Shown piece after piece: positions 1 to 64,000 of a stretch of 64,000 nt of DNA. The stretch is from assembly GCF_024204665.1 (NCBI RefSeq), contig NZ_CP100356.1, positions 186,001-250,000 on the forward strand, in the 5' to 3' direction. The translations under genes were made by a program, and so were the position numbers. This DNA is from Natronosalvus rutilus (lineage in GTDB: Archaea; Halobacteriota; Halobacteria; Halobacteriales; Natrialbaceae). The notes below the pieces were generated by a model, which saw nothing but the letters and a program-made list of their open reading frames with translations, ran no database searches and had not been told where the DNA came from. Within the stretch, counting starts at the first letter, position 1; every line of letters begins with the position of its first letter.

Positions 1-209
1 ACGAGGAACGAGAAGTAGAGGCTCGCTCCCCCGTCGTACCCGAACGACATGGGGAGGAGATACGGCGCTCCCGGCGTGGAGAGTCCGAGAATGCCCACGT
101 TCCGAATCGAGAGAAACCGCTCGATGGCTTCGTCGTCCATCCGTTCGATTCCGTACGTATCGAGTTCGTCGACGGTCATCCCGACTCGGGGTACGTTTCC
201 AACCTCCAT
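1..209 (-). CDS. Pyridoxamine 5'-phosphate oxidase family protein (3' end outside window)
   Basis: The gene reads leftwards and leaves the window, so about 69 N-terminal residues are seen. They begin MEVGNVPRVG, followed by MTVDELDTYG, and contain GILGLSTPGAPYLLPMSFGY, the first strands of the split-barrel flavin-binding fold. This pattern is typical of small haloarchaeal PNPOx-like proteins, which bind FMN or haem; the substrate is not predictable. The ATG at 209 was chosen; the internal ATG at residue 11 is an equally possible start. The opposite-strand open frame over the same bases has no protein-like composition. Confidence 0.7.
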   Translation of the reverse strand, partial: MEVGNVPRVGMTVDELDTYGIERMDDEAIERFLSIRNVGILGLSTPGAPYLLPMSFGYDGGASLYFSFL

Positions 210-304
210 AAACCGAACACGGAAATTGGTGTATAACGAACGCCGGGCGGCCTCGGTGAACCGGAAGAACCACCAGACGAAGGGGAGGCGTGGAATATTT
301 CTAT

Positions 305-546
305 CTTGACATCCTCCCCGTGCTAAAGGGCGACGGTTCCCCAAAACGGTATTCAAGTGCGCGTTTCCTCGGAGTATAAGTATGCTTTCCCGTGACCCGT
401 TAATAGTCGCCATCGTGTTGTAACCAATAGTGGGCTTTTCAGCGCGTGTATCCCTTGACTACCGCCTCGCGAATACCCTCGCTTGGTTCGACCCCATCCA
501 CGCCATAGACACCCGGAACCTTCCCATTCTGATAGGTAAGATCATG
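305..546 (-). mobile_element. IS200/IS605-type tnpB 3' remnant with right end
   Basis: Reading leftwards, the last ~35 codons (546-439) encode GVYGVDGVEPSEGIREA...VKGYTR and a stop, the usual C-terminus of a haloarchaeal IS1341-type TnpB. The sequence between the stop and 305 looks like the element's right end (GGAACCGTCGCCC ... GGGGAGGATGTCA read on the minus strand). The rest of the element is missing, so it is immobile by itself. The family call rests on recalled resemblance. Confidence 0.6.
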
Positions 547-632
547 TTGAATTTTAGAAGATATAAGTGCTACGAAACCACGGAAACGAACTTGATACTC
601 GGAATCGAACGTCGAAGTAACGGCTCGCCGCC

Positions 633-780
633 ATGGATACCATCGTTACACCAACAGCAGAGCATCTCGACCTCGACGCCGCACGACTGGATCCGCATCC
701 ACAGAACGAGTATAGACTGTTTCCCGACGGCGAGGTGTACGTCCAGCTCGAATCGGTGGCCGAAACCGAATCCGCGCTAG
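633..780 (+). pseudogene. Truncated ORF, possibly a PRPP-synthetase-like N-terminus
   Basis: An ATG at 633 opens a coherent frame of about 49 residues containing RLFPDGEVYVQLE, which resembles the FPDGE motif of ribose-phosphate pyrophosphokinases. At about 778 the sequence switches abruptly into P-type ATPase coding sequence in another frame, so this is a cut-off gene fragment joined to an unrelated one. The identification is weak and based on a single motif. Confidence 0.25.
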
Positions 781-1602
781 GTCATCGACGACGTCGACAT
801 CTTCGCGCGGACCTCGCCTGATCAAAAGACGCGCATCCTGCAGACGTTACAGGAAGGCGGACACACGGTGGCGATGACCGGCGACGGCGTCAACGATGCG
901 CCGGCGGTGAAGAACGCGGACGTCGGTGTTGCGATGGGGATCCGCGGCACCGACGTCACCGAGCAGTCGTCCGACATCGTCTTGCTCGACGACAACTTCG
1001 CGACGATCCTGTGCGCGGTGAAAGGAGGACGGCGAATCTTCGACAACGTCCGTAAGTTCGTCAACTTCCTGCTGTGCTGGAACGCCGGCGAGGTGCTGCT
1101 GGTGTTTTCCGGGTCGATGCTCGGCCTAGGGCTCGTGATCACGTCGGTGTAGATCCTCTGGATCAACGTCGTGACCGACGGACTCCCAGCCCTGTCGATG
1201 GGCGTCGACCCGGCGACGGACGACGTTATGGAACGCGATCCGCGGCCGCCGGACGAAGGCGTGATCACGGATCGAATTATGGTCTCGATACTCGGCGTCG
1301 GCGTCCTCATCGCGCTGACGACCCTGCCGCTGTACTACCTCCACCGCGCCGATACCGATCTCGCCCGGACAGTGGTGTTTACCTCCCTCGTCGTCTTCGA
1401 GATCGCAGGTATCCAAGCGGTACGATGGCGATACGGCCACGGCCCGTTCTCCAACCGGCGGCTCGTGATCGGAGTGACCATCACGCTCGCACTCAAGTTC
1501 GTCCTACTTTACACGCCGGTGGGCGTTTTGTTCGATGTCGTTCCGCTCACGCTGGTTCACTGGGTCCAGATCGGGGTCGCGTTGCTCGCGTTCGGCGTGT
1601 AA
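781..1602 (+). pseudogene. Cation-transporting P-type ATPase, C-terminal half, with nonsense codon
   Basis: The reading frame starts without a start codon at the junction at 781 and runs to the stop at 1602. It encodes the hinge of the P domain (FARTSPDQK, then MTGDGVNDAPAVKNADVGVA, where the metal-binding GDGVND is intact) and then the C-terminal membrane helices (ILWINVVTDGLPAL and four further hydrophobic stretches). One in-frame TAG at 1150-1152 sits where relatives usually have Gln (…SV-Q-ILWIN), so a single C-to-T change would explain it. The phosphorylation domain (DKTG) and the N-terminal half are absent. The arrangement fits a type II (Ca2+/other cation) pump. It cannot make a working transporter. 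Confidence 0.85.
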
Positions 1603-1779
1603 TTAGCTCTCTTCGAGCGCGTCCTCGATCGAAACTACGATCGATACTGAACCGGTCGCCGACCGCAGGCTACAGCCAGCTCGCTTCCCGGTCCGATCGT
1701 AACCCGCACCTGAACGCTGACTTATCAACTACTCACTACATAGAGGAACGAACTTTGTCGTCCACCGCCTACATCGACC

Positions 1780-2184
1780 ATGACCCGAGTACTGGTTCCG
1801 GTCGACGGATCATCTCACTCCGAAACTGCACTGGAGGAATCCATCGAGTTGTTCCCCGACGCCGAGATCGTCGTCTTGCACGTGGTACAGGTCACTCGGA
1901 TCCCGTCGGATCCCGATGTGTCGCCGTACGAATTCGCGAAAGCGGAGGGAGAAGATATCCTCGAGGACGCGAGGGAGATGGCGGCCGAGTACGGTCGTCC
2001 CATCAAGACCGCACTCGTCGACGGGAACACCCCGCGAACGATCGTTAAATACGTCGACGAACACAACGTCGATCACGTCGTGATGGGGAGTACCGGACGG
2101 TCCGGCGTCTCGAGGCTGCTGCTCGGAAGCGTCGCAGAAGCGGTAACGCGTCGCTCTCCCGTGTCGGTGACGATCGTCCGGTAA
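1780..2184 (+). CDS. Universal stress protein, UspA family
   Basis: This 134-residue protein is a complete single UspA domain. It starts MTRVLVPVDGS, has the VVLHVV strand, and carries the ATP-binding signature VMGSTGRSGVSRLLLGSVAEAV (G-2x-G-9x-G-S pattern) before the final SPVSVTIVR strand. UspA proteins are cytoplasmic nucleotide-binding dimers of the Rossmann-like fold linked to stress survival; the exact role here is unknown. It stands alone on the plus strand, downstream of a dead P-type ATPase and facing a second uspA on the other strand. Such UspA/transporter neighbourhoods are common in haloarchaea. Confidence 0.93.
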   Translation: MTRVLVPVDGSSHSETALEESIELFPDAEIVVLHVVQVTRIPSDPDVSPYEFAKAEGEDILEDAREMAAEYGRPIKTALVDGNTPRTIVKYVDEHNVDHVVMGSTGRSGVSRLLLGSVAEAVTRRSPVSVTIVR

Positions 2185-2333
2185 CTGCAAGAGCGGGGAA
2201 CGGAACGATCGATCCCGCTACATTCGCGGGTTCGGCCGAGTGACCGTCGGAGCGGGACCAAGTATTTGAAACGCGAATTCTCGAGTGCGCCACCGACTGG
2301 ACTGCGAGTGTGACCGTGACGGCGCAGTCGCGA

Positions 2334-2744
2334 TCACCTGACGACGGTCACCGGAACCGGCGCACGACGGACGACCGTCTCGGCGACGCTTCCCAGGAGA
2401 ACCCGAGAGGCGCCGTCGCGGCCGTGGCTCCCCATGACGATCTGATCGATCTCGTGTCCCTCGGCGTAGTCGACAATTTCACGCGACGGTCTCCCAACGA
2501 CTACCTGGGTCTCGATCTGGTCGTCGAACGTTCGCTCCTCGACCAATCGATCGAGCATTTCGCCTCGTCTCGCTCGCAACTCGGCGTAATCTTTCCCTCT
2601 CCGTTCGAGATGAACTTCGGGCGGTCCCTTCGTGAACACGTTTAGCAGCGTAATGGACGCGTCGGGGAATGATTCGAGTGCGTAATCGAGCGCCCGTTCT
2701 GCCTGTTCCGATCCGTCTATCGGTACGAGGATATTTTTTGCCAT
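2334..2744 (-). CDS. Universal stress protein, UspA family
   Basis: A second complete UspA domain of 136 residues, starting MAKNILVPIDGSEQAERAL and ending VPVTVVR. The nucleotide-binding signature IVMGSHGRDGASRVLLGSVAE is intact. It is convergent with the uspA at 1780-2184, with about 150 bp between the stop codons. The two proteins are clearly diverged, so they are paralogues and not a recent duplication. A third, truncated UspA tail lies at 3405-3478, suggesting this neighbourhood once held a longer stress/transport cluster. Confidence 0.93.
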   Translation of the reverse strand: MAKNILVPIDGSEQAERALDYALESFPDASITLLNVFTKGPPEVHLERRGKDYAELRARRGEMLDRLVEERTFDDQIETQVVVGRPSREIVDYAEGHEIDQIVMGSHGRDGASRVLLGSVAETVVRRAPVPVTVVR

Positions 2745-2970
2745 CCCGCATCACTTGCATTCCTATCCGATTGGGTCTGTCGGCTGAAAGTCGAGTATTG
2801 GCCGAGGTCGTCGTTGGGCACCTCTTCCGCGAGTATCCGCTGATGTCTACCCCGACGTTATCTTCACGTCGAGAACGGACGACTGCTCCGTGCCGAAGTC
2901 GAACGTCGAGACGATCAGAGCCGACGAAGGCGTCGTTTACCATGTTTGGGACTTGCTTTTAGCAGACAAA

Positions 2971-3222
2971 TCAGTCTTTGATATTGACAACCGGCCGCAT
3001 TCTCGCGGCCTTCTTCTTGATCTCGAGTGCGTCACTGACACGAATCACCTCGTCGACGTTCTTATAGGCGCCGGGTGCTTCCTCAATCAACGTTCCCCGT
3101 GAACGCACCTTGACGTAGATGTGCTGACCCCAGAACGAGCGCTGGAGTTCGCTGGGCCCGTAGGTCTTCTTCGCTTAGGTGCGAGACATCGCTCGGCCGG
3201 CACCGTACGCGGTCGATTCAAA
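2971..3222 (-). pseudogene. rtcB: RtcB (3'-phosphate RNA ligase) C-terminal remnant
   Basis: Read leftwards from about 3222, the frame encodes STAYGAGRAMSRT, an in-frame TAA, then AKKTYGPSELQRSFWGQ, IEEAPGAYKNVDEVIRVSDA and ARMRPVVNIKD with a stop at 2971. STAHGAGR-like and IEEAPGAYK are signature segments of the RtcB ligase C-terminus. The stop codon replaces what is normally a Gln (SRTQAKK), again explainable by one C-to-T change. The N-terminal two thirds, including the GMP-accepting His region, are missing. It is a dead fragment. Confidence 0.75.
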
Positions 3223-3404
3223 CGCAACTTGATGGATCGGTCGTCGCCGGAAAGAGCGTACAAACTGGAACTCATGCTATCGGGAATGAGGTCGGTTGCC
3301 CGACGTCGCGATACGCGTCGGCAATCTCCGGTCGCCCCGCCGGAAACGCCCGCGTCGCCTCTTTTCGGTGGACGAGCACTGCCTTCCCCTTCCCGTCAAC
3401 CTCT

Positions 3405-3478
3405 TATTGCTCCTCCTTCGCGATGCTGTGACAGACGTCGTCGAGCATGCTACCGTTCCGGTCACCGTTGTCAGGTAG
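3405..3478 (+). pseudogene. UspA C-terminal remnant
   Basis: The last ~24 codons encode LRDAVTDVVEHATVPVTVVR and a stop, matching the final helix and strand of UspA proteins. Upstream the frame loses similarity, so only the tail of a third uspA survives. Confidence 0.5.
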
Positions 3479-3487
3479 TGACGTGCT

Positions 3488-3793
3488 CCCAAGACGTTAG
3501 TCGTGGGCTTCCCGAGGTTCCTCTGTTACTCCCGTCAATTCGGATGGTTGGGAATCTACGCTTCGTGGGCCGACGAGCCACTGGCAGCGCCACGCTACCG
3601 ATACTCGTCCCCCGGAAGGGGTAGCGAGTTACCTGCTTGGTTTGCGTCGGCTGGCGCGGTCGGCTTCCCTGTTTGATTTCGGCTCTCGCCGTGGCAAACA
3701 CCGAGTCAACTGCCAGGTTTCCGCGCACAAAGGCTACGACGAGCGGTTGTTCAATCAAGCTTACGGCGCGTCTCCCACGACTGCAGTCGTGGG
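3488..3793. mobile_element. Short non-autonomous IS200/IS605 derivative bounded by two hairpins
   Basis: An imperfect hairpin CCCAAGACGTTAGTCGTGGG (3488-3507) and a perfect one CCCACGACTGCAGTCGTGGG (3774-3793) bound about 306 bp with no convincing open frame. The hairpins match the type seen at both ends of the tnpB elements at 9.3-10.7 kb and 58.2-59.7 kb. It is best read as a deletion derivative or MITE that could be moved only by a TnpA supplied elsewhere. Confidence 0.55.
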
Positions 3794-4116
3794 TTTTGCG
3801 CCTGCTCTGCGTATAACACCAACGAAATTGGAGTTGTCTGCCTTACAAGATCTACCCTCTGAGAGCGCAGTAAAGCTACTCATTCCATATTAGAATAGAG
3901 GTATCAAACGCCTTACTGCCGAATTACAAGGGTAAATTTCGATTCCACCCTTTCTTACGGTGCCCTCACCCTCTCTATCTCGCGGTCGATTTCTACCAAC
4001 TCCTGTTCCGTAATCGAATCAGCCCAGTGGAATTGAGTTCGAGCTCACGGCTCCTCACCCCCGGCCGGTGGGACAGTCATAACCGTACGGCGATCCTCTA
4101 CCAAGAGAGAGTCAAC

Positions 4117-5334
4117 ATGGACATCACCGAGATCGTTTCCACATCGTTCACCGAATTCGACATTGGGACACCTCTCTCGAAGGTCGCCGGTGCGTTCGAG
4201 AACCAGGAACTCGATGCCGTCGTCGTCACGGACGGCGACGAGTATCGCGGCGTTGTCAGCCGTCAACGGCTGACATCGTCGTCCAATCAGCCCTCCGCGA
4301 AGGTCGGCTCGCAGGTCCAACACGTCCCGGCCGTCGAACGCACCGAGGATGTCCGCGAGGTCGCCCGGCTCATGATCGGGAGCGACGCCAAGACACTTCC
4401 CGTCCTCGACGACGAACGCGTCTACGGCGTCGTGACCGCAGATGCCGTCCTCGCGGCTGTCCGTCCGTTCCTCGACGCGGCGACCGTCGATGAGGCGTAC
4501 TCGACCGAGTTGATCAGCGTGCCCCCTGAGACCGGTATCGGGAAAGCGCTCAACACGTTCCGGGAAGCGGGCATCGCCCATCTCCCGGTCGTCGAGGGCG
4601 ACGAAGTAGTGGGGATGTTGAGTCTCTACGACGTCATCGAGTTCACAACCCGAGGGGGGAGTCGGAGCCAGGGCGGCTCCTCCGGCGACAACGTCGGCGG
4701 CGGTGGGAAAGCTGCCGGTGGGAGCCACGGGGGCTTCGGCGCGCGCGAGGGGGAGTCCGACCGGATGCTCGATCTGCCGGTCCGGAACCTGATGTCCGAT
4801 GCGGTCGTGACCATCGGGCGAGACGCAACGCTCGACGAGGTGGTTGAGACGATGTTCGAGCAGGAAATCTCCTCGCTCGTCGTCACTGACAGTGAGACGG
4901 GCGAGCCCAGCGGGATCGTCACGAAAACGGATGTCATCAAGGCACTCACCTGGGAACAAGACAATGGGCGCCAGCCTGTGCAAGTGTTTGGTCTCGACCT
5001 GCTCGATGGCATGGACTACGACGGCGTCTCCGCGTTGATCGAGAGCATGACCTCGAAGTACGGCGATATGCAGGTGATCAAGGCCAGTATCGAACTGCAA
5101 GAGCACAAGGAACAGACCCGGGGCGTGCCGCTCGTGCTGGCACGAATCCGGCTGGTCACTGATCGGGGCTACTTCACCGCCGACGGCGAGGGCTACGGCG
5201 CTAGTCATGCGCTCCGTCTCGCCGCGAATGCAGTGGAACGACAACTCCTAAAGGGAAAAACGTACGGCCAATCGAAGAAGCACACCGAGGCCGAGGAGCA
5301 GGAGAAGCTCTACGGCTGGTGGCTCGGTGGATAA
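4117..5334 (+). CDS. Four-CBS protein with C-terminal HPF-like domain
   Basis: About 405 residues. Tandem CBS motifs occupy residues ~1-185 (e.g. LDAVVVTDGDEYRGVVSR, KTLPVLDDERVYGVVTADAV, IAHLPVVEGDEVVGMLS) and resume after a Gly/Ser-rich linker with VRNLMSDAVVTI and ISSLVVTD. The last ~115 residues (MDYDGVSALIES ... VLARIRLVTDRGYFTADGEG ... LLKGKTYGQSKKH) resemble the ribosome-hibernation S30EA/HPF fold. CBS pairs bind adenine nucleotides or related ligands, so a nucleotide-sensing regulator of ribosome state is a plausible inference. The ATG at 4117 was chosen because CBS similarity begins there; the frame is open upstream to 4027 but is not protein-like. Confidence 0.85.
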   Translation: MDITEIVSTSFTEFDIGTPLSKVAGAFENQELDAVVVTDGDEYRGVVSRQRLTSSSNQPSAKVGSQVQHVPAVERTEDVREVARLMIGSDAKTLPVLDDERVYGVVTADAVLAAVRPFLDAATVDEAYSTELISVPPETGIGKALNTFREAGIAHLPVVEGDEVVGMLSLYDVIEFTTRGGSRSQGGSSGDNVGGGGKAAGGSHGGFGAREGESDRMLDLPVRNLMSDAVVTIGRDATLDEVVETMFEQEISSLVVTDSETGEPSGIVTKTDVIKALTWEQDNGRQPVQVFGLDLLDGMDYDGVSALIESMTSKYGDMQVIKASIELQEHKEQTRGVPLVLARIRLVTDRGYFTADGEGYGASHALRLAANAVERQLLKGKTYGQSKKHTEAEEQEKLYGWWLGG

Positions 5335-5766
5335 CGGTATTAGGCACACTTACCGAGCAACGTGGCCCGAGACGACCAACGTGCCTCGATTGCTTACAGA
5401 AGTTGGTTTTACTATCGGCTCCACCCTTTCCCCTTGGACTGGTAAGACTTACCCGGCACGAATGGATTCAGATGGGGTCTTGGCGAACTCGGATTAAACA
5501 ACTTTAAGACAGGTTTGCTGAATGAACGGGAGAGTTGAGACGGCATACTCGCCGATTCTTCCCTCAACTCCACATAATCCCGGTCGAGACGTCAACTGAG
5601 CTGCGTCTAAACACGGCCTGCGCTGTGTATGCAGCACCAGCCTAGCAGACTATCGTGACACTGTCAGTTCAGGGCTGCTGCATACAGAGGATGGATGCAG
5701 CACGGTGGTGCCATTTATTTCACGCACTCAAACCGGAACCAACCGCTACATACGGCTGCGAACTAG
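5335..5766. other. Convergent intergenic region with two hairpins
   Basis: No gene is supported in these 430 bp between two convergent genes. There is a GAGTTGAG/CTCAACTC inverted repeat (about 5530-5572) that could terminate transcription, and a 14-bp imperfect inverted repeat around CTGTGTATGCAGCA (5623-5636) and TGCTGCATACAGAG (5676-5689). Confidence 0.5.
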
Positions 5767-6054
5767 TCACTCGATTTCTAACTGACCGCTCCCGCCGTCC
5801 CCCTCATTGCCGTTCTCGTCCCATTCGAGTTCGAACTCGATACTCAATTCTCCGGGGCCGTCCGTTGGCCCCTCGCGTTCGGCTTTGACCTCAAACGTCG
5901 GGCGCGATGGCGGTTCCATTGTCACGGACTCGGAACCGGATTTGAGTGTGATTGTATCCCCTTGTTCAAGCTTATCAGCGACACTGCGGAGATACGAGGC
6001 GATGTCTTCTCGGGTCTGGTCACTCTCTGATTTGAACAGGACTTCTTCAGGCAT
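5767..6054 (-). CDS. amphi-Trp domain-containing protein
   Basis: A 95-residue acidic protein starting MPEEVLFKSES. It shows the amphi-Trp domain pattern: EEVLFKSE..QTREDIASYLRSVADKLEQGDTITLKSG, then strands FEVKAERE and LSIEFELEWDE. The family is small and of unknown biochemical role, common in haloarchaea. It carries no signal peptide or membrane segment. It stands alone on the minus strand. Confidence 0.8.
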   Translation of the reverse strand: MPEEVLFKSESDQTREDIASYLRSVADKLEQGDTITLKSGSESVTMEPPSRPTFEVKAEREGPTDGPGELSIEFELEWDENGNEGDGGSGQLEIE

Positions 6055-6137
6055 AATGAACGATACGCTGCCTGCACCGATAAGTGAATCCCCTGTACTG
6101 AACGATCACTACCGGCACAATCGAGCCAAATCTCATG

Positions 6138-6198
6138 CGACATTCGCGCTGTGTATTCAGCACGCAGTTCTTGTCAGGGCTGAAGGATTTCAACAATA
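6138..6198 (+). repeat. Dispersed repeat containing GCGCTGTGTATTCAGCA
   Basis: The segment ATTCGCGCTGTGTATTCAGC followed by GAAGGATTTCAACAA recurs in altered form at 62741-62810 (GCGCTTTCTATTCAGCACG ... GAGGATTTCAACAA), and its core recurs at 59971-60000 and 5621-5636. It probably marks an end of an otherwise deleted insertion element. Confidence 0.45.
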
Positions 6199-6319
6199 CC
6201 GAAAGACAGGGATCTGCCTCTATCGAGCGACTGCACTGAGTACGATGTTTTGCTCTCGCTATCTCGACACTCAGTTCGGTCGAACGCAGGGACGTCCTGT
6301 GGCTCAGGATTCGATGGCG

Positions 6320-6583
6320 TCACCGGTCGAGCACTTCGACGTCGGGATTCGCCCCGGCTGACCCAGCGACCGCTTTCGCTCGCTCGAGTTCGCGGCGTTC
6401 TCGCTGGGCCTGTTGTTCGAGGGCAACTACCCGCCGACGACGGACGGAAAATCGATCGTCGTCGACGTCGTCGTCTTCGATTGTGAAGCGCTTGCCACGG
6501 TGATCGGTCTGCTCGAGATCAGTACGCGTCCTCCCGAACTGCGTCTCGCGCGTCTGCCTGCAGGTGCTCGTAGCGGACTTCAC
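6320..6583 (-). CDS. Small charged hypothetical protein
   Basis: The downstream part of this frame (about residues 22-87) is compositionally coherent: FTIEDDDVDDDRFSVRRRR followed by an amphipathic ALEQQAQRERRELERAKA helix. It overlaps the end of the upstream 51-residue zinc-finger gene by about 65 bp, so the true start probably lies further in. No family is recognised. It could be a partner or a decayed 3' extension of its neighbour. Confidence 0.35.
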   Translation of the reverse strand: MKSATSTCRQTRETQFGRTRTDLEQTDHRGKRFTIEDDDVDDDRFSVRRRRVVALEQQAQRERRELERAKAVAGSAGANPDVEVLDR

Positions 6584-6674
6584 AGCTGTCCGAACAGAAT
6601 CGGCCAGCGTATCCGGCCCGATCGCGGGTACGTCTCGTACAGGTCGGTACTCGACACTCGGTACACCTGGTCAT
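6519..6674 (-). CDS. 51-residue zinc-finger protein
   Basis: The ATG at 6674 opens a 51-codon frame with two cysteine pairs, CTEC (plus CTR) near the N-terminus and FCSDSCE around residue 30, so C-x2-C ... C-x3-C can bind one zinc. Small zinc-finger proteins of this kind are abundant in haloarchaea and few have known functions. It sits between a SWIM zinc-finger gene upstream (6837-7397) and a small charged frame downstream on the same strand, and may be co-transcribed. Confidence 0.6.
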   Translation of the reverse strand: MTRCTECRVPTCTRRTRDRAGYAGRFCSDSCEVRYEHLQADARDAVREDAY

Positions 6675-6836
6675 CTGGCGATCCCTCGCTTCAGGACCCC
6701 TATCGTCTCAGCGTCGGGCGACGCTGGTGCTACATTACTTGTTCGCATGGATTGCTGCGGTGGGCTTCAGTCGAGCCCCCGCACACCTTCCGGGGGCGAC
6801 AAACTATCTCGAGCGAACATTCAGGTCATCTGCCAG

Positions 6837-7397
6837 TCATCGATTGAACGTCCCATCCGGGGCGGGTGTAATCCCAGTCTGAATCTCGAGGTCGACGCGT
6901 CGGAGATGCTTGCAGCCACCGACAGGCTGACGTTGTTCACAATCCGGGCAAGTACACGTCTCCGCCTCGACAACGACCGCGTATGTGTTCCCGCTCTCGC
7001 TGCCGACCTCGTAGGTTGGACCCACACTGGCGAAGCGGACATTCATATCCTCGCTCAATGCCCGATGGGTTCGTGGTTCGTCGATCGAGTAGCCGCCTGC
7101 CTCGAGTGGAGTCGGTGGCTGTGGATCCGTACAGAGGCTGGTAAAGTCGTTGCGACGGTTGCGTTCTTGCCCGCATTTTCTGCAGCGCCAGTAGCGGGTG
7201 CGGTATTCGGAGCCCTCTGTGAAGTCGATCTCGTACGGCGATGGCTCACTTCCGGGAAGCCACTCGTCGATGGCTACGAGTGCATGTCCGTTGAGGCGGG
7301 CAACGTCACCTGGGTAGCTGCGATCCCGGCCGCTCGTGTCCGTCTGGGATTGGTCGTCTCGATGCGTTTCGCTCTGGAGTGGCTGGTCTGTACTCAT
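6837..7397 (-). CDS. SWIM zinc-finger protein
   Basis: A 186-residue protein with two zinc sites. A CRKCG pair lies mid-protein, and the C-terminal part carries the SWIM signature C-x-C...C-x-H (CTCPDCEQRQPVGGCKHLRR). SWIM fingers bind DNA or protein and occur in transposase, recombination and RAD51-associated factors. Haloarchaeal plasmids often carry such stand-alone copies. No catalytic domain is visible. The 6675-6836 gap upstream of the 51-residue finger gene shows no obvious promoter. Confidence 0.75.
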   Translation of the reverse strand: MSTDQPLQSETHRDDQSQTDTSGRDRSYPGDVARLNGHALVAIDEWLPGSEPSPYEIDFTEGSEYRTRYWRCRKCGQERNRRNDFTSLCTDPQPPTPLEAGGYSIDEPRTHRALSEDMNVRFASVGPTYEVGSESGNTYAVVVEAETCTCPDCEQRQPVGGCKHLRRVDLEIQTGITPAPDGTFNR

Positions 7398-7618
7398 CAG
7401 TGATCTCGAGGCACACTGAGTTGCGCCTCGAGCCTCTCAGGCGCAGAAAAAACGCTGTGTGGTTCCGAGAGTTTGAGAGGTTCCACGTGGCGAAATCAAA
7501 ACAAGAATTACCCCACAACGGTCTATCAATCCATTTCGTGAGGTAACCACATCTCATCCCGTGGCTGAGTAATTAGGGACCCCTGGAATGACTGGAATAG
7601 GGTCGACCCCAAGTAACG

Positions 7619-7648
7619 TACTCTGAAGTACGATACTCTGAAGTATGA
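7619..7648 (+). promoter_or_regulatory. Tandem 15-bp repeats upstream of ATPase gene (likely operator)
   Basis: TACTCTGAAGTACGA (7619-7633) is followed directly by TACTCTGAAGTATGA (7634-7648); each unit has the imperfect dyad TACT...AGTA. They end 10 bp upstream of a TATA-like box, the usual place for a haloarchaeal regulator site. Confidence 0.45.
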
Positions 7649-7656
7649 TTATCGCA

Positions 7657-7668
7657 AGTATTATATTT
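7657..7668 (+). promoter_or_regulatory. TATA box of ATPase gene
   Basis: The AT-rich GTATTATATTTG is centred about 27 bp upstream of the ATG at 7690. That spacing gives a leaderless transcript starting at this ATG and argues against the upstream ATG at 7645. Confidence 0.45.
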
Positions 7669-7689
7669 GATACTACTGTGTCAGAGAAT

Positions 7690-9081
7690 ATGCCTGGGTT
7701 CGTGAACCGAACGGAGGAACTCTCGCGCCTTTACCAACTCTACAATTCAGATGAGGCGGAGTTGGCGGTGATTTTCGGACGACGGCGACTCGGAAAAACC
7801 GAACTCGTCAAGCAGTCTCTCAAAGGATACGACGATGCCATCGTCTATCAGGCGAAGCAAAAAACAAGTGCGTTACAGCTCCAGCAGTTCGTCGAGGCCG
7901 CTTCGGACAAATATCCAGGAATCATGCGGATCCGCGAAGAGTGGGAGTCTATCTTTGGGTATCTCGCAGATCAGGACGCGATCGTCGTCCTCGACGAGTT
8001 TCCGTATTTGGTTGAACAAGATGAAAGCCTCCCCTCCGTTTTGCAGGCGATGTTCGATCACGAGCTTGGTGACTCCAGTGCGACGTTTGTCCTCGTCGGC
8101 TCGTCGATCAGCATGATGGAAGAAGCTGCATTGCTGGGAAACAGCCCCTTATACGGCCGTTCGTCGTTAAAACTGGATATCAGGCAGTTTCCATTCGATG
8201 CAGCGATGGAGTTTTTTCCGGAAAGCTATACGGTTGACGAGCAGGTGTTCACGTGGGGAGTCTTCGGTGGTGTTCCGTACTATCTCGAAGAAGTGGATCC
8301 AGAGGGCAGTCTCGGCCAAAACATCCAGCGAACGATCCTCTCACGGCACGGAACGCTGCACGACGAACCCGACTACGTTCTCCGAATGGAGCTCACGGAA
8401 CCAACGCGATACTTTTCGATTCTGGAAGCGATCGCAGGCGGAAGCACGAGCCGAAACGAAATCGCCGGTTCGACGGGTATCGATTACAATCAACTTTCAA
8501 AATACTTGAACCGCCTCTCTCGGCTGCGACTGGTCGATCAACACGTTCCAATTACCGAACGAAAGGAGCGAACCAAGCGAAGTCGATACCGCATCCGTGA
8601 CCAGTTCTTCCGATTTTGGTTCCATTTCGTCTATGGGAGCGGTGACAGATACGAGGATTTTGGGGATGAAGCATACGAGACGCTCATCGAGCCGGAACTC
8701 GCAGACTTCGTAAGCGACTCGTTCGAGGATCTCTGTGGTTCCGCTCTTCGAACGCTGTATCCCGAGTATACGATCACAGACGTCGGTCAATGGTGGTATC
8801 AGGAGCACGAGGTTGACGTCGTGGGTCTAACGAACGAGGACGCGCTGATCACTGGCGAGTGCAAATTCCAGCGATCACCGTTGGATTACGATGCGTTATC
8901 GAAGCTTCAAACGCACGTCAATGAGCTTCGATGGACGCCATCCGGAGGGGGAGAGCGGAAGCACGAATACGCGTTGTTCTCTCGAAGCGGCTTTGCACAG
9001 GCCGTAGAGGACGCTGCTGAGAAACGGGATGATTTGCGACTGTTCACCGTTGAGGACGTCTTGACAGCGCTGAAATCGTGA
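7690..9081 (+). CDS. Archaeal ATPase with C-terminal DUF234-type nuclease-like domain
   Basis: 463 residues from MPGFVNRTEELSRLYQLY. The P-loop is GRRRLGKT (residues 30-37) and Walker B is IVVLDEFPYL, as in archaeal STAND-like ATPases (PF01637). A winged-helix region follows (SRNEIAGSTGIDYNQLSKYLNRL). The C-terminal part has FRFWFHFVYG and EVDVVGL...ITGECKF, a PD-(D/E)XK-like core (D ... E-x-K) typical of DUF234. Such proteins are frequent, strain-specific and possibly defence- or toxin-like, but no function is proven. The start at 7690 fits the TATA box spacing; an in-frame ATG at 7645 lies inside an upstream repeat. Confidence 0.85.
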   Translation: MPGFVNRTEELSRLYQLYNSDEAELAVIFGRRRLGKTELVKQSLKGYDDAIVYQAKQKTSALQLQQFVEAASDKYPGIMRIREEWESIFGYLADQDAIVVLDEFPYLVEQDESLPSVLQAMFDHELGDSSATFVLVGSSISMMEEAALLGNSPLYGRSSLKLDIRQFPFDAAMEFFPESYTVDEQVFTWGVFGGVPYYLEEVDPEGSLGQNIQRTILSRHGTLHDEPDYVLRMELTEPTRYFSILEAIAGGSTSRNEIAGSTGIDYNQLSKYLNRLSRLRLVDQHVPITERKERTKRSRYRIRDQFFRFWFHFVYGSGDRYEDFGDEAYETLIEPELADFVSDSFEDLCGSALRTLYPEYTITDVGQWWYQEHEVDVVGLTNEDALITGECKFQRSPLDYDALSKLQTHVNELRWTPSGGGERKHEYALFSRSGFAQAVEDAAEKRDDLRLFTVEDVLTALKS

Positions 9082-9266
9082 ATCGCCTCAAGTTCCATAA
9101 GCAAGGGTAGCCTATCCGAACCTCGAAAAGATTTGATCAGGATGAACGCAAGGACTCAGAACAGGATGTTGATCAGCGGACCATTGAATGGATAAGAAAG
9201 TATTGATCGTTCGCAGTATAGGAATCTAACCAGAATTCTTTTCATGAATAATTGGCGGCATTCCAC

Positions 9267-9290
9267 ACCCCCCACTTTTCACGAGTGTTT
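9267..9290 (+). repeat. Origin-1 recognition box A
   Basis: ACCCCCCACTTTTCACGAGT followed by GTTT, identical over 24 bp to the box at 10855. It lies on the far side of the inserted tnpB element from the other boxes. Confidence 0.7.
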
Positions 9291-9302
9291 TTGATCCGAT
9301 TG

Positions 9303-10597
9303 TCAGTTACCCACGACTGAAGTCGTGGGTTTGTCAGTGGGCTCCCCTTCTACCGTCGAATTGACGGAGGCATCGTAATCGCCGTTCAGGTTCAGCGTCC
9401 CTGACGATAGCGCACACTGACAAGGTGCGCCTCCACCAGAAGACGTCTGCCCCGAGTGGAGTCGCTTGAGAAGTTTGCGAGCGATGTTCTTACTCGCATT
9501 GTAATCCGCGTTCAGTTCATACTCACACTTCTGACACACGAACTGGTGCTTCGACCGTCGATTCGATTCATGCGTAAACCCACACGACGAACACCGCTGG
9601 CTCGTGTACGCAGGACTCACCTGTTCAACCTTGATACCGACCATCTCGGCTTTGTATTCGGCGTACTGGTAGAGCCGGCGGAACGCCCATGCGTGGAATC
9701 GCTTTGCACCACCCATTCGCTTGCGAATATTCGTCAGATTCTCGAATGCGATGTGCGTACAGCCGTGGGCGCGGGCTTCTTCGAGAATCTGGTTCGAGGC
9801 CTGGTGAAGTTCATCTTGCATCCAGCGGTGTTCGCGGTCTTTCATCGACTGAATCGATAGGTGCGCCGACCGCGTTCCCGCCTGTTGCATTGACCCGCGT
9901 GTCTTCTCAAATTCCCGGCGTCGATGGTTCATCTCGTCGGCGTTTCCGAGGAACACGCCTGACGAGGTGACGGCGAGCGAGCCGTCTACATTCAGGTCAA
10001 CACCAAGGACTGTTCTGTGCTTGGAGTTGGAAGAAGGAGTCGTGGACTGCTCGTCATTTCTGATTCGGCGCATCCGTGCGTGGAGATAGAATGACTCTGT
10101 GGGACGATCGTACTGTAGCGTGGACATACGGAATTCGTAGTCCTCGTTCATCAGGTAATCGCCAAACGGTGTTCCCTCGGGGTTGTCAGGAATTACGTAG
10201 TCGCACTCGACGCGACCGTTTACCGTTGAGAGCGAAACGTGGTCGCGGTAGAACGTCGCGCTTCGTTTGTCATAGACGACACTCCACGCACTGAAGTGGG
10301 GTTGACTCGTATTCTCGCCTTTCTGGAGTCGGGAAACACCGCTTTTCGTGGCTTCGATAGCGCGTCGAATCCCCTTCTGCACGAGGTTCGCAGTCAACTC
10401 CGTCTCGTTGCGGAGTCGCTCGTAGAGGGCGGTCTCGGCGTTCTGTTTCGAGGTCACACAGTAGTCGTGGGGGTGTCTCCATGCCCACTCTGCGGTGATG
10501 TTCGCACAGTGAGGAACTGGCCTTTCGTTTGATGGAGGTCGTTGCACCGCTCGTCAGGCACGTCAAGTTTGACTTTGACGGTGCGAATCACCTCCAT
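9303..10597 (-). pseudogene. tnpB: TnpB RNA-guided nuclease, N-terminal frameshift
   Basis: The original ATG is at 10597 (MEVIRTVKVKLDVPDERCND ... TKGQF). A lost base near 10510-10515 shifts the frame, after which the main frame continues CANITAEWAWRHPHDYCVTS to the stop at 9303. Catalytic RuvC residues are present: D in VLGVDLNVD, E in IAFENLTNI, D in LNADYNASKN. The zinc finger is CSSC ... CQKC. An initiation inside the second frame would lack about 40 N-terminal residues, so activity is doubtful. The last codons form the hairpin CCCACGACTGAAGTCGTGGG (9310-9329), a standard TnpB 3' end overlapping the guide RNA. Confidence 0.85.
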
Positions 10598-10722
10598 CGG
10601 TAGTTCACATATTGGACTATGTCCTTAATACAATCTGGATTGCAATGGGGGGAATCGGACTGCTATCGTCCGCGATTGGTTCAAGCCTTGTCGGATTCCT
10701 CCCACGGCTAAAGCCGTGGGCT
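9305..10722 (-). mobile_element. IS200/IS605-type tnpB element inserted in origin 1
   Basis: Bounded by hairpin CCCACGACTGAAGTCGTGGG at 9310-9329 and CCCACGGCTAAAGCCGTGGG at 10701-10720, with tnpB between and no tnpA. It separates origin box A (9267) from boxes B and C (10762, 10855). Exact ends are not resolved. Confidence 0.6.
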
Positions 10723-10761
10723 TCCCCCTCGGATTTCTGTGAAGGCAGACAATCATTCGGA

Positions 10762-10785
10762 ACCCCCCACATTTCACGAGTGTTT
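10762..10785 (+). repeat. Origin-1 recognition box B
   Basis: ACCCCCCACATTTCACGAGT plus GTTT; differs from boxes A and C at one position. Confidence 0.75.
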
Positions 10786-10854
10786 GTAAGAGTATGTCTA
10801 TCGGCCAAATTGACCGAGGTTAGAGATTAAGAAAATTAGGGAAACAGTACCCCC

Positions 10855-10878
10855 ACCCCCCACTTTTCACGAGTGTTT
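10855..10878 (+). repeat. Origin-1 recognition box C
   Basis: ACCCCCCACTTTTCACGAGT plus GTTT, preceded by additional C residues. Confidence 0.75.
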
Positions 10879-11043
10879 GGGACAGAGACGAATGTAAGAA
10901 ACAAGGTCTGACGTTCCGCTAGAGGGAGAATAGTGTGAATAGAACGACTCTAGCTCTATTGCGGTATTGGTTACGATTGGAGTGACTTATAGTTTCCCCT
11001 ACTAGTAGTCTCCGTCAGAGATCTCCCACTCACCTCTTCTCCA

Positions 11044-11066
11044 AAACTCTCGTGAAATATGGGGGG
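11044..11066 (-). repeat. Origin-1 recognition box D, inverted
   Basis: AAACTCTCGTGAAATATGGG followed by GGG is the reverse complement of the box consensus with two changes, so it faces boxes B and C. Confidence 0.65.
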
Positions 11067-11131
11067 AGGGGGTTCTGTTCTCTTTGGTACTGAGGAATCT
11101 TATGAAACCCATGAAACTCGTGAACTAGTGG

Positions 11132-11138
11132 TTTTATC
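11132..11138 (+). promoter_or_regulatory. TATA box of orc1/cdc6-1
   Basis: TTTTATC lies about 28 bp before the ATG at 11164, consistent with leaderless transcription. Confidence 0.4.
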
Positions 11139-11163
11139 ATCCATTGGTTGAATATGACTTGCA

Positions 11164-12366
11164 ATGGGGTTGGAACCGTTCACCAAAGACTCGACGATCT
11201 TCCGTGACGAGAATGTCCTTCGAGATAGTCACACTCCAAAGACACTGATCGAACGGGATGAGGAGCTGACAGCCTATCAATCCGCTCTTCGTCCCGTGGT
11301 AAATGGTGCACAGCCAAAGAACCTCTTCTTGTACGGCCAGACAGGTGTTGGAAAGACGCTGGCTACCAAATTGGTCCTTGAACGGCTCTCTACTGACCTC
11401 GAGCCGATGGATGACGTCGATCTTCACACTGTCTTCCTCAACTGTAAATCACTCTCCTCGAGTTATCAGGTAGCAGCCAACCTCGTCAACGAGTTTCGCG
11501 AGCCTGACAACCAGATCAAGACCACTGGCTACCCATCTGGAATGATCAACCAAATGCTCTGGGATCATTTGAACGAACTTGATGCCTCTCACTGTCTCGT
11601 CGTGCTTGACGAAGTTGATTCGATTGGGAACGACGACGACATTCTCTACCAGGTTCCCCGATCGAACGACAACGGTCTTGTCGATGGCACTCAAGTTGGA
11701 GTAATCGGCATCTCTAACGATTTTACGTTCCGGGATAACCTCTCCGCTCGAGTCAAAGATTCACTCTGCGATGAGGAGATCCTGTTCTCGCCGTATGACG
11801 CAAACCAACTTCGACGGATCCTCGAACAGCGTGCTGAACAGGCGTTCCATGACGACGTCCTCGATGACAATGTGATCCCGCTGGCGGCAGCCTTTGCAGG
11901 CCAGAGCAGCGGATCAGCACGGCAAGCCCTTCGTCGATTGTACAAGGCGGGCGACATCGCTCGAGACCAGGGTGCAACTCTCGTCACTGAAGGACATATT
12001 CGTCTCGCCGATCGTGCAGTTGAACGCGATAAAGTGTGGGAGGAGTTACTTCGCGTGCCCACGCATTCGAAGCTTACGCTGTATGCGTTGTTGATGCTCG
12101 AAGCCGAGGGAGAACTCCCAGCTAAACGGTCGGCAATCTACAAGCGATATCGTATTGCTGCTAATCGCATTGATATCGATCCGCGGACGGATCGAACGGT
12201 ACATGACCGGCTATCCCAGCTAACGCTCAAGGGATTCCTTGAAGTTGAAGAGAAAAACAAAGGTCCAAAGGGCGGCTCTTACTACCAATATCAGTTCTCT
12301 ATTCGGCCTGAACTTGTTACGGAGGCACTCTCTGAGGACTCTCGAGTAGGCGAGTTATTTGATTGA
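11164..12366 (+). CDS. orc1: Orc1/Cdc6 replication initiator 1
   Basis: 400 residues. The AAA+ domain has Walker A GQTGVGKT (58-65), Walker B LVVLDEVDSIG, and sensor-like GVIGISNDFTFRDNL. The C-terminal winged-helix domain (about 300-400) ends in the usual KGFLEVEEKNKGPKGGSYYQ wing. The protein binds and melts the adjacent origin; boxes B-D lie within 400 bp upstream and box E 90 bp downstream. It is distinct in sequence from the second initiator at 17544-18731. A TATA box at about -28 supports the ATG at 11164. The ordered, cis-acting arrangement implies it serves this origin specifically. Confidence 0.95.
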   Translation: MGLEPFTKDSTIFRDENVLRDSHTPKTLIERDEELTAYQSALRPVVNGAQPKNLFLYGQTGVGKTLATKLVLERLSTDLEPMDDVDLHTVFLNCKSLSSSYQVAANLVNEFREPDNQIKTTGYPSGMINQMLWDHLNELDASHCLVVLDEVDSIGNDDDILYQVPRSNDNGLVDGTQVGVIGISNDFTFRDNLSARVKDSLCDEEILFSPYDANQLRRILEQRAEQAFHDDVLDDNVIPLAAAFAGQSSGSARQALRRLYKAGDIARDQGATLVTEGHIRLADRAVERDKVWEELLRVPTHSKLTLYALLMLEAEGELPAKRSAIYKRYRIAANRIDIDPRTDRTVHDRLSQLTLKGFLEVEEKNKGPKGGSYYQYQFSIRPELVTEALSEDSRVGELFD

Positions 12367-12455
12367 CCCTCCAAGTTGGAACCTTCCTTAATCCTTGTTT
12401 TGACTGCAAAAGGTGCGACTGTAATTACGCCTCTATTCATTCACTCTTGATCGAC

Positions 12456-12479
12456 ACCCCCCACATTTCACGAGTGTTG
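12456..12479 (+). repeat. Origin-1 recognition box E
   Basis: ACCCCCCACATTTCACGAGT plus GTTG, 90 bp downstream of orc1/cdc6-1, in the same orientation as boxes A-C. Confidence 0.7.
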
Positions 12480-12792
12480 TACGCTTTCAACTAGCGAATG
12501 TGACTCTGTTTAAGTATTGGCTGGGAAAACAGATTGGTCGATTGATGGGAGGGCATGGTACTGCGATATCCGAAGTAGAGAAAGCGATACTGGAAGTTGT
12601 AAAAAGCGGGCCTGAAGGCTTGTAACGCGTTTTCCAAACACTATACAGCGGCATTGAGGGGTACTGTTCATAATGTATGTATCGTGATGGCGATCAGTCG
12701 CAAAATTTCCTCAATGCATTTGATGAGTCCTTCGCATCGATAGCCCCGATTTCAAATTCCCGATGCGAGTGGCAATTCAGCGTGCCTAGGAC

Positions 12793-12933
12793 AATGAGAA
12801 AGATATTTTCGAACAGGAAGATGCGAACGACCAACAGGTAGAGCGCGATATCTTCTTCGAGATTGCAGAGACGATGGGACGGGCGTTCGACAAAACGCAG
12901 GTGGAGTGTACGTATGCCTCGAGAGATGGATGA
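12793..12933 (+). pseudogene. Unidentified gene remnant
   Basis: 46 sense codons preceded in frame by a TAG and without a start codon read NEKDIFEQEDANDQQ ... DIFFEIAETMGRAFDKT, which has strongly protein-like acidic haloarchaeal composition. No family is recognised. It is probably the internal part of a decayed plasmid gene. Confidence 0.3.
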
Positions 12934-13072
12934 GCGATTCGAGGATTCCTCAGACGAAGAAAAATACGCGAACTCGCGAGCAAGACACCGATCAGTGAAT
13001 CATTGATTCATTGAATCAGGAACGCTGTAGGGAGATTGCCCGGCATCGATATGAGTGCCTGAGTATCAACCT

Positions 13073-13115
13073 GCCTCGCCCTACGAGGCACTCGCCTTGC
13101 TTATCTGTAGACGGC
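13073..13115 (+). repeat. Solitary insertion-sequence end with GCCTCG/CGAGGC hairpin
   Basis: GCCTCGCCCTACGAGGC is followed by ACTCGCCTTGCTTATCTGTA. Almost the same tail (ACTCGGCCTGCTTTTCCTGTA) follows the GCCTCGGGG hairpin at 56175-56197, so both are ends of one element family. Confidence 0.45.
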
Positions 13116-13208
13116 AGTGGGTATCGGTGGATAAGAATGATGGACACTCCCTCACACCACTATTTCCAATAAATCGACGTCCCTTCGACCAACCGACGTG
13201 AACGAGGA

Positions 13209-13525
13209 CTAGTTCTCTGGGTCGACTGGGCCTTTGTATTTTGAGCGTACCTTTTCTCCATCTCGCCACTGCCAGTAGTAGCGGTTGTCGTTAATCTCCT
13301 TCACTGTGATCGTCGCCTTCGATGGGACGTCATCTGGGAGGTCCTCTGGTTGCTCCTCAACCTCCCGTTCTCTTTGTTTTCCGCCAGTCGTGCCTCACGT
13401 TCACGGTATTCCGCGAGATCCTCGGTGTACCTGGCGACGTGCCGAAAGAGTTCGGGCAAATAGTCGTCGAGTGTGTCGACGCCGTCGGTGGAAAGTTCCT
13501 GTGGGGGTGTCGGTCGAAAGTTGCA
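13209..13525 (-). pseudogene. Frameshifted small haloarchaeal protein (YYWQWR...YKGP type)
   Basis: The 5' part reads LSTDGVDTLDDYLPELFRH, VARYTEDLAEYREREARLA in one frame. After a shift near 13375 a second frame reads EVEEQPEDLPDDVPSKATIT, then RYYWQWRDGEKVRSKYKGPV and a stop at 13209. The two halves fit as one protein of about 105 residues. C-termini with RYYWQWR...YKGP are common in short uncharacterised haloarchaeal proteins. No function is known. Confidence 0.5.
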
Positions 13526-13723
13526 TAACGAATCTCCAATTCCTCTATCTTACGAGGGGGTGATCGTAATTTTGGATAGCGAATGTGGTCATTCGCTCTC
13601 TATATCTTCATGGCCAAGTGAGTTGGATAATTCGGGTGTTTGGCGGCTTTTTCGCTAATACACCTCTTACCTCACTTCAGAGGTGACCCCAGATTTGATA
13701 GGATCTCACTTTGAAGAAGAAAT

Positions 13724-15073
13724 ATGACTTTAGAAGACCTCACCCGTCGCCTTGATGATATGGGTCGGCGACTGGATCGACTTCCAGAAACAGAAGAGCC
13801 CCCACCAACGACACTCCAACTCCTGAATCGAAGTCGGCAAGAAGGTGACTGGCAGCAGCTCCTCGCGTATTTTTTGGATCCAGACGCACCGCATAGGCTT
13901 GACCACGCCGCATTGGAACAGTTTCTGCGTGGGCTCCGAAACCGCGACGATGTCCACTTCGAGCTCTCACGGTTCGATCTTGAGAACATCCAAGTCGCGA
14001 CTGAGGTCCCAATTCCAGACGGTCGGATTGATCTCTTGTTGTGGTGCGAAGAGAAGTGGTTCATCCTCTGTGAATTGAAAATCGACGCCTCCGAAGGGGA
14101 TGGACAGACCATGAAATACGCTGCCGCGGAGACGTTCCAGAATGTCGACCTCGATCCTACGGCAATTACTGAACCTCGCCAGCACTATTTGTTTATAACG
14201 CCAGATGGCTCACCACCGGAATCGGACGCTTTTACTGCAGTCGAGTGGTCGTGGATCGCGTCACAGCTGCGGGCTGTTCTGGATTCAGACTATGGAAGCT
14301 ATCCAGTACGAACGACCAGCCAACTGGACGATTTTGTCGATACGATCGAAACAGAACTTACGATGACTGAACACGAGCAAAACGAGGCTGCGAAGGCCGA
14401 ACTGTACGTCGACTACTACGACGAACTAGCTGAGGTCACAAGCGCGTTCCAAACCGAGTGGGACGATCTCATCGACAACTGGGGCCGCCGGCTCGCGGCG
14501 ACACTTGATGCGGCTCGCCTTGTCGAAGATCCTGAGGGCGTTCCGTCAGTACCTGAGGAGGACGTCCTGCTCGAACTCCCAGACGGCGAAGATCGCCATC
14601 GATACTGGCTGTGTCGACAGGCGAACGGGAACTGGTCGTGGCTGTTCCCGACTGATTGGTGGACGCACTTAGAGCGTGACGAACCGGTCTACCGGAACGA
14701 GAAGCCCAATGCACGCGTCGGATTTCTCCACCGTCCGTCCTCCGACCGAGAGACCGTTCTCGAAAACCACGAACTCACATTCTATCTCCGGAACGCCCCG
14801 TCCGGAAATGACGACTTTTACCCAGGATTCGCGCAGCGCTTTAACGCCGATGACGAGATTCTGGCTGCTCTTCCGGATCGAACTGAGCGGCGTGGTCGGA
14901 AATCGAACGCCCTTGAGGCTACTTACGAAATTGATCTTGACGAGCATGGCGACCTGTTCGCTGGCTACGTCGCTGCGCTAGCGACCGCCGTCGACGAACA
15001 CATCGTATCGAATCACGATTTAGTCGAACGCATCGACGAACTCTATCAGGAAACGCGCGAGGAAGACTTGTAA
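13724..15073 (+). CDS. PD-(D/E)XK nuclease superfamily protein
   Basis: 449 residues. An N-terminal helical segment is followed by a nuclease-like core: E in TEVPIPDG, D103 in GRIDLLLW and E117-x-K119 in LCELKID. This fits the PDDEXK_4-type family found as solitary proteins in mobile regions. The C-terminal half (about 230-449) has no recognised domain but contains repeated Trp/Asp-rich segments (WLCRQANGNWSWLFPTDWW). It stands alone on the plus strand, between dead genes, and could be a solitary restriction-like or anti-phage protein. Substrate is unknown. Confidence 0.75.
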   Translation: MTLEDLTRRLDDMGRRLDRLPETEEPPPTTLQLLNRSRQEGDWQQLLAYFLDPDAPHRLDHAALEQFLRGLRNRDDVHFELSRFDLENIQVATEVPIPDGRIDLLLWCEEKWFILCELKIDASEGDGQTMKYAAAETFQNVDLDPTAITEPRQHYLFITPDGSPPESDAFTAVEWSWIASQLRAVLDSDYGSYPVRTTSQLDDFVDTIETELTMTEHEQNEAAKAELYVDYYDELAEVTSAFQTEWDDLIDNWGRRLAATLDAARLVEDPEGVPSVPEEDVLLELPDGEDRHRYWLCRQANGNWSWLFPTDWWTHLERDEPVYRNEKPNARVGFLHRPSSDRETVLENHELTFYLRNAPSGNDDFYPGFAQRFNADDEILAALPDRTERRGRKSNALEATYEIDLDEHGDLFAGYVAALATAVDEHIVSNHDLVERIDELYQETREEDL

Positions 15074-15251
15074 GACTGCAATAGTACTCGGTGTACAGCC
15101 CGAGCCATCACCTCATATCCTCTTAACCCGCTCACGAAGCGCGTACTCATGCTCCTCAAATTGGTAGGTATTAGCGGAGACAACGAAAAATTCGATTTGG
15201 CATGCAGCACTTTTCGCTACTCAACGGACTCCCCCTCCACAGAGATACGTA

Positions 15252-15685
15252 TTAATCTCGACCGAGACTAAGGTCGTGTACTGAGTCGGCATCAATGCCT
15301 CTCAGATCGCTACTCGAGTCGATATTGTCAGCAAACTCCCGGAACTGTCGGCCTCGAAGCTCCGTCCAAACTGTAGCGAAGTGAGCACGCTCATCTTCGG
15401 TTGCAGGGATCCACCTACAGTTGCCGATAAGATCCCTATTTCCTTCGGCGGCGAAAGCAAAGGCACGAACATCATCCGGAATCGAGTTGAGGGCCGATTC
15501 CAAAGCGATCAGATACGACTTTCCGAGTACGACGAAAATGAGATCGTATCCGTCGGCAAAAATCTGCTCGAGGTCACGAGTGATTCCGATCTCTTCCCCT
15601 ACGGATTGGATCGTCTGACTGTTGGTCATTGTATCCGGGTTGTGTCCCATTCGTAATGCCCGTTCTCTCACGGTCTCTATAGATT
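15252..15685 (-). pseudogene. DUF6884-like fragment fused behind broken tnpB
   Basis: The C-terminal ~140 codons of this frame resemble the second half of the DUF6884 protein at 28921-29622. Compare ITRDLEQIFADGYDLIFVVL and FREFADNI here with ISRRVRELATALTYDLIFFP and LKNFADNL there. The CGKKK-like N-terminus is missing; the frame begins inside the tnpB remnant. It is therefore a 5'-truncated relative, left behind by an insertion or deletion. Confidence 0.55.
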
Positions 15686-16302
15686 GCAAGGCCGTCGGTG
15701 TCGTGAGCATACTTGAGCATTCCCACGTCGATACCGACGCACCGCTCGGGATTCTTAGTTGGTTCGGGCGGGTCGCGGTCCATTTCGACACCAAACGTGG
15801 CGAACCACTCACCTGTCGGTTCCTTCTTGACCGTGACCTGTTTGAGTTGGGCGTCGGCGGGGATGGAGCGGTGGAGCCGAATCGGTATGGCCGCAAGTTT
15901 CGAGAGTGACAGCACAGTCTGACCGCTCTTCTTGTCGAGCTTGAAGCCAGACTGACTGTATGTGAAGCTGCGAAACTCGCGTGGCGGCTTCCACTTGAGT
16001 TGACCGACGCCGTAGCCGTTCCCCTTGAGTTTGGAGAGGCCTTTGAGGTTGTCGAATAGGCGTTCCACGACGGTTTGGAGAACCTTCGAGTACACGTCCG
16101 AGAGGACGTCCCACCACTTCTTGAGATCGGGTAGCTCCGACCGTAGCGTGGTCATAGACGGCAGTTCGCCGTATTCGTCTTGGTACTCTGTGAGACGGTA
16201 GAGCGTGTGGTTGTACAGTTGCCTGCAAATATTTCAGTGCCGGTCCAACTCCTCACGGTGGGCGTCAGACGGCTCGAGACGATACTTGTAGGCGTAGTAC
16301 AT
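15686..16302 (-). pseudogene. tnpB: tnpB 5' fragment with nonsense codon
   Basis: ATG at 16302 starts MYYAYKYRLEPSDAHREELD, followed by a TGA at codon 23 (probably CGA originally), then NICRQLYNHTLYRLTEYQDE and on through KKWWDVLSDVYSKVL to the first RuvC segment CVGIDVGMLKYAHDTDG. Similarity ends near 15685, so the remaining catalytic half is deleted. The upstream 39-residue ribbon-helix-helix-like gene (16306-16425) is a typical companion of this TnpB type. Confidence 0.75.
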
Positions 16303-16305
16303 CCG

Positions 16306-16425
16306 TTACTCCCGTTCCTCAATTAGTTCGTCTAGTTTCTCACGAACGAACGACGAGAGGTTAAGGTGTTGGTCCTTTATCCACTCGTCTTGGTCCTCTC
16401 GGATGGTAATTGTCTTACGTTTCAC
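16306..16425 (-). CDS. 39-residue ribbon-helix-helix-like protein upstream of tnpB
   Basis: A GTG at 16425 opens a frame reading VKRKTITIREDQDEWIKDQ, then SSFVREKLDELIEERE, with a stop 3 bp upstream of the tnpB ATG. The strand-helix-helix pattern (TITIRED, DEWIKDQ, SSFVREKLDELI) fits the RHH DNA-binding fold. Such mini-genes often precede IS1341-type tnpB in haloarchaea; a regulatory role is inference. Confidence 0.6.
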   Translation of the reverse strand: MKRKTITIREDQDEWIKDQHLNLSSFVREKLDELIEERE

Positions 16426-16577
16426 CGTAATGCACACTATGCACGTCACACGTATAATAACTTCAGTGAAGCGTTGGCCTGTGGGCCGAGTGGCGAACGT
16501 GTTTAAGAACTGGGCGGCGCTTTATCCCCTCCCTGCTCGCGCCTCCCATTCGGTCGGCGCTCGCTGAGAAAGGGGGC

Positions 16578-17339
16578 TTAGCGCCTACTTTCAGTTAACT
16601 CAAGTGCTCGGTGTCGAATCTCATCTGGAATCTCGAGCGTGGCTGCGACCTGGGGGAGGAAATTCTGTGGCCATGGAATCATTGTTGGAAGTTCGAGTTC
16701 GGTGTTCATCGCCGAGTACGCGCACCCGAGGTCTGACCGTGAATCCGTCGCCAGCTGACTGATCTCTTCGAGGGTCCGTCCGAGACCATTGCACCGACAC
16801 ACTGCGTATACGCTCGCTGCTGCAACCCCCTCGAGTGACCGTCCCTGACAGAGGTCCTCTCCTTGGGCACGCCGAAAGAGCATACACGTCTGTTCGCACA
16901 ATGAGTCCGGTAACTCGAGAGCGCTCACGATCCGACGGACTTCGCCGAGACTGTATCTAAGATTTCGTTCACGCTTTGAACGCCACTGACTGCGACGATG
17001 CTCCCGTCGTAGGCGGTTAAGTTGACTACGCTTCCGTCCGGGGAGTACATTCCCTCGACCATCCTTCTGCCACCCAATCACAGTCGACAGTCCACGGTCG
17101 TGTCGGCCTGCTGTGAGAGGAGTACCTGTTCGACGCTGGCTCGAGTTCTCAGGTGAGTCGAACCACTCGGGTCCGTAATCGAGGTGGTCTTCATCGACAA
17201 TCAAGCCACACTCTCGACAACGTGTTTCGTGGTTCGCTGCGATGATCTCTCCCCTGCACTCAGCGCACGACGTCGTCGATCACGTTGGTTGCTCTGTCTC
17301 TCTACTGATTCGACTGCTGAATATCTCGTTTGTAGCCAT
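16578..17339 (-). pseudogene. tfb: Transcription initiation factor B (TFB), nonsense codon and truncated
   Basis: ATG at 17339 begins MATNEIFSSRISRETEQPT, then TGA at 17280-17282, after which the same frame continues with a complete TFIIB zinc ribbon (CAEC ... CRECGLIVDEDHLDYGPEW), the B-finger region (TPLTAGRHDRGLSTVIGW) and the first cyclin repeat (RRIVSALELPDSLCEQ ... SLEGVAAASVYAVCR). The frame ends in the second repeat after LELPTMIPWPQNFLPQ; TFBs normally run to about 310-330 residues, this one to 253. A single C-to-T change (CGA to TGA) explains the stop. Internal re-initiation would lose the zinc ribbon. Confidence 0.75.
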
Positions 17340-17405
17340 CTTGCTCCGACGAGGCAACTGTCTGTTTGCCCCGTCACCCCTTTCGGGGTCAAAAACCGTC
17401 TTGAG
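17312..17405 (+). repeat. 94-bp direct repeat R1 flanking origin 2
   Basis: GACTGCTGAATATCTCGTTT through CGTCTTGAG matches 19207-19300 at roughly 82 of 94 positions by eye. It covers the leader and first codons of the TFB remnant on the minus strand. Confidence 0.75.
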
Positions 17406-17447
17406 ACTATGGAAACCCCTCCAACAAGCGTAATCGCGTACATTTTC

Positions 17448-17463
17448 AACGGAAGTGGTGGTC
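17448..17463 (-). repeat. Origin-2 recognition box 0, inverted
   Basis: AACGGAAGTGGTGGTC is the reverse complement of the origin-2 core CACTTCCGTT, 81 bp upstream of orc1/cdc6-2. Confidence 0.5.
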
Positions 17464-17543
17464 TCTGACGTATATATACAAATCCGATCATCGGAAACAG
17501 CGGAAGCAAAGGTTAAGAGGATTGCCTCGAGAATCCTGACATA

Positions 17544-18731
17544 ATGGCCGAGTTTGGTTTCCAACCCACTGGAAACATATTCCGCGAACGCGAGGCGCTG
17601 CTTGAGGAGTGGACGCCCGACGAACTGGTTGGTCGGGACGAGGAGTTACGACAGTACCACGCTGCCCTCCAACCTGTGATCGAGGGGGAGACGCCATCCA
17701 ATATCTTCCTCTATGGGAAAAGCGGCGTTGGGAAGACCGCCGCAACCCGGTTTCTCCTTGAGTTGCTCGAACGCGATTCTCGGGGCGTCGACGGGCTCGA
17801 CCTTCATACCATCGAGATCAATTGCGACGGGCTCAACTCGAGTTACCAGACAGCCGTTACGCTGGTGAACGAATTGCGCGACCCGCGACAGCAGATCTCC
17901 AATACCGGCTATCCCCAGGCGTCGGTGTACGAATTTCTATTCGAGGAACTCGACAAACTCGGCGGTACGATTCTGATCGTCCTCGACGAAGTCGATCACA
18001 TACAGGACGATAGCCTGCTATACAAACTGCCTCGAGCACGATCAAACGGCGATATTGAGGAGGCACGACTCGGCGTGGTCGGGATCTCAAACGATCTCAA
18101 CTTTCAAGACCAACTCAATTCGAAGGTCCGCTCGAGTCTGTGTGAGAAACGAGTGTCATTCAGCGCCTACAACGCGAACGAACTCTGTGAAGTACTACGC
18201 CAGCGCGAGAGCGTGGCTTTCGAGGATGGCGTTCTCGACGATGGCGTAATCCAGATGTGTGCGGCCTATGGGGCGAAAGACTCCGGAGACGCTCGTCAGG
18301 CACTCGACCTCTTACTCGAGAGTGGTGATATCGCCAGAGAGCACAATGTCGAGATGGTCACGGAATCCCACGTTCAGAAAGCCAGAGAGCGCCTGCAACG
18401 CGACCAGATTATCGAGGGTATCCGGAACTACTCCAGGCACGGACAACTCGTCTTGTGGGCGTTGACGTTGCTCGCCGAGGAAGGAAAGACGCCCGCCAGG
18501 ACTCGAGAGGTTCGCCAGCCATACGAAGTGCTCTGTGAGAAAGAGATGAGTGATCCGGTCTCCGATCGGGCCGTTCGCGAGTATCTGGCCGAACTCGAGA
18601 CACTAGGTATCATCAGTTCGAATCAGATCAACCGTGGAAAAGGCGGCGGGAAGTACAAAGAACACGAGTTAGAACAGTCGGTTGCGAGTGTCAAAGCCGG
18701 ATTGTCAGAACTGTTGGATACCGAGGCCTGA
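17544..18731 (+). CDS. orc1: Orc1/Cdc6 replication initiator 2
   Basis: 395 residues, AAA+ plus winged helix. Walker A is GKSGVGKT (58-65), Walker B ILIVLDEVDHI, with GVVGISNDLNFQDQL following; the C-terminal winged helix ends ETLGIISSNQINRGKGGGKY. Overall plan matches initiator 1 but sequence differs in most positions outside motifs, so it is not a recent copy. The five forward boxes of its origin begin at the base after its stop codon. A TATATATA at 17471 lies about 70 bp upstream of the ATG. It should act on the repeats at 18732-19170. Confidence 0.95.
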   Translation: MAEFGFQPTGNIFREREALLEEWTPDELVGRDEELRQYHAALQPVIEGETPSNIFLYGKSGVGKTAATRFLLELLERDSRGVDGLDLHTIEINCDGLNSSYQTAVTLVNELRDPRQQISNTGYPQASVYEFLFEELDKLGGTILIVLDEVDHIQDDSLLYKLPRARSNGDIEEARLGVVGISNDLNFQDQLNSKVRSSLCEKRVSFSAYNANELCEVLRQRESVAFEDGVLDDGVIQMCAAYGAKDSGDARQALDLLLESGDIAREHNVEMVTESHVQKARERLQRDQIIEGIRNYSRHGQLVLWALTLLAEEGKTPARTREVRQPYEVLCEKEMSDPVSDRAVREYLAELETLGIISSNQINRGKGGGKYKEHELEQSVASVKAGLSELLDTEA

Positions 18732-18988
18732 CCCCACCACTTCCGCTGTTAGCGTGGTGTATTTTCGAGGGGCGGTGAAACTCGAGCGGCAGGGGACAGA
18801 GACACCACTACTTCCGCTGTTAAATGAGGGCGTTAGGAAAGCCTGGACAACACCGTGAATACTGCTGTTAGAGTTGTTCAGTGACTCGATTGGTGAAAGA
18901 GGACCCCCCCACACCACGAATTCCGCTGTTAGCAACGAGTTGTTCGGGGGATACTAGTGGGGGAGACACACCACTACTTCCGCTGTTT
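18732..18988 (+). repeat. Five origin-2 recognition boxes
   Basis: Consensus ACACCACTACTTCCGCTGTT with copies at 18732-18752, 18802-18822, 18850-18871, 18911-18932 and 18968-18988, all in one orientation and 48-70 bp apart. They share no sequence with the origin-1 boxes. Confidence 0.8.
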
Positions 18989-19149
18989 GTGTTGCCCGGT
19001 CGAGAGAGCGGCAGGTCAATCGTTGCTGGCACCTTTCTAGATACTAGGGATAAGTTTAAGTAGTTTCCACAATAACCGAAACCGTACGCTGTTATCACCG
19101 AACTCAAATCATCCCCCTCAAAGAGGGGTGATGCAGTTGTTCTCACTCC

Positions 19150-19170
19150 TAACAGCGGAAGTAGTGGTGT
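19150..19170 (-). repeat. Origin-2 recognition box 6, inverted
   Basis: TAACAGCGGAAGTAGTGGTG followed by T is the exact reverse complement of the box consensus and faces the other five. Confidence 0.8.
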
Positions 19171-19206
19171 GGGTGGACTACTTCAGGTTTGTCTCTTGAG
19201 TGAAGT

Positions 19207-19300
19207 GACTGCTGAATCTCTCGTTTGTAGCCATCTTGTTCCGACGAGGCAACTGTCTGTTAACCTCATTATCCCTTTTGGGGTCACAAACCATTTTGAG
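19207..19300 (+). repeat. 94-bp direct repeat R2 flanking origin 2
   Basis: Second copy of R1. On the minus strand it contains ATG and the codons MATNERFSS, the diverged start of a TFB-like frame that stops after 18 residues. Confidence 0.75.
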
Positions 19301-19365
19301 TGATGGAATCGCTGGCAACTAGAACGAGCGAAACGTATGTATGCAATGCAAACATAGCATACGTC

Positions 19366-19656
19366 ATGGGAACGATATCGACGCGGGTTCCGGATGATCT
19401 CGAAGGGGAACTCGAAGCATACCTCGAGGAAGAACGTCTGGATCGAAGTACAGCAGTCCGAAAACTCCTCTCAGAAGGGCTCGAGGAGTGGCGTCGAGAG
19501 CAAGCGCTCAAACGACTCGCTGCTGATGAGGTTACGTTCACGAAAGCCGCCCAGCTTGCAAAGATGTCTGTCTGGGAGTTTGCCCAACTCGCAAAAGAGC
19601 ATGACATCACGTGGATCTCTGGCGATCACCTCGAAGACGACCTCGAGGAACTGTGA
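19366..19656 (+). CDS. UPF0175-type antitoxin
   Basis: 96 residues. The N-terminus (TISTRVPDDLEGELEAYL ... DRSTAVRKLLSEGLEEW) is a ribbon-helix-helix DNA-binding domain, followed by a UPF0175 segment (AAQLAKMSVWEFAQLAKEHD). This pairing with an adjacent DUF3368/PIN-like gene is a known type II toxin-antitoxin arrangement. The ATG at 19366 is preceded by AT-rich sequence fitting a leaderless start; an upstream in-frame ATG at 19300 would add 22 unconvincing residues. The stop abuts the toxin ATG, so the pair is co-transcribed and probably autoregulated through the RHH domain. Confidence 0.85.
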   Translation: MGTISTRVPDDLEGELEAYLEEERLDRSTAVRKLLSEGLEEWRREQALKRLAADEVTFTKAAQLAKMSVWEFAQLAKEHDITWISGDHLEDDLEEL

Positions 19657-20169
19657 ATGTGGGTTTTCGACGCGACACCGCTCATTTACCTCGCGAAGGT
19701 TAACCAGCTCCAGCTTGTCTCCACCCTCGAGGGGCAGTGTTATCTTCCTCAACAAATTCATTCGGAAGTCGTTACTATCGGTCTTGAAGAGGGGTATACC
19801 GATGCTCGCCGTATTGAACAATGCACTGATACTGGGCTTTTCGAGGTCATCTCAGTCGATGACTCTCAACTTGTGGCCCGGTTACAGCAAAATCCGAACG
19901 TGAGTGACGCTGATGTGGCTGTCCTTGGATGTGCTGCATCACGTGATGCAATCGCTGTAATGGACGAAGCGTATGGAAGAACAGCTGCAGAAATTGAAGG
20001 AATTGAGACTCGCGGGACAGCCTACATTGTCCTCTTATGCGCTAAGCAGGGGCACATCACCGTTTCCGAAGGGCGTGAGACGATTGATTCGATGATCGAA
20101 GAAGGCTGGTACTGTGCGCCGGATTTGTACACAAAGCTCGTTCGGAAACTCGAGTCATTCGACCAATGA
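19657..20169 (+). CDS. DUF3368 PIN-like toxin
   Basis: 170 residues with PIN-fold features: WVFDATPLIYLAKV at the N-terminus (first catalytic Asp), E in IHSEVV, DADVAVLGCAASRDAIAVMD (second acidic cluster) and EAYGRTAAEIEG. The family members are predicted ribonucleases neutralised by UPF0175 partners. It starts immediately after the antitoxin stop codon. Placement next to origin 2 fits a plasmid-stabilising role, which is inference. Confidence 0.85.
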   Translation: MWVFDATPLIYLAKVNQLQLVSTLEGQCYLPQQIHSEVVTIGLEEGYTDARRIEQCTDTGLFEVISVDDSQLVARLQQNPNVSDADVAVLGCAASRDAIAVMDEAYGRTAAEIEGIETRGTAYIVLLCAKQGHITVSEGRETIDSMIEEGWYCAPDLYTKLVRKLESFDQ

Positions 20170-20228
20170 CCACGTTACACATCACAGTCGAAGATCGAGA
20201 ACAGCTTCGTGAATTCCAGCGCCTTTAG
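20166..20228 (+). pseudogene. 20-codon stub overlapping the toxin stop
   Basis: ATGA overlap with the toxin gene starts MTTLHITVEDREQLREFQRL followed by TAG. It looks like the start of a third operon gene cut off by the sequence to its right. Confidence 0.25.
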
Positions 20229-20241
20229 ACACGGGAGGATG

Positions 20242-20391
20242 TCAATCGCCCCAGAAAGCTTTGATTCGGTCATCAAGACGGGTAAGCACGGTTGCGAGTA
20301 CGTCTCGCCATTCGTCGGGATAATCAGCGTCCTCTCCAGGTGTCGGTGCAGCTGGGGACCGATGAAAATGCTCGCGGGTGTTATGATCGTT
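20242..20391 (-). pseudogene. Unidentified C-terminal remnant
   Basis: Codons reading NDHNTREHFHRSPAAPTPGE, then YPDEWRDVLATVLTRLDDRI and a stop at 20242 have acidic, protein-like composition but no start. No family recognised. It lies between the toxin operon and the right end of the next tnpB element. Confidence 0.3.
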
Positions 20392-20459
20392 CGGGTGGCG
20401 GTCCCATCGACATTCCCACGAGTCTTCTGTCGGATATTGTTCGGAGTAGTGGATGGTAA

Positions 20460-20515
20460 ACTACCCCACCCTACTCCCTCGGCGCATACGTGCCTCGGTC
20501 CTCGAGGGTGGGGCT
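20460..20515 (-). repeat. Right-end hairpin of the tnpB element
   Basis: CCCCACCCTA... pairs with ...GAGGGTGGGG just beyond the tnpB stop codon, the position of the element's right-end/guide RNA hairpin. Confidence 0.4.
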
Positions 20516-20535
20516 TTGATGTGGACTCCCGGCAA

Positions 20536-22092
20536 TCAGTCCCCGGCAATAGGCCGGTGACTCTCGCCGTTCAACGTCCCACCATTCACACGCACGTCTA
20601 CTGGTGCGTCTCCGCTCCCCGACGTGGGCGAGGATCGGAGTCTGTGTGTCCGCTTCCGGGCGTAGCGTAGCCCGATGTTCTTCGCGCCGTTGTAATCCGC
20701 GTTCACCTCGTATCCGCACTTCTGGCAACAGAAGCGTTCTCCGTGGCGGTTGGCTTCGTGCGTGAATCCACAGTCCGTTCGAGAACAGCGTTGGGAGGTG
20801 TGGTTCGGCTCGACTTGCTCCACGGAGATACCCTGTTCGGGGGCCTTGTAGGAGACGTACTCGTACAGGCGTCGGAACGCCCAGACGTGGTGCCACTTCG
20901 CCCGTGAAAGCCGTTCGCGTATGTCGGTTAAGTCCTCGAACACGATGACGTCGCAACCGCGTTCGGCGGCTTCCGCGACGATTTCGTTGGTGACGGTGTG
21001 GATGTACTGTTTCCGCCATGCTTCTTCGCGTTTTCCGAGTCGAAGCAAGGCGTTGTGTGCGGCCTGCGTGCTGCGCTGTTGCATCTCACCACGTCGCTTC
21101 TCGAACTCACGACACCAGTGGTCGTACTCGTCTCCCTGCCAGAAGGTACCACTCGAGGCTACTGCGAGGCTGTTGACGCCGAGGTCGATACCGAGGACCG
21201 TTTGGTCGGGGTGCCCAGTATCTGCCGGAACCTCCGCGTCGTCACCGTCCACCTCACACCGCCGGGTCGAGATATTGAGGTAGAACTCGTCGGTCGTCGC
21301 GTCGTACCGAAGTGTACTCTCACGGAACTCGTAGTCCTCGAAGAGGACGTACCGCTCGTAGGGCGTCGGACTGTCTGCCGGAAGAACGAACGAGGGTTCG
21401 ACCCGACCCTCAACAGTTGCCAGCGACACCTTGCGTCGGTAGAAGGTCGCGCTCCGCATGTCGTAGTCCATCGTTTCGGCGGTGAACGTCGGACAAGAGA
21501 CACGCTGTCCCTTCTTCCAGCGTTCGACAACACCTTTGATGGCTTCGACGGCGCGACGTATCGCGGCTTGGGCGAGTTGTGCCTGTAGGCCCGTCTCCTC
21601 TCGAAGTTCGGAGTAGAGTGCGTCACGAACCTGCCGTTTGTTGGTCTTGCACTCGGTGTATGAGGCATCGGACCAACAGTAGTCGGCGGTTCGGTTCGCA
21701 CAGTACAGGTATTGCTCGACAGTTCGGCAGAGTGCGTCGCGTTGCTCGTCGGAAACGGCGTTCTCATCAGCGAAGCCGACTGTGACAAGGGATTCGAGGA
21801 ACTCGTCGAACCGCTCGACGTCACTGGGCCTGTCAGTCGCGAGGTGGCGTACCCACTCGATGGCCCATCGGAACGCAGGGTCGGTTCCGCCCTTTCCATG
21901 GATGTACCACCAGCGGGCTGCCTTCAGGACGACGAGCGGGTTCGTCGGTGGCTGCTCACTCGCGAGTTTCCGGGTGAGCGATGTGATCTTCTCGGGCACT
22001 TCGGCGGGATCCACCTCTCCTGATTGGGTGTTCGCTACGTCGACTGGAATCGCATCAATCGAGCTGTCGGTCGAACGATGTTGTTGACTCAC
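20536..22092 (-). CDS. tnpB: TnpB RNA-guided nuclease with foreign N-terminal extension
   Basis: 518 residues, longer than the ~400 usual for this TnpB type. From about residue 115 (QRDALCRTVEQYLYCANRTA) it is a normal TnpB: RuvC D in VLGIDLGVNSLAVAS, E in VIVFEDLTDI, D in VNADYNGAKNIG, and zinc finger CSRTDC ... CCQKC. All catalytic residues are present. Residues 1-~115 (MSQQHRSTDSSIDAIPVDVA ... GGTDPAFRWAIEWVRHLATD) do not belong to TnpB and replace its first ~20 residues. This looks like an in-frame join of a host gene 5' end to tnpB, and it would be transcribed from the host promoter. No tnpA is nearby. Confidence 0.85.
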   Translation of the reverse strand: MSQQHRSTDSSIDAIPVDVANTQSGEVDPAEVPEKITSLTRKLASEQPPTNPLVVLKAARWWYIHGKGGTDPAFRWAIEWVRHLATDRPSDVERFDEFLESLVTVGFADENAVSDEQRDALCRTVEQYLYCANRTADYCWSDASYTECKTNKRQVRDALYSELREETGLQAQLAQAAIRRAVEAIKGVVERWKKGQRVSCPTFTAETMDYDMRSATFYRRKVSLATVEGRVEPSFVLPADSPTPYERYVLFEDYEFRESTLRYDATTDEFYLNISTRRCEVDGDDAEVPADTGHPDQTVLGIDLGVNSLAVASSGTFWQGDEYDHWCREFEKRRGEMQQRSTQAAHNALLRLGKREEAWRKQYIHTVTNEIVAEAAERGCDVIVFEDLTDIRERLSRAKWHHVWAFRRLYEYVSYKAPEQGISVEQVEPNHTSQRCSRTDCGFTHEANRHGERFCCQKCGYEVNADYNGAKNIGLRYARKRTHRLRSSPTSGSGDAPVDVRVNGGTLNGESHRPIAGD

Positions 22093-22557
22093 GGAAAATC
22101 ACCTTCTCGGAGGACTCTCTGGATCGAGCCCTCGCCCTCTTCGGGGCGCGAAAAACACTCGTAGCGTCACGCGGGCGGGAAGTAGACGCTCTGATCGCCG
22201 ACGATTTGGTGGTTTCGATGGCGGTGCGAGAAGTAGCACTCGTAGTTGCAGCCTCGATGATGATGGATTGATTATGCTGACGCGTATTGCGAGGTCTATC
22301 ATGTCCGACTCCTATAAGAAGACGACTAACTGTCGTCGCTTCGAACAAGAACGCAAAGAATTCGATTGATTCGGTCGGTTCGTGAGTCATGAACAAGTGA
22401 CTTACTGTCGGATCGGCCGTATGATAACAGATGATTTTCGTGGACAGCCGTCGTCTTTGGATCCTCCCTCAAGGGGGTCTTTCTACTCAACTGCTCAAAG
22501 GGGTGGACCTGTTAATTACAAACTTTCTTGATAAGTGGGTCTGTTGGTTTTGGATAG

Positions 22558-23745
22558 ATGGGGAACTCTACCGCAGAAGCCGATGTATTCGCGCCTCTGG
22601 TAGAGTGGCTCGACGGCCAGGGATACGAGTGTTTCATCCATGTCCCAGGCTCTCACCGCTCGATCAACGGATACGCTCGACTCTACGAACGGTATCCATC
22701 GCACTCGATCACGATCGGGCCGTACAAACCGGACGTCGTCGGGTTCACCCCCGCAAACCGGGTTTTTGCGATCGAAGTCAAAGGAACGGAGAATCTTCGA
22801 AAGGGACTCGGGCAGGCGCTAAGTTACCAGCGGGGCGTCGACCACGCTTACCTCGCAGCGGACGATACCGTGCTGACGCGCGTTCAAGATATCGCCGTCA
22901 GCAAGGGAATTGGAACGCTTGGCGTAAATCCCCAAACGAGTTCGATCTCACAGGAGTTTCCATCATCAGCCGAAATGAAGGATCTCCTCTACAACACACG
23001 CCACCAACTCGAGAACATGCTCGTTACTACCAACGAGTGCTCACGGCGACTCCCGAACTACGCAGATCCGCTAAATCAATTAATGCCCATCGTCGCGATC
23101 GCCAATCACGATCACACGACGGAGGAGGCGATCGGCGATCTCTGTGAGGACGAATCGTACCCATATCGCAGTGCGTATAAACGGATGATTCGACTCGCAG
23201 AGTACCTTGGGATGATCCGTCTCAAGTCCGGTGAGTACCAACTAACGGAACAAGGTTTGATGGGAGAGATCGTACTTCGGGGATATGATGTCGAGACAAT
23301 TTCTGATCTGAAGGCACTGAAGGGCGGTGGGCAACTTTGGAAGAAACATCCTCCCATCGCAACGTACCTTCGCAATCGGTTCGCGTCCAATCCTGATTTC
23401 CGGACACTTTTCGAAGTACTACTGCGTCACGGCAACGGTGGCATCTCGATTCAAGAACTGTGTGGAACCTTGATAGATAACTACCCAAGTACGTTTATAA
23501 ATATAGTGTACACCGATCACGAAGACGACGAGGGGCCCACACTCATCGAACAGGGCCGCGGTCACGAGATCTACAATAACCCCGAGTATCTGAAGCGGAT
23601 CGTCCACAGCCAGTTCATCTCGAATACCGCCAGCCAGTTCAAGAGCCTCGGCGTGCTTGCGTCGGATTCACCCGTCATTGAGCCCAAATCAGCGTTGAAC
23701 CCGGCGACCGACTACTGGTACCCTCGCGAGTTTCAATTGAAGTGA
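22558..23745 (+). CDS. PD-(D/E)XK nuclease-like protein with winged-helix region (copy 1)
   Basis: 395 residues. The N-terminal ~110 residues form a nuclease-like core: D59 in KPDVVGF, E73-x-K75 in FAIEVKG and Q86 in GQALSYQRG, the motif order of Holliday-junction-resolvase/restriction-type enzymes. The middle has a winged-helix-like stretch (TTEEAIGDLCEDESYPYRSA ... MIRLKSGEYQLTEQG). The C-terminal part (PPIATYLRNRF ... PSTFINIVY) is shared with the next gene. The two genes lie head to tail 125 bp apart and form a paralogous pair convergent with the transglycosylase operon. A role as DNA-cleaving partner is inference. Confidence 0.75.
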   Translation: MGNSTAEADVFAPLVEWLDGQGYECFIHVPGSHRSINGYARLYERYPSHSITIGPYKPDVVGFTPANRVFAIEVKGTENLRKGLGQALSYQRGVDHAYLAADDTVLTRVQDIAVSKGIGTLGVNPQTSSISQEFPSSAEMKDLLYNTRHQLENMLVTTNECSRRLPNYADPLNQLMPIVAIANHDHTTEEAIGDLCEDESYPYRSAYKRMIRLAEYLGMIRLKSGEYQLTEQGLMGEIVLRGYDVETISDLKALKGGGQLWKKHPPIATYLRNRFASNPDFRTLFEVLLRHGNGGISIQELCGTLIDNYPSTFINIVYTDHEDDEGPTLIEQGRGHEIYNNPEYLKRIVHSQFISNTASQFKSLGVLASDSPVIEPKSALNPATDYWYPREFQLK

Positions 23746-23870
23746 TCGTACTCGATTAAACGGTATCGGCGAACTGAAGCACTTTACCAGAAAGAGAGTT
23801 AGCTCGTGTATTGACGGACATCATATAATAGGAAGATTGATCGGTTCAGAATGAAGTCATAGTGTAACAG

Positions 23871-25079
23871 ATGGGACTTTCCGAAGAAGAGGTCTTTCAG
23901 AAGGTCACGGAAGAATTAGAGACTCGAGGATACGAGTTCTTCGTTCACTGTGATTATGATAGTATTCTCTCGAAATTCAGATCGCATACAGAATCCATAT
24001 CCGGAAGATATCCCGATGTTCTTGGATTAGCTCCCGACCGCTCAGTCATTGCGATCGAAGTAAAAGGAAGTAGAGACCTCCGAACTGGAAAAGGACAGGC
24101 GTACGACTACAAAGCGGGAGCAAACTATTCGTATCTCGCAGCTGATTCAGATACATTTGAAGGATATCGTAAGACCGTTCGTGACGATGGCTTAGGCGTT
24201 ATCACGGTCTCCACTGATGGTGTTCAGGATTGGAAAGAACCGCCTGCAATAACGAACAAATCACAACTTTCGGAGATACGAGACCGTCTCGCAGCTCGTA
24301 TTCGAGGTGTCGAACCGATTTCGAAGATAACTGGACTAGACCTCGCCCACCCGATTCACTTCCTCGCACCGGCGATATTCTTGGAGAACATTGATAGCTA
24401 TCAAAAAACGATGGGGTATAACGAATTTGTTACTGAATTTGAACGAGAGTATCTCCTCAACGGGGATGCATCGAAAGCGGCGATCGACGGCGCGACAGTA
24501 CTCGGAATTATCGAATCTGGGTCGACGGTTACACTAACGGACAGGGGGCGAATCGGACTCGTGATTTTAAACAACTACGGCGTCGGTACGTTATCAGAGT
24601 TGACACGGTTGAAAGAAGAGACGTCGAATAGCGGTACTCTGTACGATGTCGCCCCTTTGCTCGCAGTGTGGCTACTTGATCAGTATCGAAAACACCCCGA
24701 TTTTGAAGCGTTATATCGTACGATACAATCGTTCGATCCGGAGGTACCAATACTGCTTACCGAACTCGTAGAACTGTTAATTCGAGACTATCCGAACACT
24801 TTCCTTCAGATGTTTTGCACTGATTCGACCGAATCCTGTGATCAAGCACGAAAACTACTCTTAAAAGGAAACGTAGAACGGATTTACGAAGACGTTGACT
24901 TATTTCGCCAAATAATCCGCCAAAACCTCGTTCAAAATTTCTCCCGGCAACTCCAACATGTCGGACTCCTCTCTAAGCGGACATCGTCGACGACAGTACG
25001 TCTCGACGAATATTATCCCGATGAGTATCCTTGGTATCGTCGATCAACAGTACGAAACGCTCGCCTATTTGACCATTGA
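23871..25079 (+). CDS. PD-(D/E)XK nuclease-like protein with winged-helix region (copy 2)
   Basis: 402 residues, paralogue of the preceding gene. The nuclease-like motifs are D49 in YPDVLGL, E63-x-K65 in IAIEVKG and Q76 in GQAYDYKAG. The later regions (LTDRGRIGLVILNNYGVGTL, PLLAVWLLDQYRKHPDFEAL, YPNTFLQMFCTD) align with copy 1. Codon choice is less GC-rich than copy 1, so the copies are old or of separate origin. It ends 55 bp from the convergent AAA+ gene. Two such subunits could form a heterodimeric nuclease; this has not been demonstrated. Confidence 0.75.
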   Translation: MGLSEEEVFQKVTEELETRGYEFFVHCDYDSILSKFRSHTESISGRYPDVLGLAPDRSVIAIEVKGSRDLRTGKGQAYDYKAGANYSYLAADSDTFEGYRKTVRDDGLGVITVSTDGVQDWKEPPAITNKSQLSEIRDRLAARIRGVEPISKITGLDLAHPIHFLAPAIFLENIDSYQKTMGYNEFVTEFEREYLLNGDASKAAIDGATVLGIIESGSTVTLTDRGRIGLVILNNYGVGTLSELTRLKEETSNSGTLYDVAPLLAVWLLDQYRKHPDFEALYRTIQSFDPEVPILLTELVELLIRDYPNTFLQMFCTDSTESCDQARKLLLKGNVERIYEDVDLFRQIIRQNLVQNFSRQLQHVGLLSKRTSSTTVRLDEYYPDEYPWYRRSTVRNARLFDH

Positions 25080-25133
25080 GTAGACGGGAAATCGAACAGG
25101 TAGTTTCCACAATGTACGGATGTCGACTAACTA

Positions 25134-26291
25134 CTAGAGCGAATCCTGCACGAACTCGTTAGTGATCGTAGTGCGTTGCTCTCTCGAGGCTGTATCGAGC
25201 AACCGACTACAGACTGAGAGCACCTGACGAATATTCCCCTGCGACCGCTGGAGAATCAGGTCGAGCGATTCTTCCGTGAACGGTGAAATGTCCGATGAGT
25301 TAGTGAGCTCCCCCCGTTCTCGCTCGAGGTACCGCTCAACTAGTTCGTACAGGTCCTCGTTCGTTAATGGCCGCAGCGCAACTTCCTGCCCAATGCGCTC
25401 GCTGAACGCGTGGTACTCACTCATCACGTCCTGCCAGACTTCGGGTGCACAGCCGAACAGCATACAAAGTCCGTGACTGTTCTGGTCCATCAGGTGCCGA
25501 ATACTGTTGAGCGTCGATTGCTCGTCTTTCGACGACAACCGTCCAATACTCTCGAATTCGTCGACGAACACGAAGACGGCAGTATACCCCAACTCCAAAA
25601 ACAGGCTCTTCAGGGCCGTGAACGCTCTGACACCCATCGTATCGTCGTCCAAGGCAGTATGAATTTCCATCTCCTTGCGCTGCTCGTATCGAATACCCTC
25701 TGCGGTCAGCCACTGCCAGGCGTAGAGGTTCGTGTCCTCGTAGACCATGTGGACGATTGCCCTCGCAAAATCTGCGAACCGTGTTGTATCGCTCAACCGC
25801 TTGATCGCCGTCGGGACGATCTCCGAGAGGAGTACGTCGCCGTCGTTGATGAGCGACCGCATCGTGTTCGCGCTCATTGGGTTCCGATCCGTCACATCGC
25901 ACGTGATTTTCGCGAGGTACTGGTATGCGATGTCCTGTATCTGGGTGAATCCGAGATCGTAGACGAATTCGTGGTAGATGTCGATGAACCCTTCTCCAGG
26001 TTGTGCGACATATCCGACAATCGCATCCTCTCGATCCTGAACAAGCGATCGGGTGTATTTGAGCGTGTGCGACTTTCCGTTTCCGTACTTCCCGGTGATG
26101 ACGAGATGCTTCGACTTTCCCGTCGACAGTGTCGTAGACACCGTCGAACTGATCTCATTAGTTGCGTGTTCTTGGCCGCAGTAGAGTTCTGGATTCTCTG
26201 CGGGAACTGGACTGTACGGGAATGGGTTCGCCTCGAGGCCGAATTTCGAGTAGTCTTGCTGCTGGTCGGTAATATTGAATGCTTCACTCAT
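25134..26291 (-). CDS. AAA+ ATPase of the transglycosylase operon
   Basis: 385 residues. It opens FGLEANPFPYSPVPAENPEL, has Walker A GKYGNGKS (67-74), Walker B VFVFVDEFESIG, and a sensor-like SHGLCMLFGCAPEVW. The C-terminal section (ALRPLTNEDLYELVERYLER ... RSQGNIRQVLSVC) resembles the lid of ExeA/Orc-like AAA+ proteins. It is the last gene of a three-gene operon, overlapping the previous gene by 4 bp (ATGA). By position it is likely to work with the DpdA-like enzyme, perhaps loading or remodelling DNA; the biochemical role is unknown. Confidence 0.8.
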   Translation of the reverse strand: MSEAFNITDQQQDYSKFGLEANPFPYSPVPAENPELYCGQEHATNEISSTVSTTLSTGKSKHLVITGKYGNGKSHTLKYTRSLVQDREDAIVGYVAQPGEGFIDIYHEFVYDLGFTQIQDIAYQYLAKITCDVTDRNPMSANTMRSLINDGDVLLSEIVPTAIKRLSDTTRFADFARAIVHMVYEDTNLYAWQWLTAEGIRYEQRKEMEIHTALDDDTMGVRAFTALKSLFLELGYTAVFVFVDEFESIGRLSSKDEQSTLNSIRHLMDQNSHGLCMLFGCAPEVWQDVMSEYHAFSERIGQEVALRPLTNEDLYELVERYLERERGELTNSSDISPFTEESLDLILQRSQGNIRQVLSVCSRLLDTASREQRTTITNEFVQDSL

Positions 26292-27187
26292 GGGTTTGTG
26301 TCTGGTGTGAACGTGATGTCGCGGTCGTACACCGCGAGGTAGTAGTACTGCTTGTCGAACTGTTCGAGCCCGGCCATTACCTGTTGGGTCGATTGTGACG
26401 TCGAAACCAACGATTCGCCGTCAGCAAGTTCGATTCGTTTGATCCCCAATACAGAATTTTTGGCGGTCGTATCTAACGGTGCACCCGAGAGTTCGAGTTT
26501 GCCAACGTTCTCGCTGCACAGTGTGGCCAGTCCTTGATCGAACGCGTCTCGAGTACACCCGAGTCGCTCACAAGTTCGTTCACGGAGCTTGGGGATTGAG
26601 AGGTACCGCTGGCGGAGGTTGACACCGGCGGTTTCCTCTAGTTCGTCGTAGAGCTCGAGAAGGATGTATTGGAAGTTCTTTGGCACGCTGTTTCGAGAGG
26701 CAACATAGTAGTCGCCAGTAAATGCGTTCCGCTGGACTCCTCCCAGTCGCTCTCCCCAATCGCCGACAACTTCGATTCCCGTTTGATTGAACGAATACAG
26801 CGAGAATTCATATTCGGCTTTGAGGAACTCGAGTAACGAATCAGTGTCCGTTGGCCCACGTTCAGCGAGTGCGTCGAGAAACGCTCCGTAGTGTGGGCTA
26901 CGAACGGCAAGAATGTCGTCGGCTTCCGACCACGTTTCGGATCGGATCGCCTCTAAGAATTGTTCACCGATCGGAGTCGTCGAGTAGGTTGGCTCCTCCT
27001 GGTCGCCATCTTCGCGGAGGAGAGCAATTCGCGTCGCCTCGAGAATCGTCTCTCGTGCTCGTCTATGCGTTATGGAGAGCGTTTCTTCGATGTCATCGGT
27101 TGTTCTTCGAGTTCCTTCACACAGGTGTGTGAGTTCAGTGAGGCGGGCCAGTGTAACGGGACGGACCGTCGCACGTTCGGATGTCAC
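26288..27187 (-). CDS. Winged-helix protein between dpdA-like and AAA+ genes
   Basis: 299 residues beginning at a GTG that overlaps the dpdA stop by 4 bp. The N-terminal third is a helix-turn-helix/winged-helix (TTDDIEETLSITHRRARETI ... TPIGEQFLEAI). The remainder has no recognised domain. In layout it resembles the 287-residue winged-helix gene at 36084-36947, which also accompanies an ATPase, so the two may be functional analogues. Resemblance to DpdG-type proteins of bacterial dpd islands is possible but not established from sequence alone. Confidence 0.65.
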   Translation of the reverse strand: MTSERATVRPVTLARLTELTHLCEGTRRTTDDIEETLSITHRRARETILEATRIALLREDGDQEEPTYSTTPIGEQFLEAIRSETWSEADDILAVRSPHYGAFLDALAERGPTDTDSLLEFLKAEYEFSLYSFNQTGIEVVGDWGERLGGVQRNAFTGDYYVASRNSVPKNFQYILLELYDELEETAGVNLRQRYLSIPKLRERTCERLGCTRDAFDQGLATLCSENVGKLELSGAPLDTTAKNSVLGIKRIELADGESLVSTSQSTQQVMAGLEQFDKQYYYLAVYDRDITFTPDTNP

Positions 27188-28218
27188 GCTAACCTCCGTA
27201 CCTGCTGTTTAGCGGTCCTGTAGGCTCGTTGTGTGACCTCGTTTCCCCGAAACCGAAGATCCAGGTAGTCCTCGATGTCTCTTCCGGACGACGATACGTA
27301 CCGAAACCGACGGAGTTCCGTCGTTAACGCCCACAGGTTGTGTTGCGTGAGTGCATTACGGTCCGCTCTGATCTCCTCAAGAGTCCGCTCACCACAGATT
27401 GGGCACGAGCACGGGAGGTACTCGAGGTCGTCGATATTCCACAGTTCTTCACCGCCGAATCCCGGTATCAGATAGTTCCGGTTTCCAGCGCTCCGAATGA
27501 ACGCCGAGGAATCGAAACTATCGACACCCAGATAGAGTAACAGGGGTTGGTAGACGAGGCCGCCGAGTCCGTATACGTGCAAGTGTTTGTCTGTTGCCGT
27601 TCGCGCTGCCAGTACCAACTTCGTGACTTTCGTATAATCTGTCCTAACGGGGACAAGACTTCCCAGAGCATACCCGTCGAAATTCCCTCGCTTCTCGAGG
27701 TATCGGATACTGTTTCGAATCGTCTCTGGATCGTACCCGTGGACGCTCGCGAAGAGTGACGCCTCTCCGTTGTGTTGTTCACTCGCCGCCAGTGCGAAGT
27801 TGATACTCTGATCGATCCGTCGCTGGTTTTCTGTCGATCGATTTTGCCTCGAGAGAGGGATATCGACCGTCCCAATAATGTCCGCCTTGAGTTGTCGTTG
27901 CGTCGCAAGGGTTTCTTCGGGAGTCGTATCCAGGTCTTCGTTTGTGAAATCGAACCCTCCGCTATCAGCGTAAACGATCGTGTGTTCCGGGACGTTCATC
28001 TCTTCTCGAAGCGATACACCGTTGGTCAACCGATCCCACATCGGATCTCTATTCCTAATCGCTCGGGCGTTGATCATCGCTGTCGGTAGATCTGGAATAG
28101 AATCGATGTACTGCGGGGTATTGTCGCTCGATCGTTTTCCCAGATTTCGGACCGGGAATAAAATTGGAGTTTGCAACTCCCCATGTGGGAGATCAAGCGT
28201 TTGTTGTCGAAACAACAT
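27184..28218 (-). CDS. dpdA: DpdA-type guanine transglycosylase (TGT superfamily)
   Basis: 344 residues from the ATG at 28218. TGT hallmarks: D85 in ADSGGFDF (substrate aspartate), the FDGYALGSLVP strand corresponding to GYAIGGLAVGE, GVDSFDSSAF with the nucleophile aspartate (D233 or D236), and a zinc site C270-x-C272-x2-C275 ... H293. It lacks the C-terminal tRNA-binding PUA region of the archaeosine enzyme and is shorter than bacterial Tgt. In bacterial dpd islands this family swaps preQ0 for guanine in DNA. Here it leads an operon of three overlapping genes, and preQ0 genes lie at 49-51 kb. DNA as substrate is inference from context and size. Confidence 0.8.
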   Translation of the reverse strand: MLFRQQTLDLPHGELQTPILFPVRNLGKRSSDNTPQYIDSIPDLPTAMINARAIRNRDPMWDRLTNGVSLREEMNVPEHTIVYADSGGFDFTNEDLDTTPEETLATQRQLKADIIGTVDIPLSRQNRSTENQRRIDQSINFALAASEQHNGEASLFASVHGYDPETIRNSIRYLEKRGNFDGYALGSLVPVRTDYTKVTKLVLAARTATDKHLHVYGLGGLVYQPLLLYLGVDSFDSSAFIRSAGNRNYLIPGFGGEELWNIDDLEYLPCSCPICGERTLEEIRADRNALTQHNLWALTTELRRFRYVSSSGRDIEDYLDLRFRGNEVTQRAYRTAKQQVRRLA

Positions 28219-28360
28219 CCTCAACTTCGACTAAGCTGTTCCGTCAGATAGGTAATAGCCCTCTATTACGAATAACTCAACTGATAATGAGAATATTCAA
28301 AATTTGCCAAATTGCACTAGTCCAATAAGTGGAGTAGAAGGCGTTTCAACGGAAAACATG

Positions 28361-28377
28361 ATATATGAGTCATATAT
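28361..28377. promoter_or_regulatory. 17-bp palindrome, candidate operator
   Basis: ATATATGAGTCATATAT has perfect 8-bp arms around one central base. It lies about 140 bp upstream of dpdA and 70 bp beyond the 3' end of the DUF7344-type regulator gene. Confidence 0.35.
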
Positions 28378-28445
28378 TTGTTATAATCTCGGTGAGGTTC
28401 GTATGATATGCTTTCATTAGAATAGAACGGTAGTTTCAACTCCTT

Positions 28446-28823
28446 TCAATTAACGGACTCAAGTAACCCGCTGGAAAACATTCTTCCAATCGCTACAAGA
28501 CAAGCGTGGTAGGAAGTTTTTCGAGTTACCATCACCGTTTTTCGATCAGCGTCGTATTCAAGTATCCCCTTGGTCGCCAATTTTGGTAGATGAACTTGAA
28601 TAAGGCTGTTATACGCTGATTCGTATTCTGAAGTACTGATTTCTCGAGGAGGCCGCTCAAGTTCGACGGCCCTAATAATACGGGCAATTTGACGGACGTC
28701 GACCGTAGTACCACAATCGAACAGCGAGAGGTATGTAATCGTCAAGAGTCGACGTTGATTTCCTAACAGACGATACGTATCCGACACCGGTTGAGTCGCT
28801 TCATCTCTCTTCTCTGTTGTCAT
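28446..28823 (-). CDS. DUF7344-type winged-helix regulator
   Basis: 125 residues: DTYRLLGNQRRLLTITYLSL is the typical opening of haloarchaeal DUF7344 proteins, followed by VDVRQIARIIRAVELERPPR and the wing KLATKGILEYDADRKTVMVT. These are ArsR-like DNA-binding proteins. It lies between the two transglycosylase units on the same strand and is the obvious candidate to regulate them. The leader carries a T-run plus C/G hairpin (28838-28868) like those upstream of the TFB and tnpB-fusion genes. Confidence 0.75.
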   Translation of the reverse strand: MTTEKRDEATQPVSDTYRLLGNQRRLLTITYLSLFDCGTTVDVRQIARIIRAVELERPPREISTSEYESAYNSLIQVHLPKLATKGILEYDADRKTVMVTRKTSYHACLVAIGRMFSSGLLESVN

Positions 28824-28920
28824 TATCGTTCTGAGGGTGACCCCTCACCCATCTTTGGGGGAGAAAAAATACCATGGAGCGAACTGGTAATTACATCAAA
28901 GCGACTGTAAATTACTCACG

Positions 28921-29622
28921 TCAAAATTCACTCAGGTCTCTTTGCGAGGTCGGGCTACCAAGACACGCCGCTTTTACGTCATCGGATGATGTGAACTCGG
29001 CCCCCAAAGCGAGATTATCGGCGAAATTCTTCAGATAGGCTCCTTTTAACGCGACAACAATTGAACCCTGTTCTTTCGCTTGTTTGGTGCGAGCAGGGAT
29101 CGAGACAACATTGTCGAATTGCTCCGCGAGTTCTTCTTGGTTGAAAGCCACTGCCAGTGTTTCGGGTGGCAGTGAAGACACCACGTCGGGCATGTCTAAC
29201 GCTCGGTAGTAGTCGGTTCCAAGAGGGAAGAATATGAGATCGTACGTCAAAGCAGTCGCCAGTTCTCGGACTCGACGGGAAATCCCGAGAGTCTCGGAGC
29301 GGGATTCAATCTCCTTCGCCGTCATCTCCGCGAACGTGACGTTATACGGGGGGAGTTCTTCGTCCTCTTCGACGACTCCGAACCCAGCGCTGATGAAGTA
29401 CCGATTGATGGCGTGTCCGTTGGCACGGAGCGAGTCGATCGCATCACCGATGTACTGCTGTTGACGACCGGTGTAGAGTTTCCGTGCTGGGATGCTGGCT
29501 ACTCCTTCACGAGCACGGAGTGAGTCGAGACTCGACTCATCAAGTTCCGGCGCATCGTATACTGCACTATCGTTCGGATATGATTTACTGTTCGAACACT
29601 GATCGACGATGAGGATTTTCAT
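28921..29622 (-). CDS. DUF6884-type protein paired with large transglycosylase
   Basis: 233 residues. It begins MKILIVDQCSNSKSYPNDS and has IPARKLYTGRQQQYIGDAID and YFISAGFGVV, the arrangement of the DUF6884 family (normally CSxxK ... PAxxLYxS ... SAKHG). It starts 2 bp after the large transglycosylase stop, so the two are translationally linked. The family is often found beside nucleic-acid modification genes; its reaction is not known. A second, truncated relative is at 15252-15685. Confidence 0.7.
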   Translation of the reverse strand: MKILIVDQCSNSKSYPNDSAVYDAPELDESSLDSLRAREGVASIPARKLYTGRQQQYIGDAIDSLRANGHAINRYFISAGFGVVEEDEELPPYNVTFAEMTAKEIESRSETLGISRRVRELATALTYDLIFFPLGTDYYRALDMPDVVSSLPPETLAVAFNQEELAEQFDNVVSIPARTKQAKEQGSIVVALKGAYLKNFADNLALGAEFTSSDDVKAACLGSPTSQRDLSEF

Positions 29623-29624
29623 GA

Positions 29625-31829
29625 CTAAAACTCCATTAACCCTTTCTGCACCATGAACTCAGGCAGAAACTCGCTGTCGTATCCAAGCTGGTCGAGAACG
29701 GCCGCTCGGAACTCCGACGGCACTTGGTACGACGCTATCGTGCATCCTTGTTGTTCAATCCGTTCAACGACGTCAGGGTGAATAGTCTTGTCAGGGTCGT
29801 ACAGGAACACTTTCTGATATCGTGCACAGAACTCGCCGACAGACGCCGCCATCTCGGTCGGATCAAGCGAAACCGTCGTCGGTGGTTCCGACCACCACTC
29901 GTGAATTCCTTCAGCGCTTATGACTCCGACCTCCGCTACAGGAAGATCGTGGACATCCGACCAGAAGTCCGTCTGCTCGGTGAGGAAGTATCCCTCCACA
30001 GAACTCCACGACGTCAGGGAGTCGGAGGCAGGCATCGCGACGAGAGTCTTTGGAAGCGCTTCCCGAAATTGGTCATAAAACCGTTTCGTGTTGTGAAACC
30101 CACGGCGCCGGTTTCGGTTATTCGCCCGGAAGATCGCCACTTCGATGCCATGCTCTCTGCAGATCCGACAGTCACACTCTTTCCACGGCTCCTCTCGAAG
30201 GAGTCGCTTGTACTCCTCGAGTAATCGCTCGTCGCCTATCCACGACGCGTAATCTTCCACGAGTAGCCAAATCTGATCGAACGTGCCGGTGTCGCCCGAG
30301 TATTTTTCGCGCTGTTCAATGGTCTCTGCCATTCTGGGGAAGGTTCCGTCGAACTGCTCTCGAGCGGTATCGATCAATGATTGGTATTTGTCGAAGTCTA
30401 GTGGTGACTTGGGATTGTCGTCTCTAAGCAACTTGATTACGGCATTACGGAGAGGGCGACTGAAACTCGCCCGGAGTTCGCGACCGTACTCGTAGTCGTC
30501 CCGGAAATGCTCCTCGATGTCACGGAGAAGGCGTTGATCGTACGCGTCGTCGTGTCTATGCGTTTTCAAGTATGGCGCCAGTCCGTCCAGTGCGCGTTCT
30601 GCGTCTGTGACCCACGCTCGGATGGCCTTAGAAATCAATTCCCCCTCGTCGAAGGCGCGAAGTGAATGAAGGAGTTCCTGACCACGCAGGGCAATTTGAA
30701 TCCGCTTTTCGAGTGAGTCTCGGTTCGATCCAAATCGAACACGAAGTGCATCGTATCGTCGTTCGCTATCGAGGTGGTAGTTGTCGCCACCGGTCCAGGC
30801 TGACCGAAGCATACTTGCGCTGTCGAAGCTCGACATTCCGGTCTGTCCGATTGCATCGAATGCATCCGTTTTGGCAAACCCGAATACGTGTGTGTCAACC
30901 CTCGTTTTTCGAGTACGTTCGTGCTCCTTGACTGCGTTTCCGACGCCTGTGACGATATCACGGATTCTGGCAGCGTTACTTCCTGCGACGCCACCGATTC
31001 CAATGTACTGGTATCCACGTTCAAGCACCTGTTCAGCAGCACGGGCGTACGATATTGGATCCCATCCCTGAATAGCGACCATCAGACGGAATGAGTAGTC
31101 GTTAGCGTCGTACAGTTCCTTCATCTCCCTGGCGTTGTTGAGGGTCAATTGATACCGAAACTCTGTGTCGTCCTCACGGTAAACAGCACGAGGATCAGTA
31201 CAGAGCCGCTCGAGGACTGCGACTGGATCACCTTCGAAGTCCTCCGGCTCGAACTGGTTTACTGAAGGGGCATCGCAAATCGTTGAATCGTAATCCTCGA
31301 CATATGCAGGCCACTCCGACGGCCATTCATCGATCATCACATCGACCTCATCAGTCAACTCTTTGGGGAGTTCACTGGGTGTGAATTCTGCATCAGCGAA
31401 CGCACGTTTGTCGAGATATAGACGGGTCTCGTGACCGGAGCCAAGTACGAGATGATCGATCGTCACCCCAACTGTAACATCGAGGTTCTCGTAAAACGCC
31501 AACATTTCGTCGTTGTCATAGGGTGGGAATGGGAGCGTTTTGTATCCCCAGGCGCCGCAGTCGCTAATCGTCGGAAGCCAATTGGGGATATTGAGATTGG
31601 ACTGTTCGTCGTAAACACCGTGGGACGTAAGCCGATCGAACTTCGTCGCGCTCTCTTCGACCTGTTCACGTGAGATTAGAACCCCGTCGATCGGGGTGGT
31701 CTCATAGTCAAAGATGTCCCAAATATACTGCAACTGGCGCTCGTCTTTTCCGAGTTCCGAATGCTCGTCGTGCTCAAAATCGTAGTGAGCGTCGACGTTG
31801 TCATCCCATTCAGGAACGTAAAACCTCAC
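29625..31829 (-). CDS. Large TGT-superfamily protein (second DpdA-like enzyme)
   Basis: 734 residues, GTG start. The TGT barrel elements are spread out: D90 in ISDCGAWGYK (equivalent of DSGGF), VAIQGWDP and YQYIGIGGVAG (glycine-rich recognition loop), D336 in GMSSFDSASMLR (nucleophile equivalent), and zinc ligands C552-x-C554-x2-C557 ... H579. A 180-residue insertion precedes the GG loop and ~145 residues follow the zinc site with no recognised fold. Keeping all catalytic and zinc positions suggests an active enzyme that differs from the 344-residue DpdA-like protein. It is followed at once by the DUF6884 gene. Confidence 0.75.
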   Translation of the reverse strand: MRFYVPEWDDNVDAHYDFEHDEHSELGKDERQLQYIWDIFDYETTPIDGVLISREQVEESATKFDRLTSHGVYDEQSNLNIPNWLPTISDCGAWGYKTLPFPPYDNDEMLAFYENLDVTVGVTIDHLVLGSGHETRLYLDKRAFADAEFTPSELPKELTDEVDVMIDEWPSEWPAYVEDYDSTICDAPSVNQFEPEDFEGDPVAVLERLCTDPRAVYREDDTEFRYQLTLNNAREMKELYDANDYSFRLMVAIQGWDPISYARAAEQVLERGYQYIGIGGVAGSNAARIRDIVTGVGNAVKEHERTRKTRVDTHVFGFAKTDAFDAIGQTGMSSFDSASMLRSAWTGGDNYHLDSERRYDALRVRFGSNRDSLEKRIQIALRGQELLHSLRAFDEGELISKAIRAWVTDAERALDGLAPYLKTHRHDDAYDQRLLRDIEEHFRDDYEYGRELRASFSRPLRNAVIKLLRDDNPKSPLDFDKYQSLIDTAREQFDGTFPRMAETIEQREKYSGDTGTFDQIWLLVEDYASWIGDERLLEEYKRLLREEPWKECDCRICREHGIEVAIFRANNRNRRRGFHNTKRFYDQFREALPKTLVAMPASDSLTSWSSVEGYFLTEQTDFWSDVHDLPVAEVGVISAEGIHEWWSEPPTTVSLDPTEMAASVGEFCARYQKVFLYDPDKTIHPDVVERIEQQGCTIASYQVPSEFRAAVLDQLGYDSEFLPEFMVQKGLMEF

Positions 31830-32490
31830 AGACAGTATTCACCACGATGTGATTGTTTGCTCTCGCATATGAATCTCTCCATCCGATTTTTAAGCACTTG
31901 TCATAGTTATTTTATTGGCCCACATGCTCCCAAGGTGGGGCTTAGCAGTCATGCTGTTCCGTATACTTGGGTCGTGCGAAACAATTACCGCCTGACATCC
32001 ACTCCGAACAAGTGTTATAAGGATGATTGTTGGATTCTGTCATACCGAATCCTGTCCCGTTCTAATATGGGTTAAATGTTGTCGATCGTTCATGTGAACT
32101 CCACATTCCCTACGATATTTTGAATTACTATCAAGATGTAGCTCGCCTGCAGGACGTGTGATGTGGCGTATTCCGCCTGCAGACAATCCTGAATTGAGTC
32201 AGATATAAATGTTGTACCTGGTGCTCAGCCGATTTCTCGTTGGATTACTTATTGTGTACTCTCGAAGTTGAGGCGCTCCAGAGACCACTACAACCGAGGT
32301 CGGCCAAATCAGTATTTCATGGACAAACCTGCTGAGAGGGGCTAAACTATATAGCTCTGTTTTTGGACACAGCTTCACCGATCTGATTCTTTAATAGAGT
32401 CGTTTTGGGAAGCATTAAGACTAACTGAGACAACCACACGCTCTAATCGGACTACTGAACCTTTGGATACTGTCGGATCTCCTACCGACC
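31830..32490. other. 660-bp gap without a gene
   Basis: No convincing coding frame. AT-rich, with an inverted CGCCTGCAGG ... CCTGCAGAC pair (about 32150-32190) and a degenerate stretch near 32310-32350 (GACAAACCTGCTGAGAGGGG) that resembles the 3' end of a haloarchaeal transposase gene. It separates two minus-strand operons. Confidence 0.45.
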
Positions 32491-33183
32491 TTATTCACCC
32501 CGCAGTTGAAGACTCAGATGCGCACCTAACGATCCCTGCAGTTCGTCGATTTCCTTGTCGGATAGAGACGACAACTGAACCGAACCCCCAGAGATGAGGG
32601 ATCGCACGTGCTCTTCGGCTCCCGAGCCACGGAACGGTTCCATGAGTTTGTTCTCAATATTCTCTAACTCTATGACTACATTTTGACGCACCTGCTTCCG
32701 AATCGATTGTTCTTGCTCCGAAAACTGTTTATCAGTTTGATAACTCACTTCATCTAGATCCTCAATTTCCTCCTCAATTATCCGAATGCGATCCGGTGGA
32801 ATACGATTAGTTCGCTGGTTGAGTGAATTGAGTCCCTTCAGATGTGAACTCAATTTATGTTTTACCCCCTGAATCTCGCCCCGAATTCGCTGTTCTTCTT
32901 CGTCCAATGCCTCCGTTAGCCCGGTCAGTTTGTCTTCGGTTCGGTCGAATTGATTGGATTCCCACGCTGTCTTCACCTGTTCGACTTTCTGTACCGTTTC
33001 GTCACTCGGACTGAAACCCTCGATGTTGCTCTTTTTTCCACCAGACAACTCCTCAAACCTCGCCCCGAGAAGTACCGTCTTACGCATTGTCTGAACAGCG
33101 TCTTCCAGTCGCGAGGCCAGCTGCTGGTTTCGATGCTGCTCGTAGTACGCTTCGAGTTGACGTTCTAGTTCACTGATTGGCAT
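32491..33183 (-). CDS. Coiled-coil protein, third gene of ATPase operon
   Basis: 230 residues, largely helical with heptad-like Leu/Gln/Glu spacing (residues ~80-195) and no catalytic motif. Its start overlaps the end of the 970-residue ATPase gene by 14 bp, which indicates coupled translation and probably a stoichiometric complex. The position and size are like DpdI of bacterial dpd islands, but that equivalence is a guess from gene order. Confidence 0.65.
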   Translation of the reverse strand: MPISELERQLEAYYEQHRNQQLASRLEDAVQTMRKTVLLGARFEELSGGKKSNIEGFSPSDETVQKVEQVKTAWESNQFDRTEDKLTGLTEALDEEEQRIRGEIQGVKHKLSSHLKGLNSLNQRTNRIPPDRIRIIEEEIEDLDEVSYQTDKQFSEQEQSIRKQVRQNVVIELENIENKLMEPFRGSGAEEHVRSLISGGSVQLSSLSDKEIDELQGSLGAHLSLQLRGE

Positions 33184-36082
33184 ATATTTCGCTCATTTTT
33201 AAGAAGCTATCAGATTCGATTTCACTAGACCCCGTCTCTAGATCTAGGGCTAGGATTCGTTTCGTAGCTTCGTGTCCGAATATTGCGAGACCAAGAAGAT
33301 GTGCCTGTTGCTGTTTACTATTGGAGCTGGCCTGATCGAGATCTTCGTGGATCGTACAGGACTCCAGTAGGTTCTCGATCTTCTGATCAGATACCTTTGA
33401 AAAGGTAATCAGATTTTCTCGGACACCCGAATCGACGCTATCGTATGTTTTGAGCTTCTTCGTTATATCACGGACATTTTCCATATCGATCCCACGCAAC
33501 TGCTCGTTGACGAAACGAGGTGCAACATCTGCTTCTTCGCCCGCTGGTAAGTCATCCAATTTCCGGATAGTTCTGTATACCTGCAACCCCACTTCTCGGA
33601 GATGTGTATCCGTGTCAAATCGAACTTTCGCTGGAAGATCACTAAGTGCACTCTTCGTGAGACGCCCTCCGATATCGAACGGGTGAGATCCTTTAAGGAT
33701 CTCATTCAATCGAGGTACATCGACAACGTTACTGCTGATCGCGAATACGTCCCCAAACAGTGACTCGATCGGATCGATGAAATCGAAAATGTTCGTAATT
33801 CCGTCATAGGTTTCCTTGTCGGCAAAATCCTTCAGCATTTCATCTAGGTCATCGTCTATCTCAGGTCGTGTGTTGGCGGTATAGAGCGACGAAAGTCGTT
33901 TACCAGTAACTTGCTGGCTCGGATCAGATAGAATCGCCAGTACTCCGTATGCGCTCGCGACGAACTCTTCAAAAGTACTATTCCGATGACTTGTCCCGTA
34001 GAAGTATTTTGGAGCCAGATACGCGCCACGAACGTGTTCCTGCCATTGCTGAGCGTAGCCGGCGAGTTGTGATCCGTTTCGATCAAACAACTCTTTGTAA
34101 TCGGCTCGGCTCGGATCCAGATCTCGCGTGATACCGAACTTGAGTAGTTTCAGAAGCTGTGGATGGGTGAATTCCGTTGGATCGATCTGAATTTGATCTG
34201 TTTCCGCTGGTCCACCATCGGTGAAGGTGAAGGGGTGGCGTTCGCTCCCTACTAACACTTCCAAATCGCCGTCAGGAAACATCTCGAATCCATTTGTAAG
34301 TCGATCAATCGCGTCCGTTAACCCTCGTTTAATGTACACATCCACCTCTGAGGCCTTCTGATTCTGCGTGTCCGATTGCCACGTATCGATGTGCTTTCTG
34401 GCTTCATCGTAGCGCTCCTGAACCGGATCCTTTTTGTTTTCCTTTATATCGCCATTGCCGCCGCCAGATATCGCTCCCTCCGTCAACGGGATAACAAGAG
34501 TGTCAACTCCGTCGATTTCAGTTCTCGTGATATCGTACTCTTCAAAGAGTTCTGGCTCGTCGATTCCGAACGCTCTAGCGAATCGCCGATCGACAGTCAC
34601 TACGCTCTTGCCGTCCATCTCTTGCTGTGCCCCGTACCACTGTGCAAGCCGTCGAAGGGGTTCGTTTTCGTAAATGTCCTCGTTGTCAAGTACAATCGAG
34701 TTGGACAGCACGTCATCGATCTCACTCCATGCAGCAGGGACGGTCACATCTCCGTGATAGTACGCACTCAGAATCTTCGAGATCGTCTGGATGTATATTC
34801 GGGGTCGCTGCTCTTCATCGGGCAACCCTTCATATATCCGATCAATGAACGTCTCGTTGAATGGGAATACGTCCCTAAACGTTTCGTCGCAGAACGTACA
34901 CCGAGCGCAGATACTTTGATTCTTAGGTTGGCGAAGTTCACTTTTCCGATCTTCGTCGACGTACCTGACGCTGTTATCACGATTTTTTACGTAGCCGAGA
35001 AACGGTCGGGCGAAATCCACTGCCGAGTCCTCATTCAAGAAGAGGACATGATTGGAATCGCGCTTATTGGTTCGGTAGAACCGGATCCACTCACGATCCT
35101 TTGCTGTGTTCGTCTCTAGGGTGCGTGTCGATTCTTGTGTTCCTGCGATGATGAAATCCCACGTGTTCTCGGGGGAGTCCTGTTCGATGTACTCCTGTAG
35201 TCGTTGAGCATCGAGCGCCGAGACAGAGAAATCTTCGAAGACGAGAACTGGGCGTTCGTCGAGATTTTCAGCAACTTCAGCTAAAAGTGAATCCATTGTT
35301 GGTGTTCCGTAGTCCTGACGGATTGCTGTCCAGATAGCCTCATTCCAATGTTCAGCTGCGGTTTCGTCATCCACGTCCTCGAACACGTTGAGGAAGTTGT
35401 ATTGTGCTATCTCGTTGGCTTCGTCGGAGACGGTAATGAACTCAATTTTCGTTGCGAACTCTCCCCGTTGAGCTAACTTCGTGATTTTTTTCTCGATGAA
35501 GTCGATGACGTCGTCTTCTTGGTCGTTGGTCAAGTCGACTGTACTACTATCCAGATCTGCAATCGTGAGCATCGCCCCTGACGTGATACGCTTTGCGACG
35601 AGACCTCGGTGCTGTCGAACCTGTCGCCTCAGTTTCTCCAGTTGATCCCTCTCCTCTAACGTGTCCCCTCCTGAGACCCGCTCATAGAAGTCCGGGATCT
35701 CCTCAGCCATGATTGTAAGCAAATCCGCATTCTTATCGATGTGGAGGACATTCCGCCCCGCCTCTTTGAGTTCTAACGAAAGATACGCACAGAGTTCGGA
35801 TTTCCCTGTGCCGACGTTCCCGTCGATTATCGTGACGAGATTCCGTCGACGCTGCTTCAAGAACTCGGAGAGAATTTTATCTTCCTTGACTTCCCTCTCC
35901 TCTCCGCTGTGTTTCTCGAATACTGTGATCGGACGATGGGTGAACCGGAACAGATCTGGCCGATCAGACCGAACCTTCGCGACCTCACTAAACAGATCAT
36001 CAAAGAGTTCTTCATCGATTTTCTGATAGTGAGGACACAAACTCCCGTCAGGCGGTGAGACCTCTGTAATTTCAGTAGTCAT
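33170..36082 (-). CDS. 970-residue P-loop ATPase (DpdH-like?)
   Basis: Walker A GNVGTGKS at 88-95 (IIDGNVGTGKSELCAY) and a Walker B-like VLVFEDFSVSAL near residue 280. A C-x2-C-x2-C cluster (CARCTFC) sits mid-protein. The N-terminal HRPITVFEKHSGEEREV segment precedes the ATPase core. The remaining ~600 residues are helical and unrecognised. It is the middle gene of a three-gene operon (1-bp gap from the winged-helix gene, 14-bp overlap with the coiled-coil gene). The set resembles DpdG-DpdH-DpdI of bacterial 7-deazaguanine islands, but the DptF or PbeABCD ATPases of phosphorothioate systems are an alternative. Confidence 0.7.
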   Translation of the reverse strand: MTTEITEVSPPDGSLCPHYQKIDEELFDDLFSEVAKVRSDRPDLFRFTHRPITVFEKHSGEEREVKEDKILSEFLKQRRRNLVTIIDGNVGTGKSELCAYLSLELKEAGRNVLHIDKNADLLTIMAEEIPDFYERVSGGDTLEERDQLEKLRRQVRQHRGLVAKRITSGAMLTIADLDSSTVDLTNDQEDDVIDFIEKKITKLAQRGEFATKIEFITVSDEANEIAQYNFLNVFEDVDDETAAEHWNEAIWTAIRQDYGTPTMDSLLAEVAENLDERPVLVFEDFSVSALDAQRLQEYIEQDSPENTWDFIIAGTQESTRTLETNTAKDREWIRFYRTNKRDSNHVLFLNEDSAVDFARPFLGYVKNRDNSVRYVDEDRKSELRQPKNQSICARCTFCDETFRDVFPFNETFIDRIYEGLPDEEQRPRIYIQTISKILSAYYHGDVTVPAAWSEIDDVLSNSIVLDNEDIYENEPLRRLAQWYGAQQEMDGKSVVTVDRRFARAFGIDEPELFEEYDITRTEIDGVDTLVIPLTEGAISGGGNGDIKENKKDPVQERYDEARKHIDTWQSDTQNQKASEVDVYIKRGLTDAIDRLTNGFEMFPDGDLEVLVGSERHPFTFTDGGPAETDQIQIDPTEFTHPQLLKLLKFGITRDLDPSRADYKELFDRNGSQLAGYAQQWQEHVRGAYLAPKYFYGTSHRNSTFEEFVASAYGVLAILSDPSQQVTGKRLSSLYTANTRPEIDDDLDEMLKDFADKETYDGITNIFDFIDPIESLFGDVFAISSNVVDVPRLNEILKGSHPFDIGGRLTKSALSDLPAKVRFDTDTHLREVGLQVYRTIRKLDDLPAGEEADVAPRFVNEQLRGIDMENVRDITKKLKTYDSVDSGVRENLITFSKVSDQKIENLLESCTIHEDLDQASSNSKQQQAHLLGLAIFGHEATKRILALDLETGSSEIESDSFLKMSEIYANQ

Positions 36083-36083
36083 G

Positions 36084-36947
36084 TTAAGTTATCCTTAGAT
36101 AGTTTTTCGCCTTCGAGATCCCACTGTGGGACGGAATTCCCGGCAGTTCGAATCCTGAAGGATCGCCACGTTTGGTGACTTTCAGCTTTCCGTCCGAAAC
36201 CAATTCGTACAACGTCCGGGCGAAAGGAGCGGGGAGCGCATTCTCTGAGGAAGTCGGGATTCGTAGACAATTGTCCTCAAGCCATTCCAGATATTCAGAA
36301 AATCCAACTCCGTCGCTTTCGCCCACTTCTTCGGCTGCGAGCGTGATAGTCCGCTCGATGAGGTTTGGATCGAACCGAACGATGAATGCGCTTCGTCGGC
36401 CGGATTTGTAGCCACGAATAAGACCCAGATATTCGGCTTGATTTGTCCAGTGAGAAAATTTCGTACTATTCAATTTCATTCTCCCTTTCTGGGATTGCGG
36501 TTCGTATCCAACGTCGACGTGCCAGTTGTCAATTTTCCTAATAAGGCCCTCATCGGTCTGTACGAAGCGATTTGTCCCTTCTTTCAACAAATATTCGAGA
36601 TTCAGCAGTACTGAGGACTGCAATCCCCACTGCTGCGGTGAGCACTCCGCTGCAACTGAGTTTAAGATGTGAAGACGGAACTGGAGATTAAAATCCACCG
36701 CATCGAACGCCAGAGGGGTTAACGTATATTCAAATTCAGATTTCCCTCCTAAGTTAAAGATCCGAAATCCTTTCGTGATTAACTCGACCGTGTCATCTTC
36801 GACACAAAGGATGTCTTTCAACTCCGATTCAGTCTTCGAACCGTTTTGAATCGCACGATAGGCGACTTCCAATAGCGTGAGATTTTGCACCTCGTTCAAC
36901 GCGTACGCCCCTGTCGGCATCGACACATTAGTTTCCCCACTGCTCAT
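36084..36947 (-). CDS. Winged-helix protein, first gene of ATPase operon (DpdG-like?)
   Basis: 287 residues. Two winged-helix-like regions are visible: TLLEVAYRAIQNGSKTESEL ... YTLTPLAF at the N-terminus and LIRKIDNWHVDVG ... EYLGLIRGYKSGRRSAFIV in the middle. The C-terminal part has APFARTLYELVSDGKLKVTK, another wing-like segment. It starts an operon whose next gene begins 1 bp after its stop. Divergent promoters with the 37099 gene occupy 36948-37098. Sequence-specific or modified-base binding is plausible but unproven. Confidence 0.65.
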   Translation of the reverse strand: MSSGETNVSMPTGAYALNEVQNLTLLEVAYRAIQNGSKTESELKDILCVEDDTVELITKGFRIFNLGGKSEFEYTLTPLAFDAVDFNLQFRLHILNSVAAECSPQQWGLQSSVLLNLEYLLKEGTNRFVQTDEGLIRKIDNWHVDVGYEPQSQKGRMKLNSTKFSHWTNQAEYLGLIRGYKSGRRSAFIVRFDPNLIERTITLAAEEVGESDGVGFSEYLEWLEDNCLRIPTSSENALPAPFARTLYELVSDGKLKVTKRGDPSGFELPGIPSHSGISKAKNYLRIT

Positions 36948-37098
36948 ATGATCCGACTCGCTACCGCGATCGATCGGGGGCGGTGGACAATATCTATCGA
37001 CAATCCGGATCCGTCAGCCATATCTTCTCTATATTAGACCATCAACTTATGTTTATTGCTTAATACTATGACGATACTATTGTCAAACAAACATCAAG

Positions 37099-37824
37099 AT
37101 GGGGACAAATATATGCTCTGCCACACCCAACGATTTGGATGTGTCTGAATCGGCATCCTTCCCAATCAGTGATTCTCTGACTGTACTGGATGGGGAGACG
37201 ATCTACCGGACTGACGAATGGCATAAAGCAGCCGTGCTCTATACCCATGAGGATAAAAATTCGGATTTCTCTGATCCCGAACTCGCAATTTATCTTTGGC
37301 ACAAACGGGATGGGAAGTGGGGACGAAAGCAAAAATACTCGATCCGAACCGCTGACGGCTGGAAGGAAGACCGGGAAGTGTTGGAACAGTTATTGAACGC
37401 ATTCGACGGAGAGATCATTTCGGGCGAATTCACCGATCCAAATGCTGAGCTTCCGGTGAGTGATTACTACAATGTCTCCACTGGCATAACCGTCTTCAAG
37501 ACGAACCGGTGGTGGAAAGCGGGAGTTGTAATTGATGCGAAAGGTGAGTACGAGACGACCGAGGTCATCCTCTACGTCTGGCAACGATCGGACGACGAGT
37601 GGAAGGTTCGCCAGAAATACGCGGTGAAGCGCCCAGGCGACTGGAAAGATGATCTGGAAGCACTTTCACCGTTGCTTGACGAACTCGAATCTGGAGCGGA
37701 TGTAACTTCTGATGAGGTTGCTAATAACGACACCCCTGCCGCCGATAGGCAGATCGACCGCGAACGCCTTCAAAAGGCGATGGAGCGTCGGCATCTCACG
37801 CGTGAATTGGCCGATGCGAACTAG
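37099..37824 (+). CDS. Protein with duplicated Trp-rich domain
   Basis: 241 residues. Two internal repeats align: IYRTDEWHKAAVLYTHEDKN ... IYLWHKRDGKWGRKQKYSIR (about 35-105) and VFKTNRWWKAGVVIDAKGEY ... LYVWQRSDDEWKVRQKYAVK (about 130-195). A short basic tail (RERLQKAMERRHLTREL) follows. No family is recognised. It is the only plus-strand gene inside the 25-51 kb block and is divergent from the winged-helix/ATPase operon. Promoter-like AT-rich sequence lies about 30 bp upstream. It may be a partner or regulator of the surrounding defence genes. Confidence 0.65.
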   Translation: MGTNICSATPNDLDVSESASFPISDSLTVLDGETIYRTDEWHKAAVLYTHEDKNSDFSDPELAIYLWHKRDGKWGRKQKYSIRTADGWKEDREVLEQLLNAFDGEIISGEFTDPNAELPVSDYYNVSTGITVFKTNRWWKAGVVIDAKGEYETTEVILYVWQRSDDEWKVRQKYAVKRPGDWKDDLEALSPLLDELESGADVTSDEVANNDTPAADRQIDRERLQKAMERRHLTRELADAN

Positions 37825-37845
37825 GGGCGGTCACTACCGGGAACC

Positions 37846-38778
37846 CTATTTCTCTCCTGTGGCTTGATCCAACCAACTGGCTAACCGTCTTTCCACAGGA
37901 TTCGACACCTCCAGCACATTGAGATACGATCGGGCGTCGTCCATCGCGGCCATCTCCTGTCGAAAATGCGGATCGAATAACCCTTCTTTTCTACGAGCGA
38001 GGCCATTGAAGTAGGTGGCAATCTCTCGTCCCTGATGATAATCCAATTCCACTCGACGCCGAAGCCATTTGGCGAATTCGATTCGTTGGTCTTCATTAAG
38101 GAGGCGCGTTCCTTGTTGCACATCGGTCATAAAGATATCCGAGAACGTTCTCCATATCGGTAGATACGGCGCTTCTGGAAGTATCTCGAAAAATTTGGGG
38201 AGTGAACTGACTCGTCTCCCAGTCACTTCCTCAAACAGTAATGCATTCTCTTGGACGAATATGTTTAGTGAGTGCTTCACAGGAAATTGATAGCCAAACT
38301 CTTCGTATCTCGTCTCGAATGCCTCGTAGACCCGATAATAGTTCAACTCTCGTTTGAGGAAATCCATTTCTCGAAGCGGCCGGATCGTGCCACTCATCTG
38401 GAAATCCTTCGACCCCGCACCGACGATCATGCGAGCACTACTTCGGGTGTAGGAATTGATGATCGAGCTGAGACTAAAGAGGGGAAGTTTGTCCTCATAA
38501 TATTGGTCGCTGATAGCAACGAGGTCACGTTTCGGTGGAATCTCGACGTCATCCATATGAACGAACTCTGGTGCTTCGAGTTCGAATTGATTCGTCTCCC
38601 ACTGGTCGACCTTCTGCCAGGATTTAGGACAGGTCATCCGATCCCAACCCAGTCGAAACAGAGCAGGGTATTTGCGGAGGGCGCATAGTTTTTCTCGCTT
38701 CTCCGACCGATACAGTTCGTCATAGATGAAATACACTCCTGGTTCCTGCAATGCTCGATTCAGAGTTTTCCATTTCAT
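37846..38778 (-). CDS. 310-residue protein downstream of the DEAH helicase
   Basis: No catalytic motif is recognised. Visible features are a GYQFPVKHSLNIFVQENALL segment, SSARMIVGAGSKDFQMSG and many aromatic residues. I looked for the HxKxxxxD signature of phospholipase D (DpdK or DrmC) and did not find it. It starts 18 bp after the helicase stop, so it shares its transcript and likely its function. Confidence 0.6.
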   Translation of the reverse strand: MKWKTLNRALQEPGVYFIYDELYRSEKREKLCALRKYPALFRLGWDRMTCPKSWQKVDQWETNQFELEAPEFVHMDDVEIPPKRDLVAISDQYYEDKLPLFSLSSIINSYTRSSARMIVGAGSKDFQMSGTIRPLREMDFLKRELNYYRVYEAFETRYEEFGYQFPVKHSLNIFVQENALLFEEVTGRRVSSLPKFFEILPEAPYLPIWRTFSDIFMTDVQQGTRLLNEDQRIEFAKWLRRRVELDYHQGREIATYFNGLARRKEGLFDPHFRQEMAAMDDARSYLNVLEVSNPVERRLASWLDQATGEK

Positions 38779-38796
38779 TGGCTATCTTGTCAATAT

Positions 38797-41700
38797 TTAT
38801 TGTTGCGCTTCCAATAGAGCGAGGAGCATCTTCCGGTGGAGGAGGTCGTTTTTAAGGTAGAAACCGGGCGTCCGTTCTAAGAGTAGACACTGGTTACAGA
38901 ATTGATTACATTCATCACAGTTGCCAACTTCTCGCACCCGCTTTTCGAGTTCGTTCGATTCAATGATCGCCTGTGAGACTTGCCACGAGATGCCGTTTCC
39001 ACCCTCTCGCCCGTCGGTCACGTAGAAATCCAGCGACGAATCTGTCTTCACGGCCTTCACATCAAAGTCCCCAAGGTCACATTGGGCGATTACCGCGATC
39101 GTTTTAGCGAATGCTTGTTCCAGACTCACCATGGCTTGTGACCACGATGCCGTGGGTTCTGTACTGGCAAATTGTTGGTATCGTTCTTCGATCGGTTCCA
39201 AATCAAACTCCAATTTGATCCCATTCGTCCGCATTTGTTGACCTACTGGTGCATACTGCTCAGAACTTGACTCTTCAATCAGGTCGTCAAGATCCATATC
39301 GTCGAAATTCGCCTCGTCTTCATTTTCAACATCGATAACTCCCTGTGACTCGACCAATTGCAGGTCACTCCCGCGATTGTGGGCGCGTTCGAAGGCTGGC
39401 ACAAACGAAAGCGTTTCAAACTGCGATGAGATCAGCGAACAGTCCAACCCGAATAGCGTCGCCTCCGTGACTTCACGATCCGCGGTCGATCGAATCTCCT
39501 CGAGATACGTGGTCACGATGGGATACGTGCGATAGTCTTGTTCGAAAGGAGCGGCCGACCGGCACTGCACGGATCCGATTCGATGGACGGCTGTACGTTC
39601 CAACTCCTCTCCACACAGCGGACATATCCCCCGGCTTTCTTTGTATGCTCCGTATGGGCGCTCACATTCTTCGTTTGTGCAGAGCCCGACTCTCGTTAAT
39701 CGTTCTCGGGCTTTGACGTCATCGACTATGTATTTCGTGCCCAAATAGACAACCTCACCTCCCCGATCGTTTTCTGGACCTGGAAACATCTCGAAGAGAC
39801 GGCCACTCCCCTCGAATTGGATATCAGCTTGTCTGCTGCTTCGGTAATTGACTGGGAATTGGCCTCCAAAGGATCGGTAGTTCGCGAGATAGCCTAATTC
39901 CTTCAACCAGAGATCGAGTCGATTGAGATTGGAGGAGAGGGTTTCCGCGGATTTTCCCGATACATCTAATCCCTCCATCTCGCCAAACGTCCGTTCACCA
40001 CGCTGCTTCATGCTGTATCGACTGTCGGTGCTGAACACTTCGTCAAAAATGGGGCTTGCTTCTGGACCGAACGCTTCCACAACCCAGTCTTTTACATCGG
40101 GGCGTTCTTCCTTGATGTATCTGCGAAGCGTAACGAGTCGTTTCAGAACGTTAGTGCTGAAATTTCTTGGGCTGCTCGTCGATTCCGTCAGTTGATACAC
40201 TTTATCGAGGACTGACTTGCCCCCTTGATTCCGCGCCAGATATCCAACTGCTTCTGTGACGATTTGCCCAGCGAGAAGTTCGTCGAACTCAACTGGATTC
40301 GGAACTCTCACCGGATCATACGAGGAGAAAAAAGCATCCAGGTTCGCGAAGTAATGCGTATCTACTGGGTTCGATGATCGTACTGCGGTTGTAACGAGTG
40401 ACGCACTCCCCTGAGATCGGCCAGTCCGACCGCTTCGCTGTACGTAGTTCGTCAGTGTAGGCGGGATTCCGACCTGTGTCACCGTATCGAGCGTTCCGAT
40501 GTCGACACCCAATTCCATCGTTGGGGTCGCACTGACGATGTTTATCTCTGGATCCGGTTGCCGAAATCCCTCTTCGATTGATCCTCTGAGTGCAGCTGGC
40601 ATATCACCCTTGTGTTGACCGACGACGACCGGCTCCAATTCCTCGTTTTCCGTGAATGGTGAGGAAATATCGTGCCCCCAGTGATCGACCGCGTAGTCCC
40701 ATCCAGTATCAATATCGGCATATCCTTTTCCGACGTATTCTCCCTCCCTAACCTCGAACCGGTCGTATACATCGGTCGCCTGCCGGCACTTGGGACAGTT
40801 GATACCGATGTCGGTATCCATCTGCTTTGCAGGCATCGCCGTATAACAGTTTAGACAGTACGCGACGGAAGGTACCAGACGAAGTCGGGACTCGTCGTTC
40901 TGCAACTCTCGCTTGAACACACCACTTCCAATCTCCCCCTTGAAAACGTCAACCTGGTCTAAAACCGCCTGCTGTTTTTCAAGATACGCCTTCGTCGTCT
41001 CCACGGGCGCATTTCCGGATTGATTTTGGAGTTCTTCGTGAACCTCGTCGTCGGTTCGGGCGCGAATAGCGTTCACTTCATTGAGGTCGTCCAATATCCT
41101 CGGGAGAGACTGCTGAACAAATTCTTCTTCGAATCGGTAGTTCCGGTGGATTCTCGATTCCAGTCGTTCGAACGACCATCCTTGAATCTTTCTCCCGTCT
41201 CGAGTAAATTTGTATCCTGGATCCTGCGCGAAGGTACGGTAGACCACGTGAGCAAGCGCCAGTTCCCTACCCGAATACGACTGGAAGATCGTCTCCGGTG
41301 TCACGAGTGCTGCATTTAGAAGATGGTTACAATTGTGAAGTGACGCGTTATTCCGAATCGAACTCAACAAGTCATTCAAATAATCCTCTACATTGGAACC
41401 ATCTGGTGCATTCGAGATGAGGGGTTCGTAGTAGACCTCTCGAAGTTCGTCACGGATATCGTAGAACAACTGGGTTGTCTCCTTGGTACCCTTGTTCTCC
41501 ACGAGGTGTTTCACGTACAGCGTCTCCGCCATCAGGAGGTACTCCTGGTCTCGGATGTTCCTTGCAACGCTTTCGGAGGTACTTCGCGAGTCCGAGAATA
41601 CAAGCGTTTTCTTTGAGGGTGCTAACCGGCAAAGTTCGGTAAGCATGAACGTGAGCAGCGTCGACGTTGGGACGTTAATGTCCTGCGTGTTATGCGTTTT

Positions 41701-43548
41701 TTCACAACCCGGACAGAGGGATGCAGTTGGATGCTCGAGTGGTCGACCCCCATCTTCCTCATTTTCAACGACGTAGGGATAGTGGCATTCTCGACAGAAT
41801 TCCAGTTCCGGCAGATTCGAGTGACATGACGGGCACGCCTTCTGTCTTCTAACAGCACTACAATCTCGACACCAATATGCATTCGACGGCGGTTGTAAGA
41901 AGACGTGGTACTTATCGGTCAATAATCCGGCTAACCGGCCGAACAACAGCAGGGTATTGAGTACTAACTCAGGATCCTGCGACTCGTCCAACTCCGACCG
42001 AACATCTGCAAGTAACCCATCGTATCGTCTAAATCTGACCTCTCCAGTGTCCCCTTCGAGTTTCGACGCAAGTTCGGCAACCTCTGGGACGTGTCGTTCG
42101 ATATGCTGGCGCCATCGGGCCGTGAGACCATTTGAATCCAATAGTGTCTCCGTCACCAGATCCAGTGTCTCTTGATTCTCGATTACGTCCAGCCCTGTTT
42201 CGGCCTGTGGGTACGACTCTTTTAAGGAGTCCACTTCCTCTAAAATGGGGCTGACGAGCCACGATCGAACCTCTGATGGGATCGATATAGCGTTCGATCG
42301 TATCGTCAGAAGATTGACCGCCGCCAGCGTTGCCCGTGCGCTGGCCATTTTAGGAAACTTTGCCTCAAACGCATTCACTGTGTACTCTCCTTTAGAGACG
42401 ACGTAGAGCGTCGCCACGATTTCGTCTAACGTGCATGGATGAATTTTAGTAAAGTCAGCCGTTCCACCTGATGGAAGCGGCTCGGGAGTGAATCCAACCG
42501 AGTTGATTTCTTCCATTGGGGTTCTTGTCAATTTGCTAGCAAGCTCGGGAGGGTTCTTAACGGTTGCAGATACCATTGAGATTTGCGGATCGCTATCCTC
42601 GTAAAAGTGCTTCAATCGTTGTGATAGAAGTGAAATTGCGGCACCTTTGATCCCACTCCATACGTGTGCCTCATCGTATACAATGTGCTGAAGCGGGTGC
42701 TCTCCTGGATTTTCGCCGATGATGTTCCGCGAGTCACGGCGGTCGTTCACGTAGAGGAAATCGAGCGCTTCTGGATTCGTAATCAGAATATCGACACTCT
42801 GACTCTGGTTATCTGCTCGGATGCCATTCCGAGTAACTCTTATCCACGAATACTCCTCGGTATCGGTACCGACTCGGTAGTCGTCGAACACACGGAGTTT
42901 TTCCTTGGTTCGTGGACAGACAAGCCCACGAATCGGGGATCCTGGCTCAACTTCGTTTGGTTGATCCCCAACAGTGTTGTCGGTATCACCATCCCAGATT
43001 CCAATTTTGATCTTCTCTCCGGCCGGCCGATCTCGATTGACTGCATCAAGATACTTGATAAATCTGTTCAGTTGGTCGACCTCAAGCGTCTTCATTGGAT
43101 AGATGATGATGCCTTTGAGCCCATCTTTGTCGATTTGAATACAATCGTTGAGTAATGGGATAAAGAACGATTCCGTCTTCCCGGTCGCTGTTGGTACCGC
43201 GAGGATATTGTCATTCTCGTCTCCTTCGATCGCCTTGATCATCTCTGCCTGGTGTTGATATAGCGGGAGTGTGGGATCGCCATCGAATAGAACATTAGCG
43301 ACCGCATTGATAGCCGATGGATCGTAGTTCAACTCGGATAGGAATGCTTCAGCGGATTGAGTATGTGATTTCGGGGTTCGAACGTACTCGACGTATGGCC
43401 CTTTCTGCTCAACCAGTTGATCGTCGACAAAGGCTTTTGCATTTCCGAACTGGTCGAATTGGTTCAGCTTTGTGAGAGAGCGGTTCCACCAGATAATTTC
43501 GTTTGCACGGTCAAGGGCGCCGTCTAACGTTTGACGAGGTGAATCCAT
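38797..43548 (-). CDS. DEAH-box helicase with cysteine clusters and DUF1998-like end (DpdJ/DrmA-like)
   Basis: 1583 residues. Helicase motifs: Q-rich LYQHQAEMI, motif I VPTATGKTES (118-127), Ia IIIYPMKTLEVDQLNRF, DEAH box IVYDEAHVWSG, SAT (SMVSAT), then motifs V/VI SATPTMELGVDIGTLD and NYVQRSGRTGRSQG. There are several zinc clusters: CRDC...CPSC...CREC, CLNC...CPKC, CTNEEC...CPLC. The C-terminus has CDECNQFCNQCLLLERTPGF, typical of DUF1998/MrfA-type helicases. Such helicases are motor subunits in DISARM (DrmA) and in dpd islands (DpdJ). It leads a two-gene transcript with the 310-residue protein. Confidence 0.85.
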   Translation of the reverse strand: MDSPRQTLDGALDRANEIIWWNRSLTKLNQFDQFGNAKAFVDDQLVEQKGPYVEYVRTPKSHTQSAEAFLSELNYDPSAINAVANVLFDGDPTLPLYQHQAEMIKAIEGDENDNILAVPTATGKTESFFIPLLNDCIQIDKDGLKGIIIYPMKTLEVDQLNRFIKYLDAVNRDRPAGEKIKIGIWDGDTDNTVGDQPNEVEPGSPIRGLVCPRTKEKLRVFDDYRVGTDTEEYSWIRVTRNGIRADNQSQSVDILITNPEALDFLYVNDRRDSRNIIGENPGEHPLQHIVYDEAHVWSGIKGAAISLLSQRLKHFYEDSDPQISMVSATVKNPPELASKLTRTPMEEINSVGFTPEPLPSGGTADFTKIHPCTLDEIVATLYVVSKGEYTVNAFEAKFPKMASARATLAAVNLLTIRSNAISIPSEVRSWLVSPILEEVDSLKESYPQAETGLDVIENQETLDLVTETLLDSNGLTARWRQHIERHVPEVAELASKLEGDTGEVRFRRYDGLLADVRSELDESQDPELVLNTLLLFGRLAGLLTDKYHVFLQPPSNAYWCRDCSAVRRQKACPSCHSNLPELEFCRECHYPYVVENEEDGGRPLEHPTASLCPGCEKTHNTQDINVPTSTLLTFMLTELCRLAPSKKTLVFSDSRSTSESVARNIRDQEYLLMAETLYVKHLVENKGTKETTQLFYDIRDELREVYYEPLISNAPDGSNVEDYLNDLLSSIRNNASLHNCNHLLNAALVTPETIFQSYSGRELALAHVVYRTFAQDPGYKFTRDGRKIQGWSFERLESRIHRNYRFEEEFVQQSLPRILDDLNEVNAIRARTDDEVHEELQNQSGNAPVETTKAYLEKQQAVLDQVDVFKGEIGSGVFKRELQNDESRLRLVPSVAYCLNCYTAMPAKQMDTDIGINCPKCRQATDVYDRFEVREGEYVGKGYADIDTGWDYAVDHWGHDISSPFTENEELEPVVVGQHKGDMPAALRGSIEEGFRQPDPEINIVSATPTMELGVDIGTLDTVTQVGIPPTLTNYVQRSGRTGRSQGSASLVTTAVRSSNPVDTHYFANLDAFFSSYDPVRVPNPVEFDELLAGQIVTEAVGYLARNQGGKSVLDKVYQLTESTSSPRNFSTNVLKRLVTLRRYIKEERPDVKDWVVEAFGPEASPIFDEVFSTDSRYSMKQRGERTFGEMEGLDVSGKSAETLSSNLNRLDLWLKELGYLANYRSFGGQFPVNYRSSRQADIQFEGSGRLFEMFPGPENDRGGEVVYLGTKYIVDDVKARERLTRVGLCTNEECERPYGAYKESRGICPLCGEELERTAVHRIGSVQCRSAAPFEQDYRTYPIVTTYLEEIRSTADREVTEATLFGLDCSLISSQFETLSFVPAFERAHNRGSDLQLVESQGVIDVENEDEANFDDMDLDDLIEESSSEQYAPVGQQMRTNGIKLEFDLEPIEERYQQFASTEPTASWSQAMVSLEQAFAKTIAVIAQCDLGDFDVKAVKTDSSLDFYVTDGREGGNGISWQVSQAIIESNELEKRVREVGNCDECNQFCNQCLLLERTPGFYLKNDLLHRKMLLALLEAQQ

Positions 43549-43898
43549 GATGGAGAGGTTACGTGAATGAAACCACTAACAGTACATTAGTGTTGTTGCG
43601 GTTACGGATTTGATTAGCGGCAACTTCCCATTTTGCCATTCAATGGCCCCGTGAGTCGCCATATAACGTTGAGTTTAGGTATCTTTAGGTTCCCTTTGAT
43701 GGCGTTTAGCTCTCTGATGATACGAATTGCTCGGATTTGCGGCCAAAATCCTTCCACTATGACGCTCTGAGTCCTGGATTTCAGCCCTGAAAGTCGACAC
43801 TTCCTAGTAATTCAATAGAGCCATGGGTTTAGATACCTCAGTGATGTGCTGTGTTGAATAGACTGACGGCGTCGGGATAGGCCGTCAAATCAGTAAAG
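43549..43898. other. Gap before IS5-type remnant
   Basis: No gene is visible. This is probably the left part of the degenerate insertion sequence that follows, plus the promoter of the DEAH helicase gene (minus strand). Confidence 0.4.
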
Positions 43899-44739
43899 AT
43901 GAAGCTGAGGAAATCGATTATGGTGGAAGTCGATATCCTCGGCTTCGTTGAGATATTTAAGCGGCTAGCCAAACAAGCGGGCGAGCTCACTGGAAGCACG
44001 TCGTCATTCACGGATTTCGACGTGAGGAGGAACGTAGCTTTCGTGAAACCGAGAACCGGCTGAAGTATATAAGTGAAATTCGGGATGTACTCGAACTGGA
44101 GAAGGAAGATATTCCGGATTACACAACTCTGAACAAGCCGTTTGATCGGTTCAAGATGTGGGTCTGGCGGGCGTTGCTGCGCGTTTCGGCGCAGCAACAC
44201 TCGTAGTCTAAATACGCCGCTCTTGACAGCACGTTCTTTGATCGCGGGTACGATTCCGTGCACTATCTCGGCCGGTCTGACCGAACGGTCGAAACAATGA
44301 AAGTGACGATACTACCGATACAACGTCGATAGCCGTCCTTAGCGTGCAGTGCCACGCCCAGTGGCATCACGATACGAAGACTGGGCGGCGTCGTCCGCCG
44401 GAATGCGGACGATCTGCAATACTGTCGCTGCTGACAATAGCTTTCAGGACTGGCATTCCGAGTGCGACTTTTACAGGTCGGTGTTGAGCCGTTGATTCAC
44501 TACAGTGGGGTTTGATCGAATACCCATCGCCGACGACGGAGCGATTCGTCTGCGAACGCTGTCAACAACACGCTCATCCGAGAACACGACTACACCCAGC
44601 TGGATGGCTGAAACATCGTACTCGTCTGTCAAGCGCTCGCTTGGCGAAGCCCTACGTGCGCGAGATGGTATCGAGAGTTCCGTGAAATCGTCCTCATGTT
44701 CGCCATCTTGAACATCGAATTACTCCGTGAACCACTATG
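43899..44739 (+). pseudogene. IS5-family transposase, decayed
   Basis: Pieces in shifting frames match ISH-type IS5 transposases: KRLAKQAGELTGSTSSFTDF, YISEIRDVLELEKEDIPDYT, FDRFKMWVWRALLRVSAQQH, ALDSTFFDR, a shifted VRRNADDL, and MAETSYSSVKRSLGEALRAR plus REIVLMFAILNIELL at the end. Several frameshifts and stops make it inactive. It sits exactly between the helicase unit and the McrBC-like pair. Confidence 0.8.
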
Positions 44740-44803
44740 ATCCCTATGCCATACCCCTACATCGTGATGGATGTTGGCAAGTGGTTTTCTATGCTTGTAA
44801 CAA

Positions 44804-46198
44804 TCACAGGATCCGACCCGGGGAATCCGGATATTGGACTATCTTGATTTCCTCGTTGGGTGGCGACACTGTTTCCTGGTCGAGTTCGTCAACGAACAGT
44901 ACCCCTTTGACGTTCACCGAGTCGAGGACGTTCTCCGCCCTCTCGACGTACTCACTTGTCGACTGGTGCTTAACGAACGCCATATATTCAAGTAACTCAC
45001 GCAGGCCAGTCGCCACATAATCGATACTTTGCGTGTATTTTACCTCGCCGATGAATACCTGAGCGAGTTCCTGTTCACCATCCGACTTTTCCTTATATTG
45101 TTCCAGTACAATATCGGGACGTCCTCCCCACAAAACGTCTCTTCCACCGTGATCCAGCATGTCAGAAGATAGTGACTTCCTCCGACAGAGTACTTCGTTC
45201 ATCCGATAGAGATACCCATCTGGTTTGACATTTTCTGCATCGATCGACTCTTCGAACGTGAGATTCTCTCCCGTCGCATCGTGATATAGGGCGAATCGTG
45301 AGTCTCGATGTTCCCACGTGGCGATTGTCGAGGTATCGTTCTGGTTATCGGTCAACACCCGATACTCGACGCCTTCGTAGGCGTCCAACACCCGGAACAC
45401 CCAGTATAGTTCAAAGAGAATCTCGGCTTTATCAGGGGCAATAAGCGTGTGGTCCAGAATGTCCCGAGCTTCAACACTATCCAGTTCGTGACTCATTAAC
45501 TGACGATATCGATCCAGAAGTATCGCTGCCTCTCGATAGAATTTAGACCGTGACCGCTTGACCGACTCAATAGTTCGTTTCGAGATCTCCGTCTCATCGA
45601 CCTTAATCCGCTGCAAATAGATATTCTTCTGGTAGATTCGATCAAACATATCCGCGGTGGATTCTTGTTTGCGACCGGTAGGACTGAAATCCGACTGAAC
45701 CCACGCCTCGAGCCACTCGTAACCATTAGGGTTGTTGCGGGCATATGCCAAATCCTCTGTGACAGTGTCATAGACGACGCTCAATAATCGCTTCAACACC
45801 AGATTCTCGTCGATATCATAGTGAACCTTTGGACGGTCACACACAAAAATCGGCTCGTCAAGTCGACCTACTCGGGCACGACGTTTCACCGTCTCAGACC
45901 AATTTAGCTGCCCACGAACCTCACCATGATGCTCGGACGACTGTGGCGACGTGGAGGTCTTCATTCGGCGGATACGCGCCTCTAACTTTCGCATAAAATC
46001 CACTACTCCCACGTCATTTCCGCCACCTTCGGCATCAGTCAGCACGAAATGAATCCGGAGCAGTGTTTCGATGTCGTCGATGTCGAGCTCCTTATGTGCC
46101 GATCCGATTACTCGGTCGAATCGGACTCCCTTCCGGAGATAGGTATGGAAGCTGTCGGCAATCTCTTCGAGCAGCCTCTCTACAGTTGCTTTGGCCAT
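44804..46198 (-). CDS. mcrC: McrC-like PD-(D/E)XK nuclease subunit
   Basis: About 464 residues from the ATG at 46198, which lies 5 bp after the McrB stop; an in-frame upstream ATG at 46261 would overlap McrB. The nuclease core is GRPDIVLEQY ... FIGEVKYTQS (D ... E-x-K) followed by GLRELLEYMAFVKH. The N-terminal half is helical with LDEPIFVCDRPKVHYDIDEN. McrC proteins supply the nuclease for an AAA+ GTPase McrB ring; gene order here fits that. Similarity to DUF2357/McrC-like families is likely, though overall sequence is divergent. Confidence 0.75.
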   Translation of the reverse strand: MAKATVERLLEEIADSFHTYLRKGVRFDRVIGSAHKELDIDDIETLLRIHFVLTDAEGGGNDVGVVDFMRKLEARIRRMKTSTSPQSSEHHGEVRGQLNWSETVKRRARVGRLDEPIFVCDRPKVHYDIDENLVLKRLLSVVYDTVTEDLAYARNNPNGYEWLEAWVQSDFSPTGRKQESTADMFDRIYQKNIYLQRIKVDETEISKRTIESVKRSRSKFYREAAILLDRYRQLMSHELDSVEARDILDHTLIAPDKAEILFELYWVFRVLDAYEGVEYRVLTDNQNDTSTIATWEHRDSRFALYHDATGENLTFEESIDAENVKPDGYLYRMNEVLCRRKSLSSDMLDHGGRDVLWGGRPDIVLEQYKEKSDGEQELAQVFIGEVKYTQSIDYVATGLRELLEYMAFVKHQSTSEYVERAENVLDSVNVKGVLFVDELDQETVSPPNEEIKIVQYPDSPGRIL

Positions 46199-46203
46199 CC
46201 TGT

Positions 46204-48423
46204 TTATCCCTCGTTGTTTTGCTGGAGATCCATCTGGAAGAAATCGCGTGCGACCGTCCACAACTCTTCCGTATCTCCACTCACAATTGATTCTAATCGC
46301 CCGAGTAATCTTTCCAACTCATTTCGTCGCAACCCCTCCAGTTGCGGAAACACATACATAATGAGTGGAGAGACGTAATCTGCAGTGTCCCGGGACGAAG
46401 CCGTCGCCACGTGTGTGTAGATGTCCTCGATAATTGCCGGTCCAATCACCCTCTCTTCATTAATTGCACGCCAGATACGACCGACTAGTTCGTAATGGTC
46501 TTCAACCTCGGGTATATCGCTGGTTTCCGACCACACACTAACGTACTCTCCCACCAACGCCTGCAGCGCCGCATCGTCACCATCCTCTTGTGGCGGGAGT
46601 TCGGGAACTCCGACCGGAACGAACGCCCACCGACGCATGAACGCGTAACTCATCTCGTAGAGTGAGGTTTTATCGAGCGTGTTCATTGTCGCGAGCATCT
46701 GCCAATCATTTGGAATGTAGAATCGACTAGGCCCGATCTCCTGATCCGACCGCGATGCATCCAGAATTTGTATCGGCTCACCATCCGATCCATTAAACGG
46801 GAGTGTGACAGTCTCGCCGGTCAGCGCCGAAAATAGCGATCCGAAGGCTTTGTCAATATCTGCTCGGTTAAGTTCGTCGATTATTAGCCACTCGTTCGTA
46901 GGGGCCCCATCTTTCTCGTTCTTGAATCGATCTAATACTACTCCCGGTTTGAATTCTAGAGTATTCTCGGAAGTTGTCTGGTATCCACCCACGGTGTCGA
47001 ACGTCGACCAATCTGCCGATGCCGTGACGAGTTCGTACTTCTCGTTAACCGTCCCCTCACATATCTGCTTGGCCAATTTCGTCTTTCCCGTTCCAGGTGG
47101 GCCGAAGAGGAGAACGTGATTCCCGGACTCCAGCGCTTGGTATATTCGAGAGCGAATGCGTTCCCACTCCTCGTCCGGGAAATGCAGGTTCTTTCGCTCA
47201 ACTCTGATCTCCGATTCCGGGACTGACAAGTCCTCCTCGTAGTCCGCAAACGTTGTTTTCTCGCTCAACTTCAGAATACGCTCGAACTCCTGTTCAGTGA
47301 GTTCTGTGACGACAAAACTATTCCCGGAATTGACGAGTCTGCTGGATTCTAGTTCGCCATCAGATTGTATTTCACTCCAACTCGCCCCATCTAACGATTT
47401 GTCCCACTGAAGCGTGATCCCCTCAATCGTTTCCTCACTCTCATTTCTAGCTTCTTCGTGTACTCCTTCTGCAACGTGGCCTCGACCCACAATCTGCCTC
47501 GTTGGCGAGATCTGATACACTAGAACCTCATCGCCGGAACTAGCGTTCCGATACGCCGTCAGGTTCCTACGGTCACCTCCTTTCTCGTTCGTTAGACTGT
47601 AGAACGTTTGTTGACCTTCTCGATGCCAGTTTGTCGCTTCGGAATTCACCCAAAAGTAGCGCTTTGTATCCTCGCCTCCTATCTCCGGGTCACTCTCCGA
47701 ATCAACCCGGGACAACAGATCATCCAGTGAAAGCAGTTCCTCCCAACTCCAGATCATCGTCTGGACATGAAGCATCGAGGCATCCTCCACCCGTCCAATG
47801 AGTTGTTTTCGGATTTGCTCGCAGGCCTCGTTCAATTGCCGATACTGGCTCTTGTTGAAACCTTGTCGAACCGTGTATCCCGCAAACTCGTCGAAAAACT
47901 CCCGCATTTCCGTCCATTTATAGTGAACGTGCCGATCTGGATGAACGAACATCAGCAGGCACGTTGCGAGCGCGAGAAGAGAACCTGGGGCCGTTTCAAT
48001 GGCATCATAGTGCTCATGAAAAGTTTCGAGCCTCTCCACGATATCCTCACTGGGATCAAAAAAGAACGAGAGTATCTCGGCTGTTACAGTTGGATTATCC
48101 CGAGAGATTTCTTTGAAGTCCCTCCACGCAATTCCGCCGTTGGCACCGCCACCAAGCATATACACCGGAATCCGACTGTCAATACTCACTGGCTCATTGA
48201 GAACGGCAAGTAATTGCTCAATGTCTTCTGAATCTAATTCCGTAATTTCGAACTCATCTAAAAATTCGGTTTGTATATACTCGTGATAGTCCCACTTCCA
48301 CGTTTCCCAACCTACGGATGTGTCCGCCTCTTGCTTGTATCCTCCCTCGTTCCACACGTCTTCGAACCGTGTGAGCAGTTTGTCAATCTTTTTAAACCCA
48401 ATCACGTCATCGGATCCACTCAT
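46204..48423 (-). CDS. mcrB: McrB-like AAA+ GTPase with internal EVE-like domain
   Basis: 739 residues in three parts. The N-terminal ~235 residues are helical with no family call. Residues ~255-375 (RYFWVNSEATNWHREGQQTF, then SSGDEVLVYQISPTRQIVGR, GHVAEG) match the EVE/YTH-like base-reader fold. The AAA+ core has Walker A GPPGTGKT (441-448), Walker B WLIIDELNRAD, and the McrB hallmark MNTLDKTSLYEMSYAFMRRW. EVE-McrB fusions recognise modified bases in DNA and activate the McrC nuclease. It heads the operon with the McrC-like gene. With preQ0 genes close by, a deazaguanine-modified base is a reasonable candidate ligand (inference). Confidence 0.85.
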   Translation of the reverse strand: MSGSDDVIGFKKIDKLLTRFEDVWNEGGYKQEADTSVGWETWKWDYHEYIQTEFLDEFEITELDSEDIEQLLAVLNEPVSIDSRIPVYMLGGGANGGIAWRDFKEISRDNPTVTAEILSFFFDPSEDIVERLETFHEHYDAIETAPGSLLALATCLLMFVHPDRHVHYKWTEMREFFDEFAGYTVRQGFNKSQYRQLNEACEQIRKQLIGRVEDASMLHVQTMIWSWEELLSLDDLLSRVDSESDPEIGGEDTKRYFWVNSEATNWHREGQQTFYSLTNEKGGDRRNLTAYRNASSGDEVLVYQISPTRQIVGRGHVAEGVHEEARNESEETIEGITLQWDKSLDGASWSEIQSDGELESSRLVNSGNSFVVTELTEQEFERILKLSEKTTFADYEEDLSVPESEIRVERKNLHFPDEEWERIRSRIYQALESGNHVLLFGPPGTGKTKLAKQICEGTVNEKYELVTASADWSTFDTVGGYQTTSENTLEFKPGVVLDRFKNEKDGAPTNEWLIIDELNRADIDKAFGSLFSALTGETVTLPFNGSDGEPIQILDASRSDQEIGPSRFYIPNDWQMLATMNTLDKTSLYEMSYAFMRRWAFVPVGVPELPPQEDGDDAALQALVGEYVSVWSETSDIPEVEDHYELVGRIWRAINEERVIGPAIIEDIYTHVATASSRDTADYVSPLIMYVFPQLEGLRRNELERLLGRLESIVSGDTEELWTVARDFFQMDLQQNNEG

Positions 48424-49094
48424 TCTTCCTTTATTTTCTACCTACCCTCATATACGTATACTCTATTCAGAGTGTACCTTGGCTTCGTCGAACCGAAGCA
48501 TGCGCGATTACAGTCGTTGGTCGCCGTGAAAAAAGATTACAAATCCTAATTAGGACCTTTAGTGGTTAGAAAGATCGTAATAAAATTGCTTCCATCGAGA
48601 TCAATCCATTACAAACAAGTATTAGACAAAATGATAGCGGCTACTCGTCATACCAATTGCGAACGACGTTGCGTTCTACATCAATCTCACATATAAGGTA
48701 CTCCTCAAAGAGAAAGATGAGAAGACGCCCTTCGTCCAATCCTTCATAGAGTTGATATTCTAAACGTCCCGGTCAGCGTCTGCATGTTATCCTATGTAGA
48801 ATAGATTATCCTAATCATTCAAAGAGTTCATCAATATGATCAACGGGCTACTTGGACGATCCTCACTGTGCGTCGATCCCTTCTCACAAATTTATCACCA
48901 GGAAATAGATTTCATCGCTAACCTCCAACCGAGTACCCCTTTGTGAGTTGTGACACTATTACGTCGGTCGCAACTCACCTCTGACGACGACGCTCCCTCA
49001 CTGATCATCGAGGAGCATCAAATCAATCACTGTGACCTACAAGAAAATCTGGCTTCAAACCGACTCAACTGTAATGCCTTCCGATGGTACTAAT
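48424..49094. other. Intergenic region with one gene fragment
   Basis: 670 bp between the EVE-McrB gene and queC, AT-richer than its surroundings. Apart from the fragment at 48641-48766 no coding sequence is evident. Confidence 0.45.
48641..48766 (-). pseudogene. Unidentified C-terminal fragment
   Basis: A frame without start reads LEYQLYEGLDEGRLLIFLFE, then CEIDVERNVVRNWYDE and stop. Composition is protein-like; no family is recognised. Confidence 0.3.
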
Positions 49095-49793
49095 CTAATC
49101 TGATGAGAAACTAGGTCGTTCAGCGTACGTGATTGGATCCCTCGAGCCAGCATTACGGAACGCCTCAAGTCGTAAAGCACAGGAATCACACGTCCCACAC
49201 GCTGGTTCGTCGTCCCGATAACACGACCACGTGAGTTCGTACGGGACGTCGAGCTCAAGACCGCGTTCGGCGATATTTGTTTTCGACCACTTGACATATG
49301 GTGCGACGAGGTCGATTTCTGTCTCGGGTTTTGTCCCGACGTCAATGACCTTTTGAAAGGCATCAAAGAATGCTGGCCGACAATCCGGATACCCCGCGAA
49401 ATCTTCCGAGTGAGCACCCATAAACACTGCTGCGCAGTCGTTTGCTTCGGCATACGAGATAGCCATGGCTACCAGATTCGCGTTCCGAAACGGGACGTAC
49501 GACGTAGGAATTTCATCGCTTTTGAGGTCAGTGTCTGTAACTTCCATGTTCTCGTCAGTAAGGCTTGACGCCCCAATCTTCGAGAGATGGCCCGTCTCAA
49601 TATGGAGGAAGTCCGCTGCGTCAACTTCATTCGCCAATGCGTTTGCACACTCGTATTCTTTGGTCTCGGTTCGCTGTCCGTATGACGTATGCAAGAAATA
49701 TGGCTCGTATCCACGGGCAATCGCTTCGTAGACTGCGGTTGCGCTGTCCATACCCCCGGAGACCAGAATCACTGCACGTTTGTTGTTACTCAT
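49095..49793 (-). CDS. queC: 7-cyano-7-deazaguanine synthase QueC
   Basis: 232 residues. The ATP-pyrophosphatase loop SGGMDS is at 12-17; FLHTSYGQRTETKE and TSYVPFRNANLVAMAISYAE are conserved QueC segments; the zinc site is C-x8-C-x2-C-x2-C (SCYRDDEPACGTCDSC). It converts 7-carboxy-7-deazaguanine to preQ0 with ATP and ammonia, last step of the pathway. It overlaps the folE stub by 8 bp. PreQ0 feeds archaeosine in tRNA in all haloarchaea and DNA modification in dpd islands. Confidence 0.97.
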   Translation of the reverse strand: MSNNKRAVILVSGGMDSATAVYEAIARGYEPYFLHTSYGQRTETKEYECANALANEVDAADFLHIETGHLSKIGASSLTDENMEVTDTDLKSDEIPTSYVPFRNANLVAMAISYAEANDCAAVFMGAHSEDFAGYPDCRPAFFDAFQKVIDVGTKPETEIDLVAPYVKWSKTNIAERGLELDVPYELTWSCYRDDEPACGTCDSCALRLEAFRNAGSRDPITYAERPSFSSD

Positions 49794-49938
49794 GAGTATC
49801 AACTGCCGAACGCCCTACTCGATCAGGGTTCTCTCCCAGCGCCTCAAGTAGCATACGCGTGGCGCGTTGGGCTTTCTGCCGGGTAATACCGGATGACTCG
49901 CTGTTCTCTGTATTCGGCTGATGCTGTTGTCTCGTCAT
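49786..49938 (-). pseudogene. folE: GTP cyclohydrolase I (FolE) N-terminal stub
   Basis: ATG at 49938 overlaps the queE stop by 4 bp and opens a 50-codon frame: MTRQQHQPNTENSESSGITR followed by QKAQRATRMLLEALGENPDR, the amphipathic opening helix and GENPDR turn of FolE. Where EGLxxTPxR should follow, the frame runs into VGRSAVDTHE and stops inside the queC start. About 75 per cent of a normal FolE is missing, including all catalytic zinc ligands. It looks like an internal deletion that joined the folE start to queC. Confidence 0.6.
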
Positions 49939-50711
49939 GTTCCTGGTTCGTCGTTCCACAAATCGACGTGCAATCGGGGCGTGTAGCGATAGCCACGTTC
50001 AATCGCCAACTCAGCCACGTCGTTTCGTTTCTCGTCCAATTCTTCTCGCGTCATCCCTTCCGGCATCAGTAACACATCGTCGTTGGCAACGCTCGTGTCG
50101 GCCTCCTCTCGGATTTGGTCGAACAGTTCGTCAATTTCGGACAGATCATCCGGGTCGGTAACGACGAACTTCAATTGGCTATCGTACTCGTCGATCAAGT
50201 TTGCGAGCGCCTCAAGATTGATGCGCCGTTTTTCGTGGCGCATCTCCCATTCGCCGTCTCCTTTCGGATCACGGGTTGGTATGGGCGTACTGCTCGAGAG
50301 TTTCGGGCTAATACTCGCCAAATCAATCGCTGCATCTCGATAGACGGTGCCGTTGGTCTCGACAGTTGTGTGATAGCCGTACTCCGCTAATTCATCTAAG
50401 AGGCGAACGGATTGCTCGTGGATCATCGGCTCTCCGCCAGTCAAAACCACGTGGTCGGTATTTTCGTAGCCACGGACTTCGTCGACGATATCGTCAATCG
50501 AAAGCCACGCTCCGGTCGGTTCCCATGAGGTGTGATAGGAGTCACAGAACCAACACCTGAGATTGCAGCCGGATGTCCTGATAAATACTGAAGGGACACC
50601 GGCGAGTTTACCCTCTCCCTGTAACGAGTAGAAGAGTTCGTTTATCGGCAGACCCTCTCCCTCGACGTCGTCATCAGAAGCGAGCCCTGAAACATCACTT
50701 GCAACCGGCAT
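49935..50711 (-). CDS. queE: 7-carboxy-7-deazaguanine synthase QueE (radical SAM)
   Basis: 258 residues. Radical SAM cluster C-x3-C-x2-C in CNLRCWFCDS, preceded by LFYSLQGEGKLAGVPSVFIR, and TGGEP motif in VVLTGGEPMIHEQ. The enzyme contracts 6-carboxytetrahydropterin to 7-carboxy-7-deazaguanine. The first ~20 residues are an acidic extension. Its start overlaps the queD stop by one base and its stop overlaps the folE stub, so the four genes are one transcript. Confidence 0.97.
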   Translation of the reverse strand: MPVASDVSGLASDDDVEGEGLPINELFYSLQGEGKLAGVPSVFIRTSGCNLRCWFCDSYHTSWEPTGAWLSIDDIVDEVRGYENTDHVVLTGGEPMIHEQSVRLLDELAEYGYHTTVETNGTVYRDAAIDLASISPKLSSSTPIPTRDPKGDGEWEMRHEKRRINLEALANLIDEYDSQLKFVVTDPDDLSEIDELFDQIREEADTSVANDDVLLMPEGMTREELDEKRNDVAELAIERGYRYTPRLHVDLWNDEPGT

Positions 50712-51172
50712 CAGTACGTAGCGCAGAGCTCACTCGTCTCTCGAACGGTCACCGAAACTTCCGATACATTATCGGGGAACGTCTCGAGCATCCGTTCCTC
50801 GAGGAGAACCGCCATCACTTCGGCCGTTGGGGGGTGCTCGAGTATAATAAGCGAATCAGCGTCTCCTGATGCTTCAAACGCCTCGATTAGAGGATCTCCC
50901 TTTTGGACGATAAATCGATGGTCCCAGTGGTCGATGACGTCAGTCACGGCTCCTTTATCTACAACCCAGCCCTCATCGGAGAGCTGACCGGTGATTTCAA
51001 CGGTGATTTCGTAGTTGTGACCATGTGGCCGTGCACATTTACCATCGTGATGTAGAATTCGATGACCCGTGCTGATTCGTATCGGTCTATCTTCGCCGAT
51101 TAGAAGAGTTCTCTCACCAGATGCGTGAAGAGGAAGGCCATCTGGATCCTCTTGAGATATGCTATGAGTCAT
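50711..51172 (-). CDS. queD: 6-carboxytetrahydropterin synthase QueD
   Basis: About 153 residues from MTHSISQEDPDG. Active-site elements: zinc ligand H in ISTGHRIL, catalytic C with HGH in GKCARPHGHNYEI, and DHWDHRFIVQKGD with EHPPTAEV. It makes 6-carboxytetrahydropterin from dihydroneopterin triphosphate, first committed que step. The ATG at 51172 was preferred over 51196 because a TATA-like CTTATATG on the minus strand lies about 27 bp upstream of it. First gene of the queD-queE-(folE)-queC transcript. Confidence 0.95.
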   Translation of the reverse strand: MTHSISQEDPDGLPLHASGERTLLIGEDRPIRISTGHRILHHDGKCARPHGHNYEITVEITGQLSDEGWVVDKGAVTDVIDHWDHRFIVQKGDPLIEAFEASGDADSLIILEHPPTAEVMAVLLEERMLETFPDNVSEVSVTVRETSELCATY

Positions 51173-51193
51173 ACTTGGAGCATACTTGGAGAG

Positions 51194-51203
51194 CATATAA
51201 GCT
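51194..51203 (-). promoter_or_regulatory. queD: TATA box of the que operon
   Basis: AGCTTATATG on the minus strand. Between it and the ATG at 51172 lies a tandem CTCCAAGTATG repeat that could be an operator or chance. Confidence 0.35.
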
Positions 51204-51420
51204 TACGGTTTCAGAATGATTTTCATAATATGGTGCTGTCTATATAAGGGAGAACGCAAGGTAGAACGACGATGGACTGATAGAATCGGTTGTGAAACCA
51301 CTAACTATGATCTGATACTATTGGCAATCGGAATTCACGCGCCCAGGAAAGCCATTCGTGAGTTGATTGGCCTTCGATCGATGAAAACCGTCCTCACACC
51401 TCCGCTGGCTATTGTCTGAG

Positions 51421-52176
51421 CTACTGCGTTACTTCTGGATAGTAGATTATTTCGATCTCCCTTTCGCGAGCCTCGTCAACTTGAGGCTCTGTCTTCCGGG
51501 GGAGTCGAGAGGGATCGTCTCCGCACTGTTCTGCAGTGAGGGCAGCGACCATTGCATCGAGAATGTCGTCACGTTTGCTCTTTCCGATGACGGGTGCGTA
51601 CGCTGGCTCCGTGTACGTCTCTACAGCTTCTTCGAATTTCCCGCGAGGGTTCGTCAGGTGTGACTCGAGAAGGTCCAAGCGAGCATCAATCCCATCCTTC
51701 GATTTCTTCTTACTCGAGACCGGCTCACCCTCGTTGAGCGCAGCGAAACAAACCTCTGGATGCGTCTCTCTTATTTGCGTTGGCTCAAGTTCGTCAGCGA
51801 ACATTGCCAAGAACTCGTCCACCTCTCGAATCCGAGGCACGAGTGCCCACGCTTGATTCTGAACACTGAAATCGAGGTCTGATTGCTCAGCCTTTGCCGC
51901 CTCAATATTCTCTGCCTGAACGGCATCACGGATAGGGGTATAGAATAGACTGCTTCCACGATGGGGATTCAGCATCTCTTTGGCCTCTACATCGCATTCC
52001 CGCCGTTGATCGGTACACAACCCGATCGGGATATCGATAAGTATCCGGTCAGCCGTCGAATGCTGATTCCAGAGATTGAAAATCGTTGGATAGAACCCGA
52101 GTTCTTCGATGCAGCCCTCGTTTACGCTGACTGCAAACCATCCCTTCGACGCCCAGTCAACGCCAATATAGCTCAT
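51421..52176 (-). CDS. DUF429 family protein
   Basis: 251 residues: MSYIGVDWASKGWFAVSV opening with an RNase H-like D-W motif, ILIDIPIGLCTDQRRECDVE, HPEVCFAALN and DDILDAMVAALTAE. This is the DUF429 pattern, an RNase H-like fold of unknown function found beside mobile and defence genes. It is divergent from the GmrSD gene (58-bp gap). A nuclease-like role is possible but the family has no assigned reaction. Confidence 0.8.
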   Translation of the reverse strand: MSYIGVDWASKGWFAVSVNEGCIEELGFYPTIFNLWNQHSTADRILIDIPIGLCTDQRRECDVEAKEMLNPHRGSSLFYTPIRDAVQAENIEAAKAEQSDLDFSVQNQAWALVPRIREVDEFLAMFADELEPTQIRETHPEVCFAALNEGEPVSSKKKSKDGIDARLDLLESHLTNPRGKFEEAVETYTEPAYAPVIGKSKRDDILDAMVAALTAEQCGDDPSRLPRKTEPQVDEAREREIEIIYYPEVTQ

Positions 52177-52234
52177 TGCTCTAGTAAAAAGGAACCATCA
52201 CAAGAACTATTGGGTCAGTAAAGCTGTATGAACT

Positions 52235-54370
52235 ATGCAAACACGTACCGAGACGCTTGCGTCTCTGTATCAGGACGGCCTGTTCGATATCCCCTCATAC
52301 CAGCGAAGCTATTCGTGGGAACAATCACAGCTAGAGGACCTTCTGGTCGACCTTCAATATCTTCCCGAGGGCTCGAATCATTTCTTCGGAAACGTCATTC
52401 TGGATATGAGAGACGAGCCGTACCAGACGGACAAAGGCCGCCAGCTCAATGTGTACGATGTCGTGGACGGCCAACAGCGATTGACGACGGCGCTCATCTT
52501 GCTGCACGTCGCAACACAGTTCGATACTGTCGTCGAGGAGTCGGTGGAGACAGACAACCTAATCTTCCCAGTCGAGGAACGGCCGCGACTGCTGCCACAA
52601 GATCAAGACGAGGAATACTTTCGCGATAGCCTGTTTGGCGACGCGACACTAGAGCAGACGACGCCCTCCCAAGAGCGACTTGCTTACGCATACACGTTTT
52701 TCGAGAAGGCGTTCGAGGACCCGCCGGTTGACGTCTCGGTGCGAGAAATTTCGGAGCGACTGCGCTACAACTGCACAATCAACGTCGTCGAGATCGAGGG
52801 CGACTCTGAGGCGGCGTCCATCTTCGAAAGCCTGAACGATCGCGGGAAGCCGCTCTCCACACTCGATAAGACGAAGAGCTTCCTGATGTACATGGATGAC
52901 CGGTCAAGCAATCGCGGTGCACTCGAGGAGAAGATCAAACAGCGGTTTGGGAGTATCTATAAGGAACTGTTCGTCCTCTCAAACGGCCACGACCGCGTCA
53001 GCGACTTCGACGAGGACAGCTTCCAACGCTTTCACTGGGGCCTCTATGACGGGTACAACGCCAACGAGTATTTCGACAGTCTCGGGACGCTCAAAGCCCG
53101 ACTTCGACGCTCGTATCGAGAGGGCGATTATGAGGGCGTACAGACAGAGATCAACGCGTACACGACGGATCTGCGAGAAGCTGGGTCAGCCTTTGCTGCC
53201 CTGTTCCATCCCGCACAACGCCCTGCTCCCGTCGAGACTGCGCTAGAACGACTACTCGCACTTGGACGGCTCGCGAATGTCCTCCCCGTCCTGATGGCGG
53301 CCCAATTGGAGTACGGTGACGAGGCTCCGAAGGAGATGGCGGACATCGTTCACGCCTGTGAGACGCTCGTGTTTCGGATGTACGCCGTCGATAATCGGCG
53401 CTCGGATACCGGACGCGGCCGGCTCGTCCGCCTCGCACATGACATCCGTTCAGACGGGGCGATGCGAGTCGAGGATATCCTCAATCGACTTGCGTCTATC
53501 ACCCGGATCTACACCGCTGATGATCGCTTCGAACGGCTGCTGCGTGATCCCGAGTTCTACAAGTCGATGTCCAGTCGGGACGTCCGATATCTCCTGTCCC
53601 ACTACAGCCAGGAACTCGGAATTGAGGTGGGGGAGTACGTCGAACACGACCTCGAACATGTCCTCTCGACTGACTTCGGCGTCGAACATATCCTCGCGCA
53701 AAACCTCGCCGACGAGGATATACCCGAAAACCTCCGCGAGAAGTTCGAGGACAACGTCCATCGACTCGGCAACCTGACGATCGCCAGCACCTACTGGAAT
53801 AGCTCCTACGGCAATCTCCCGTTTGCAGAGAAGAAGACTGCAGAAGGCGACCGAGAAAAAGAATATCAATCCTCTATCCTACGGGTGCAGCAGGTATTGG
53901 CCAATTATGAGGAGTTCGGGCGAGACGAACTCGAAGCGCGCGAACAGGACATCATTGACTTCGCACTCAAGGAGTGGTCGATCACCACTGAACGCGACAG
54001 CGCGAGTGTCTCGGACACTGAGGCCGCGACTCGCGAATCGGAGTACGAGCAGCTACCGAGCGACTTTTTCAAACGTTTGACTGATCGACAGGAGGCGTTT
54101 CTCCGAATTCTCTTGGATGCGGACGAGTGGGTCCTAAGTGAAGATATCCGCCAGGAGATACAGAACGAATACGGCCTCTCCATGGGTAGTGGAGGTGGGG
54201 CGATGGCCGGTATCCTCTCTGGATTCAGCCGAAAGTACGGGAAGGGGTTCACCCGCGACCTCATCGATATTCGATGGACGGGGAAACAAGGGGAGTACCG
54301 TCTGAATGCAGAGTACGGGTACGAAGAGGAACTCCGTGACCGCTTGATTGCGGATCCAACGCACACGTAG
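52235..54370 (+). CDS. GmrSD-type modification-dependent nuclease (DUF262 + DUF1524)
   Basis: 711 residues. The DUF262 (GmrS-like) N-terminus has IPSYQRSYSW (19-28), FFGNVIL and the nucleotide-binding motif DGQQR (78-82). The DUF1524 (GmrD-like) half has the HNH-type core VEHILAQN ... NVHRLGNLTIASTYWNSSYG ... PFAEKK. A winged-helix-like tail (LLDADEWVLSEDIRQEIQNE) is appended. Single-polypeptide GmrSD enzymes are type IV restriction factors that cut DNA with glycosylated or otherwise modified bases. Start: ATG at 52235; a nearby ATG (52228) is out of frame. Confidence 0.9.
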   Translation: MQTRTETLASLYQDGLFDIPSYQRSYSWEQSQLEDLLVDLQYLPEGSNHFFGNVILDMRDEPYQTDKGRQLNVYDVVDGQQRLTTALILLHVATQFDTVVEESVETDNLIFPVEERPRLLPQDQDEEYFRDSLFGDATLEQTTPSQERLAYAYTFFEKAFEDPPVDVSVREISERLRYNCTINVVEIEGDSEAASIFESLNDRGKPLSTLDKTKSFLMYMDDRSSNRGALEEKIKQRFGSIYKELFVLSNGHDRVSDFDEDSFQRFHWGLYDGYNANEYFDSLGTLKARLRRSYREGDYEGVQTEINAYTTDLREAGSAFAALFHPAQRPAPVETALERLLALGRLANVLPVLMAAQLEYGDEAPKEMADIVHACETLVFRMYAVDNRRSDTGRGRLVRLAHDIRSDGAMRVEDILNRLASITRIYTADDRFERLLRDPEFYKSMSSRDVRYLLSHYSQELGIEVGEYVEHDLEHVLSTDFGVEHILAQNLADEDIPENLREKFEDNVHRLGNLTIASTYWNSSYGNLPFAEKKTAEGDREKEYQSSILRVQQVLANYEEFGRDELEAREQDIIDFALKEWSITTERDSASVSDTEAATRESEYEQLPSDFFKRLTDRQEAFLRILLDADEWVLSEDIRQEIQNEYGLSMGSGGGAMAGILSGFSRKYGKGFTRDLIDIRWTGKQGEYRLNAEYGYEEELRDRLIADPTHT

Positions 54371-54463
54371 CCTCATAGCGGCTCGTTCTTCGAGCCGGCG
54401 AAGGATCTGAACGCGCTGCTGGTGGGCGTTCTCGTAGGCGACGCACGCTCGGAGCGTCTCCAT
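54371..54463 (-). pseudogene. C-terminal fragment of small haloarchaeal protein
   Basis: Codons METLRACVAYENAHQQRVQI, LRRLEERAA read leftwards. This Y-E-N-A-H ... LRRLEERA ending recurs in small helical haloarchaeal proteins. It runs into the end of the GmrSD gene without a normal 5' part or stop. Confidence 0.35.
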
Positions 54464-54623
54464 ATCGTGGATCGTCGCGATGCCAGCGTCTCGTGGTTAT
54501 TTAGCAGGAGATGCAGTCGGTAGCCAGGTGTGTCTCATGGGTCAATTATGTGCGCTCTCGCCGACTTCTGACGCAGAGAAATGAGACCGGTGCGCTGATG
54601 TCCTCCGCCAGGCCCTGTCCAGA

Positions 54624-54666
54624 CTTAACCAACAACTTCGAGTGACTACATTCCTTGTTGGTTAAG
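54624..54666. terminator. Perfect 12-bp inverted repeat between convergent genes
   Basis: CTTAACCAACAA (54624-54635) and TTGTTGGTTAAG (54655-54666) are exact reverse complements with a 19-nt loop, 21 bp beyond the stop of the nucleotidyltransferase gene. A terminator or a protein-binding site are both possible. Confidence 0.35.
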
Positions 54667-54686
54667 ATAATGTTCTGCTGGGCATC

Positions 54687-55619
54687 TCAGCGGGGATTTG
54701 GTCCGTGACGAGGCGACTGACATACCTGGCACTCCCATCTCGGCTGGCCAGACCACGTCTCATCTGGGAGAGACTTGAACTCCTGGAACTGATGGTCAGT
54801 CTTTCGATCGCACGTGCGACAGTCAAGCCGTGTTTTCGAGGGAACGCTGGGTTGACGATTCTCGAAGTGCTCGTTGTCGACGGCACGCTGGAGTGCAATT
54901 GCTGGTACCAACCAGACATCGTTCTCGGCCCTCTCGAGTAGGGCTGTAACCTGGTCTTCGTCGTAAACGTCGTGCCGGTAGTACCCCCGAACGACATCGT
55001 CGAGGGGTGTTTGGATACCTTCGTTCTGATCGAGCCGTTCCAGCGATTCGGAGACCACCGTGACAAATTGTTCACCGCCGAGGAGCTCTACTTGACGTTC
55101 GATTTCGTCTTCGATCACATCGAAGTCAAGATCCGTCTGGACGAGGGTCGCCATGTCTCCGATATCGTCCGGACGCTCTGCGACGGCTTTGAAGAGAAAG
55201 ATATCATCGAACGAAGCAAGGCCGACTGAGAAGGACTCGTCTGAAAGAAATGCCTCACTCCGCGCTTGCATTCCGTCACTGAAATACAGCTTATTAACAA
55301 TTTGTCGACAGAAGACATCAAACTGACAGCCAGCATCGTTTTGAACGCAGTGGCGCGCTCCTAACCGATTGTACTCGTCACCGAGATCAGTCACTTCCTC
55401 ATAGCCGAGATCGTCGAGTACACCCATTAGACGGCTAAGGGCTGCCTCATCCACAACGACGAGATCGATATCTTTGGTCGTGTCCTTGAGAGACGACTCA
55501 TGAAGTGACATTGCGCCACCGCCGATGAGATAGGCATCAACGTCTGTATGGAGGTGATCTGCGATTTCCTGGAGTTCGGCCTCGATATAGTTGCGACCGA
55601 ATCGTTCACGAGAATTCAT
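54687..55619 (-). CDS. Nucleotidyltransferase (DUF6036/AbiEii-like) with zinc ribbon
   Basis: 310 residues. The nucleotidyltransferase core is AYLIGGGAMSLHE followed by DIDLVVVDEAAL (D-x-D metal site), as in DUF6036/MNT toxins. The last ~60 residues carry a C-x2-C ... C-x2-C zinc ribbon (CRTCDRK ... CQVC) found fused to many haloarchaeal proteins. It overlaps the upstream winged-helix gene by 4 bp. The pair has the layout of AbiE-type or other nucleotidyltransferase toxin-antitoxin systems; that role is inferred. Confidence 0.8.
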   Translation of the reverse strand: MNSRERFGRNYIEAELQEIADHLHTDVDAYLIGGGAMSLHESSLKDTTKDIDLVVVDEAALSRLMGVLDDLGYEEVTDLGDEYNRLGARHCVQNDAGCQFDVFCRQIVNKLYFSDGMQARSEAFLSDESFSVGLASFDDIFLFKAVAERPDDIGDMATLVQTDLDFDVIEDEIERQVELLGGEQFVTVVSESLERLDQNEGIQTPLDDVVRGYYRHDVYDEDQVTALLERAENDVWLVPAIALQRAVDNEHFENRQPSVPSKTRLDCRTCDRKTDHQFQEFKSLPDETWSGQPRWECQVCQSPRHGPNPR

Positions 55620-56134
55620 ACGGTGATCTCATATTCGCTGGCTGTTTGTTTGAACTCTTCCCATTTGGGCAATTGCTCCGTTGTCGTGGTTCCTTCTGTC
55701 TCTACGTATTCGATGAGTTCATCGACGATAGTGCGTAGATCGATTGTCGCCTCAGGGAGATAGTGTTCAACACGCTCCCGCAATTCCGTTCGCTTGATGT
55801 TCTGTTGTTGCATCAATAAGAGACAGTACGTTCGGTACCGGGGACCGTCATCGATCAGCAGTGTGTGACAGACTAATTCTGCGGGAGTGATCTCTGAAAG
55901 TCGGTCCGTCCGGAAGTAGTGTCGCCGATCTCTGGTGAGAAGCGGGACATCGAACGCTTCGAACAGGGCAGGCCCGGTCAGGTAAAATCCGTCAGCGGTA
56001 ACATCGCTGTCACACGCGAAAAGATACCTGTGCAGTCTGAGAGCACAGAACCTGCTTGGAACTATGTTAAAATCAGTAATCCACCACGAACCGAACGACA
56101 CCGTCGTGCTGAATCTATCCTCCATACATAGCAT
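55616..56134 (-). CDS. Winged-helix partner of nucleotidyltransferase
   Basis: 172 residues. VPLLTRDRRHYFRTDRLSEI and TPAELVCHTLLIDDGPRYRT followed by a C-terminal helix-turn-helix-like region (IKRTELRERVEHYLP). No exact family is recognised; size and 4-bp overlap with the toxin-like gene fit an antitoxin/regulator. The first ~20 residues are atypical (WWITDFNIVPSRFCALRLHR), so the true start may be missing or further in. Confidence 0.55.
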   Translation of the reverse strand: MLCMEDRFSTTVSFGSWWITDFNIVPSRFCALRLHRYLFACDSDVTADGFYLTGPALFEAFDVPLLTRDRRHYFRTDRLSEITPAELVCHTLLIDDGPRYRTYCLLLMQQQNIKRTELRERVEHYLPEATIDLRTIVDELIEYVETEGTTTTEQLPKWEEFKQTASEYEITV

Positions 56135-56174
56135 CGATTCGCATCAGCCGTGTGACCGGAACGCGTGGTGAACC

Positions 56175-56197
56175 GCCTCGGGGTCAAGCCCCGAGGC
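56175..56197 (+). repeat. Solitary insertion-sequence end with GCCTCGGGG hairpin
   Basis: GCCTCGGGGTCAAGCCCCGA, then GGC, is a perfect 9-bp-arm hairpin followed by ACTCGGCCTGCTTTTCCTGT. It matches the end at 13073-13115. Confidence 0.5.
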
Positions 56198-56279
56198 ACT
56201 CGGCCTGCTTTTCCTGTAGATGTAGCCTTTCCTGTCGAGGCTTTAATATACTCAACTGTCGAATCTTGAATAGTCACGT

Positions 56280-56969
56280 ATGTCCGAGTCTCCCACTATC
56301 GGCTCTGAAACTGGCGACTGGTTAACCCTTGATCGGGACGAAGAGATTATCTGGTCCGGTAAACCTCACAAGAGCAGCCTGATTCCAGCATTCATTATTG
56401 GTCTGCCCCTAGCTCTCGTCCTCATTGGGTTATTCATTATTGCCGGATCCTACCTTCACCGTGAGAATACGCAGTATGTTGTGACAACTGATGGGCTGTA
56501 TAAGAAGACGGGAATCGTCTCTCGTGATGTCCAGCGTATCGATTTCGGAAAGGTCCAGAATACCTCCTACAGTCAGGGTTTTTTCGGCACCCAGTTCGGC
56601 TACGGAAACATCGATATCTCAACTGCTGGTGGATCTGGTGTCGAGATGCGGTTCCAGTCAGTGCCCGAACCACGTGAGGTCCAGGAGCTCATCAACAAGC
56701 GCGTGAAGACTAGTCGTGATGAACCGGCTACGGAATCCGGCGAAGGAAAGCGTGATGTGCTTAATGAGATCCTCATTGAGCTTAGGGAGATCCGTTCTAC
56801 TCTTGAGACACAACAGGGGACAGCAGGCGACACTTCAGCCAAAACGTCCAATATCGGCAATTCACAGGAGGGGCGATCGACTAGCGAGGGCGACTCTGAA
56901 TTGAACGAATCTAAGAGGACCAAACAGGCTGCTGAACCATCCGAAACCGACCAAGGGACGAGCCGATGA
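56280..56969 (+). CDS. PH-domain (bPH2/YdbS-like) membrane protein 1
   Basis: 229 residues. EEIIWSGKPHKSS leads into a long hydrophobic hairpin (LIPAFIIGLPLALVLIGLFI), then the bPH2 core: YVVTTDGLYKKTGIVSRDVQ, RIDFGKVQNTSYSQGFFGTQ, FGYGNIDISTAGGSG. The C-terminal ~80 residues are polar and disordered after a short helix (LNEILIELREIRSTL). The protein should sit in the membrane with the PH domain in the cytoplasm. It is followed 13 bp later by a paralogue, so they probably form a complex. Confidence 0.85.
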   Translation: MSESPTIGSETGDWLTLDRDEEIIWSGKPHKSSLIPAFIIGLPLALVLIGLFIIAGSYLHRENTQYVVTTDGLYKKTGIVSRDVQRIDFGKVQNTSYSQGFFGTQFGYGNIDISTAGGSGVEMRFQSVPEPREVQELINKRVKTSRDEPATESGEGKRDVLNEILIELREIRSTLETQQGTAGDTSAKTSNIGNSQEGRSTSEGDSELNESKRTKQAAEPSETDQGTSR

Positions 56970-56982
56970 ACCGCAGACAACA

Positions 56983-57555
56983 ATGACGGAGTCGATCGAC
57001 CCGGCCGTTCCCCTCAACAGCTCCGAATCGGTCAAGTGGACTGGTCGTCCGCGGATTACGACCGTACTTCCAGCACTCGCAACTGGATTGCTGCTCGTCG
57101 CCTTCGGAATTGTCGGCAGTGTAGCACAAGAGACGCTACTCCTTCTCGCAGTCATTCCAATCGGTGTAGTAATCCCACTCTGGCAGTATCTGGCTGTACA
57201 AGGCACGCAGTACGTGATAACGGACCAAGCACTCTACGTGAAACGTGGCGTATTGACTCGACACGTTACACAGGCAAACCTCGAAACGATTCAGAACAGT
57301 TCCTATAATCAAGATATTATGGGATCGATGTTTGGATACGGCTCCGTTGAGTTTGAGATAGCCGGTGGGAATGATCTCTCATTTCGGGCGATAGAAGATC
57401 CCCGTGAAATCCGAGCACTCGTCGATCGGACAGCATCGAACAATGACGGACTCAGTGGGAATGATCGACGAGGGCCAGATATTCCAGGCAATTTGGCTCA
57501 GTGGCAACGGATCCGGGATGAAATCCGTGAGATCCGCATGACGATCGAAGAATAA
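56983..57555 (+). CDS. PH-domain (bPH2/YdbS-like) membrane protein 2
   Basis: 190 residues. SVKWTGRPR, two hydrophobic segments (VLPALATGLLLVAFGIVGSV and LLLLAVIPIGVVIPLWQYLA) and the PH core YVITDQALYVKRGVLTRHVT with NLETIQNSSYNQDIMGSMFG and YGSVEFEIAGG. The C-terminal helix (QRIRDEIREIRMTIEE) matches that of protein 1 (LREIRSTL), a likely contact between the two. It is the second gene of a two-gene unit. Role unknown. Confidence 0.85.
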   Translation: MTESIDPAVPLNSSESVKWTGRPRITTVLPALATGLLLVAFGIVGSVAQETLLLLAVIPIGVVIPLWQYLAVQGTQYVITDQALYVKRGVLTRHVTQANLETIQNSSYNQDIMGSMFGYGSVEFEIAGGNDLSFRAIEDPREIRALVDRTASNNDGLSGNDRRGPDIPGNLAQWQRIRDEIREIRMTIEE

Positions 57556-57889
57556 CTGGCCACAGGGTCAAAGACGCTGGTAACGGAGTGGGTGTCAAAC
57601 GCGGGGAAATGATGATTGGTGGCTGGAACTCGCGAAAGCTACTGGGCTACTGAGCTAGCGATGTTCCCCCTCCCCGCGCAGTTGACTTTCTGAGTTGAGT
57701 GGACATTATTCTAACGGCCAAAAGTGTGCGAGAGACGTTCTTCACGGTGGTTTCGGGCAAGTATTGCATTTCAACTTTCCGTTGTCTTCCTTGCCCGCTC
57801 CTCGTTACGACAAAACACGATGACAAATCCAGCGCCAGCGAGATATCCTTAAACGGTTGGACGGCAAACTGTTCGAGTACGAAATTGAG
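57556..57889. other. Intergenic stretch
   Basis: No gene is supported. A TATA-like GATATCCTTAAAC at 57842-57854 lies about 40 bp upstream of the next start. Confidence 0.4.
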
Positions 57890-58141
57890 ATGTACGATAC
57901 AACCGATCCACGTCCGCCGCTGCCAGAGTGGATCCTCGAGTGCTATACGTTCCTTTGTGAACAGGAAGTCGATGAAGATGCATCCTCCTTCTCTCGAGAA
58001 CAGGCCCTGGACTCCCTCTTGGAAGCTCAAACATTAGAACTCGAGCCTGAAGACGTGAACCATGCACTCACTCGGCTTCTCGAGCGTGGCTATCTCTATG
58101 AGGTCGATGATAAACTGCGAGTGACCACTCCGTCTGAGTAG
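57890..58141 (+). CDS. 83-residue acidic hypothetical protein
   Basis: MYDTTDPRPPLPEWILECYT, then a helix-turn-helix-like C-terminus (ALTRLLERGYLYEVDDKLRV). The ending looks like a small winged helix, so DNA binding is possible. The ATG at 57890 is preferred over an upstream TTG. No family recognised. It lies just before the left end of a tnpB element. Confidence 0.55.
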   Translation: MYDTTDPRPPLPEWILECYTFLCEQEVDEDASSFSREQALDSLLEAQTLELEPEDVNHALTRLLERGYLYEVDDKLRVTTPSE

Positions 58142-58172
58142 CCCCAGCTCTTACACAGATTCGAGGAGAAAG

Positions 58173-59659
58173 CCCACGACTTTAGTCGTGGGATGAATCC
58201 GACACTCCGATACCCGAACCACGTGCGATGGCAGGTCTCCGTCTCCCACGCTAATCCATACTTTTACGAACCAATATTACGTAGTACGTACTGATGAAGC
58301 GAACCAACCAGTTCGACGTTCGCCCTCGTTCCGAAAAGGAGCGTGAGGTGTTCGTTCGCTGGTTGGACGCTTCTGCGAGTCTCTGGAATGAGATAAATTA
58401 CGCTCGTCGCCAAGCCTTCCTCACAGACGAAAGTGTTTGGGACGCCGACACCGGAAGGCTCGAAGGCAAATACAAGGGCATTCTCAGTAGTTCGGTTGCC
58501 CAGCAACTCATTCGGAAGAACTCGAAGGCATGGCGGTCGTTTTTCGCCAGTAACGAGACGTACCACGCCGGGAAACTTGATAAACGCCCATCGCCGCCGG
58601 GGTACTGGGGCAACGAGGAGGACGGACGCGTGCTTCGTACCTACGTCCGAAACGACCAGTACACCCTCGAATACGGGAAGCGTTCCCGCCTCGAAGTCCC
58701 GATTGGCTCCGAGCTCAAGGACGAACTCGGGCTGAGTCGGAACCAGCGCCTTCGCGTTGAAATTGCGGGCGACCCGAAGTGGAGCGGCAAGCAGGGCCGA
58801 TTAGAACTCGTGTACGACGAACTCGCAGAGACGTTCAGGGCTTTCCAACCAGTCACCATCGACAGTTCGCGACTGGATTCACCACTGGCTTCGGAAGAAG
58901 CCGCTCTGGACGTTGGCGCGAACAATCTCGTCGCCTGCACGACAACGACCGGCTCCCAATACCTGTACGACGGACGCAATTTGTTCAAGGAGTTTCGTGA
59001 AACCACCGAACGAATCGTGTACTATCAGTCGCTCCTCGAAGACCAACGCAACTCCAGCAAGCGCATCGACCGCCTGTATCGAACGCGCACGAATCGCCGC
59101 AACCACGCACAAGACAGCCTCGTCCGAGACCTTGTGGAACTCTGTATGCCGAGGGTGTTTCGACGCTGTACGTAGGCGATATCAAAGACGTTCTCTCAAC
59201 GCACTGGTCGCCGCGTGTGAACGAGAAGACGCACACCTTCTGGGCGTACCGACGGTTCATCAACCGCCTCGAAGACGTATGCAAAGAGTACGGTATCATG
59301 GTCGCGGAAGAATCCGAAGCGTGGACAAGTCAGGAGTGTCCTGTGTGCGGTGAACGCGACAATACACGCCGTCACGAGGATTCGTTGACGTGCCCATGCG
59401 GGTTCGAGGGACACGCCGACCTCGTCGCGTCGGGGTCGTTCCTGAGACGGCAAACAGCAGTCGGGTCGATGGCACGACCCGTGTACCTCAAGTGGAACAA
59501 TCACGACTGGCGGGAACACCACAGCCCGCCCTCCATCGCGGAGACAATGGCCAACGAGGCGTACACAAACCTGAGTACCGCATCGAGCGGGAATGTCGCT
59601 CTCGGGGACTCGGACGACTGAGACTCCCACGAGAGGAATCCCACGACTGAAGTCGTGGG
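58173..59659 (+). mobile_element. IS200/IS605-type tnpB element
   Basis: Hairpins CCCACGACTTTAGTCGTGGG (58173-58192) and CCCACGACTGAAGTCGTGGG (59640-59659) bracket one tnpB and no tnpA. Confidence 0.7.
58294..59621 (+). pseudogene. tnpB: TnpB, frameshifted
   Basis: ATG at 58294 ([20 protein letters not shown]) runs to [10 protein letters not shown], where an extra base near 59141 shifts the frame; the next frame continues [38 protein letters not shown], the zinc finger [13 protein letters not shown] ... CPCG and the final RuvC-like HADLVAS. RuvC I is [11 protein letters not shown]. The middle position reads D (VGDIKDVL), and the C-terminal Asp is in ADL. This TnpB type often has changed catalytic residues, so even an intact copy may be a dead nuclease. 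Not translated as one protein here. Confidence 0.8.
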
Positions 59660-59702
59660 TGGATGTCAAAATCGAAAAGGGACGTAACTCTATGTCTGAT
59701 CG

Positions 59703-59862
59703 CTATTCGTCCCCTCTGAACTGCTCGAAGTCCTCAATAGTGATGGCGATCGCGTCTTGATCCGGTACGTCACGGACTGCGTATGCCGTTGGATAGGTAC
59801 CGGCCTTGGCATATGTCTCGGGCTGGGAAATCCATCGACGATCAGTATCCGAGTGTTCAATT
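59703..59862 (-). pseudogene. C-terminal gene fragment between two hairpins
   Basis: Leftward frame reads EHSDTDRRWISQPETYAKAG, then YPTAYAVRDVPDQDAIAITI, EDFEQFRGDE and stop at 59703. No start codon remains. It is trapped between the tnpB right end (59640-59659) and another hairpin (59874-59889). Confidence 0.45.
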
Positions 59863-59873
59863 GACATCCTCCA

Positions 59874-59889
59874 CACGACTGAAGTCGTG
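59874..59889 (+). repeat. Extra IS200/IS605 hairpin
   Basis: CACGACTGAAGTCGTG preceded by GACATCCTCC, the same right-end signature as at 305-330, without an associated tnpB. Confidence 0.5.
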
Positions 59890-60228
59890 GGTTTCTCCTC
59901 GACTCTGTGTAATGATGTGTATACTTCCAGTACCGAGCATTCGCTACCTTCGAAAATCGACTTTCACCCCGTGACACATTCGCGCTGTGTATCTTGCAGA
60001 GACTCGACTAACTACCAAACTGCTGTCAGAAACGTCGTGCAAGGTACAGAGCTTCTCTCCAGCAGGATCCGACGCTGATGCGCCTACTAAATGTCGGAGC
60101 CCGTTTTCGTAGGCAGTCGGTAGAACGAGGAGGACAGTCGATGGCCTCTAGATCCACAGAACCAATTCACTACTGACAGCAGTCAGTCACCCGCGAATTC
60201 ATTAGATGGTTTTAGTCGATGGAACGAG
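59890..60228. other. Intergenic region with dispersed-repeat core
   Basis: No gene. Contains the GCGCTGTGTAT core of the dispersed repeat (59971-60000). The promoter for the downstream transporter gene presumably lies near 60180-60270. Confidence 0.4.
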
Positions 60229-60282
60229 ATGCATGAATATGGACTCGCTACAATCGAACGGCAGTACGTTCCGGGGGTACCG

Positions 60283-61614
60283 ATGGTAAACGTCGCGCTT
60301 TCAGCGGCACAAATCGTCTTAGCGCTGTTTCTCGTGGCGCTCAACGGCTTTTTTGTCGCAGCAGAGTTCGCCTTCGTTCGGATTCGGGGAACGTCGGTTG
60401 ACCAACTCGTCGAGGAGGGGCGGCCCGGCTCGGGAACGCTCCAAGAAGTGATGACGAATCTCGACAACTACCTCGCCACGACGCAACTCGGTATCACCAT
60501 CGCCTCGCTCGGGTTGGGATGGGTCGGCGAACCCGCCGTGGCGGCGCTCATCGAACCCGTACTGGAACCGGTTCTCCCCGCAAATCTCATCCATCTCGTC
60601 GCGTTCGCAGTCGGCTTTAGTATCATCACGTTTCTCCACGTCGTCTTCGGTGAGCTCGCGCCGAAGACGATCGCAATTGCCAAGACCGAGCGACTCTCGC
60701 TGTTCCTCGCCCCGCCCATGAAGGCCTTCTATTACATACTCTATCCGGGAATTGTCGTCTTCAACGGGGCGGCCAACGCGTTCACGCGGTCGCTCGGTGT
60801 GCCACCCGCTTCCGAAACGGATGAGACACTCGGTGAGCGGGAACTCCTTCGGGTACTAACACGATCGGGCGAGGGCGGGAACATTGACGTGGCAGAAGTG
60901 ACGATGATCGAGCGCGTCTTCGATCTTGACGACACCGTGGTGCGGGAGGTCATGGTCCCAAGGCCGGACGTGGTGAGCGTTCCGGCGGATGCCACGCTCT
61001 CCGAACTACATTCGACCGTCTTAGAGGCCGGTCACACGCGCTATCCGGTTCTTGACGCCAACGACGGTGACCAGGTGATTGGATTCGTCGATGTCAAGGA
61101 CGTGTTGCGAGCAGAGGTGGACGATGGGGATGCCGAGATAGTCGGTGACATCGCCCGCGAGATTCTCATCGTCCCGGAGACGATGGCAATTAGCGATCTC
61201 CTGATACAGTTCAGGGAGGATCGGCAGCAGATGGCCGCAGTCATCGACGAGTGGGGAGCGTTCGAGGGGATTGCGACGGTCGAAGACATCGTCGAGGCCC
61301 TCGTCGGGGATCTTCGGGACGGGTTCGATCTCGATGAGCGCGAACATTCGATACGCCAGCGTGACGATGGGGGGTACGACATTGACGGCGGAGTCCCATT
61401 GTCGAAAGTTTCCGACACCCTCGATGGCGACTTCGATAGCGAAGCGGTCGAAACGATCGGTGGGCTGGTGCTGGGACGACTCAATCGCGCGCCAGAACCT
61501 GGCGACCGCGTCGAGATCGACGGTCACGTCGTTGAGGTGACGAGCGTCGAGGGGGCCCGAATTTCGACGGTATGGGTCCACGGAAGAGATATCGACGATC
61601 CAGCAGTGGACTGA
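60283..61614 (+). CDS. CNNM/CorC-type transport protein (DUF21, two CBS, CorC_HlyC)
   Basis: About 443 residues. The DUF21 membrane domain has four hydrophobic segments (IVLALFLVALNGFFVAAEFA with the conserved AAEFAFVR, LGITIASLGLGWVGEP, FAVGFSIITFLHVVFGELAP, FYYILYPGIVVFNG). CBS pair follows (REVMVPRPDVVSVPADATLS, ILIVPETMAISDLLIQFRED), then the CorC_HlyC domain (GGVPLSKVSDTLD, IGGLVLGRLNRAPEPGDRVE). Relatives export or regulate Mg2+ and other ions. The ATG at 60283 starts the hydrophobic domain directly; an in-frame ATG at 60229 would add 18 residues. Confidence 0.93.
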   Translation: MVNVALSAAQIVLALFLVALNGFFVAAEFAFVRIRGTSVDQLVEEGRPGSGTLQEVMTNLDNYLATTQLGITIASLGLGWVGEPAVAALIEPVLEPVLPANLIHLVAFAVGFSIITFLHVVFGELAPKTIAIAKTERLSLFLAPPMKAFYYILYPGIVVFNGAANAFTRSLGVPPASETDETLGERELLRVLTRSGEGGNIDVAEVTMIERVFDLDDTVVREVMVPRPDVVSVPADATLSELHSTVLEAGHTRYPVLDANDGDQVIGFVDVKDVLRAEVDDGDAEIVGDIAREILIVPETMAISDLLIQFREDRQQMAAVIDEWGAFEGIATVEDIVEALVGDLRDGFDLDEREHSIRQRDDGGYDIDGGVPLSKVSDTLDGDFDSEAVETIGGLVLGRLNRAPEPGDRVEIDGHVVEVTSVEGARISTVWVHGRDIDDPAVD

Positions 61615-61847
61615 TAGCGATAAGCGTTGATCCTCATACTTTCCAGTGTAGGAGATCACAAATCTGTTGAAATCGGCTGCAAGACTTAGAGGATTTACGC
61701 AGCAGAGTGGGTCTTAATCACATCGGTATCAGTGAACCAGACGCTCGGTCACCGTGAGCTCAACTACTTCCGGGCAGTGGAAGCGGGTACTATTGTTCAA
61801 TTCTCTCTAAAGTCTGGTTATTTGTCGTCGGCCAACACAGATGACAT

Positions 61848-62705
61848 ATGCGAGTACTCACCTGGAACGTCAAGGGGGCGTTCCCATACCAAGCAGAGGA
61901 TGAAATCGCGGCGCAGTTTGAGTATCTCAAGAATCTAAATAAAAAGCCAGATTTGCTAATGCTGAACGAGGTGAACCAGTACAGGCGGGAGTTCATCCGT
62001 AACCTGGTTACCGACGAATTAGGGTACGAGGGAGTCGTAGACACACTCTCGTGGGCAAACGAATTGCGTGACAGTGAGGTTCCCCCACATCATGGCATCG
62101 GTCATACGAATGGGAATTTAACCGCTGTGCGTGACCCTGATTGCATCGAGCACACTCCCTTGGAACTCTTCGATGAAACGTACGACAACGAGGATATCAA
62201 GCATCTGTCCACACACTACCCCGAAAAGATCCTCGTCACAACGTGTGAACTCGCGGGTTTAGAGATCGAAGTCTGGAATGTGCGGGCTGTCCCGGGGAGT
62301 ATGAAGGGCGAAGAGAAAATCAAAATCTTCGAGACAGTCTTCCAGCGGATTCTCAACGGTGAAGAGCGGCACCGGATTCTCGCGGGTGATTTCAACTCAC
62401 CCGATAAGGAGTTGGCCGATGGCCAGGCGGTCACCTACATCGACGATAAGGACCCAAAAATCCGCGATCGGTGGCGAAATGCGGCGCTGAATATCCTCAA
62501 GGGACTGGGCCACGTAGGGATGGTGGACGTGTTTCGGTATCAATGGGGATACGGTGACGTGGACACGCTTGACGAAAGCTTCGGCAACAGCCGGTTTGAC
62601 CACATCATCGCCTCCGAGGAATTGAACCCGGTTGATTGCTTCTACGACCGAGAGTCATTCGAATACAGCGACCACGCCGCACTCATCGCCGATTTCGATC
62701 CCTGA
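61848..62705 (+). CDS. Endonuclease/exonuclease/phosphatase (EEP) family protein
   Basis: 285 residues. All EEP motifs are present: LTWNVKG (N7), LMLNEVNQY (metal-binding E41), AGDFNSPDK (D-x-N), NSRFDHIIAS and the catalytic SDHAALIADF at the C-terminus. This fold uses Mg2+ to cut phosphodiesters in nucleic acids or lipids. No signal peptide, so it is intracellular. It is upstream of an EVE-like gene on the same strand, 173 bp away. Confidence 0.88.
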   Translation: MRVLTWNVKGAFPYQAEDEIAAQFEYLKNLNKKPDLLMLNEVNQYRREFIRNLVTDELGYEGVVDTLSWANELRDSEVPPHHGIGHTNGNLTAVRDPDCIEHTPLELFDETYDNEDIKHLSTHYPEKILVTTCELAGLEIEVWNVRAVPGSMKGEEKIKIFETVFQRILNGEERHRILAGDFNSPDKELADGQAVTYIDDKDPKIRDRWRNAALNILKGLGHVGMVDVFRYQWGYGDVDTLDESFGNSRFDHIIASEELNPVDCFYDRESFEYSDHAALIADFDP

Positions 62706-62740
62706 GTGTTAACAGGATCGCGCTCCAGAATTCACCTGTT

Positions 62741-62810
62741 GCGAGATACGCGCTTTCTATTCAGCACGCCTGCTGAAATATGTCCTCGATTGAGGATTTC
62801 AACAAGGCCT
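62741..62810 (+). repeat. Dispersed repeat, second copy
   Basis: GCGCTTTCTATTCAGCACG followed by TTGAGGATTTCAACAAGGCC, related to 6138-6198. Confidence 0.45.
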
Positions 62811-62878
62811 ATTGAGTTGGAGAGTACTCAGAGAACGTTTGGTTTATAACAATTTAGATCGATTGTCAGCTTATCCAT

Positions 62879-63361
62879 ATGACAAACGTGTTTTTAGCAC
62901 CTTGTGATTCACCGAATTTTGATGACACGGTAAAGTCCACTGTCGATCTTAACGAGTATTCAAATCACCCAGAAGCATTGAATGGGAGAGAAGAGGTACG
63001 GTTCTGGGGAGTACGTACAGGTGCACGAAATGAAGGAAACTTCGAGAAAATGCAAAGTGGAGACCTTGTTCTATTCTATCAGGAAGGGGGCTATGTGGGT
63101 ACAGCGTGGGTTGAATCCAAATTCGAGGATGAAGAGGGTTGGGCTAGCACCACATTTTGGCGAGGTGGGAAATCAAACCTAGTTTATACGTTGACGGATT
63201 TCAAGCCGATAGCAATTCCCCGAGAGAAAGTGAACGCGATTTTCGACTACACAGACGGGTACTACCCTCAAGGACTGATGCGGGTGAGTGATGACAACGT
63301 AGAAAAGCGTCCGGCGTCGATCAAGTTGGCACTTGAACGCTATAGTGAGAAAATTAGCTGA
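62879..63361 (+). CDS. Stand-alone EVE/PUA-like domain protein
   Basis: 160 residues. NVFLAPCDSPNFDDTV, then EVRFWGVRTGARNEGNFEKM, QSGDLVLFYQEGGYVGTAWV, ESKFEDEEG and LVYTLTDFKPIAIPREKVNA follow the strand pattern of EVE/YTH-like readers (W in FWGVR, GD-VLFY, Y-G-A). Some such domains in restriction contexts bind 5-methylcytosine or other modified bases. No nuclease domain is attached. The gene has its own promoter region in the 173-bp gap after the EEP gene. Its first line of use could be modified-DNA sensing, which is inference. Confidence 0.7.
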   Translation: MTNVFLAPCDSPNFDDTVKSTVDLNEYSNHPEALNGREEVRFWGVRTGARNEGNFEKMQSGDLVLFYQEGGYVGTAWVESKFEDEEGWASTTFWRGGKSNLVYTLTDFKPIAIPREKVNAIFDYTDGYYPQGLMRVSDDNVEKRPASIKLALERYSEKIS

Positions 63362-63364
63362 CAA

Positions 63365-63547
63365 TCTAACAAGCACGCGGAATCTCCAGCCGAGAAGCTG
63401 ATTTCAACGTCGGTGTTCGCTGAGTCGACAACTTTCTCGAGCGCTTCGACGTCGATCACGCATCCCACCGATACGCATCATGTGCTTGAGTCCTTCCTCC
63501 TCGAGTGCTTCGACGATCTCGAGCATAAGCTCGCCGTCACTCGCCAT
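63365..63547 (-). pseudogene. Frameshifted small protein behind metallopeptidase gene
   Basis: ATG at 63547 overlaps the end of the metallopeptidase gene. It reads MASDGELMLEIVEALEEEGL, then KHMMRIGGM; after a one-base shift near 63460 another frame continues VIDVEALEKVVDSANTDVEI and SFSAGDSACLL. Together they would make a ~60-residue acidic protein. No family is named. Confidence 0.4.
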
Positions 63548-64000
63548 CGATCACCACGTCGATGATGTCGATGATCGTCTGGGCGGTCGAGCTAATCCGT
63601 TGAAGACGATCGAGGATTGCGTCTGTATCCTCACCTTGCCACGCAGCAACGTAGAACGCCGACCCACTCGTATCCAGCCCAAAGTAACGACCGACGATGT
63701 AGCCGACGGCTTCGGCCTCGAGTTCACGTTTCGACCGCTCGGTTTCATCGTCGACACCACCATGTAACATAGCGTGTGCATACTCGTGGACGAGCGTTAC
63801 TGCGAGATCGGCCTGATTCTCGCGGTCGTGAACCTCGACGAGTGGATTTGCATCTGATCGATACTGACAGACGCCCTTCGCTCTCCCGTGAGCCCATTCT
63901 TTCACAGAGACGACCTCAACCTCGATCTCGAGTGAAGTTGCTGCCTCGAGGAGCGCTGGGGCCAGCTCCTCAGCGTCTCCCGTCGCTTCCGTCTCAAGTT
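63537..64000 (-). CDS. ImmA/IrrE-type zinc metallopeptidase (5' end outside window)
   Basis: The frame is open to the right edge, so at least 153 C-terminal residues are present. HEYAHAMLH gives the HExxH zinc motif, with a downstream E in ELEAEAVGYIVGRYFG as third ligand, the gluzincin layout of ImmA/IrrE proteins. Upstream residues (ALLEAATSLEIEVEVVSVKE) lead into the domain. In haloarchaea such proteins often have an N-terminal ArdC-like DNA-binding domain, which would lie outside the window. ImmA-type enzymes cleave phage or element repressors. Confidence 0.8.
   Translation of the reverse strand, partial: LETEATGDAEELAPALLEAATSLEIEVEVVSVKEWAHGRAKGVCQYRSDANPLVEVHDRENQADLAVTLVHEYAHAMLHGGVDDETERSKRELEAEAVGYIVGRYFGLDTSGSAFYVAAWQGEDTDAILDRLQRISSTAQTIIDIIDVVIDGE

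Follow-up and report, generated by a model that had tools for sequence, protein, structure and literature searches.

DpdA proteins of phages and bacteria insert preQ0 into DNA (PMC6884629). The bacterial dpdA-K systems were surveyed with GATOR-GC in a study that required dpdA together with dpdB and reported eight bacterial phyla (PMC11888242), a design that would have missed an island of the type described here. Haloarchaeal hybrids of this kind have been named BRIGADE by Bell et al. 2025 (bioRxiv 2025.09.15.676423, PMC12458937), whose main text reports them in halophilic archaea only and names neither DpdA, DpdH nor TGT. As presented there, BRIGADE usually has two YprA helicases, one ARMADA-like and one of the Dpd branch in Type I, and two near-identical ARMADA-like helicases in Type II; BrxA-like and beta-barrel/MarR inserts of the helicase are also part of its description.

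Here, we describe an island within a 64,000-nt stretch of haloarchaeal DNA (the window). Family HMMs, the DpdA clade, synteny among many haloarchaea and the homology of its restriction genes to DpdG, DpdH and DpdJ-type helicases give good support to reading it as a predicted archaeal island for 7-deazaguanine modification and restriction of DNA that is Dpd-like and has two transglycosylases. The island is predicted to swap guanines in the DNA of its host for a 7-deazaguanine and to attack DNA without the mark. A preliminary description had already offered the Dpd-like reading, but it had exchanged DpdA for its companion, missed DpdC and DpdG-I, and wrongly included an EVE-McrB/McrC pair, which is present although its homologues are not recurrent in related loci.

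The window is not alone in having these components, which make up a variant of the BRIGADE systems of the 2025 preprint: a mix-and-match Dpd/BRIGADE island with two base-exchange enzymes and no DpdB. Since haloarchaeal hybrids already bear that name, the kind is known and the window represents a chimeric variant. With BRIGADE, as the preprint's main text portrays it, the island shares a halophilic archaeal host, Dpd homologues accompanied by a predicted 7-deazaguanine cluster, and an ARMADA/Druantia-like YprA helicase; the BRIGADE nuclease is a PLD or occasionally a PD-(D/E)xK enzyme. It differs in that the window's genome has a single MZB helicase rather than the usual two YprA-like ones. Elsewhere, the window's synthesis module stands with two ~1830-aa helicases (Type II-like) and its cassette beside a DpdJ/DpdK pair (Type I-like), and by this comparison with the main text we infer that the window's halves map onto BRIGADE Types I and II.

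Canonical bacterial Dpd (dpdA-K, PMC11888242; annotated on Enterobacter plasmid L071) shares DpdA, DpdC, preQ0 genes, the G-H-I order and a DpdJ-related helicase with the island, whereas the window is without DpdB, D, E, F and K, adds a module of TGT2, a 299-aa protein and a BrxC/D-like ATPase, and has a helicase nearest to DruE. DpdB-less two-TGT bacterial loci identified in the present analysis (for instance Paenibacillus pART37 L114 and cyanobacterial plasmids L067 and L068) likewise have DpdA with a DpdC domain and a second short TGT, in some cases with preQ0 genes and in L114 also with DpdH/J/K, but their second TGTs belong to different clades and their partners are helicases or a dpdH-J-K-D-E-F set. 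The BRC system with TGT, GNAT, HerA and PglZ (PMC12839542) resembles the island in having a TGT beside a BREX-related ATPase and in being without DpdB; its defining components, however, are HerA/FtsK, PglZ and DUF4007, and DpdC was not found in it by its authors, whereas the window has both DpdA and DpdC.

Modification genes and preQ0 supply

The two TGT-family ORFs, the DUF6884 ORF and queD-queE-queC are present as first described, as are two operons of small proteins with ATPases and a 1583-aa DEAH helicase. All island ORFs are intact, with overlapping starts and stops between neighbours and complete catalytic motifs. The modification and preQ0 genes are as follows.

25134..26291, minus strand: BrxC/BrxD-like P-loop ATPase, 385 aa (Pfam, PADLOC, synteny)
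26288..27187, minus strand: 299-aa protein (invariant position in haloarchaeal loci)
27184..28224, minus strand: TGT2, short TGT-family protein, 346 aa (Pfam TGT, own clade)
28446..28823, minus strand: DUF7344 protein, 125 aa (Pfam DUF7344, 4e-18)
28921..29622, minus strand: DpdC-like (DUF6884) protein, 233 aa (PADLOC DpdC, DpdA fusions)
29625..31829, minus strand: DpdA, predicted, 734 aa (NCBIfam, PADLOC, PDB, tree, motifs)
49095..49802, minus strand: QueC, preQ0 synthase (NCBIfam QueC, above cut-off)
49935..50711, minus strand: QueE, 7-carboxy-7-deazaguanine synthase (NCBIfam QueE 6e-30, below cut-off)
50711..51196, minus strand: QueD, 6-carboxytetrahydropterin synthase (Pfam PTPS 8e-21; NCBIfam QueD, below cut-off)

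The 734-aa protein scored 274.7 bits against the NCBIfam DpdA model NF041059 (cut-off 200) and 4.5e-73 against PADLOC DpdA; its sole PDB match was the DNA-guanine transglycosylase 7UI4 (2.9e-38), and it lies inside a single DpdA clade with a support of 100/99. The curated cut-off, the PDB match and the tree together identify it as DpdA, a predicted DNA-guanine transglycosylase. Both catalytic aspartates, D90 (DCGAW) and D336 (FDSAS), are kept, and the zinc site, formed by CxCxxC at 552-557 and the FHN histidine, is complete. Relative to bacterial DpdA, the protein has two inserts and a C-terminal extension. A viral origin was considered and rejected: DpdA was represented on viral contigs by just 6 relatives, at 33-40% identity to the Paenibacillus query.

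The preliminary description had assigned the two enzymes the other way round, treating the 346-aa protein, TGT2, as the DpdA-size TGT and the 734-aa protein as a second TGT relative. TGT2 does belong to the family (Pfam TGT, 1e-30) and keeps D87, D238 and the zinc cysteines, but it reached only 35 bits with the NCBIfam DpdA model, as well as 136.9 bits with that for TgtA, the archaeosine tRNA TGT (cut-off 350), both below cut-off. In NCBIfam and the PDB alike, archaeal tRNA TGT is its best match, and in the tree it forms its own clade (100/100), placed towards ArcTGT. NCBIfam scores and tree rule it out as DpdA, and we assign it neither to DpdA nor to the host ArcTGT.

DpdC had been thought missing, but the DUF6884 ORF matches PADLOC DpdC (5.2e-13), and DUF6884 is dpdC in the GATOR-GC paper (PMC11888242). 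Many haloarchaea have this domain at the C-terminal end of a DpdA fusion, and in the DpdA fusions of cyanobacteria and Bacillota it is N-terminal. The protein is DpdC-like and is predicted to hydrate the preQ0 nitrile in DNA to the amide (ADG). The 299-aa protein gave no informative match in Pfam, PADLOC or NCBIfam, and the winged helix first proposed for it gained no support from these libraries; its gene always sits between those of TGT2 and the ATPase in haloarchaeal loci, with the order TGT2-299aa-ATPase fixed in ~24 loci. The ATPase (Walker A, GKYGNGKS) matches Pfam BrxC_BrxD (3.5e-16) and PADLOC BrxD (3.5e-12); with the BREX BrxD equivalog it scores 45.8 bits, below the cut-off of 350. 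Homologues of the DUF7344 protein, a possible local regulator, lie near several relatives' modules. DpdA, DpdC, TGT2, the 299-aa protein and the BrxC/D-like ATPase form a conserved haloarchaeal module. Across 292 genomes, DpdA and TGT2 occur in 39 each and share 38 (p=2e-45), and extra TGTs accompany the DpdH-like ATPase of the restriction cassette in all 22 genomes that have it (p=2e-14); these figures place the association beyond chance. DpdA-positive haloarchaea include a Haloferax alexandrinus strain with plasmid pBNX82-4.

The queDEC genes lie 17 kb from DpdA with the McrBC pair in between, and an own-genome search showed that they include the only full QueC. On both counts they are candidate members of the island only, and with that QueC among them they are not assignable to the island alone; they may serve tRNA equally well. 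Three of the eight genomes of the genus, counting the window's own, have no QueC match, and congeneric que loci, compared as short loci, align over the que operon only. Roughly half of the type A loci are adjoined by preQ0 genes or a preQ0 transporter. On C1, a GCYH-1 family gene is a candidate for the opening step of preQ0 synthesis. The ArcTGT and ArcS-like genes of the host are on a different contig, and tRNA archaeosine thus has its own enzymes.

A second transglycosylase, possibly in place of DpdB

The whole genome gave no match to DpdB, which is a DGQHR protein, in agreement with the preliminary description. Beside DpdA in the DpdB-less loci of Archaea and Bacteria, second TGTs fall into at least three separate clades of the tree, a pattern that is possibly new. 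Among 79 fetched loci, 27 carried a second TGT and 18 carried DpdB, with no overlap (P=1.6e-4, uncorrected), a difference that is not significant after phylogeny correction by independent pairs on the tree. Strict exclusion between TGT2 and DpdB was dropped on this ground and on account of a DGQHR protein in two haloarchaeal loci (G274, G162). We suggest, tentatively and with less than even confidence, that in a branch of Dpd found in Archaea and several bacterial phyla the obligate partner of DpdA is a second TGT instead of the DpdB ATPase, with three or more recruitments from different TGT lineages; base exchange in DNA would then involve two TGTs, perhaps as a heterodimer, reminiscent of eukaryotic QTRT1/QTRT2.

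The restriction cassette and the exchange of halves

The candidate nucleases and the cassette genes are listed here.

22558..23745, plus strand: putative PD-(D/E)XK nuclease A, 395 aa (motifs PDVVGF..EVKG)
23871..25079, plus strand: putative PD-(D/E)XK nuclease B, 402 aa (motifs PDVLGL..EVKG..QAYDY)
32491..33183, minus strand: DpdI-position protein, 230 aa (hhalign)
33170..36082, minus strand: DpdH-like ATPase, 970 aa, Walker A GNVGTGKS (hhalign, PADLOC)
36084..36947, minus strand: DpdG-like protein, 287 aa (hhalign)
37846..38778, minus strand: p310, 310 aa, constant cassette member (hhalign)
38797..43548, minus strand: DEAH helicase, 1583 aa, YprA/DruE/DpdJ type with MZB (PADLOC, Pfam)

The second operon, also first read as winged-helix and ATPase genes, is DpdG-DpdH-DpdI-like by profile comparison. 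In hhalign, the 287-aa protein matched type-1 haloarchaeal G (98.1%, 1e-13) and bacterial DpdG (80.9%, 1e-5), and the 970-aa ATPase matched haloarchaeal DpdH (100%, 3e-82) and bacterial DpdH (98.5%, 4e-15, over 442 columns). The 230-aa protein matched the haloarchaeal I-position family (90%, 2e-6), with no direct match above 30% to bacterial DpdI, and p310 matched the first gene of type-1 modules (96.3%, 1.5e-9). Over 198 family pairs, the DpdG, DpdH and I-position matches fall on syntenic positions and almost nowhere else. PADLOC placed the ATPase weakly with DpdH (7e-4) and the helicase with DruE (5e-46) and DpdJ (1e-21). The helicase contains an MrfA zinc-binding (MZB) domain (Pfam), found in no other protein of the genome. 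From dpdD-K, G/H-like and J-related genes are thus represented in the window and I by position only; DpdD, DpdE, DpdF, DpdK (as originally noted) and a PLD nuclease were not found there.

The paired nuclease ORFs both carry PD..EVKG, B being a paralogue of A; Pfam detected no domain in either, and PD-(D/E)XK is a reading of motifs. Homologues of A at least 60% identical occur in 6 genomes, all with DpdA (p=3e-5, window genome left out), and the family is enriched in DpdA-positive genomes (11/35, p=0.002).

Between the window and Natronorubrum aibiense, the modification genes are 66-82% identical and the restriction genes 20-28%, which indicates that the halves have been exchanged. Elsewhere, the helicase, p310, G, H and I genes form an operon of constant make-up that is linked to a different TGT set (TGTL/TGTs/ATP519), absent from the window; the gene order of this cassette is intact in 21/22 loci, and in 20/22 it lies within 20 kb of extra TGTs. 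The window joins one synthesis module to the restriction cassette of the other, a combination also seen on separate contigs in G104, a genome of another genus.

Proposed mechanism and alternatives

These gene identities, the linkage of the genes and the swapping of halves among lineages make it likely, in our judgement, that this haloarchaeal island tells self from non-self DNA by modification and restriction, as a system of the Dpd/BRIGADE kind built of two exchangeable halves. In the modification half (25-32 kb of the window), QueD-QueE-QueC would make preQ0, DpdA would swap it for guanine in DNA, and DpdC would turn the nitrile into the amide by hydration. In DpdB's place, DpdA would work with TGT2, the 299-aa partner of TGT2 and the BrxC/D-like ATPase, probably in choosing or opening the target site. 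In the restriction half (32-43.5 kb), sensing of unmarked DNA would fall to p310 and the DpdG/H/I-like set, and its unwinding to the YprA-type helicase; the cutters would probably be the neighbouring PD-(D/E)XK-type proteins, replacing the DpdK phospholipase-D nuclease.

The part assigned to TGT2 could be different without disturbing the rest of this scheme: retention of both catalytic aspartates and the zinc ligands is unlike a purely structural subunit, and TGT2 might be an independent modification enzyme with its own specificity or product, giving two DNA marks. We regard this as rather unlikely, as its near-obligate co-occurrence with DpdA suggests joint action and no second tailoring gene was seen. 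It is less probable that only the DpdA module marks DNA, beside an independent defence system landed there by chance as the helicase cassette. The cassette and the synthesis module do have separate histories, and the window lacks both DpdK and the cassette's usual TGT set; yet extra TGTs occur in every genome with the cassette's ATPase, the cassette proteins are DpdG/H-like, the island's TGTs are the only extra ones in the genome, and G104 repeats the combination, though on separate contigs.

The affinity of TGT2 to archaeal tRNA TGTs would fit action of one or both enzymes on tRNA or other RNA, by which the island would alter translation or defend via RNA. We consider this very unlikely, given the position of DpdA inside a DNA-acting clade, the separate ArcTGT/ArcS-like genes of the host and the resemblance of the island partners to DNA-type helicase, ATPase and nuclease genes. 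Slightly less probable still is a decayed or inactive remnant, to which p241, encoded inside the cassette but on the other strand, the missing DpdK and the one YprA-type helicase instead of two could point; the intact ORFs and complete motifs argue against it.

The preferred reading, an exchangeable two-part modification-restriction system, supplies a concrete gene set for archaeal Dpd-type DNA modification (DpdA, DpdC, TGT2, its partner and the ATPase), with modification and restriction halves exchanged between lineages, and reduces how DpdB-less systems work to a two-gene question. It also points to a host enzyme class that could explain the 7-deazaguanine of halovirus HVTV-1, which is without its own DpdA and for which a host DpdA has been suggested (PMC6884629).

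The island and its modification genes

The host is a haloarchaeon whose 4.31-Mb genome is assembled in four contigs; the window covers bases 186,001-250,000 of one of them, C2, which is 339,965 bp long. The open reading frames that a preliminary description had placed in a 29-kb span are intact and lie where it reported them. Their arrangement, with positions counted from the start of the window, is as follows.

Genes of the island (p310 and p241 are named by length in amino acids)
Minus strand, from 43.5 kb, restriction cassette: helicase (1583 aa), p310, 287-aa protein, ATPase (970 aa), 230-aa protein
Minus strand, continuing after the 230-aa gene: DpdA (734 aa), DUF6884 protein (233 aa), DUF7344 protein, TGT (346 aa), 299-aa protein, ATPase (385 aa)
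37099-37824, strand opposite to the surrounding cassette genes: p241, between p310 and the 287-aa gene

Two paralogous open reading frames with PD..EVKG motifs are convergent with the last gene, encoding the 385-aa ATPase. p241 apparently comprises two tandem repeats of ~70 aa each, and homologues lie near the cassettes of genomes G194, G098 and G178. A TnpB-family-like (IS200/IS605-type) reading frame (20536-22092) borders the island. Between the cassette and queDEC is an EVE-AAA (McrB-like) and McrC-like pair (44804-48423), probably a modification-dependent (Type IV) restriction system, and a DUF262-type gene with strong PADLOC matches to HEC-06/Orf5 and SspE (52235-54370) is probably a further defence gene. 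Elsewhere, an EVE-domain gene separates DpdA from the second TGT in Haloarcula (L112), and in G176, G252 and L069 DUF262 genes lie close to the DpdA modules.

The preliminary description had taken the 346-aa TGT for DpdA and had recognised no DpdC; both assignments are revised here. The sequence of the 734-aa protein identifies it as DpdA: it scores 274.7 bits against NCBIfam NF041059 (cut-off 200), matches PADLOC DpdA at 4.5e-73, and has as its sole PDB match 7UI4, a "DNA-guanine transglycosylase" (2.9e-38), whose segments DCGA, DS and CxCxxC...RNRRRGFHN align with it. In a tree of 83 proteins the DpdA sequences of haloarchaea and bacteria all group in a single clade (100/99), apart from ArcTGT and Tgt. 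The 346-aa protein, TGT2, scores under the NCBIfam cut-offs for both DpdA and tRNA TgtA, falls in a separate haloarchaeal clade of this tree (100/100), and is classed as a TGT distinct from DpdA. The DUF6884 protein is classed as DpdC-like. Many haloarchaea have DpdC joined to the C-terminal end of DpdA (open frames of ~970 aa), in cyanobacteria and Bacillota it is joined to the N-terminal end, and these fusions in both orders are strong evidence of joint function.

Among 292 haloarchaeal genomes, DpdA and a TGT2 orthologue each occur in 39, with 38 in common (p=2e-45). The order TGT2, 299-aa protein, BrxC/D-like ATPase is kept beside DpdA(-DpdC) in ~24 fully read loci, about half of which have queD/queE/(folE)/queC genes and one a predicted preQ0 transporter. 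Many modification-module loci are on plasmids. The host ArcTGT and ArcS-like genes lie on contig C1, not on C2. The most divergent haloarchaeal locus with a DpdA module (type A), that of G131 (L111, L091), combines the TGT2 module, a 563-aa DpdA and queDEC; next to them are a protein with a PglZ C-terminal match and a helicase resembling that of the window (4e-125).

The restriction half and BRIGADE systems

Across 198 family pairs, profile-profile comparison gave matches above 50% almost exclusively at syntenic positions. The 970-aa ATPase matched DpdH from bacteria (98.5%, 4e-15) and from related loci of haloarchaea (100%, 3e-82), the 287-aa protein matched bacterial DpdG at 80.9% and its haloarchaeal counterpart at 98.1%, the 230-aa protein matched the I-position family at 90%, and p310 matched the first gene of other modules at 96.3%. 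The 1583-aa helicase, with PADLOC matches to Druantia DruE and DpdJ, carries an MrfA Zn-binding domain, which no other protein of the genome has. Of 22 further loci with this cassette (helicase-p310-G-H-I), 21 retain the five-gene unit intact and 20 have a TGT within 20 kb. All 22 genomes encoding the cassette ATPase show three or more TGT matches, the usual number being two (p=2e-14, phylogeny ignored). Companions in these loci are a different TGT pair, a GHKL-type ATPase and a short DUF6884 protein, usually with a DpdJ helicase and DpdK as well. Putative nuclease A, encoded by one of the two PD..EVKG reading frames, occurs at 60% identity or more in six genomes, all encoding DpdA.

Compared with their counterparts in Natronorubrum aibiense, the modification genes show 66-82% identity and the restriction genes 20-28%, a gap indicating that the window combines a DpdA module from one haloarchaeal type with a cassette from the other. 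The same halves are found in genome G104, there on separate contigs. The island is a chimeric variant, new as such.

In their account of BRIGADE, Bell et al. (PMC12458937) describe Dpd/ARMADA hybrids of haloarchaea that carry a predicted cluster for 7-deazaguanine; YprA helicases usually number two, and the nuclease is of PLD or, occasionally, of PD-(D/E)xK type. The haloarchaeal loci analyzed here are evidently BRIGADE systems, and helicase composition suggests that our two locus groups correspond to Types I and II. The window differs in its single helicase, the absence of DpdK and the adjoining PD-(D/E)XK-type reading frames. A published Dpd survey (PMC11888242) counted only loci with both dpdA and dpdB, and all those it reported were bacterial. 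DpdB, not recognised in the preliminary description either, has no match anywhere in the window's genome, and the island is therefore not a canonical Dpd island. Its earlier reading as a Dpd-like island stands, well supported as a real island of Dpd/BRIGADE type, although gene assignments had been partly misread.

Proposed pathway and the second TGT

Gene identities and linkage in the island are established, and knowledge of the DpdA family points to DNA as the substrate. GTP would likely be converted to preQ0 by a GCYH-1 family enzyme, encoded on C1, and then by QueD, QueE and QueC. DpdA, together with TGT2 and its ATPase, would exchange guanine in DNA, DpdC would hydrate the nitrile, and the G/H/I-helicase set would attack unmarked DNA, with the PD-(D/E)XK-type reading frames as candidate cutters; we infer the roles of TGT2, p310, the 299-aa protein and the putative nucleases in this scheme. 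Since the queDEC operon contains the genome's only full QueC, it must serve tRNA archaeosine as well if preQ0 is made by the host itself. A QueC match was not seen in three of eight genomes of the window's genus (G045, G175, G251), which suggests that preQ0 synthesis is patchy within it.

Among 79 fetched DpdA loci (one genome per species), a second TGT is present in 27, DpdB in 18 and both in none (P=1.6e-4), and in the 48 with full flanks the counts are 21, 11 and 0 (P=6e-4); the exclusion does not reach significance when independent pairs are drawn from the DpdA tree, 34 of the 79 loci have neither gene, and a DGQHR protein is present in two haloarchaeal loci. The second TGTs are spread over at least three separate clades of the 83-protein tree, and bacterial two-TGT examples, such as Paenibacillus pART37, retain a large restriction set. 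Together, the lack of overlap, the multiple clades and the retained restriction sets suggest that a second TGT replaces DpdB.

DpdA with a DpdC-like gene, and without TGT2 or DpdB, occurs in Lokiarchaeota, Thorarchaeota and another archaeal MAG (L249, L251, L252), and the reach of Dpd-type modification may extend to Asgard archaea. A third bacterial context (L219, L221, L222, L223, L257) has DpdA followed by genes for proteins of ~400, ~600, ~600 and ~770 aa, with TGT2, DpdB and DpdH not detected in these loci. The island itself provides a lead on base exchange by two TGTs.

Follow-up and report, generated by a model that had tools for sequence, protein, structure and literature searches.

Tandem PD-(D/E)xK proteins of a haloarchaeal 7-deazaguanine island as candidate restriction enzymes with a Type IIS-like predicted domain plan

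Two neighbouring genes for diverged PD-(D/E)xK proteins sit in a haloarchaeal 7-deazaguanine island that is Dpd-like and, as judged from its gene content, of the BRIGADE type. We propose, with the balance standing about even, that the two proteins are accessory Type IIS-like restriction enzymes that recognize different sites and are blocked by the 7-deazaguanine mark. The proposal starts from what is observed directly, namely the genes, their motifs, the selection acting on them, their co-occurrence with modification genes and their synteny. The stretch analysed (64,000 nucleotides, hereafter the window) is part of a 340-kb contig of a haloarchaeal genome; the nearest plasmid relatives of this contig are haloarchaeal, among them those of Natronorubrum aibiense (Natrialbaceae) and Natronococcus sp. 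CG52. The two genes are arranged as follows.

22558–23745, plus strand: nuclease 1 (gene 1, P0001), 395 aa, open reading frame confirmed
23746–23870, plus strand: intergenic gap between nucleases 1 and 2, compared with that of genome G087
23871–25079, plus strand: nuclease 2 (gene 2, P0002), 402 aa, open reading frame confirmed; architecture as in nuclease 1, separate old clade, sole orthologue in G087 (93%)

The original prediction of two tandem, diverged PD-(D/E)xK paralogues is upheld: both reading frames are present and the proteins are 28% identical over 400 columns, i.e. over their full length (BLASTP, E = 1e-43). Their nuclease motifs are likewise intact, as had been claimed. The series E7...P58-D59...E73-V-K75...Q86...Y90 (gene-1 numbering) occurs in both, with D59, E73, K75 and Q86 invariant in 50 of 50 full-length relatives and in all 43 rows of a second alignment, E7 kept in 47 of the 50 and Y90 in 49. 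The superfamily feature, a D and an E-x-K on the core fold, is thus present as invariant residues together with a model match to 3dnx and NucS. The orthologues in G087 are 94% (nuclease 1) and 93% (nuclease 2) identical, and the corresponding dN/dS ratios of 0.08 and 0.11 indicate that both genes are under purifying selection. Direct family assignment through Pfam, NCBIfam, PADLOC and PDB sequence searches was tried and gave nothing significant; in particular, the C-terminus has no significant match to a model from any of these sources.

The AlphaFold2 model of nuclease 1 (pLDDT 86, pTM 0.71) predicts a PD-(D/E)xK domain (residues 1–157), a low-confidence linker (about 157–163, or 159–162 by the model) and a helical, winged-helix C-domain of recognition type (164–395). 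The nearest folds to the modelled N-domain are the MmcB-like protein SPO1766 (3dnx, Z 11.8), NucS (Z 9.1) and XisH (Z 8.2), all of which differ from the present proteins in C-terminal domain and genomic context. In a Foldseek search with the nuclease 1 model the first two rows are the Type IIS enzyme PaqCI (best E 5e-3), and residues 160–395 align with the recognition region of FokI (VIA; Z 8.2, 175 residues, rmsd 4.2). The C-domain of nuclease 2, modelled separately (pLDDT 87.6), gives a similar picture: among the 50 matches listed, five cover about 170 residues, and all five are recognition regions of FokI (2fok; Z 7.8, rmsd 3.8, 174 aligned), N.BspD6I (2ewf; Z 7.0, rmsd 5.5, 177 aligned) or PaqCI (8epx; Z 7.0, rmsd 4.2, 166 aligned), although Z values of 7–8 and a Foldseek E of 5e-3 are modest and a common wHTH arrangement could account for the match. 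In PaqCI the cleavage domain comes first, as in the nucleases here (PMC10201449). The models thus point to a Type IIS-like domain plan, in which a PD-(D/E)xK domain is linked to a recognition domain of winged-helix type as in PaqCI, FokI and N.BspD6I, and suggest that the C-domain is a Type IIS-like target-recognition domain. The long C-terminus that the original prediction described as shared and unrecognized is indeed shared and matches no sequence model significantly, but it does resemble something in structural models. The likeness stops short of sequence: sequence profiles gave no match of the nucleases to Type IIS enzymes, and there is no detectable sequence similarity to them. Comparison of clade means gives about 28% identity for the C-domains of nucleases 1 and 2 and 36% for the N-domains, a divergence that is in line with different sites without proving them.

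The nucleases face a modification core, beyond which the other genes of the island extend.

25134–26291, minus strand: BrxD-like ORC/Cdc6-type AAA ATPase, conserved core gene, the last one of that core before the convergent nucleases (PF10923, 3.5e-16)
26288–27187, minus strand: winged-helix (wHTH) core protein, in 58 of 391 genomes, 55 of those with DpdA
27184–28224, minus strand: second TGT, TgtA-like (TIGR00432, 137 bits; NF041059, 35 bits against a cut-off of 200)
28921–29622, minus strand: DpdC-like DUF6884 protein (PADLOC DpdC, 5e-13)
29625–31829, minus strand: DpdA proper (NF041059, 272.6 bits against a cut-off of 200)
32491–33183, minus strand: coiled-coil protein encoded last in the STAND operon, with a homologue directly upstream of nuclease 1 in G387
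33170–36082, minus strand: STAND/DpdH-like ATPase (weak PADLOC DpdH match), with homologues in other islands
36084–36947, minus strand: uncharacterized STAND-operon protein, likely winged-helix by inspection, conserved in G387, no PADLOC or NCBIfam match
37846–38778, minus strand: uncharacterized helicase-operon protein, conserved in G387
38797–43548, minus strand: large DruE/DpdJ-like helicase, read as YprA/DUF1998 type, a type found in three DpdA-positive genomes only
49095–49802, minus strand: QueC (TIGR00364, 7e-52)
49935–50711, minus strand: QueE
50711–51196, minus strand: QueD

The convergence on a dpdA–wHTH–AAA operon that had been described needs one correction. The nucleases do face an AAA–wHTH–TGT operon, but the TGT in it, which had been taken for dpdA, is not DpdA; the latter lies at 29625–31829. 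The STAND/DpdH-like operon follows at 32491–36947 on the minus strand. Across the 391 genomes of the class, DpdA occurs in 56, the wHTH protein in 58 and both together in 55, and almost all loci examined show synteny of DpdA, DpdC, TGT2, wHTH and AAA. The restriction modules around this core vary: a DruE/DpdJ-like helicase with a PLD nuclease, CARF with STAND, a four-gene cassette, and the present nucleases. The cassette, of large proteins (clusters c125, c65, c66 and c67), recurs beside haloarchaeal dpd cores (L068, L105 and, in parts, L104 and L109) and may be another restriction module. Almost every haloarchaeal island examined has the TgtA-like second transglycosylase as well as DpdA.

Several further genes of the window were noted in passing. 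An McrBC-like pair lies inside the island (44804–48423; an McrB-type AAA protein and a PD-(D/E)xK-looking partner), with relatives near the nuclease loci L034 and L057. Another PD-(D/E)xK-looking protein (13724–15073; GRIDLLL...ELKI...GQ) is encoded 7 kb from nuclease 1. Two TnpB-like genes are present, one directly upstream of nuclease 1 (20536–22092) and one at 9303–10547, as are two Orc1/Cdc6-like genes close to the island (11164–12366 and 17544–18731), the second of which has a 79% homologue beside the nuclease pair of G087.

Haloarchaeal Dpd-like islands have been named BRIGADE, and they are reported to have PD-(D/E)xK nucleases in place of PLD nucleases on occasion (Bell et al., 2025, preprint; PMC12458937). 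BRIGADE is a Dpd-like 7-deazaguanine island of halophilic archaea only, with a large helicase and a PLD or PD-(D/E)xK nuclease nearby. The window agrees with this description: a halophilic archaeon carries 7-deazaguanine synthesis and insertion genes (DpdA, a second TGT, DUF6884 and QueC/D/E), and the nuclease in the neighbourhood is represented by two PD-(D/E)xK proteins. No PLD nuclease gene was detected for this island. Two YprA-like helicases are usual, though not obligatory; here, two queries found one large helicase of this type in the genome itself. With the bacterial Dpd system (dpdA–K) the island shares DpdA, a DpdC-like DUF6884 protein, preQ0 genes and DpdH-like and DpdJ-like proteins, but its core differs in containing a second TGT, a wHTH protein and a BrxD-like ATPase, and no PLD nuclease was detected in it. 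The bacterial set of DpdB plus dpdD–K was not recovered as such: no DpdB was found among the scanned window proteins, and DpdH and DpdJ are weak matches only.

Strong relatives of the nucleases occur in 52 of the 391 genomes and fall into four groups in the tree: the nuclease-1 clade, a clade of G167, G274 and G371, the nuclease 2 group and a large clade of singletons. Against a base rate of 56 DpdA-positive genomes in 391, all nine genomes of the nuclease-1 clade carry DpdA (p = 1.4e-8, or 1.1e-7 without the window, three broken copies being counted in), with the proviso that genome counts are not phylogenetically independent; the clade covers eight genera and two families. In G125 and G104 nuclease 1 adjoins the AAA gene of the core, as it does in the window with gene 2 in between; in G386, G292, G387, G264 and G290 it shares a contig with DpdA, at a distance of about 20–39 kb; in G087 nuclease 1 and DpdA are on different contigs. 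The G167/G274/G371 clade is DpdA-positive in three of three genomes, its G167 member being one gene from AAA. In G234 and G304 there are genes close to the core with which nuclease 2 forms a weak group (94/78); the G234 member adjoins DpdA, and the genomes with nuclease 2 or these tentative relatives are all DpdA-positive (4/4). To a second half of the superfamily belongs a distant subfamily whose genes directly follow AAA in G038, G225 and G111. Since several subfamilies adjoin core AAA or DpdA genes, superfamily members have these neighbours repeatedly, across several lineages. The predicted association between the nucleases and dpd islands is therefore real and recurrent, and it is specific to subfamilies, the clearest being the nuclease-1 clade. 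It counts against our proposal that in most DpdA-positive islands no member was detected within about 10 kb of the core. Searches with the nucleases against genome-contig and viral-contig collections, and with the cyanobacterial protein described below against phages, found no relatives, so that a viral origin is not indicated.

The largest clade behaves differently. Its 34 singleton genomes carry DpdA in four cases, which is the base rate (p = 0.75), and a search for a constant neighbour found none. Homologues occurring as singletons in unrelated contexts, which would speak against a role in the island, thus describe this clade and with it the family as a whole, but not the nuclease-1 clade. 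The largest clade also counts against our proposal: it shows neither a DpdA association nor a methyltransferase motif close by, and the proposal does not explain how its carriers would be protected. Type IV enzymes have neither feature, and the window also has its McrBC-like pair, so that one may think of modification-dependent, Type IV-like nucleases directed against foreign DNA with other modified bases and stacked in the same defence island. We regard this as quite unlikely; it gives no reason for the restriction of the gene-1 clade to genomes with deazaguanine insertion genes (9/9).

The second half of the superfamily also holds a chromosomal sister family of the same architecture, found in 95 of 145 haloarchaeal genomes. 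One example is an unnamed PD-(D/E)xK protein of about 415 aa (L070:8222–9472, G096); in the genome that contains the window, no member of this type was detected. Restriction enzymes are not usually so widespread, and the wide occurrence of the family hints at some housekeeping function, perhaps in repair, which again weighs against our proposal, as does the proximity in the models of the N-domain to MmcB-like 3dnx and to NucS, the latter a repair nuclease. The same two observations could mean that the window nucleases are repair- or replication-type enzymes from this widespread family, carried as cargo with no restriction role. We consider this improbable in view of the strong and repeated dpd linkage, which includes a cyanobacterium, and of the repeated loss of the nuclease while the modification core persists.

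This loss has been seen three times. In G104, nuclease 1 is split near the domain junction by an insertion of about 170 bp (L037:560–735) whose ends are inverted (GGCTCTGGTGAATC/GATTCACCAGAGCC) and which apparently duplicated 8 bp of the target; in G264 it is frameshifted and stopped; and in G290 it is truncated. The modification core appears intact in all three genomes, an indication that modification does not depend on the nuclease. Restriction lost with modification kept is the pattern that a restriction component would show, and the three broken copies beside intact-looking cores thus support the restriction reading.

A restriction role could also be exercised through other proteins of the island, the two nucleases being effector subunits of the helicase/STAND complex, in the usual place of the PLD nuclease, and recruited by the helicase rather than by recognition of a site of their own. 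The replacement of PLD by PD-(D/E)xK nucleases in BRIGADE, as reported in the preprint (PMC12458937), is in favour of such a role, and the three DpdA-positive genomes with a window-type helicase all have nuclease 1 and no PLD gene. Moreover, in G387 nuclease 1 lies directly downstream of the STAND/helicase genes. On the other hand, G104, one of these three genomes, is the one with the insertion-interrupted copy, nuclease 1 and a PLD nuclease occur together in six of the nine genomes and both are present in the cyanobacterial cluster, nuclease 1 of the window is at least 7 kb from the STAND/helicase genes, and the large C-domain resembles a recognition domain. Replacement of PLD as a general rule was accordingly rejected, as it holds for islands with the window-type helicase only (3/3, one nuclease 1 being broken). 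We judge the effector role unlikely, while leaving it some weight.

The two nucleases had further been suggested to be the cleaving pair of the system, possibly as a heterodimer. The comparative data do not bear out a functional pair or a heterodimer. The tandem pair is found in two of the 391 genomes, the window and G087, and the contig carrying the G087 pair (65 kb, examined in full) has no detected dpd-core gene, the core genes being on two other contigs. Gene 1 occurs without gene 2 in seven of nine genomes, three of those seven copies being broken. The two genes fall into different old clades, by which the tree rules out a recent tandem duplication. The last 55 bp or so before gene 2, with the TATA-like box CATATAATAG, are nearly identical in G087 while the rest of the gap differs, so that gene 2 is likely to be transcribed from a promoter of its own. 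No such conservation between the window and G087 is seen in the 3′ flank of gene 1, and in G104 gene 1 directly faces AAA across a 51-bp gap; gene 2 with its upstream sequence thus looks like a separate cassette. An obligate heterodimer, for which one may cite the identical order and orientation of the pair in two genomes at 93–94% identity, is highly improbable given the seven genomes with gene 1 alone, the separate old clades and upstream sequences, and the completeness of both active sites. In G304 two different superfamily members are present in one island, and several specificities gathered under one protective mark fit better than an obligate heterodimer.

Outside the archaea, the bacterial evidence consists of one complete plasmid locus and one remnant. 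Plasmid pMIC7113.07 of Allocoleopsis franciscana PCC 7113 encodes a relative of full length, P0012 (396 aa), in which PD...EAK...Q is kept (hhalign probability 99.5, E = 5e-23). A DndB-like gene, which is probably the counterpart of DpdB, precedes it by 48 bp; genes for QueD, a PLD nuclease, a DpdC–DpdA fusion and a helicase with relatives among the haloarchaeal helicases all lie no more than 12 kb away. A 294-aa 'hypothetical' protein adjoining the nuclease (L147:2922–3806) resembles, by eye, another TGT-type barrel. Euhalothece natronophila retains an N-terminal remnant, 67% identical, shortly before queD. We suggest, more tentatively and somewhat short of even confidence, that a Type IIS-like enzyme family is common to haloarchaeal and cyanobacterial dpd clusters, with several specificities under one shared mark, a transglycosylase-inserted 7-deazaguanine instead of a methyl group.

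A scheme for the proposed Type IIS-like action can be drawn from these data. The N-terminal cleavage domain would be joined by a flexible linker to the winged-helix recognition domain, in the manner of FokI, N.BspD6I and PaqCI; the C-domain would bind a short G-containing site, and the N-domain would cut nearby, probably after self-association. The two nucleases would have different sites and act separately, with no obligate heterodimer. DpdA, the second TGT and the DpdC-like enzyme would, together with QueC/D/E, produce the mark, and this deazaguanine, not methylation, would shield host DNA by altering the face that guanine presents to the major groove. We infer from this scheme that unmodified DNA would be cut and DNA with the modified base spared. 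A linked protective methyltransferase is usual, but not defining, for Type IIS enzymes. Within 6 kb of the 52 relatives no DNA methyltransferase motif of NPPY or PCQ type was found by a simple regular expression, a result in keeping with our proposal, though from a weak test; the lack of such a motif nearby and a proposed deazaguanine mark set these proteins apart from Type IIS enzymes.

That PD-(D/E)xK nucleases occur in such islands is already known in general terms (PMC12458937), and the available text of that preprint contains neither this nuclease family nor its C-domain nor the cyanobacterial relative. In the literature searched, the definition of the family, its Type IIS-like plan, the clade-specific tie to DpdA and the cyanobacterial case appear to be new. 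The finding bears on how Dpd-like islands restrict unmodified DNA, and by which nuclease. It offers a self-contained candidate restriction enzyme that co-occurs with modification genes in archaea and in a cyanobacterium, and that could be purified directly and assayed on modified and unmodified DNA. If it does cut at a defined site and is blocked by deazaguanine, it would be a useful reagent to map deazaguanine modification.

What the first reader, a model, noticed from the sequence alone, without database searches (positions are those of the whole stretch)
27184..31829. Two dissimilar TGT-superfamily enzymes in one locus
A 344-aa protein and a 734-aa protein both keep the first aspartate (ADSGGF / ISDCGAW), the FD nucleophile segment (GVDSFDSS / GMSSFDSA) and CxCx2C...H zinc ligands. 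The large one has a 180-residue insertion and a 145-residue C-terminal domain. They sit in separate transcripts divided by a DUF7344 regulator. Division of labour (two DNA sequence contexts, two bases, or insertion versus swapping) would be new.
Basis: partly seen in the sequence, partly recalled or inferred. Interest (0 to 1): 0.8.

Follow-up and report, generated by a model that had tools for sequence, protein, structure and literature searches.

The report
DNA base-swapping system with two TGTs
This salt-loving archaeon carries a DNA-marking defence island that uses two different base-swapping enzymes as obligatory partners, an arrangement that arose independently at least three times in microbes and appears to stand in for a helper protein (DpdB) that the known bacterial systems use.

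Summary
The 734-aa protein is a genuine DpdA, the DNA preQ0 insertase (NCBIfam equivalog 274.7 bits against a cut-off of 200; closest solved structure 7ui4). The 344-aa protein is a separate, PUA-less, TGT-fold enzyme with every catalytic and zinc residue intact.

They are obligate partners. Among 391 Halobacteria genomes 55 have both, one has only DpdA (contig edge) and one only the small TGT (decayed locus). In a phylum sample all 12 DpdA genomes also carry it. The small TGT always heads a trio with a ~290-aa protein and a BrxC/D-type ATPase. In many genomes this trio lies kilobases from DpdA, so linkage alone does not explain the pairing.

DpdB, the usual DpdA partner, is missing genome-wide from 21 of 22 of these archaea. 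Of 89 DpdA loci from bacteria, archaea and plasmids, 33 have a second TGT, 23 have DpdB, none has both and 33 show neither. Second TGTs fall into three separate lineages (AU p=0.001 against one origin), each beside a motor ATPase or helicase.

Best reading: a two-TGT Dpd variant in which TGT plus ATPase takes the place of DpdB in DNA base exchange. The pairing is well supported. The mechanism, and how labour is divided, is inferred.

The parts
29625..31829 (-). DpdA, 734 aa: DNA-guanine (preQ0) transglycosylase with two insertions and a ~143-aa C-terminal region
   Evidence: NF041059 DpdA 274.7 bits > 200; PADLOC DpdA E 4.5e-73; 7ui4 by sequence E 3e-38 and by fold TMt 0.81; DpdA clade 100/99
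28921..29622 (-). DpdC-like / DUF6884 protein, 233 aa, directly after DpdA; fused to its C-terminus (~970 aa) in many relatives
   Evidence: PADLOC DpdC E 5e-13 over its N-terminal 113 residues; DUF6884 27.1 bits, just under the cut-off of 30; fusion
28446..28823 (-). DUF7344 protein, 125 aa, probable regulator; not a constant member
   Evidence: PF24035 E 4e-18; found only in some cassettes
27184..28218 (-). second TGT (sTGT), 344 aa, PUA-less, catalytically intact
   Evidence: PF01702 107 bits; model matches the arcTGT catalytic domain, Z 34.8; active site invariant in 39 archaeal sTGTs
26288..27187 (-). p299, 299 aa, unknown; overlaps the sTGT stop codon; always between sTGT and the ATPase
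   Evidence: conserved trio; alignment A6; no Pfam family above cut-off; the helix-turn-helix look of its N-terminus is by eye only
25134..26291 (-). BrxC/BrxD-type AAA ATPase, 385 aa, third gene of the trio
   Evidence: PF10923 BrxC_BrxD 59.6 bits > 22.2; GNGKSH (Walker A) and DEFE invariant across 7 archaeal relatives
49095..49802 (-). QueC (preQ0 synthesis); the only full QueC in this genome
   Evidence: PF06508 E 2e-69; own-genome search
49935..50711 (-). QueE-like radical SAM enzyme (preQ0 synthesis)
   Evidence: PF04055 E 8e-19; next to QueC and QueD; annotated QueE in the relative L071
50711..51196 (-). QueD / PTPS family (preQ0 synthesis)
   Evidence: PF01242 E 8e-21
33170..36082 (-). 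970-aa P-loop NTPase, weakly DpdH-like; candidate restriction component, not constant
   Evidence: PADLOC DpdH E 7e-4; not conserved beside the cassette
38797..43548 (-). 1583-aa DEAD/MrfA-type helicase, DruE/BrxHI/DpdJ-like; candidate restriction component
   Evidence: PADLOC DruE E 5e-46, DpdJ E 1e-21; PF00270 and PF09369

Best explanation
The locus is an archaeal variant of the Dpd 7-deazaguanine DNA-modification system. It is built on two TGTs: DpdA with a DpdC-like partner, and a second, PUA-less TGT in a fixed trio with p299 and a BrxC/D-type ATPase. Shown: the two TGTs are inherited together almost without exception, both keep complete active sites, and DpdB is absent. Shown more widely: among sampled DpdA loci a second TGT and DpdB never occur together, and second TGTs arose in at least three lineages, each beside a motor ATPase or helicase. 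Inferred: the trio takes DpdB's place. The ATPase opens or scans duplex DNA, the second TGT works with DpdA (as a mixed oligomer or as the enzyme for the other strand) to exchange guanine for preQ0, and the DpdC-like protein then converts the nitrile to the amide, so that the mark labels self DNA against variable neighbouring restriction genes.
For: Co-occurrence 55/1/1/334 in 391 Halobacteria (Fisher 6e-65). All 12 DpdA genomes in a 294-genome phylum sample carry the sTGT, including four outside Halobacteria where the trio is contiguous but DpdA lies 17-23 kb away. The two sTGT-only genomes of that sample have broken trios (G080, G510). Trio and DpdA are separable in several haloarchaeal loci (L051-L054, L062, L064). 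No DGQHR/DpdB gene in 21 of 22 of these archaea. DpdB versus second TGT in 89 loci: both 0, TGT only 33, DpdB only 23, neither 33, Fisher 3e-6. In bacteria with a second TGT, 20 of 28 genomes or records have no DGQHR gene at all, while 10 of 10 DpdB controls are detected. AU test rejects one origin of second TGTs, p 0.00095. Motor ATPase or helicase beside the second TGT in every lineage. Active sites conserved. Known role of DpdB: ATP-dependent step of dPreQ0 insertion, as cited in PMC12839542.
Against: No biochemistry; nothing shows that the sTGT acts on DNA. The DpdB/second-TGT exclusion is partly phylogenetic: the corrected pair test has too few independent contrasts (0 concordant, about 3 discordant, median p 0.25). 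A third of loci show neither partner, so DpdA may work alone or with other partners there. One archaeal genome (G323) has a DGQHR protein (77 bits against the DpdB cut-off of 300) between the two modules. The cyanobacterial second TGTs lack the zinc ligands. The sTGT trio could belong to the restriction arm.
Confidence: 0.6

Rival explanations
1. The second TGT belongs to the restriction arm. It is a reader that uses its guanine pocket to sample target sites for missing 7-deazaguanine, and its ATPase or helicase partner then triggers destruction of unmarked DNA.
For: The second TGT is always operonic with an ATPase or helicase of restriction type (BrxD-like, DpdH-like, BrxHI/Hel308-like); in non-halobacterial archaea the trio sits next to DpdJ-like genes and away from DpdA.
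Against: All catalytic residues are kept, unusual for a mere reader. It follows DpdA in loci whose restriction genes differ, and it is exclusive with DpdB, a modification factor.
Confidence: 0.22
2. The two TGTs are two independent DNA modifiers in one island: each acts on its own sequence context or with its own base, and they are inherited together because both marks are needed for protection.
For: Both active sites are complete; the trio and DpdA modules can be kilobases apart; the families diverged long ago.
Against: No genome with an intact trio but no DpdA was found in the phylum sample, which independent modifiers should produce; and the second TGT replaces DpdB rather than adding to a DpdA-DpdB pair.
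Confidence: 0.13
3. The small TGT is a tRNA enzyme (a spare arcTGT or a tRNA-targeting effector) that merely lives in the island.
For: Its closest solved structure and family score is arcTGT.
Against: The host has its own full-length arcTGT, the sTGT lacks the PUA region, it falls outside the arcTGT plus bacterial Tgt clade (97/93), and it is tied to DpdA.
Confidence: 0.05

Closest known systems
Bacterial Dpd system (DpdA-DpdB-DpdC plus DpdD-K; Salmonella Montevideo type)
   Same: True DpdA, a DpdC-like DUF6884 protein, preQ0 synthesis genes nearby, DpdH/DpdJ-like NTPase and helicase genes in the island
   Different: No DpdB; instead an obligate second TGT with p299 and a BrxC/D-type ATPase; DpdA is enlarged and often fused to the DUF6884 protein
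BREX-Related Capture (BRC) systems with a TGT (PMC12839542)
   Same: A TGT together with BREX-type ATPases and no DpdB; those authors also suggest that an NTPase may stand in for DpdB
   Different: BRC is defined by HerA/FtsK, PglZ, DUF6079 and DUF4007, none of which was seen in this cassette, and no second TGT is described there
Eukaryotic queuine TGT QTRT1-QTRT2 heterodimer
   Same: Two dissimilar TGT-fold proteins working together
   Different: Acts on tRNA; to my knowledge QTRT2 is non-catalytic, whereas both TGTs here keep their catalytic residues; a complex is not shown here
Archaeosine tRNA-guanine transglycosylase (arcTGT, 1iq8/1j2b)
   Same: Catalytic fold and active-site residues of the small TGT
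   Different: The small TGT lacks the C-terminal PUA region and lies in a separate clade; the host has its own arcTGT

Membership tests
DpdA (DNA preQ0 transglycosylase), 734-aa protein | Score above the curated NF041059 equivalog cut-off | tested here: met
   274.7 bits against 200
DpdA (DNA preQ0 transglycosylase), 734-aa protein | TGT barrel, catalytic Asp pair, CxCx2C...H zinc site, RNRRRG motif | tested here: met
   Fold match 7ui4 TMt 0.81; residues conserved in 90 DpdAs
DpdA (DNA preQ0 transglycosylase), 734-aa protein | Inserts preQ0 into DNA | not testable with these tools
   Needs biochemistry or nucleoside mass spectrometry
Canonical Dpd system | DpdB (DGQHR) partner of DpdA | tested here: not met
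   No PF14072 match in the whole genome
Canonical Dpd system | DpdC | tested here: inconclusive
   233-aa DUF6884 protein matches DpdC models over about 113 N-terminal residues only
Canonical Dpd system | Restriction genes dpdD-K | tested here: inconclusive
   Weak DpdH-like and DpdJ/DruE-like genes only
DpdA family, 344-aa protein | Score above NF041059 cut-off / inside the DpdA clade | tested here: not met
   35.4 bits against 200; outside the DpdA clade, 100/99
arcTGT (tRNA), 344-aa protein | TIGR00432 equivalog score and C-terminal PUA region | tested here: not met
   136.9 bits against 350; the 344 residues align to arcTGT 17-356 of 576 only
TGT superfamily, 344-aa protein | PF01702 fold and catalytic residues | tested here: met
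   107 bits against 26.3; residues invariant in 39 sequences
BREX-Related Capture (BRC) | HerA/FtsK, PglZ, DUF6079, DUF4007 genes | tested here: inconclusive
   None seen among the window proteins scanned with Pfam and PADLOC; not every window protein was scanned

The most novel reading that the evidence does not exclude
DNA guanine exchange in these organisms is done by a mixed two-TGT enzyme (DpdA plus a second, catalytically active TGT) driven by an ATPase. Such paired DNA transglycosylases evolved several times, each time displacing DpdB.
Probability: 0.4. Interest if true: 0.85.

Novelty: new variant of a known kind. Interest (0 to 1): 0.7.

Why it matters
How DpdA gets a base out of intact double-stranded DNA, and why it needs DpdB, is to my knowledge not settled. 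A set of systems in which DpdB is absent and a second TGT plus an ATPase stands in its place, repeatedly and in close DpdA relatives, makes that question testable: the parts that can be swapped must do the same job. It also extends Dpd islands to archaea (a published Dpd survey that required DpdB found only bacterial phyla) and gives a simple rule for finding more.

Tried and rejected
(1) A His (HGY) versus Gln signature as a mark of DNA TGTs: rejected, since 89 of 90 DpdAs carry Gln there and six archaeal sTGTs do too. (2) Single origin of all second TGTs: rejected by the AU test. (3) Relatives in viruses: the viral-contig scan gave no relative by tblastn; phage records gave only 23% matches, Sulfolobus viruses among them. 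(4) Homology of p299 with the ~250-aa protein beside the Firmicutes/Chloroflexi second TGT: none found (hhalign probability 2.8%). (5) 'Stops inside' flagged in two orthologues are only the terminal stop codon. (6) preQ0 genes dedicated to DNA: not supported, since the window's QueC is the only full one in the genome. (7) Phylogenetically corrected exclusion test: run, underpowered. (8) The Dpd papers Thiaville 2016 and Gedara 2023 are not held in the library, and Yuan 2018 was not looked up, so an earlier mention of a second TGT there is not excluded.

Full report
What is in the window. The window lies on a 340-kb replicon (C2) of a haloarchaeal genome of 4.3 Mb. On the minus strand, from 31829 down to 25134, run six genes: DpdA (734 aa), a DpdC-like DUF6884 protein (233 aa), a DUF7344 protein (125 aa), a small TGT (344 aa), an unknown protein p299 (299 aa) and a BrxC/BrxD-type ATPase (385 aa). 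The sTGT/p299 and p299/ATPase reading frames overlap by four bases. QueC, QueE and QueD lie at 49-51 kb. The region between holds NTPase and helicase genes that resemble restriction arms (DpdH-like, DruE/DpdJ-like), an McrB-like AAA protein, and a GmrSD gene further on.

The large protein is a true DpdA. It passes the NCBIfam DpdA equivalog cut-off (274.7 against 200 bits). Its sequence (E 3e-38) and AlphaFold2 model (TMt 0.81) match 7ui4, the crystal structure titled 'DNA preQ0 insertase DpdA', and it sits inside the DpdA clade with 100/99 support. Compared with 7ui4 it has two insertions of about 80 and 105 residues and a C-terminal region of about 143 residues; these parts are modelled with low confidence.

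The small protein is a different TGT. Its model superposes on the catalytic domain of arcTGT (Z 34.8, rmsd 2.4 over 327 residues) but it has none of arcTGT's C-terminal PUA region. It is far below the arcTGT equivalog score (137 against 350) and the DpdA score (35 against 200). In a tree of 70 TGTs it is a clade of its own (100/100), outside the clade of arcTGT and bacterial Tgt (97/93), and weakly next to another group of haloarchaeal island-borne TGTs (83/47). Across 39 archaeal members the two catalytic aspartates, a third conserved aspartate (D119) and all four zinc ligands are invariant.

The two are obligate partners. In 391 Halobacteria genomes, 56 have the small TGT and 56 have DpdA; 55 have both (Fisher 6e-65; genomes are not independent, so the p-value is only indicative). 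Of the two exceptions, G065 has DpdA at the very start of a contig, and G080 has a decayed locus with truncated p299 and no ATPase found. In 294 genomes of the phylum all 12 with DpdA have the small TGT; the two extra small-TGT genomes, G080 and G510, both have broken trios. The sTGT-p299-ATPase trio is contiguous in every intact locus examined, but it can lie several kb from DpdA (L051-L054, L062, L064) or 17-23 kb away in four genomes outside Halobacteria. Co-inheritance is therefore not a by-product of one tight operon. The neighbouring restriction genes differ from genome to genome.

DpdB is missing. In the known Dpd systems DpdB works with DpdA in an ATP-dependent insertion of preQ0, and DpdB has been called dispensable in some clusters (both as cited in PMC12839542). 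A whole-genome search for DGQHR proteins found none in 21 of 22 of these archaea; G323 alone has one, scoring 77 bits against the DpdB cut-off of 300, between its two modules.

The same arrangement recurs in bacteria. A scan with a DpdA alignment gave 80 named loci (the best of 283, so biased towards the query); with the plasmid loci, 89 were scored within the flanks held (three of the 33 second-TGT loci are haloarchaeal plasmids). A second TGT is present in 33, DpdB in 23, both in none, neither in 33 (Fisher 3e-6; 0/24/14/18 when both flanks are at least 7 kb). Three of the 'neither' loci have a very divergent TGT-like ORF directly after DpdA. In bacteria with a second TGT, 20 of 28 genomes or records have no DGQHR gene anywhere, while all ten DpdB controls are detected. 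Swaps occur among close DpdA relatives: within the cyanobacteria, L066 and L067 (second TGT) group with L074 (DpdB). A pair test corrected for phylogeny had only about three informative contrasts, all discordant as expected, and cannot reach significance.

Second TGTs have several origins. The archaeal ones, a cyanobacterial/deltaproteobacterial/acidobacterial group that has lost the zinc ligands, and a Firmicutes/Chloroflexi/Deinococci group are separate starred clades; the AU test rejects a single clade (p 0.00095). Each is encoded beside a motor protein: BrxC/D-type ATPase (archaea), a DpdH-like P-loop NTPase preceded by a ~250-aa protein (Firmicutes/Chloroflexi), or Hel308/BrxHI-like DEAD helicases (cyanobacteria and relatives). 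Across the archaeal and bacterial second TGTs the three aspartates equivalent to D85, D119 and D236 remain invariant, which argues for an active enzyme or at least an intact base pocket.

Most likely mechanism. Step 1 (pathway knowledge): QueD, QueE and QueC make preQ0. Step 2 (inferred): the BrxC/D-type ATPase with p299 loads on and distorts duplex DNA. Step 3 (inferred): DpdA and the second TGT exchange guanine for preQ0, either as a mixed oligomer or one per strand. Step 4 (inferred from DpdC): the DUF6884 protein converts the nitrile to the amide. Step 5 (inferred): the mark protects self DNA from variable restriction genes. The pairing, the absence of DpdB and the conserved active sites are shown; the chemistry and the physical complex are not.

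What is known. A published genome-mining survey of Dpd islands required dpdAB and reported only bacterial phyla (PMC11888242), so it would have missed two-TGT islands by design. PMC6884629 mentions a DpdA in a haloarchaeal host. The BREX paper describes BRC systems with a TGT and proposes that an NTPase may replace DpdB. No held paper that I found describes a second TGT as DpdA's partner, but two primary Dpd papers could not be read.

Noticed in passing
L159-L162 (also L163-L165): A different haloarchaeal island with two TGTs and no DpdA: preQ0 genes, a ~155-aa DUF6884-like protein, a ~415-aa TGT, a ~520-aa protein whose N-terminus looks GHKL-ATPase-like by eye, a ~160-aa protein, and a TGT fused to DUF5591 (ArcS-like; PF17884 E 7e-20). 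Probably an archaeosine-type DNA modification system.
   Followed up: partly
L085:11931-12923, L086:12041-12883, L095:12114-12971: Very divergent TGT-like ORFs of ~280-330 aa directly downstream of cyanobacterial DpdAs without DpdB; probably a further second-TGT lineage.
   Followed up: partly
L100, L114, L116, L117, L120, L123, L125, L127, L133: DpdA loci with neither DpdB nor a full second TGT share conserved neighbours of ~421 and ~623 aa: a possible third partner type.
   Followed up: no
L134, L136, L140: Asgard archaeal DpdAs (~414 aa) in a shared neighbourhood without DpdB or a second TGT; function there unclear.
   Followed up: no
window 49095-49802: The only full-length QueC of the genome lies here, on the 340-kb replicon, so tRNA archaeosine synthesis probably depends on this replicon.
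   Followed up: partly
L044 (G064 C3:5403-11495): A second copy of the cassette in one plasmid in which both DpdA and the BrxD-like ATPase are split into two frames; an intact copy lies about 340 kb away on the same replicon.
   Followed up: no
L181 (G123): An orphan BrxD-like ATPase (79% identical to the window's) in a genome where the searches found neither sTGT nor DpdA.
   Followed up: no
L070 (Deinococcus taeanensis plasmid): A DUF6884-TGT fusion protein next to dpdE, dpdF and dpdH, plus a divergent second TGT at 6822-7844.
   Followed up: no
window 46204-48423 and 44804-46261: McrB-like AAA protein followed by a 485-aa gene with no Pfam match, inside the Dpd island.
   Followed up: no

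Follow-up and report, generated by a model that had tools for sequence, protein, structure and literature searches.

A five-gene YprA-helicase block beside a DpdA cassette in Natronosalvus rutilus, probably the effector arm of a Dpd/BRIGADE-kind defence island

The window considered here is a 64,000-nucleotide stretch of a 340-kb haloarchaeal contig from Natronosalvus rutilus, and it carries a block of five genes on the minus strand, close to a gene for the DNA transglycosylase DpdA (Table 1). A sequence-only reading of the window had listed open reading frames of 230, 970, 287, 310 and 1583 aa; all five are present, exactly as stated. Spacing within the block is operon-like, with a gap of 18 nt between the helicase gene and the 310-aa gene, a gap of 1 nt between the 287- and 970-aa genes, and an overlap of 14 nt between the 970- and 230-aa genes. 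An additional gene, unmentioned in that reading, encodes a 241-aa protein on the opposite strand and interrupts the 310/287 pair, which is uninterrupted in the relatives examined. It is perhaps a passenger; a homologue of its product adjoins the helicase in Salinibaculum KK48.

Table 1. Genes of the helicase block and of its surroundings (positions are those of the window)
Feature	Position	Strand	Remarks
nucA, 395 aa	22558..23745	+	putative PD-(D/E)xK nuclease, motif PDVVGFTPANRVFAIEVK
nucB, 402 aa	23871..25079	+	putative PD-(D/E)xK nuclease, motif PDVLGLAPDRSVIAIEVK
BrxC/BrxD-like ATPase, 385 aa	25134..26291	-	PF10923, 59.6 bits; modification cassette member
299-aa protein	26288..27187	-	between TGT and BrxD-like genes in related cassettes
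Second TGT-like protein, 346 aa	27184..28224	-	
DUF7344 small protein	28446..28823	-	possible regulator
DUF6884 protein	28921..29622	-	DpdC-like
DpdA, 734 aa	29625..31829	-	DNA 7-deazaguanine transglycosylase; NF041059, 274.7 bits (cut-off 200)
230-aa protein	32491..33183	-	predicted helical/coiled-coil; DpdI position
970-aa protein	33170..36082	-	DpdH-like AAA+/STAND-type ATPase
287-aa protein	36084..36947	-	DpdG-like
241-aa protein	37099..37824	+	two similar ~70-aa repeats; between the 310- and 287-aa genes
310-aa protein	37846..38778	-	
1583-aa helicase	38797..43548	-	
QueC, QueE, QueD	49095..51196	-	preQ0 precursor supply; from sequence reading and homology across module loci

The 1583-aa protein is a YprA-family SF2 helicase with a fused zinc domain. 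A domain search placed DEAD, Helicase_C and MZB/DUF1998 domains in it, the last of these bearing out the DUF1998-like C-terminus that had been noted from sequence. Its RecA1 domain carries DEAH at residue 292, RecA2 lies at approximately residues 970–1080, and Zn-binding CxxC clusters occupy residues 560–615. Since the chain stops 28 aa past the C-terminal MZB/DUF1998 domain, no nuclease domain is fused there, and the C-terminal PLD domains of the Druantia III DruE are absent. Among PADLOC models, DruE scored 155 bits against the helicase, DpdJ 74 and DrmA 54; when the window was searched with plain HMMs, DpdJ matched at 6.9e-15. In a 71-row tree, made with a quick method and model and having long branches that leave its deeper joins unsure, the helicases of the module clustered with those of BRIGADE Type II and ARMADA (SH-aLRT 98), while DpdJ and a second haloarchaeal helicase, F5, fell apart from them. 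One subclade within that cluster, with a support of 99, unites the window's helicase with those of Natrinema hispanicum, Natronobiforma cellulositropha and Salinibaculum KK48. The earlier likening of the helicase to DpdJ stands at the superfamily level only, the tree pointing to a different clade. The suggestion of an origin from DrmA of DISARM was rejected, given the lower DrmA score and the fusion of MZB to the helicase, where DISARM has a separate DrmA and DrmB. No second full-length YprA helicase of the BRIGADE kinds was found in the window's genome, and none of the eight proteins scanned matched DruH.

Profile comparison (hhalign) matched the 970-aa ATPase to bacterial DpdH at 99.2% over 835 columns and the 287-aa protein to DpdG at 96.6% over 227 columns, with column-shuffled controls reaching at most 0.5% in these comparisons and at most 0.6% across four module comparisons. 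In the plain HMM search of the window, the DpdH model matched the ATPase at 1.9e-10, and members of the module reach PADLOC DpdH matches of up to 7.6e-10. The Walker A (GNVGTGKS at residue 88) and Walker B (VLVFED at residue 279) motifs of the ATPase are both invariant, as is a cluster of three cysteines (C392, C395 and C398). These matches support designation of the 970-aa protein as DpdH-like and the 287-aa protein as DpdG-like. Roles for DpdG, DpdH and DpdI were not described in the literature searched, and solved structures included no significant sequence relatives of the 310-, 970- or 287-aa families. AF2 models the 287-aa protein (pLDDT 87) as three units resembling winged helices. The model aligns with SspB along its full length (Z 8.0, rmsd 6.8, 229 residues aligned), a Z of about 8 being borderline; the match to BrxA is likewise borderline (Z 7.1, 176 aligned), and at the sequence level there was no match to the SspB/BrxA/DndG family. 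The model thus predicts a three-winged-helix DNA-binding protein with an SspB/BrxA-like architecture, a likeness to be read as a lead and not as a result. SspB and BrxA are described as bi- or tripartite winged-helix DNA-recognition subunits that partner an ATPase (PMC12839542, PMC10853773), and the predicted arrangement of a three-winged-helix protein beside a P-loop ATPase would be common to the present block, Ssp (SspB–SspC), BREX (BrxA–BrxC) and DndG. The modification chemistry differs, however, and the similarity to these systems is borderline and confined to the fold level.

The 310-aa protein had been described as unrecognised and as lacking a PLD motif, and both statements hold: searches against Pfam, NCBIfam and PADLOC gave it no significant match, and HxKxxxxD occurs in none of the 29 members of its family. 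The protein also lacks a nuclease motif and a Walker A motif. Its candidacy as a DpdK/PLD nuclease was rejected on the missing HKD and on an hhalign score of 0.6% to the PLD family. Assignment to a known fold was rejected as well: the AF2 model (pLDDT 86) weakly hints at a P-loop-NTPase-like N-terminal fold, without Walker A, and the matches of the model are weak (best Foldseek E 1.3e-3; VIA Z of at most 8, chiefly to P-loop/AAA-like domains over residues 1–152). By profile comparison, however, the family matched, at 95.2%, a protein of ~287 aa encoded in BRIGADE Type II operons; it is an unannotated family that is conserved in the module and distantly homologous to that protein. The 230-aa coiled-coil protein is matched to DpdI by position only, no sequence similarity to DpdI being detectable by profile comparison or in the HMM search of the window. 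Its family gave a weak 65.7% against a 247-aa protein of BRIGADE Type II, a score that coiled-coil similarity may inflate. From the two family matches it follows that BRIGADE II operons share the order 310-like, G, H, 230-like, and in those operons these genes stand upstream of the helicases. The kinship with bacterial dpd islands that the sequence-only reading proposed is thus upheld by DpdH, DpdG and the adjoining DpdA but not by the 230-aa protein as DpdI or the 310-aa protein as DpdK, nor by gene order, which here is J-x-G-H-I and not G-H-I-J-K.

Within the neighbouring cassette, which lies downstream of the block, the DUF6884 protein matched DpdC at 96% by hhalign (HMM 4.1e-8; shuffled control at most 1.4%) against a reference set picked by its position beside DpdA and its own weak DUF6884/YaaA match, and it is predicted to convert the incorporated base. 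The 299-aa protein has no family match, and the idea that it is a second DpdG was rejected (1.2%). queC and QueE are annotated as neighbours of DpdA. The five-gene block contains no nuclease gene, and a profile search found no PLD nuclease in the window, the DrmC type of DISARM included. The nucA and nucB products are paralogues that are called nucleases at the motif level only. At a threshold of 60% identity or more, nucA has orthologues in nine genomes, each of which has DpdA, compared with a background of 55 of 391 (p=1.2e-8, not corrected for phylogeny); nucA therefore belongs with the DpdA cassette, which it follows more than it follows the five-gene module. Salinibaculum KK48 has no nucA. 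Also encoded near the block are McrBC-like and GmrSD proteins, members of modification-dependent nuclease families.

Based on a search with the 287-aa protein, the module is present in 29 of 391 haloarchaeal genomes, and all 28 genomes other than the window's keep the order Hel-310-287-970-230 on one strand, with module proteins that are ~22–49% identical to those of the window; the block is thus a conserved module and not a chance arrangement. Salinibaculum sp. KK48 was found separately as an extra close relative; viral contigs with the module were not found. Every one of the 29 genomes has a dedicated guanine transglycosylase, which is of a type designated F7 in 26 and is the 734-aa DpdA (DpdA734) in three. 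The F7 gene lies in the examined context of the module in 24 genomes; in the remaining two, G361 and G268, it is located outside that context. Genomes with F7 usually add a GHKL ATPase (F8), a second YprA helicase that matches DpdJ at 100% and a small PLD protein that matches DpdK at 98.9%, a context that fits BRIGADE Type I as presented in PMC12458937. The window, N. hispanicum, N. cellulositropha and KK48 have DpdA734 instead and lack both F7 and the F5-type helicase. DpdA734 is close to the module in the window and in KK48, on a separate contig in N. cellulositropha and ~35 kb from the module in N. hispanicum, where that distance makes the coupling of module and cassette look looser. As for the co-occurrence with dnd genes that had been proposed as a check, dndC is found in one of the 29 module genomes, distant from the module, and is absent from the window's genome.

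The relationship between cassette and effector is best seen by comparing N. aibiense with N. hispanicum. Their modification cassettes are 91–97% identical over the four proteins compared, whereas their effectors show only 21–30% identity in partial stretches. The effector genes of N. aibiense encode a PLD protein, a BRIGADE II G-H-I set and two helicases of ~1830 aa, and N. hispanicum has the single-helicase module. Genome G290 has a cassette that is 93–97% identical and a BRIGADE II-like helicase that shares only 36% identity with the N. aibiense one. The window's cassette is 66–85% identical to those of these three genomes, and its module is 34–49% identical to that of N. hispanicum. Near-identical cassettes with different effectors imply that cassette and effector have recombined, and effector modules thus appear to be swappable on a shared cassette; faster evolution of the effectors alone would not account for the differing gene content.

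BRIGADE, as described by Bell et al. 2025 (PMC12458937), usually has two YprA helicases, Type I adding a Dpd-branch helicase and Type II having two that are ARMADA-like; a BrxA-like helical insert and a coiled-coil finger in the helicase are further traits of the system. The window has in common with it a haloarchaeal host, an ARMADA-like YprA helicase, a cluster for 7-deazaguanine biosynthesis and insertion (DpdA and QueCDE) and, by way of nucA/nucB and at the motif level only, a nearby nuclease of the PLD or PD-(D/E)xK kinds. Unlike the usual BRIGADE locus, however, it has a single YprA helicase and no detected PLD nuclease. In loci of the BRIGADE Type I style the module accompanies a DpdJ–DpdK-like pair, and the window's modification cassette is of the kind found in loci of the Type II style; the window couples a Type I-style effector to a Type II-style cassette. 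With bacterial Dpd it shares homologues of DpdA, the DpdC-like protein, DpdG, DpdH and a YprA-family helicase, but it differs in gene order, in a helicase that lies outside the DpdJ clade and in the presence of a BrxC/D-like ATPase and a second TGT. HMM search of the window found no DpdB, DpdD, DpdE, DpdF or DpdK, the sole DpdF match falling on the helicase core of the 1583-aa protein. With Druantia/ARMADA the block shares the helicase family and its architecture, DruE being the best PADLOC match, but the module is without a fused C-terminal nuclease domain, a methyltransferase or BrxHII. Because defining features of each named type were looked for and not found, the locus is filed as a single-helicase BRIGADE-like variant, neither BRIGADE I/II nor canonical Dpd.

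Taken together with the gene content of its surroundings, the five-gene block probably serves a Dpd/BRIGADE-kind defence island, based on 7-deazaguanine modification of DNA, as its restriction (effector) arm, and it is a previously undescribed single-helicase mix of Dpd and BRIGADE that matches neither BRIGADE type. In such an island, preQ0 would be made by QueCDE, and DpdA, with the 346-aa TGT and the BrxD-like ATPase as helpers, would swap it for guanine in host DNA, where the DpdC-like protein may convert it. The three-winged-helix protein would inspect DNA jointly with the AAA+ ATPase, and the pair would assemble on unmarked DNA with the coiled-coil 230-aa protein and the 310-aa protein as putative scaffolds. 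The assembled complex would then load the YprA helicase, which would translocate and unwind the DNA for cutting by a PD-(D/E)xK nuclease (nucA/nucB), in place of the PLD nuclease of relatives. The lineage of the window would thus make do with one helicase where relatives have two, on a modification cassette common to islands with other effectors.

Several other readings were weighed. That the block is a modification-independent helicase defence of the Druantia/ARMADA kind, merely co-located with the DpdA cassette in a defence island, is unlikely, even though the helicase scores best on DruE models and groups with ARMADA and BRIGADE rather than DpdJ, and the N. hispanicum module lies at a distance from DpdA. 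A dedicated TGT accompanies the module in every genome that has it, DpdG- and DpdH-like partners belong to modification-linked systems, and the module proteins include no DruH and no ARMADA methyltransferase. Distinctly less probable again is a type IV-like effector that strikes DNA bearing 7-deazaguanine, such as modified genomes of haloarchaeal viruses. Phage DNA can contain 7-deazaguanines, and some archaeal viruses encode DpdA (PMC6884629, PMC8651126); the McrBC-like and GmrSD proteins are also nearby. However, the island has its own DpdA, and an effector directed at that mark would hit the host. A module linked to phosphorothioation (Dnd/Pbe/Ssp) is very improbable and was rejected, being largely refuted by the genome distribution of dndC; PbeA, a PLD/Res helicase, and PbeB and PbeD, of 66 and 152 aa (PMC6459918), are unlike the module proteins, and all that survives of the Dpt/Pbe hint in the sequence-only reading is a borderline resemblance in fold between the 287-aa protein and SspB, over its whole length, and BrxA. 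Equally hard to credit is a housekeeping DNA-repair helicase cluster resembling MrfAB, which has the YprA core and MZB domain in common with the block; against it stand the block's patchy spread and its place in a defence island with DpdA, and no MrfB-like exonuclease was found among the module proteins.

For the effector-arm reading, a broader extension is offered tentatively, as possible rather than probable. The DpdG–DpdH pair (287 and 970 aa) might be the 7-deazaguanine counterpart of SspB–SspC, BrxA–BrxC and the DndG-containing cores, all descending from one ancestral mark-reading core of a three-winged-helix protein and an ATPase that can be plugged onto various cassettes and helicase–nuclease effectors; the lineage of the window would then have brought a core of BRIGADE I type together with a cassette of BRIGADE II type and cut the motor to a single helicase. 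If true, the link from DpdG to SspB, BrxA and DndG would unite self-marking defence by 7-deazaguanine, sulphur and methylation. For the haloarchaea, the pairing of near-identical cassettes with unlike effectors suggests that one DNA mark is respected by several effector modules, and the recurrence in their effectors of DpdG- and DpdH-like proteins with an extra 310-aa family offers a minimal single-helicase system for testing.

The five-gene helicase module lies among other restriction-type genes (see table), including an McrB-like ATPase and partner that form a probable type IV restriction pair, and a GmrSD-type nuclease. In N. hispanicum and Salinibaculum KK48 the module is likewise flanked by a GmrSD protein, different from that of the window. 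The operon is itself interrupted by a gene for a 241-aa repeat protein, a homologue of which adjoins the helicase in Salinibaculum KK48 (locus L103) and lies at most about 14 kb from it on a plasmid of Natrinema SYSU A 869. Since two orc1/cdc6-like genes occur within 8 kb of one another, the 340-kb contig is suggested to be a secondary replicon.

Features of the window and of BRIGADE II islands (L092, L100, loci in related genomes)
Feature	Position	Remark
orc1/cdc6-like genes	11164-12366, 17544-18731	<8 kb apart
TnpB-like genes, complete or partial	9303-10547, 15574-16155, 20536-22092, 58294-59175	island flanks
241-aa protein, two similar ~70-aa repeats	37099-37824	within operon, opposite strand
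McrB-like AAA ATPase (739 aa) and 485-aa partner at McrC position	44804-48423	between module and QueCDE
GmrSD-type (DUF262/DUF1524) nuclease	52235-54370	
csa3-like CARF regulator genes	L092:19142-19801, L100:28876-29532	adjoining BRIGADE II islands

Elsewhere, the csa3-like genes that adjoin BRIGADE II islands hint at nucleotide-signal control. The DNA-modification cassette of Type I-style islands includes a GHKL (HSP90/gyrase-like) ATPase adjoining the TGTs, one of which is fused to a DUF5591 domain (locus L166:259-13538). In genome G361 the module is seen twice, with identical scores (L044-L045 and L090-L091), at opposite ends of one contig; these are probably the overlapping ends of a circular assembly. 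Salinibaculum KK48 encodes, elsewhere in its genome, a second DpdA together with a YprA helicase of ~1867 aa (C1:2645255-2663765), so the two kinds of effector may coexist in a single cell.
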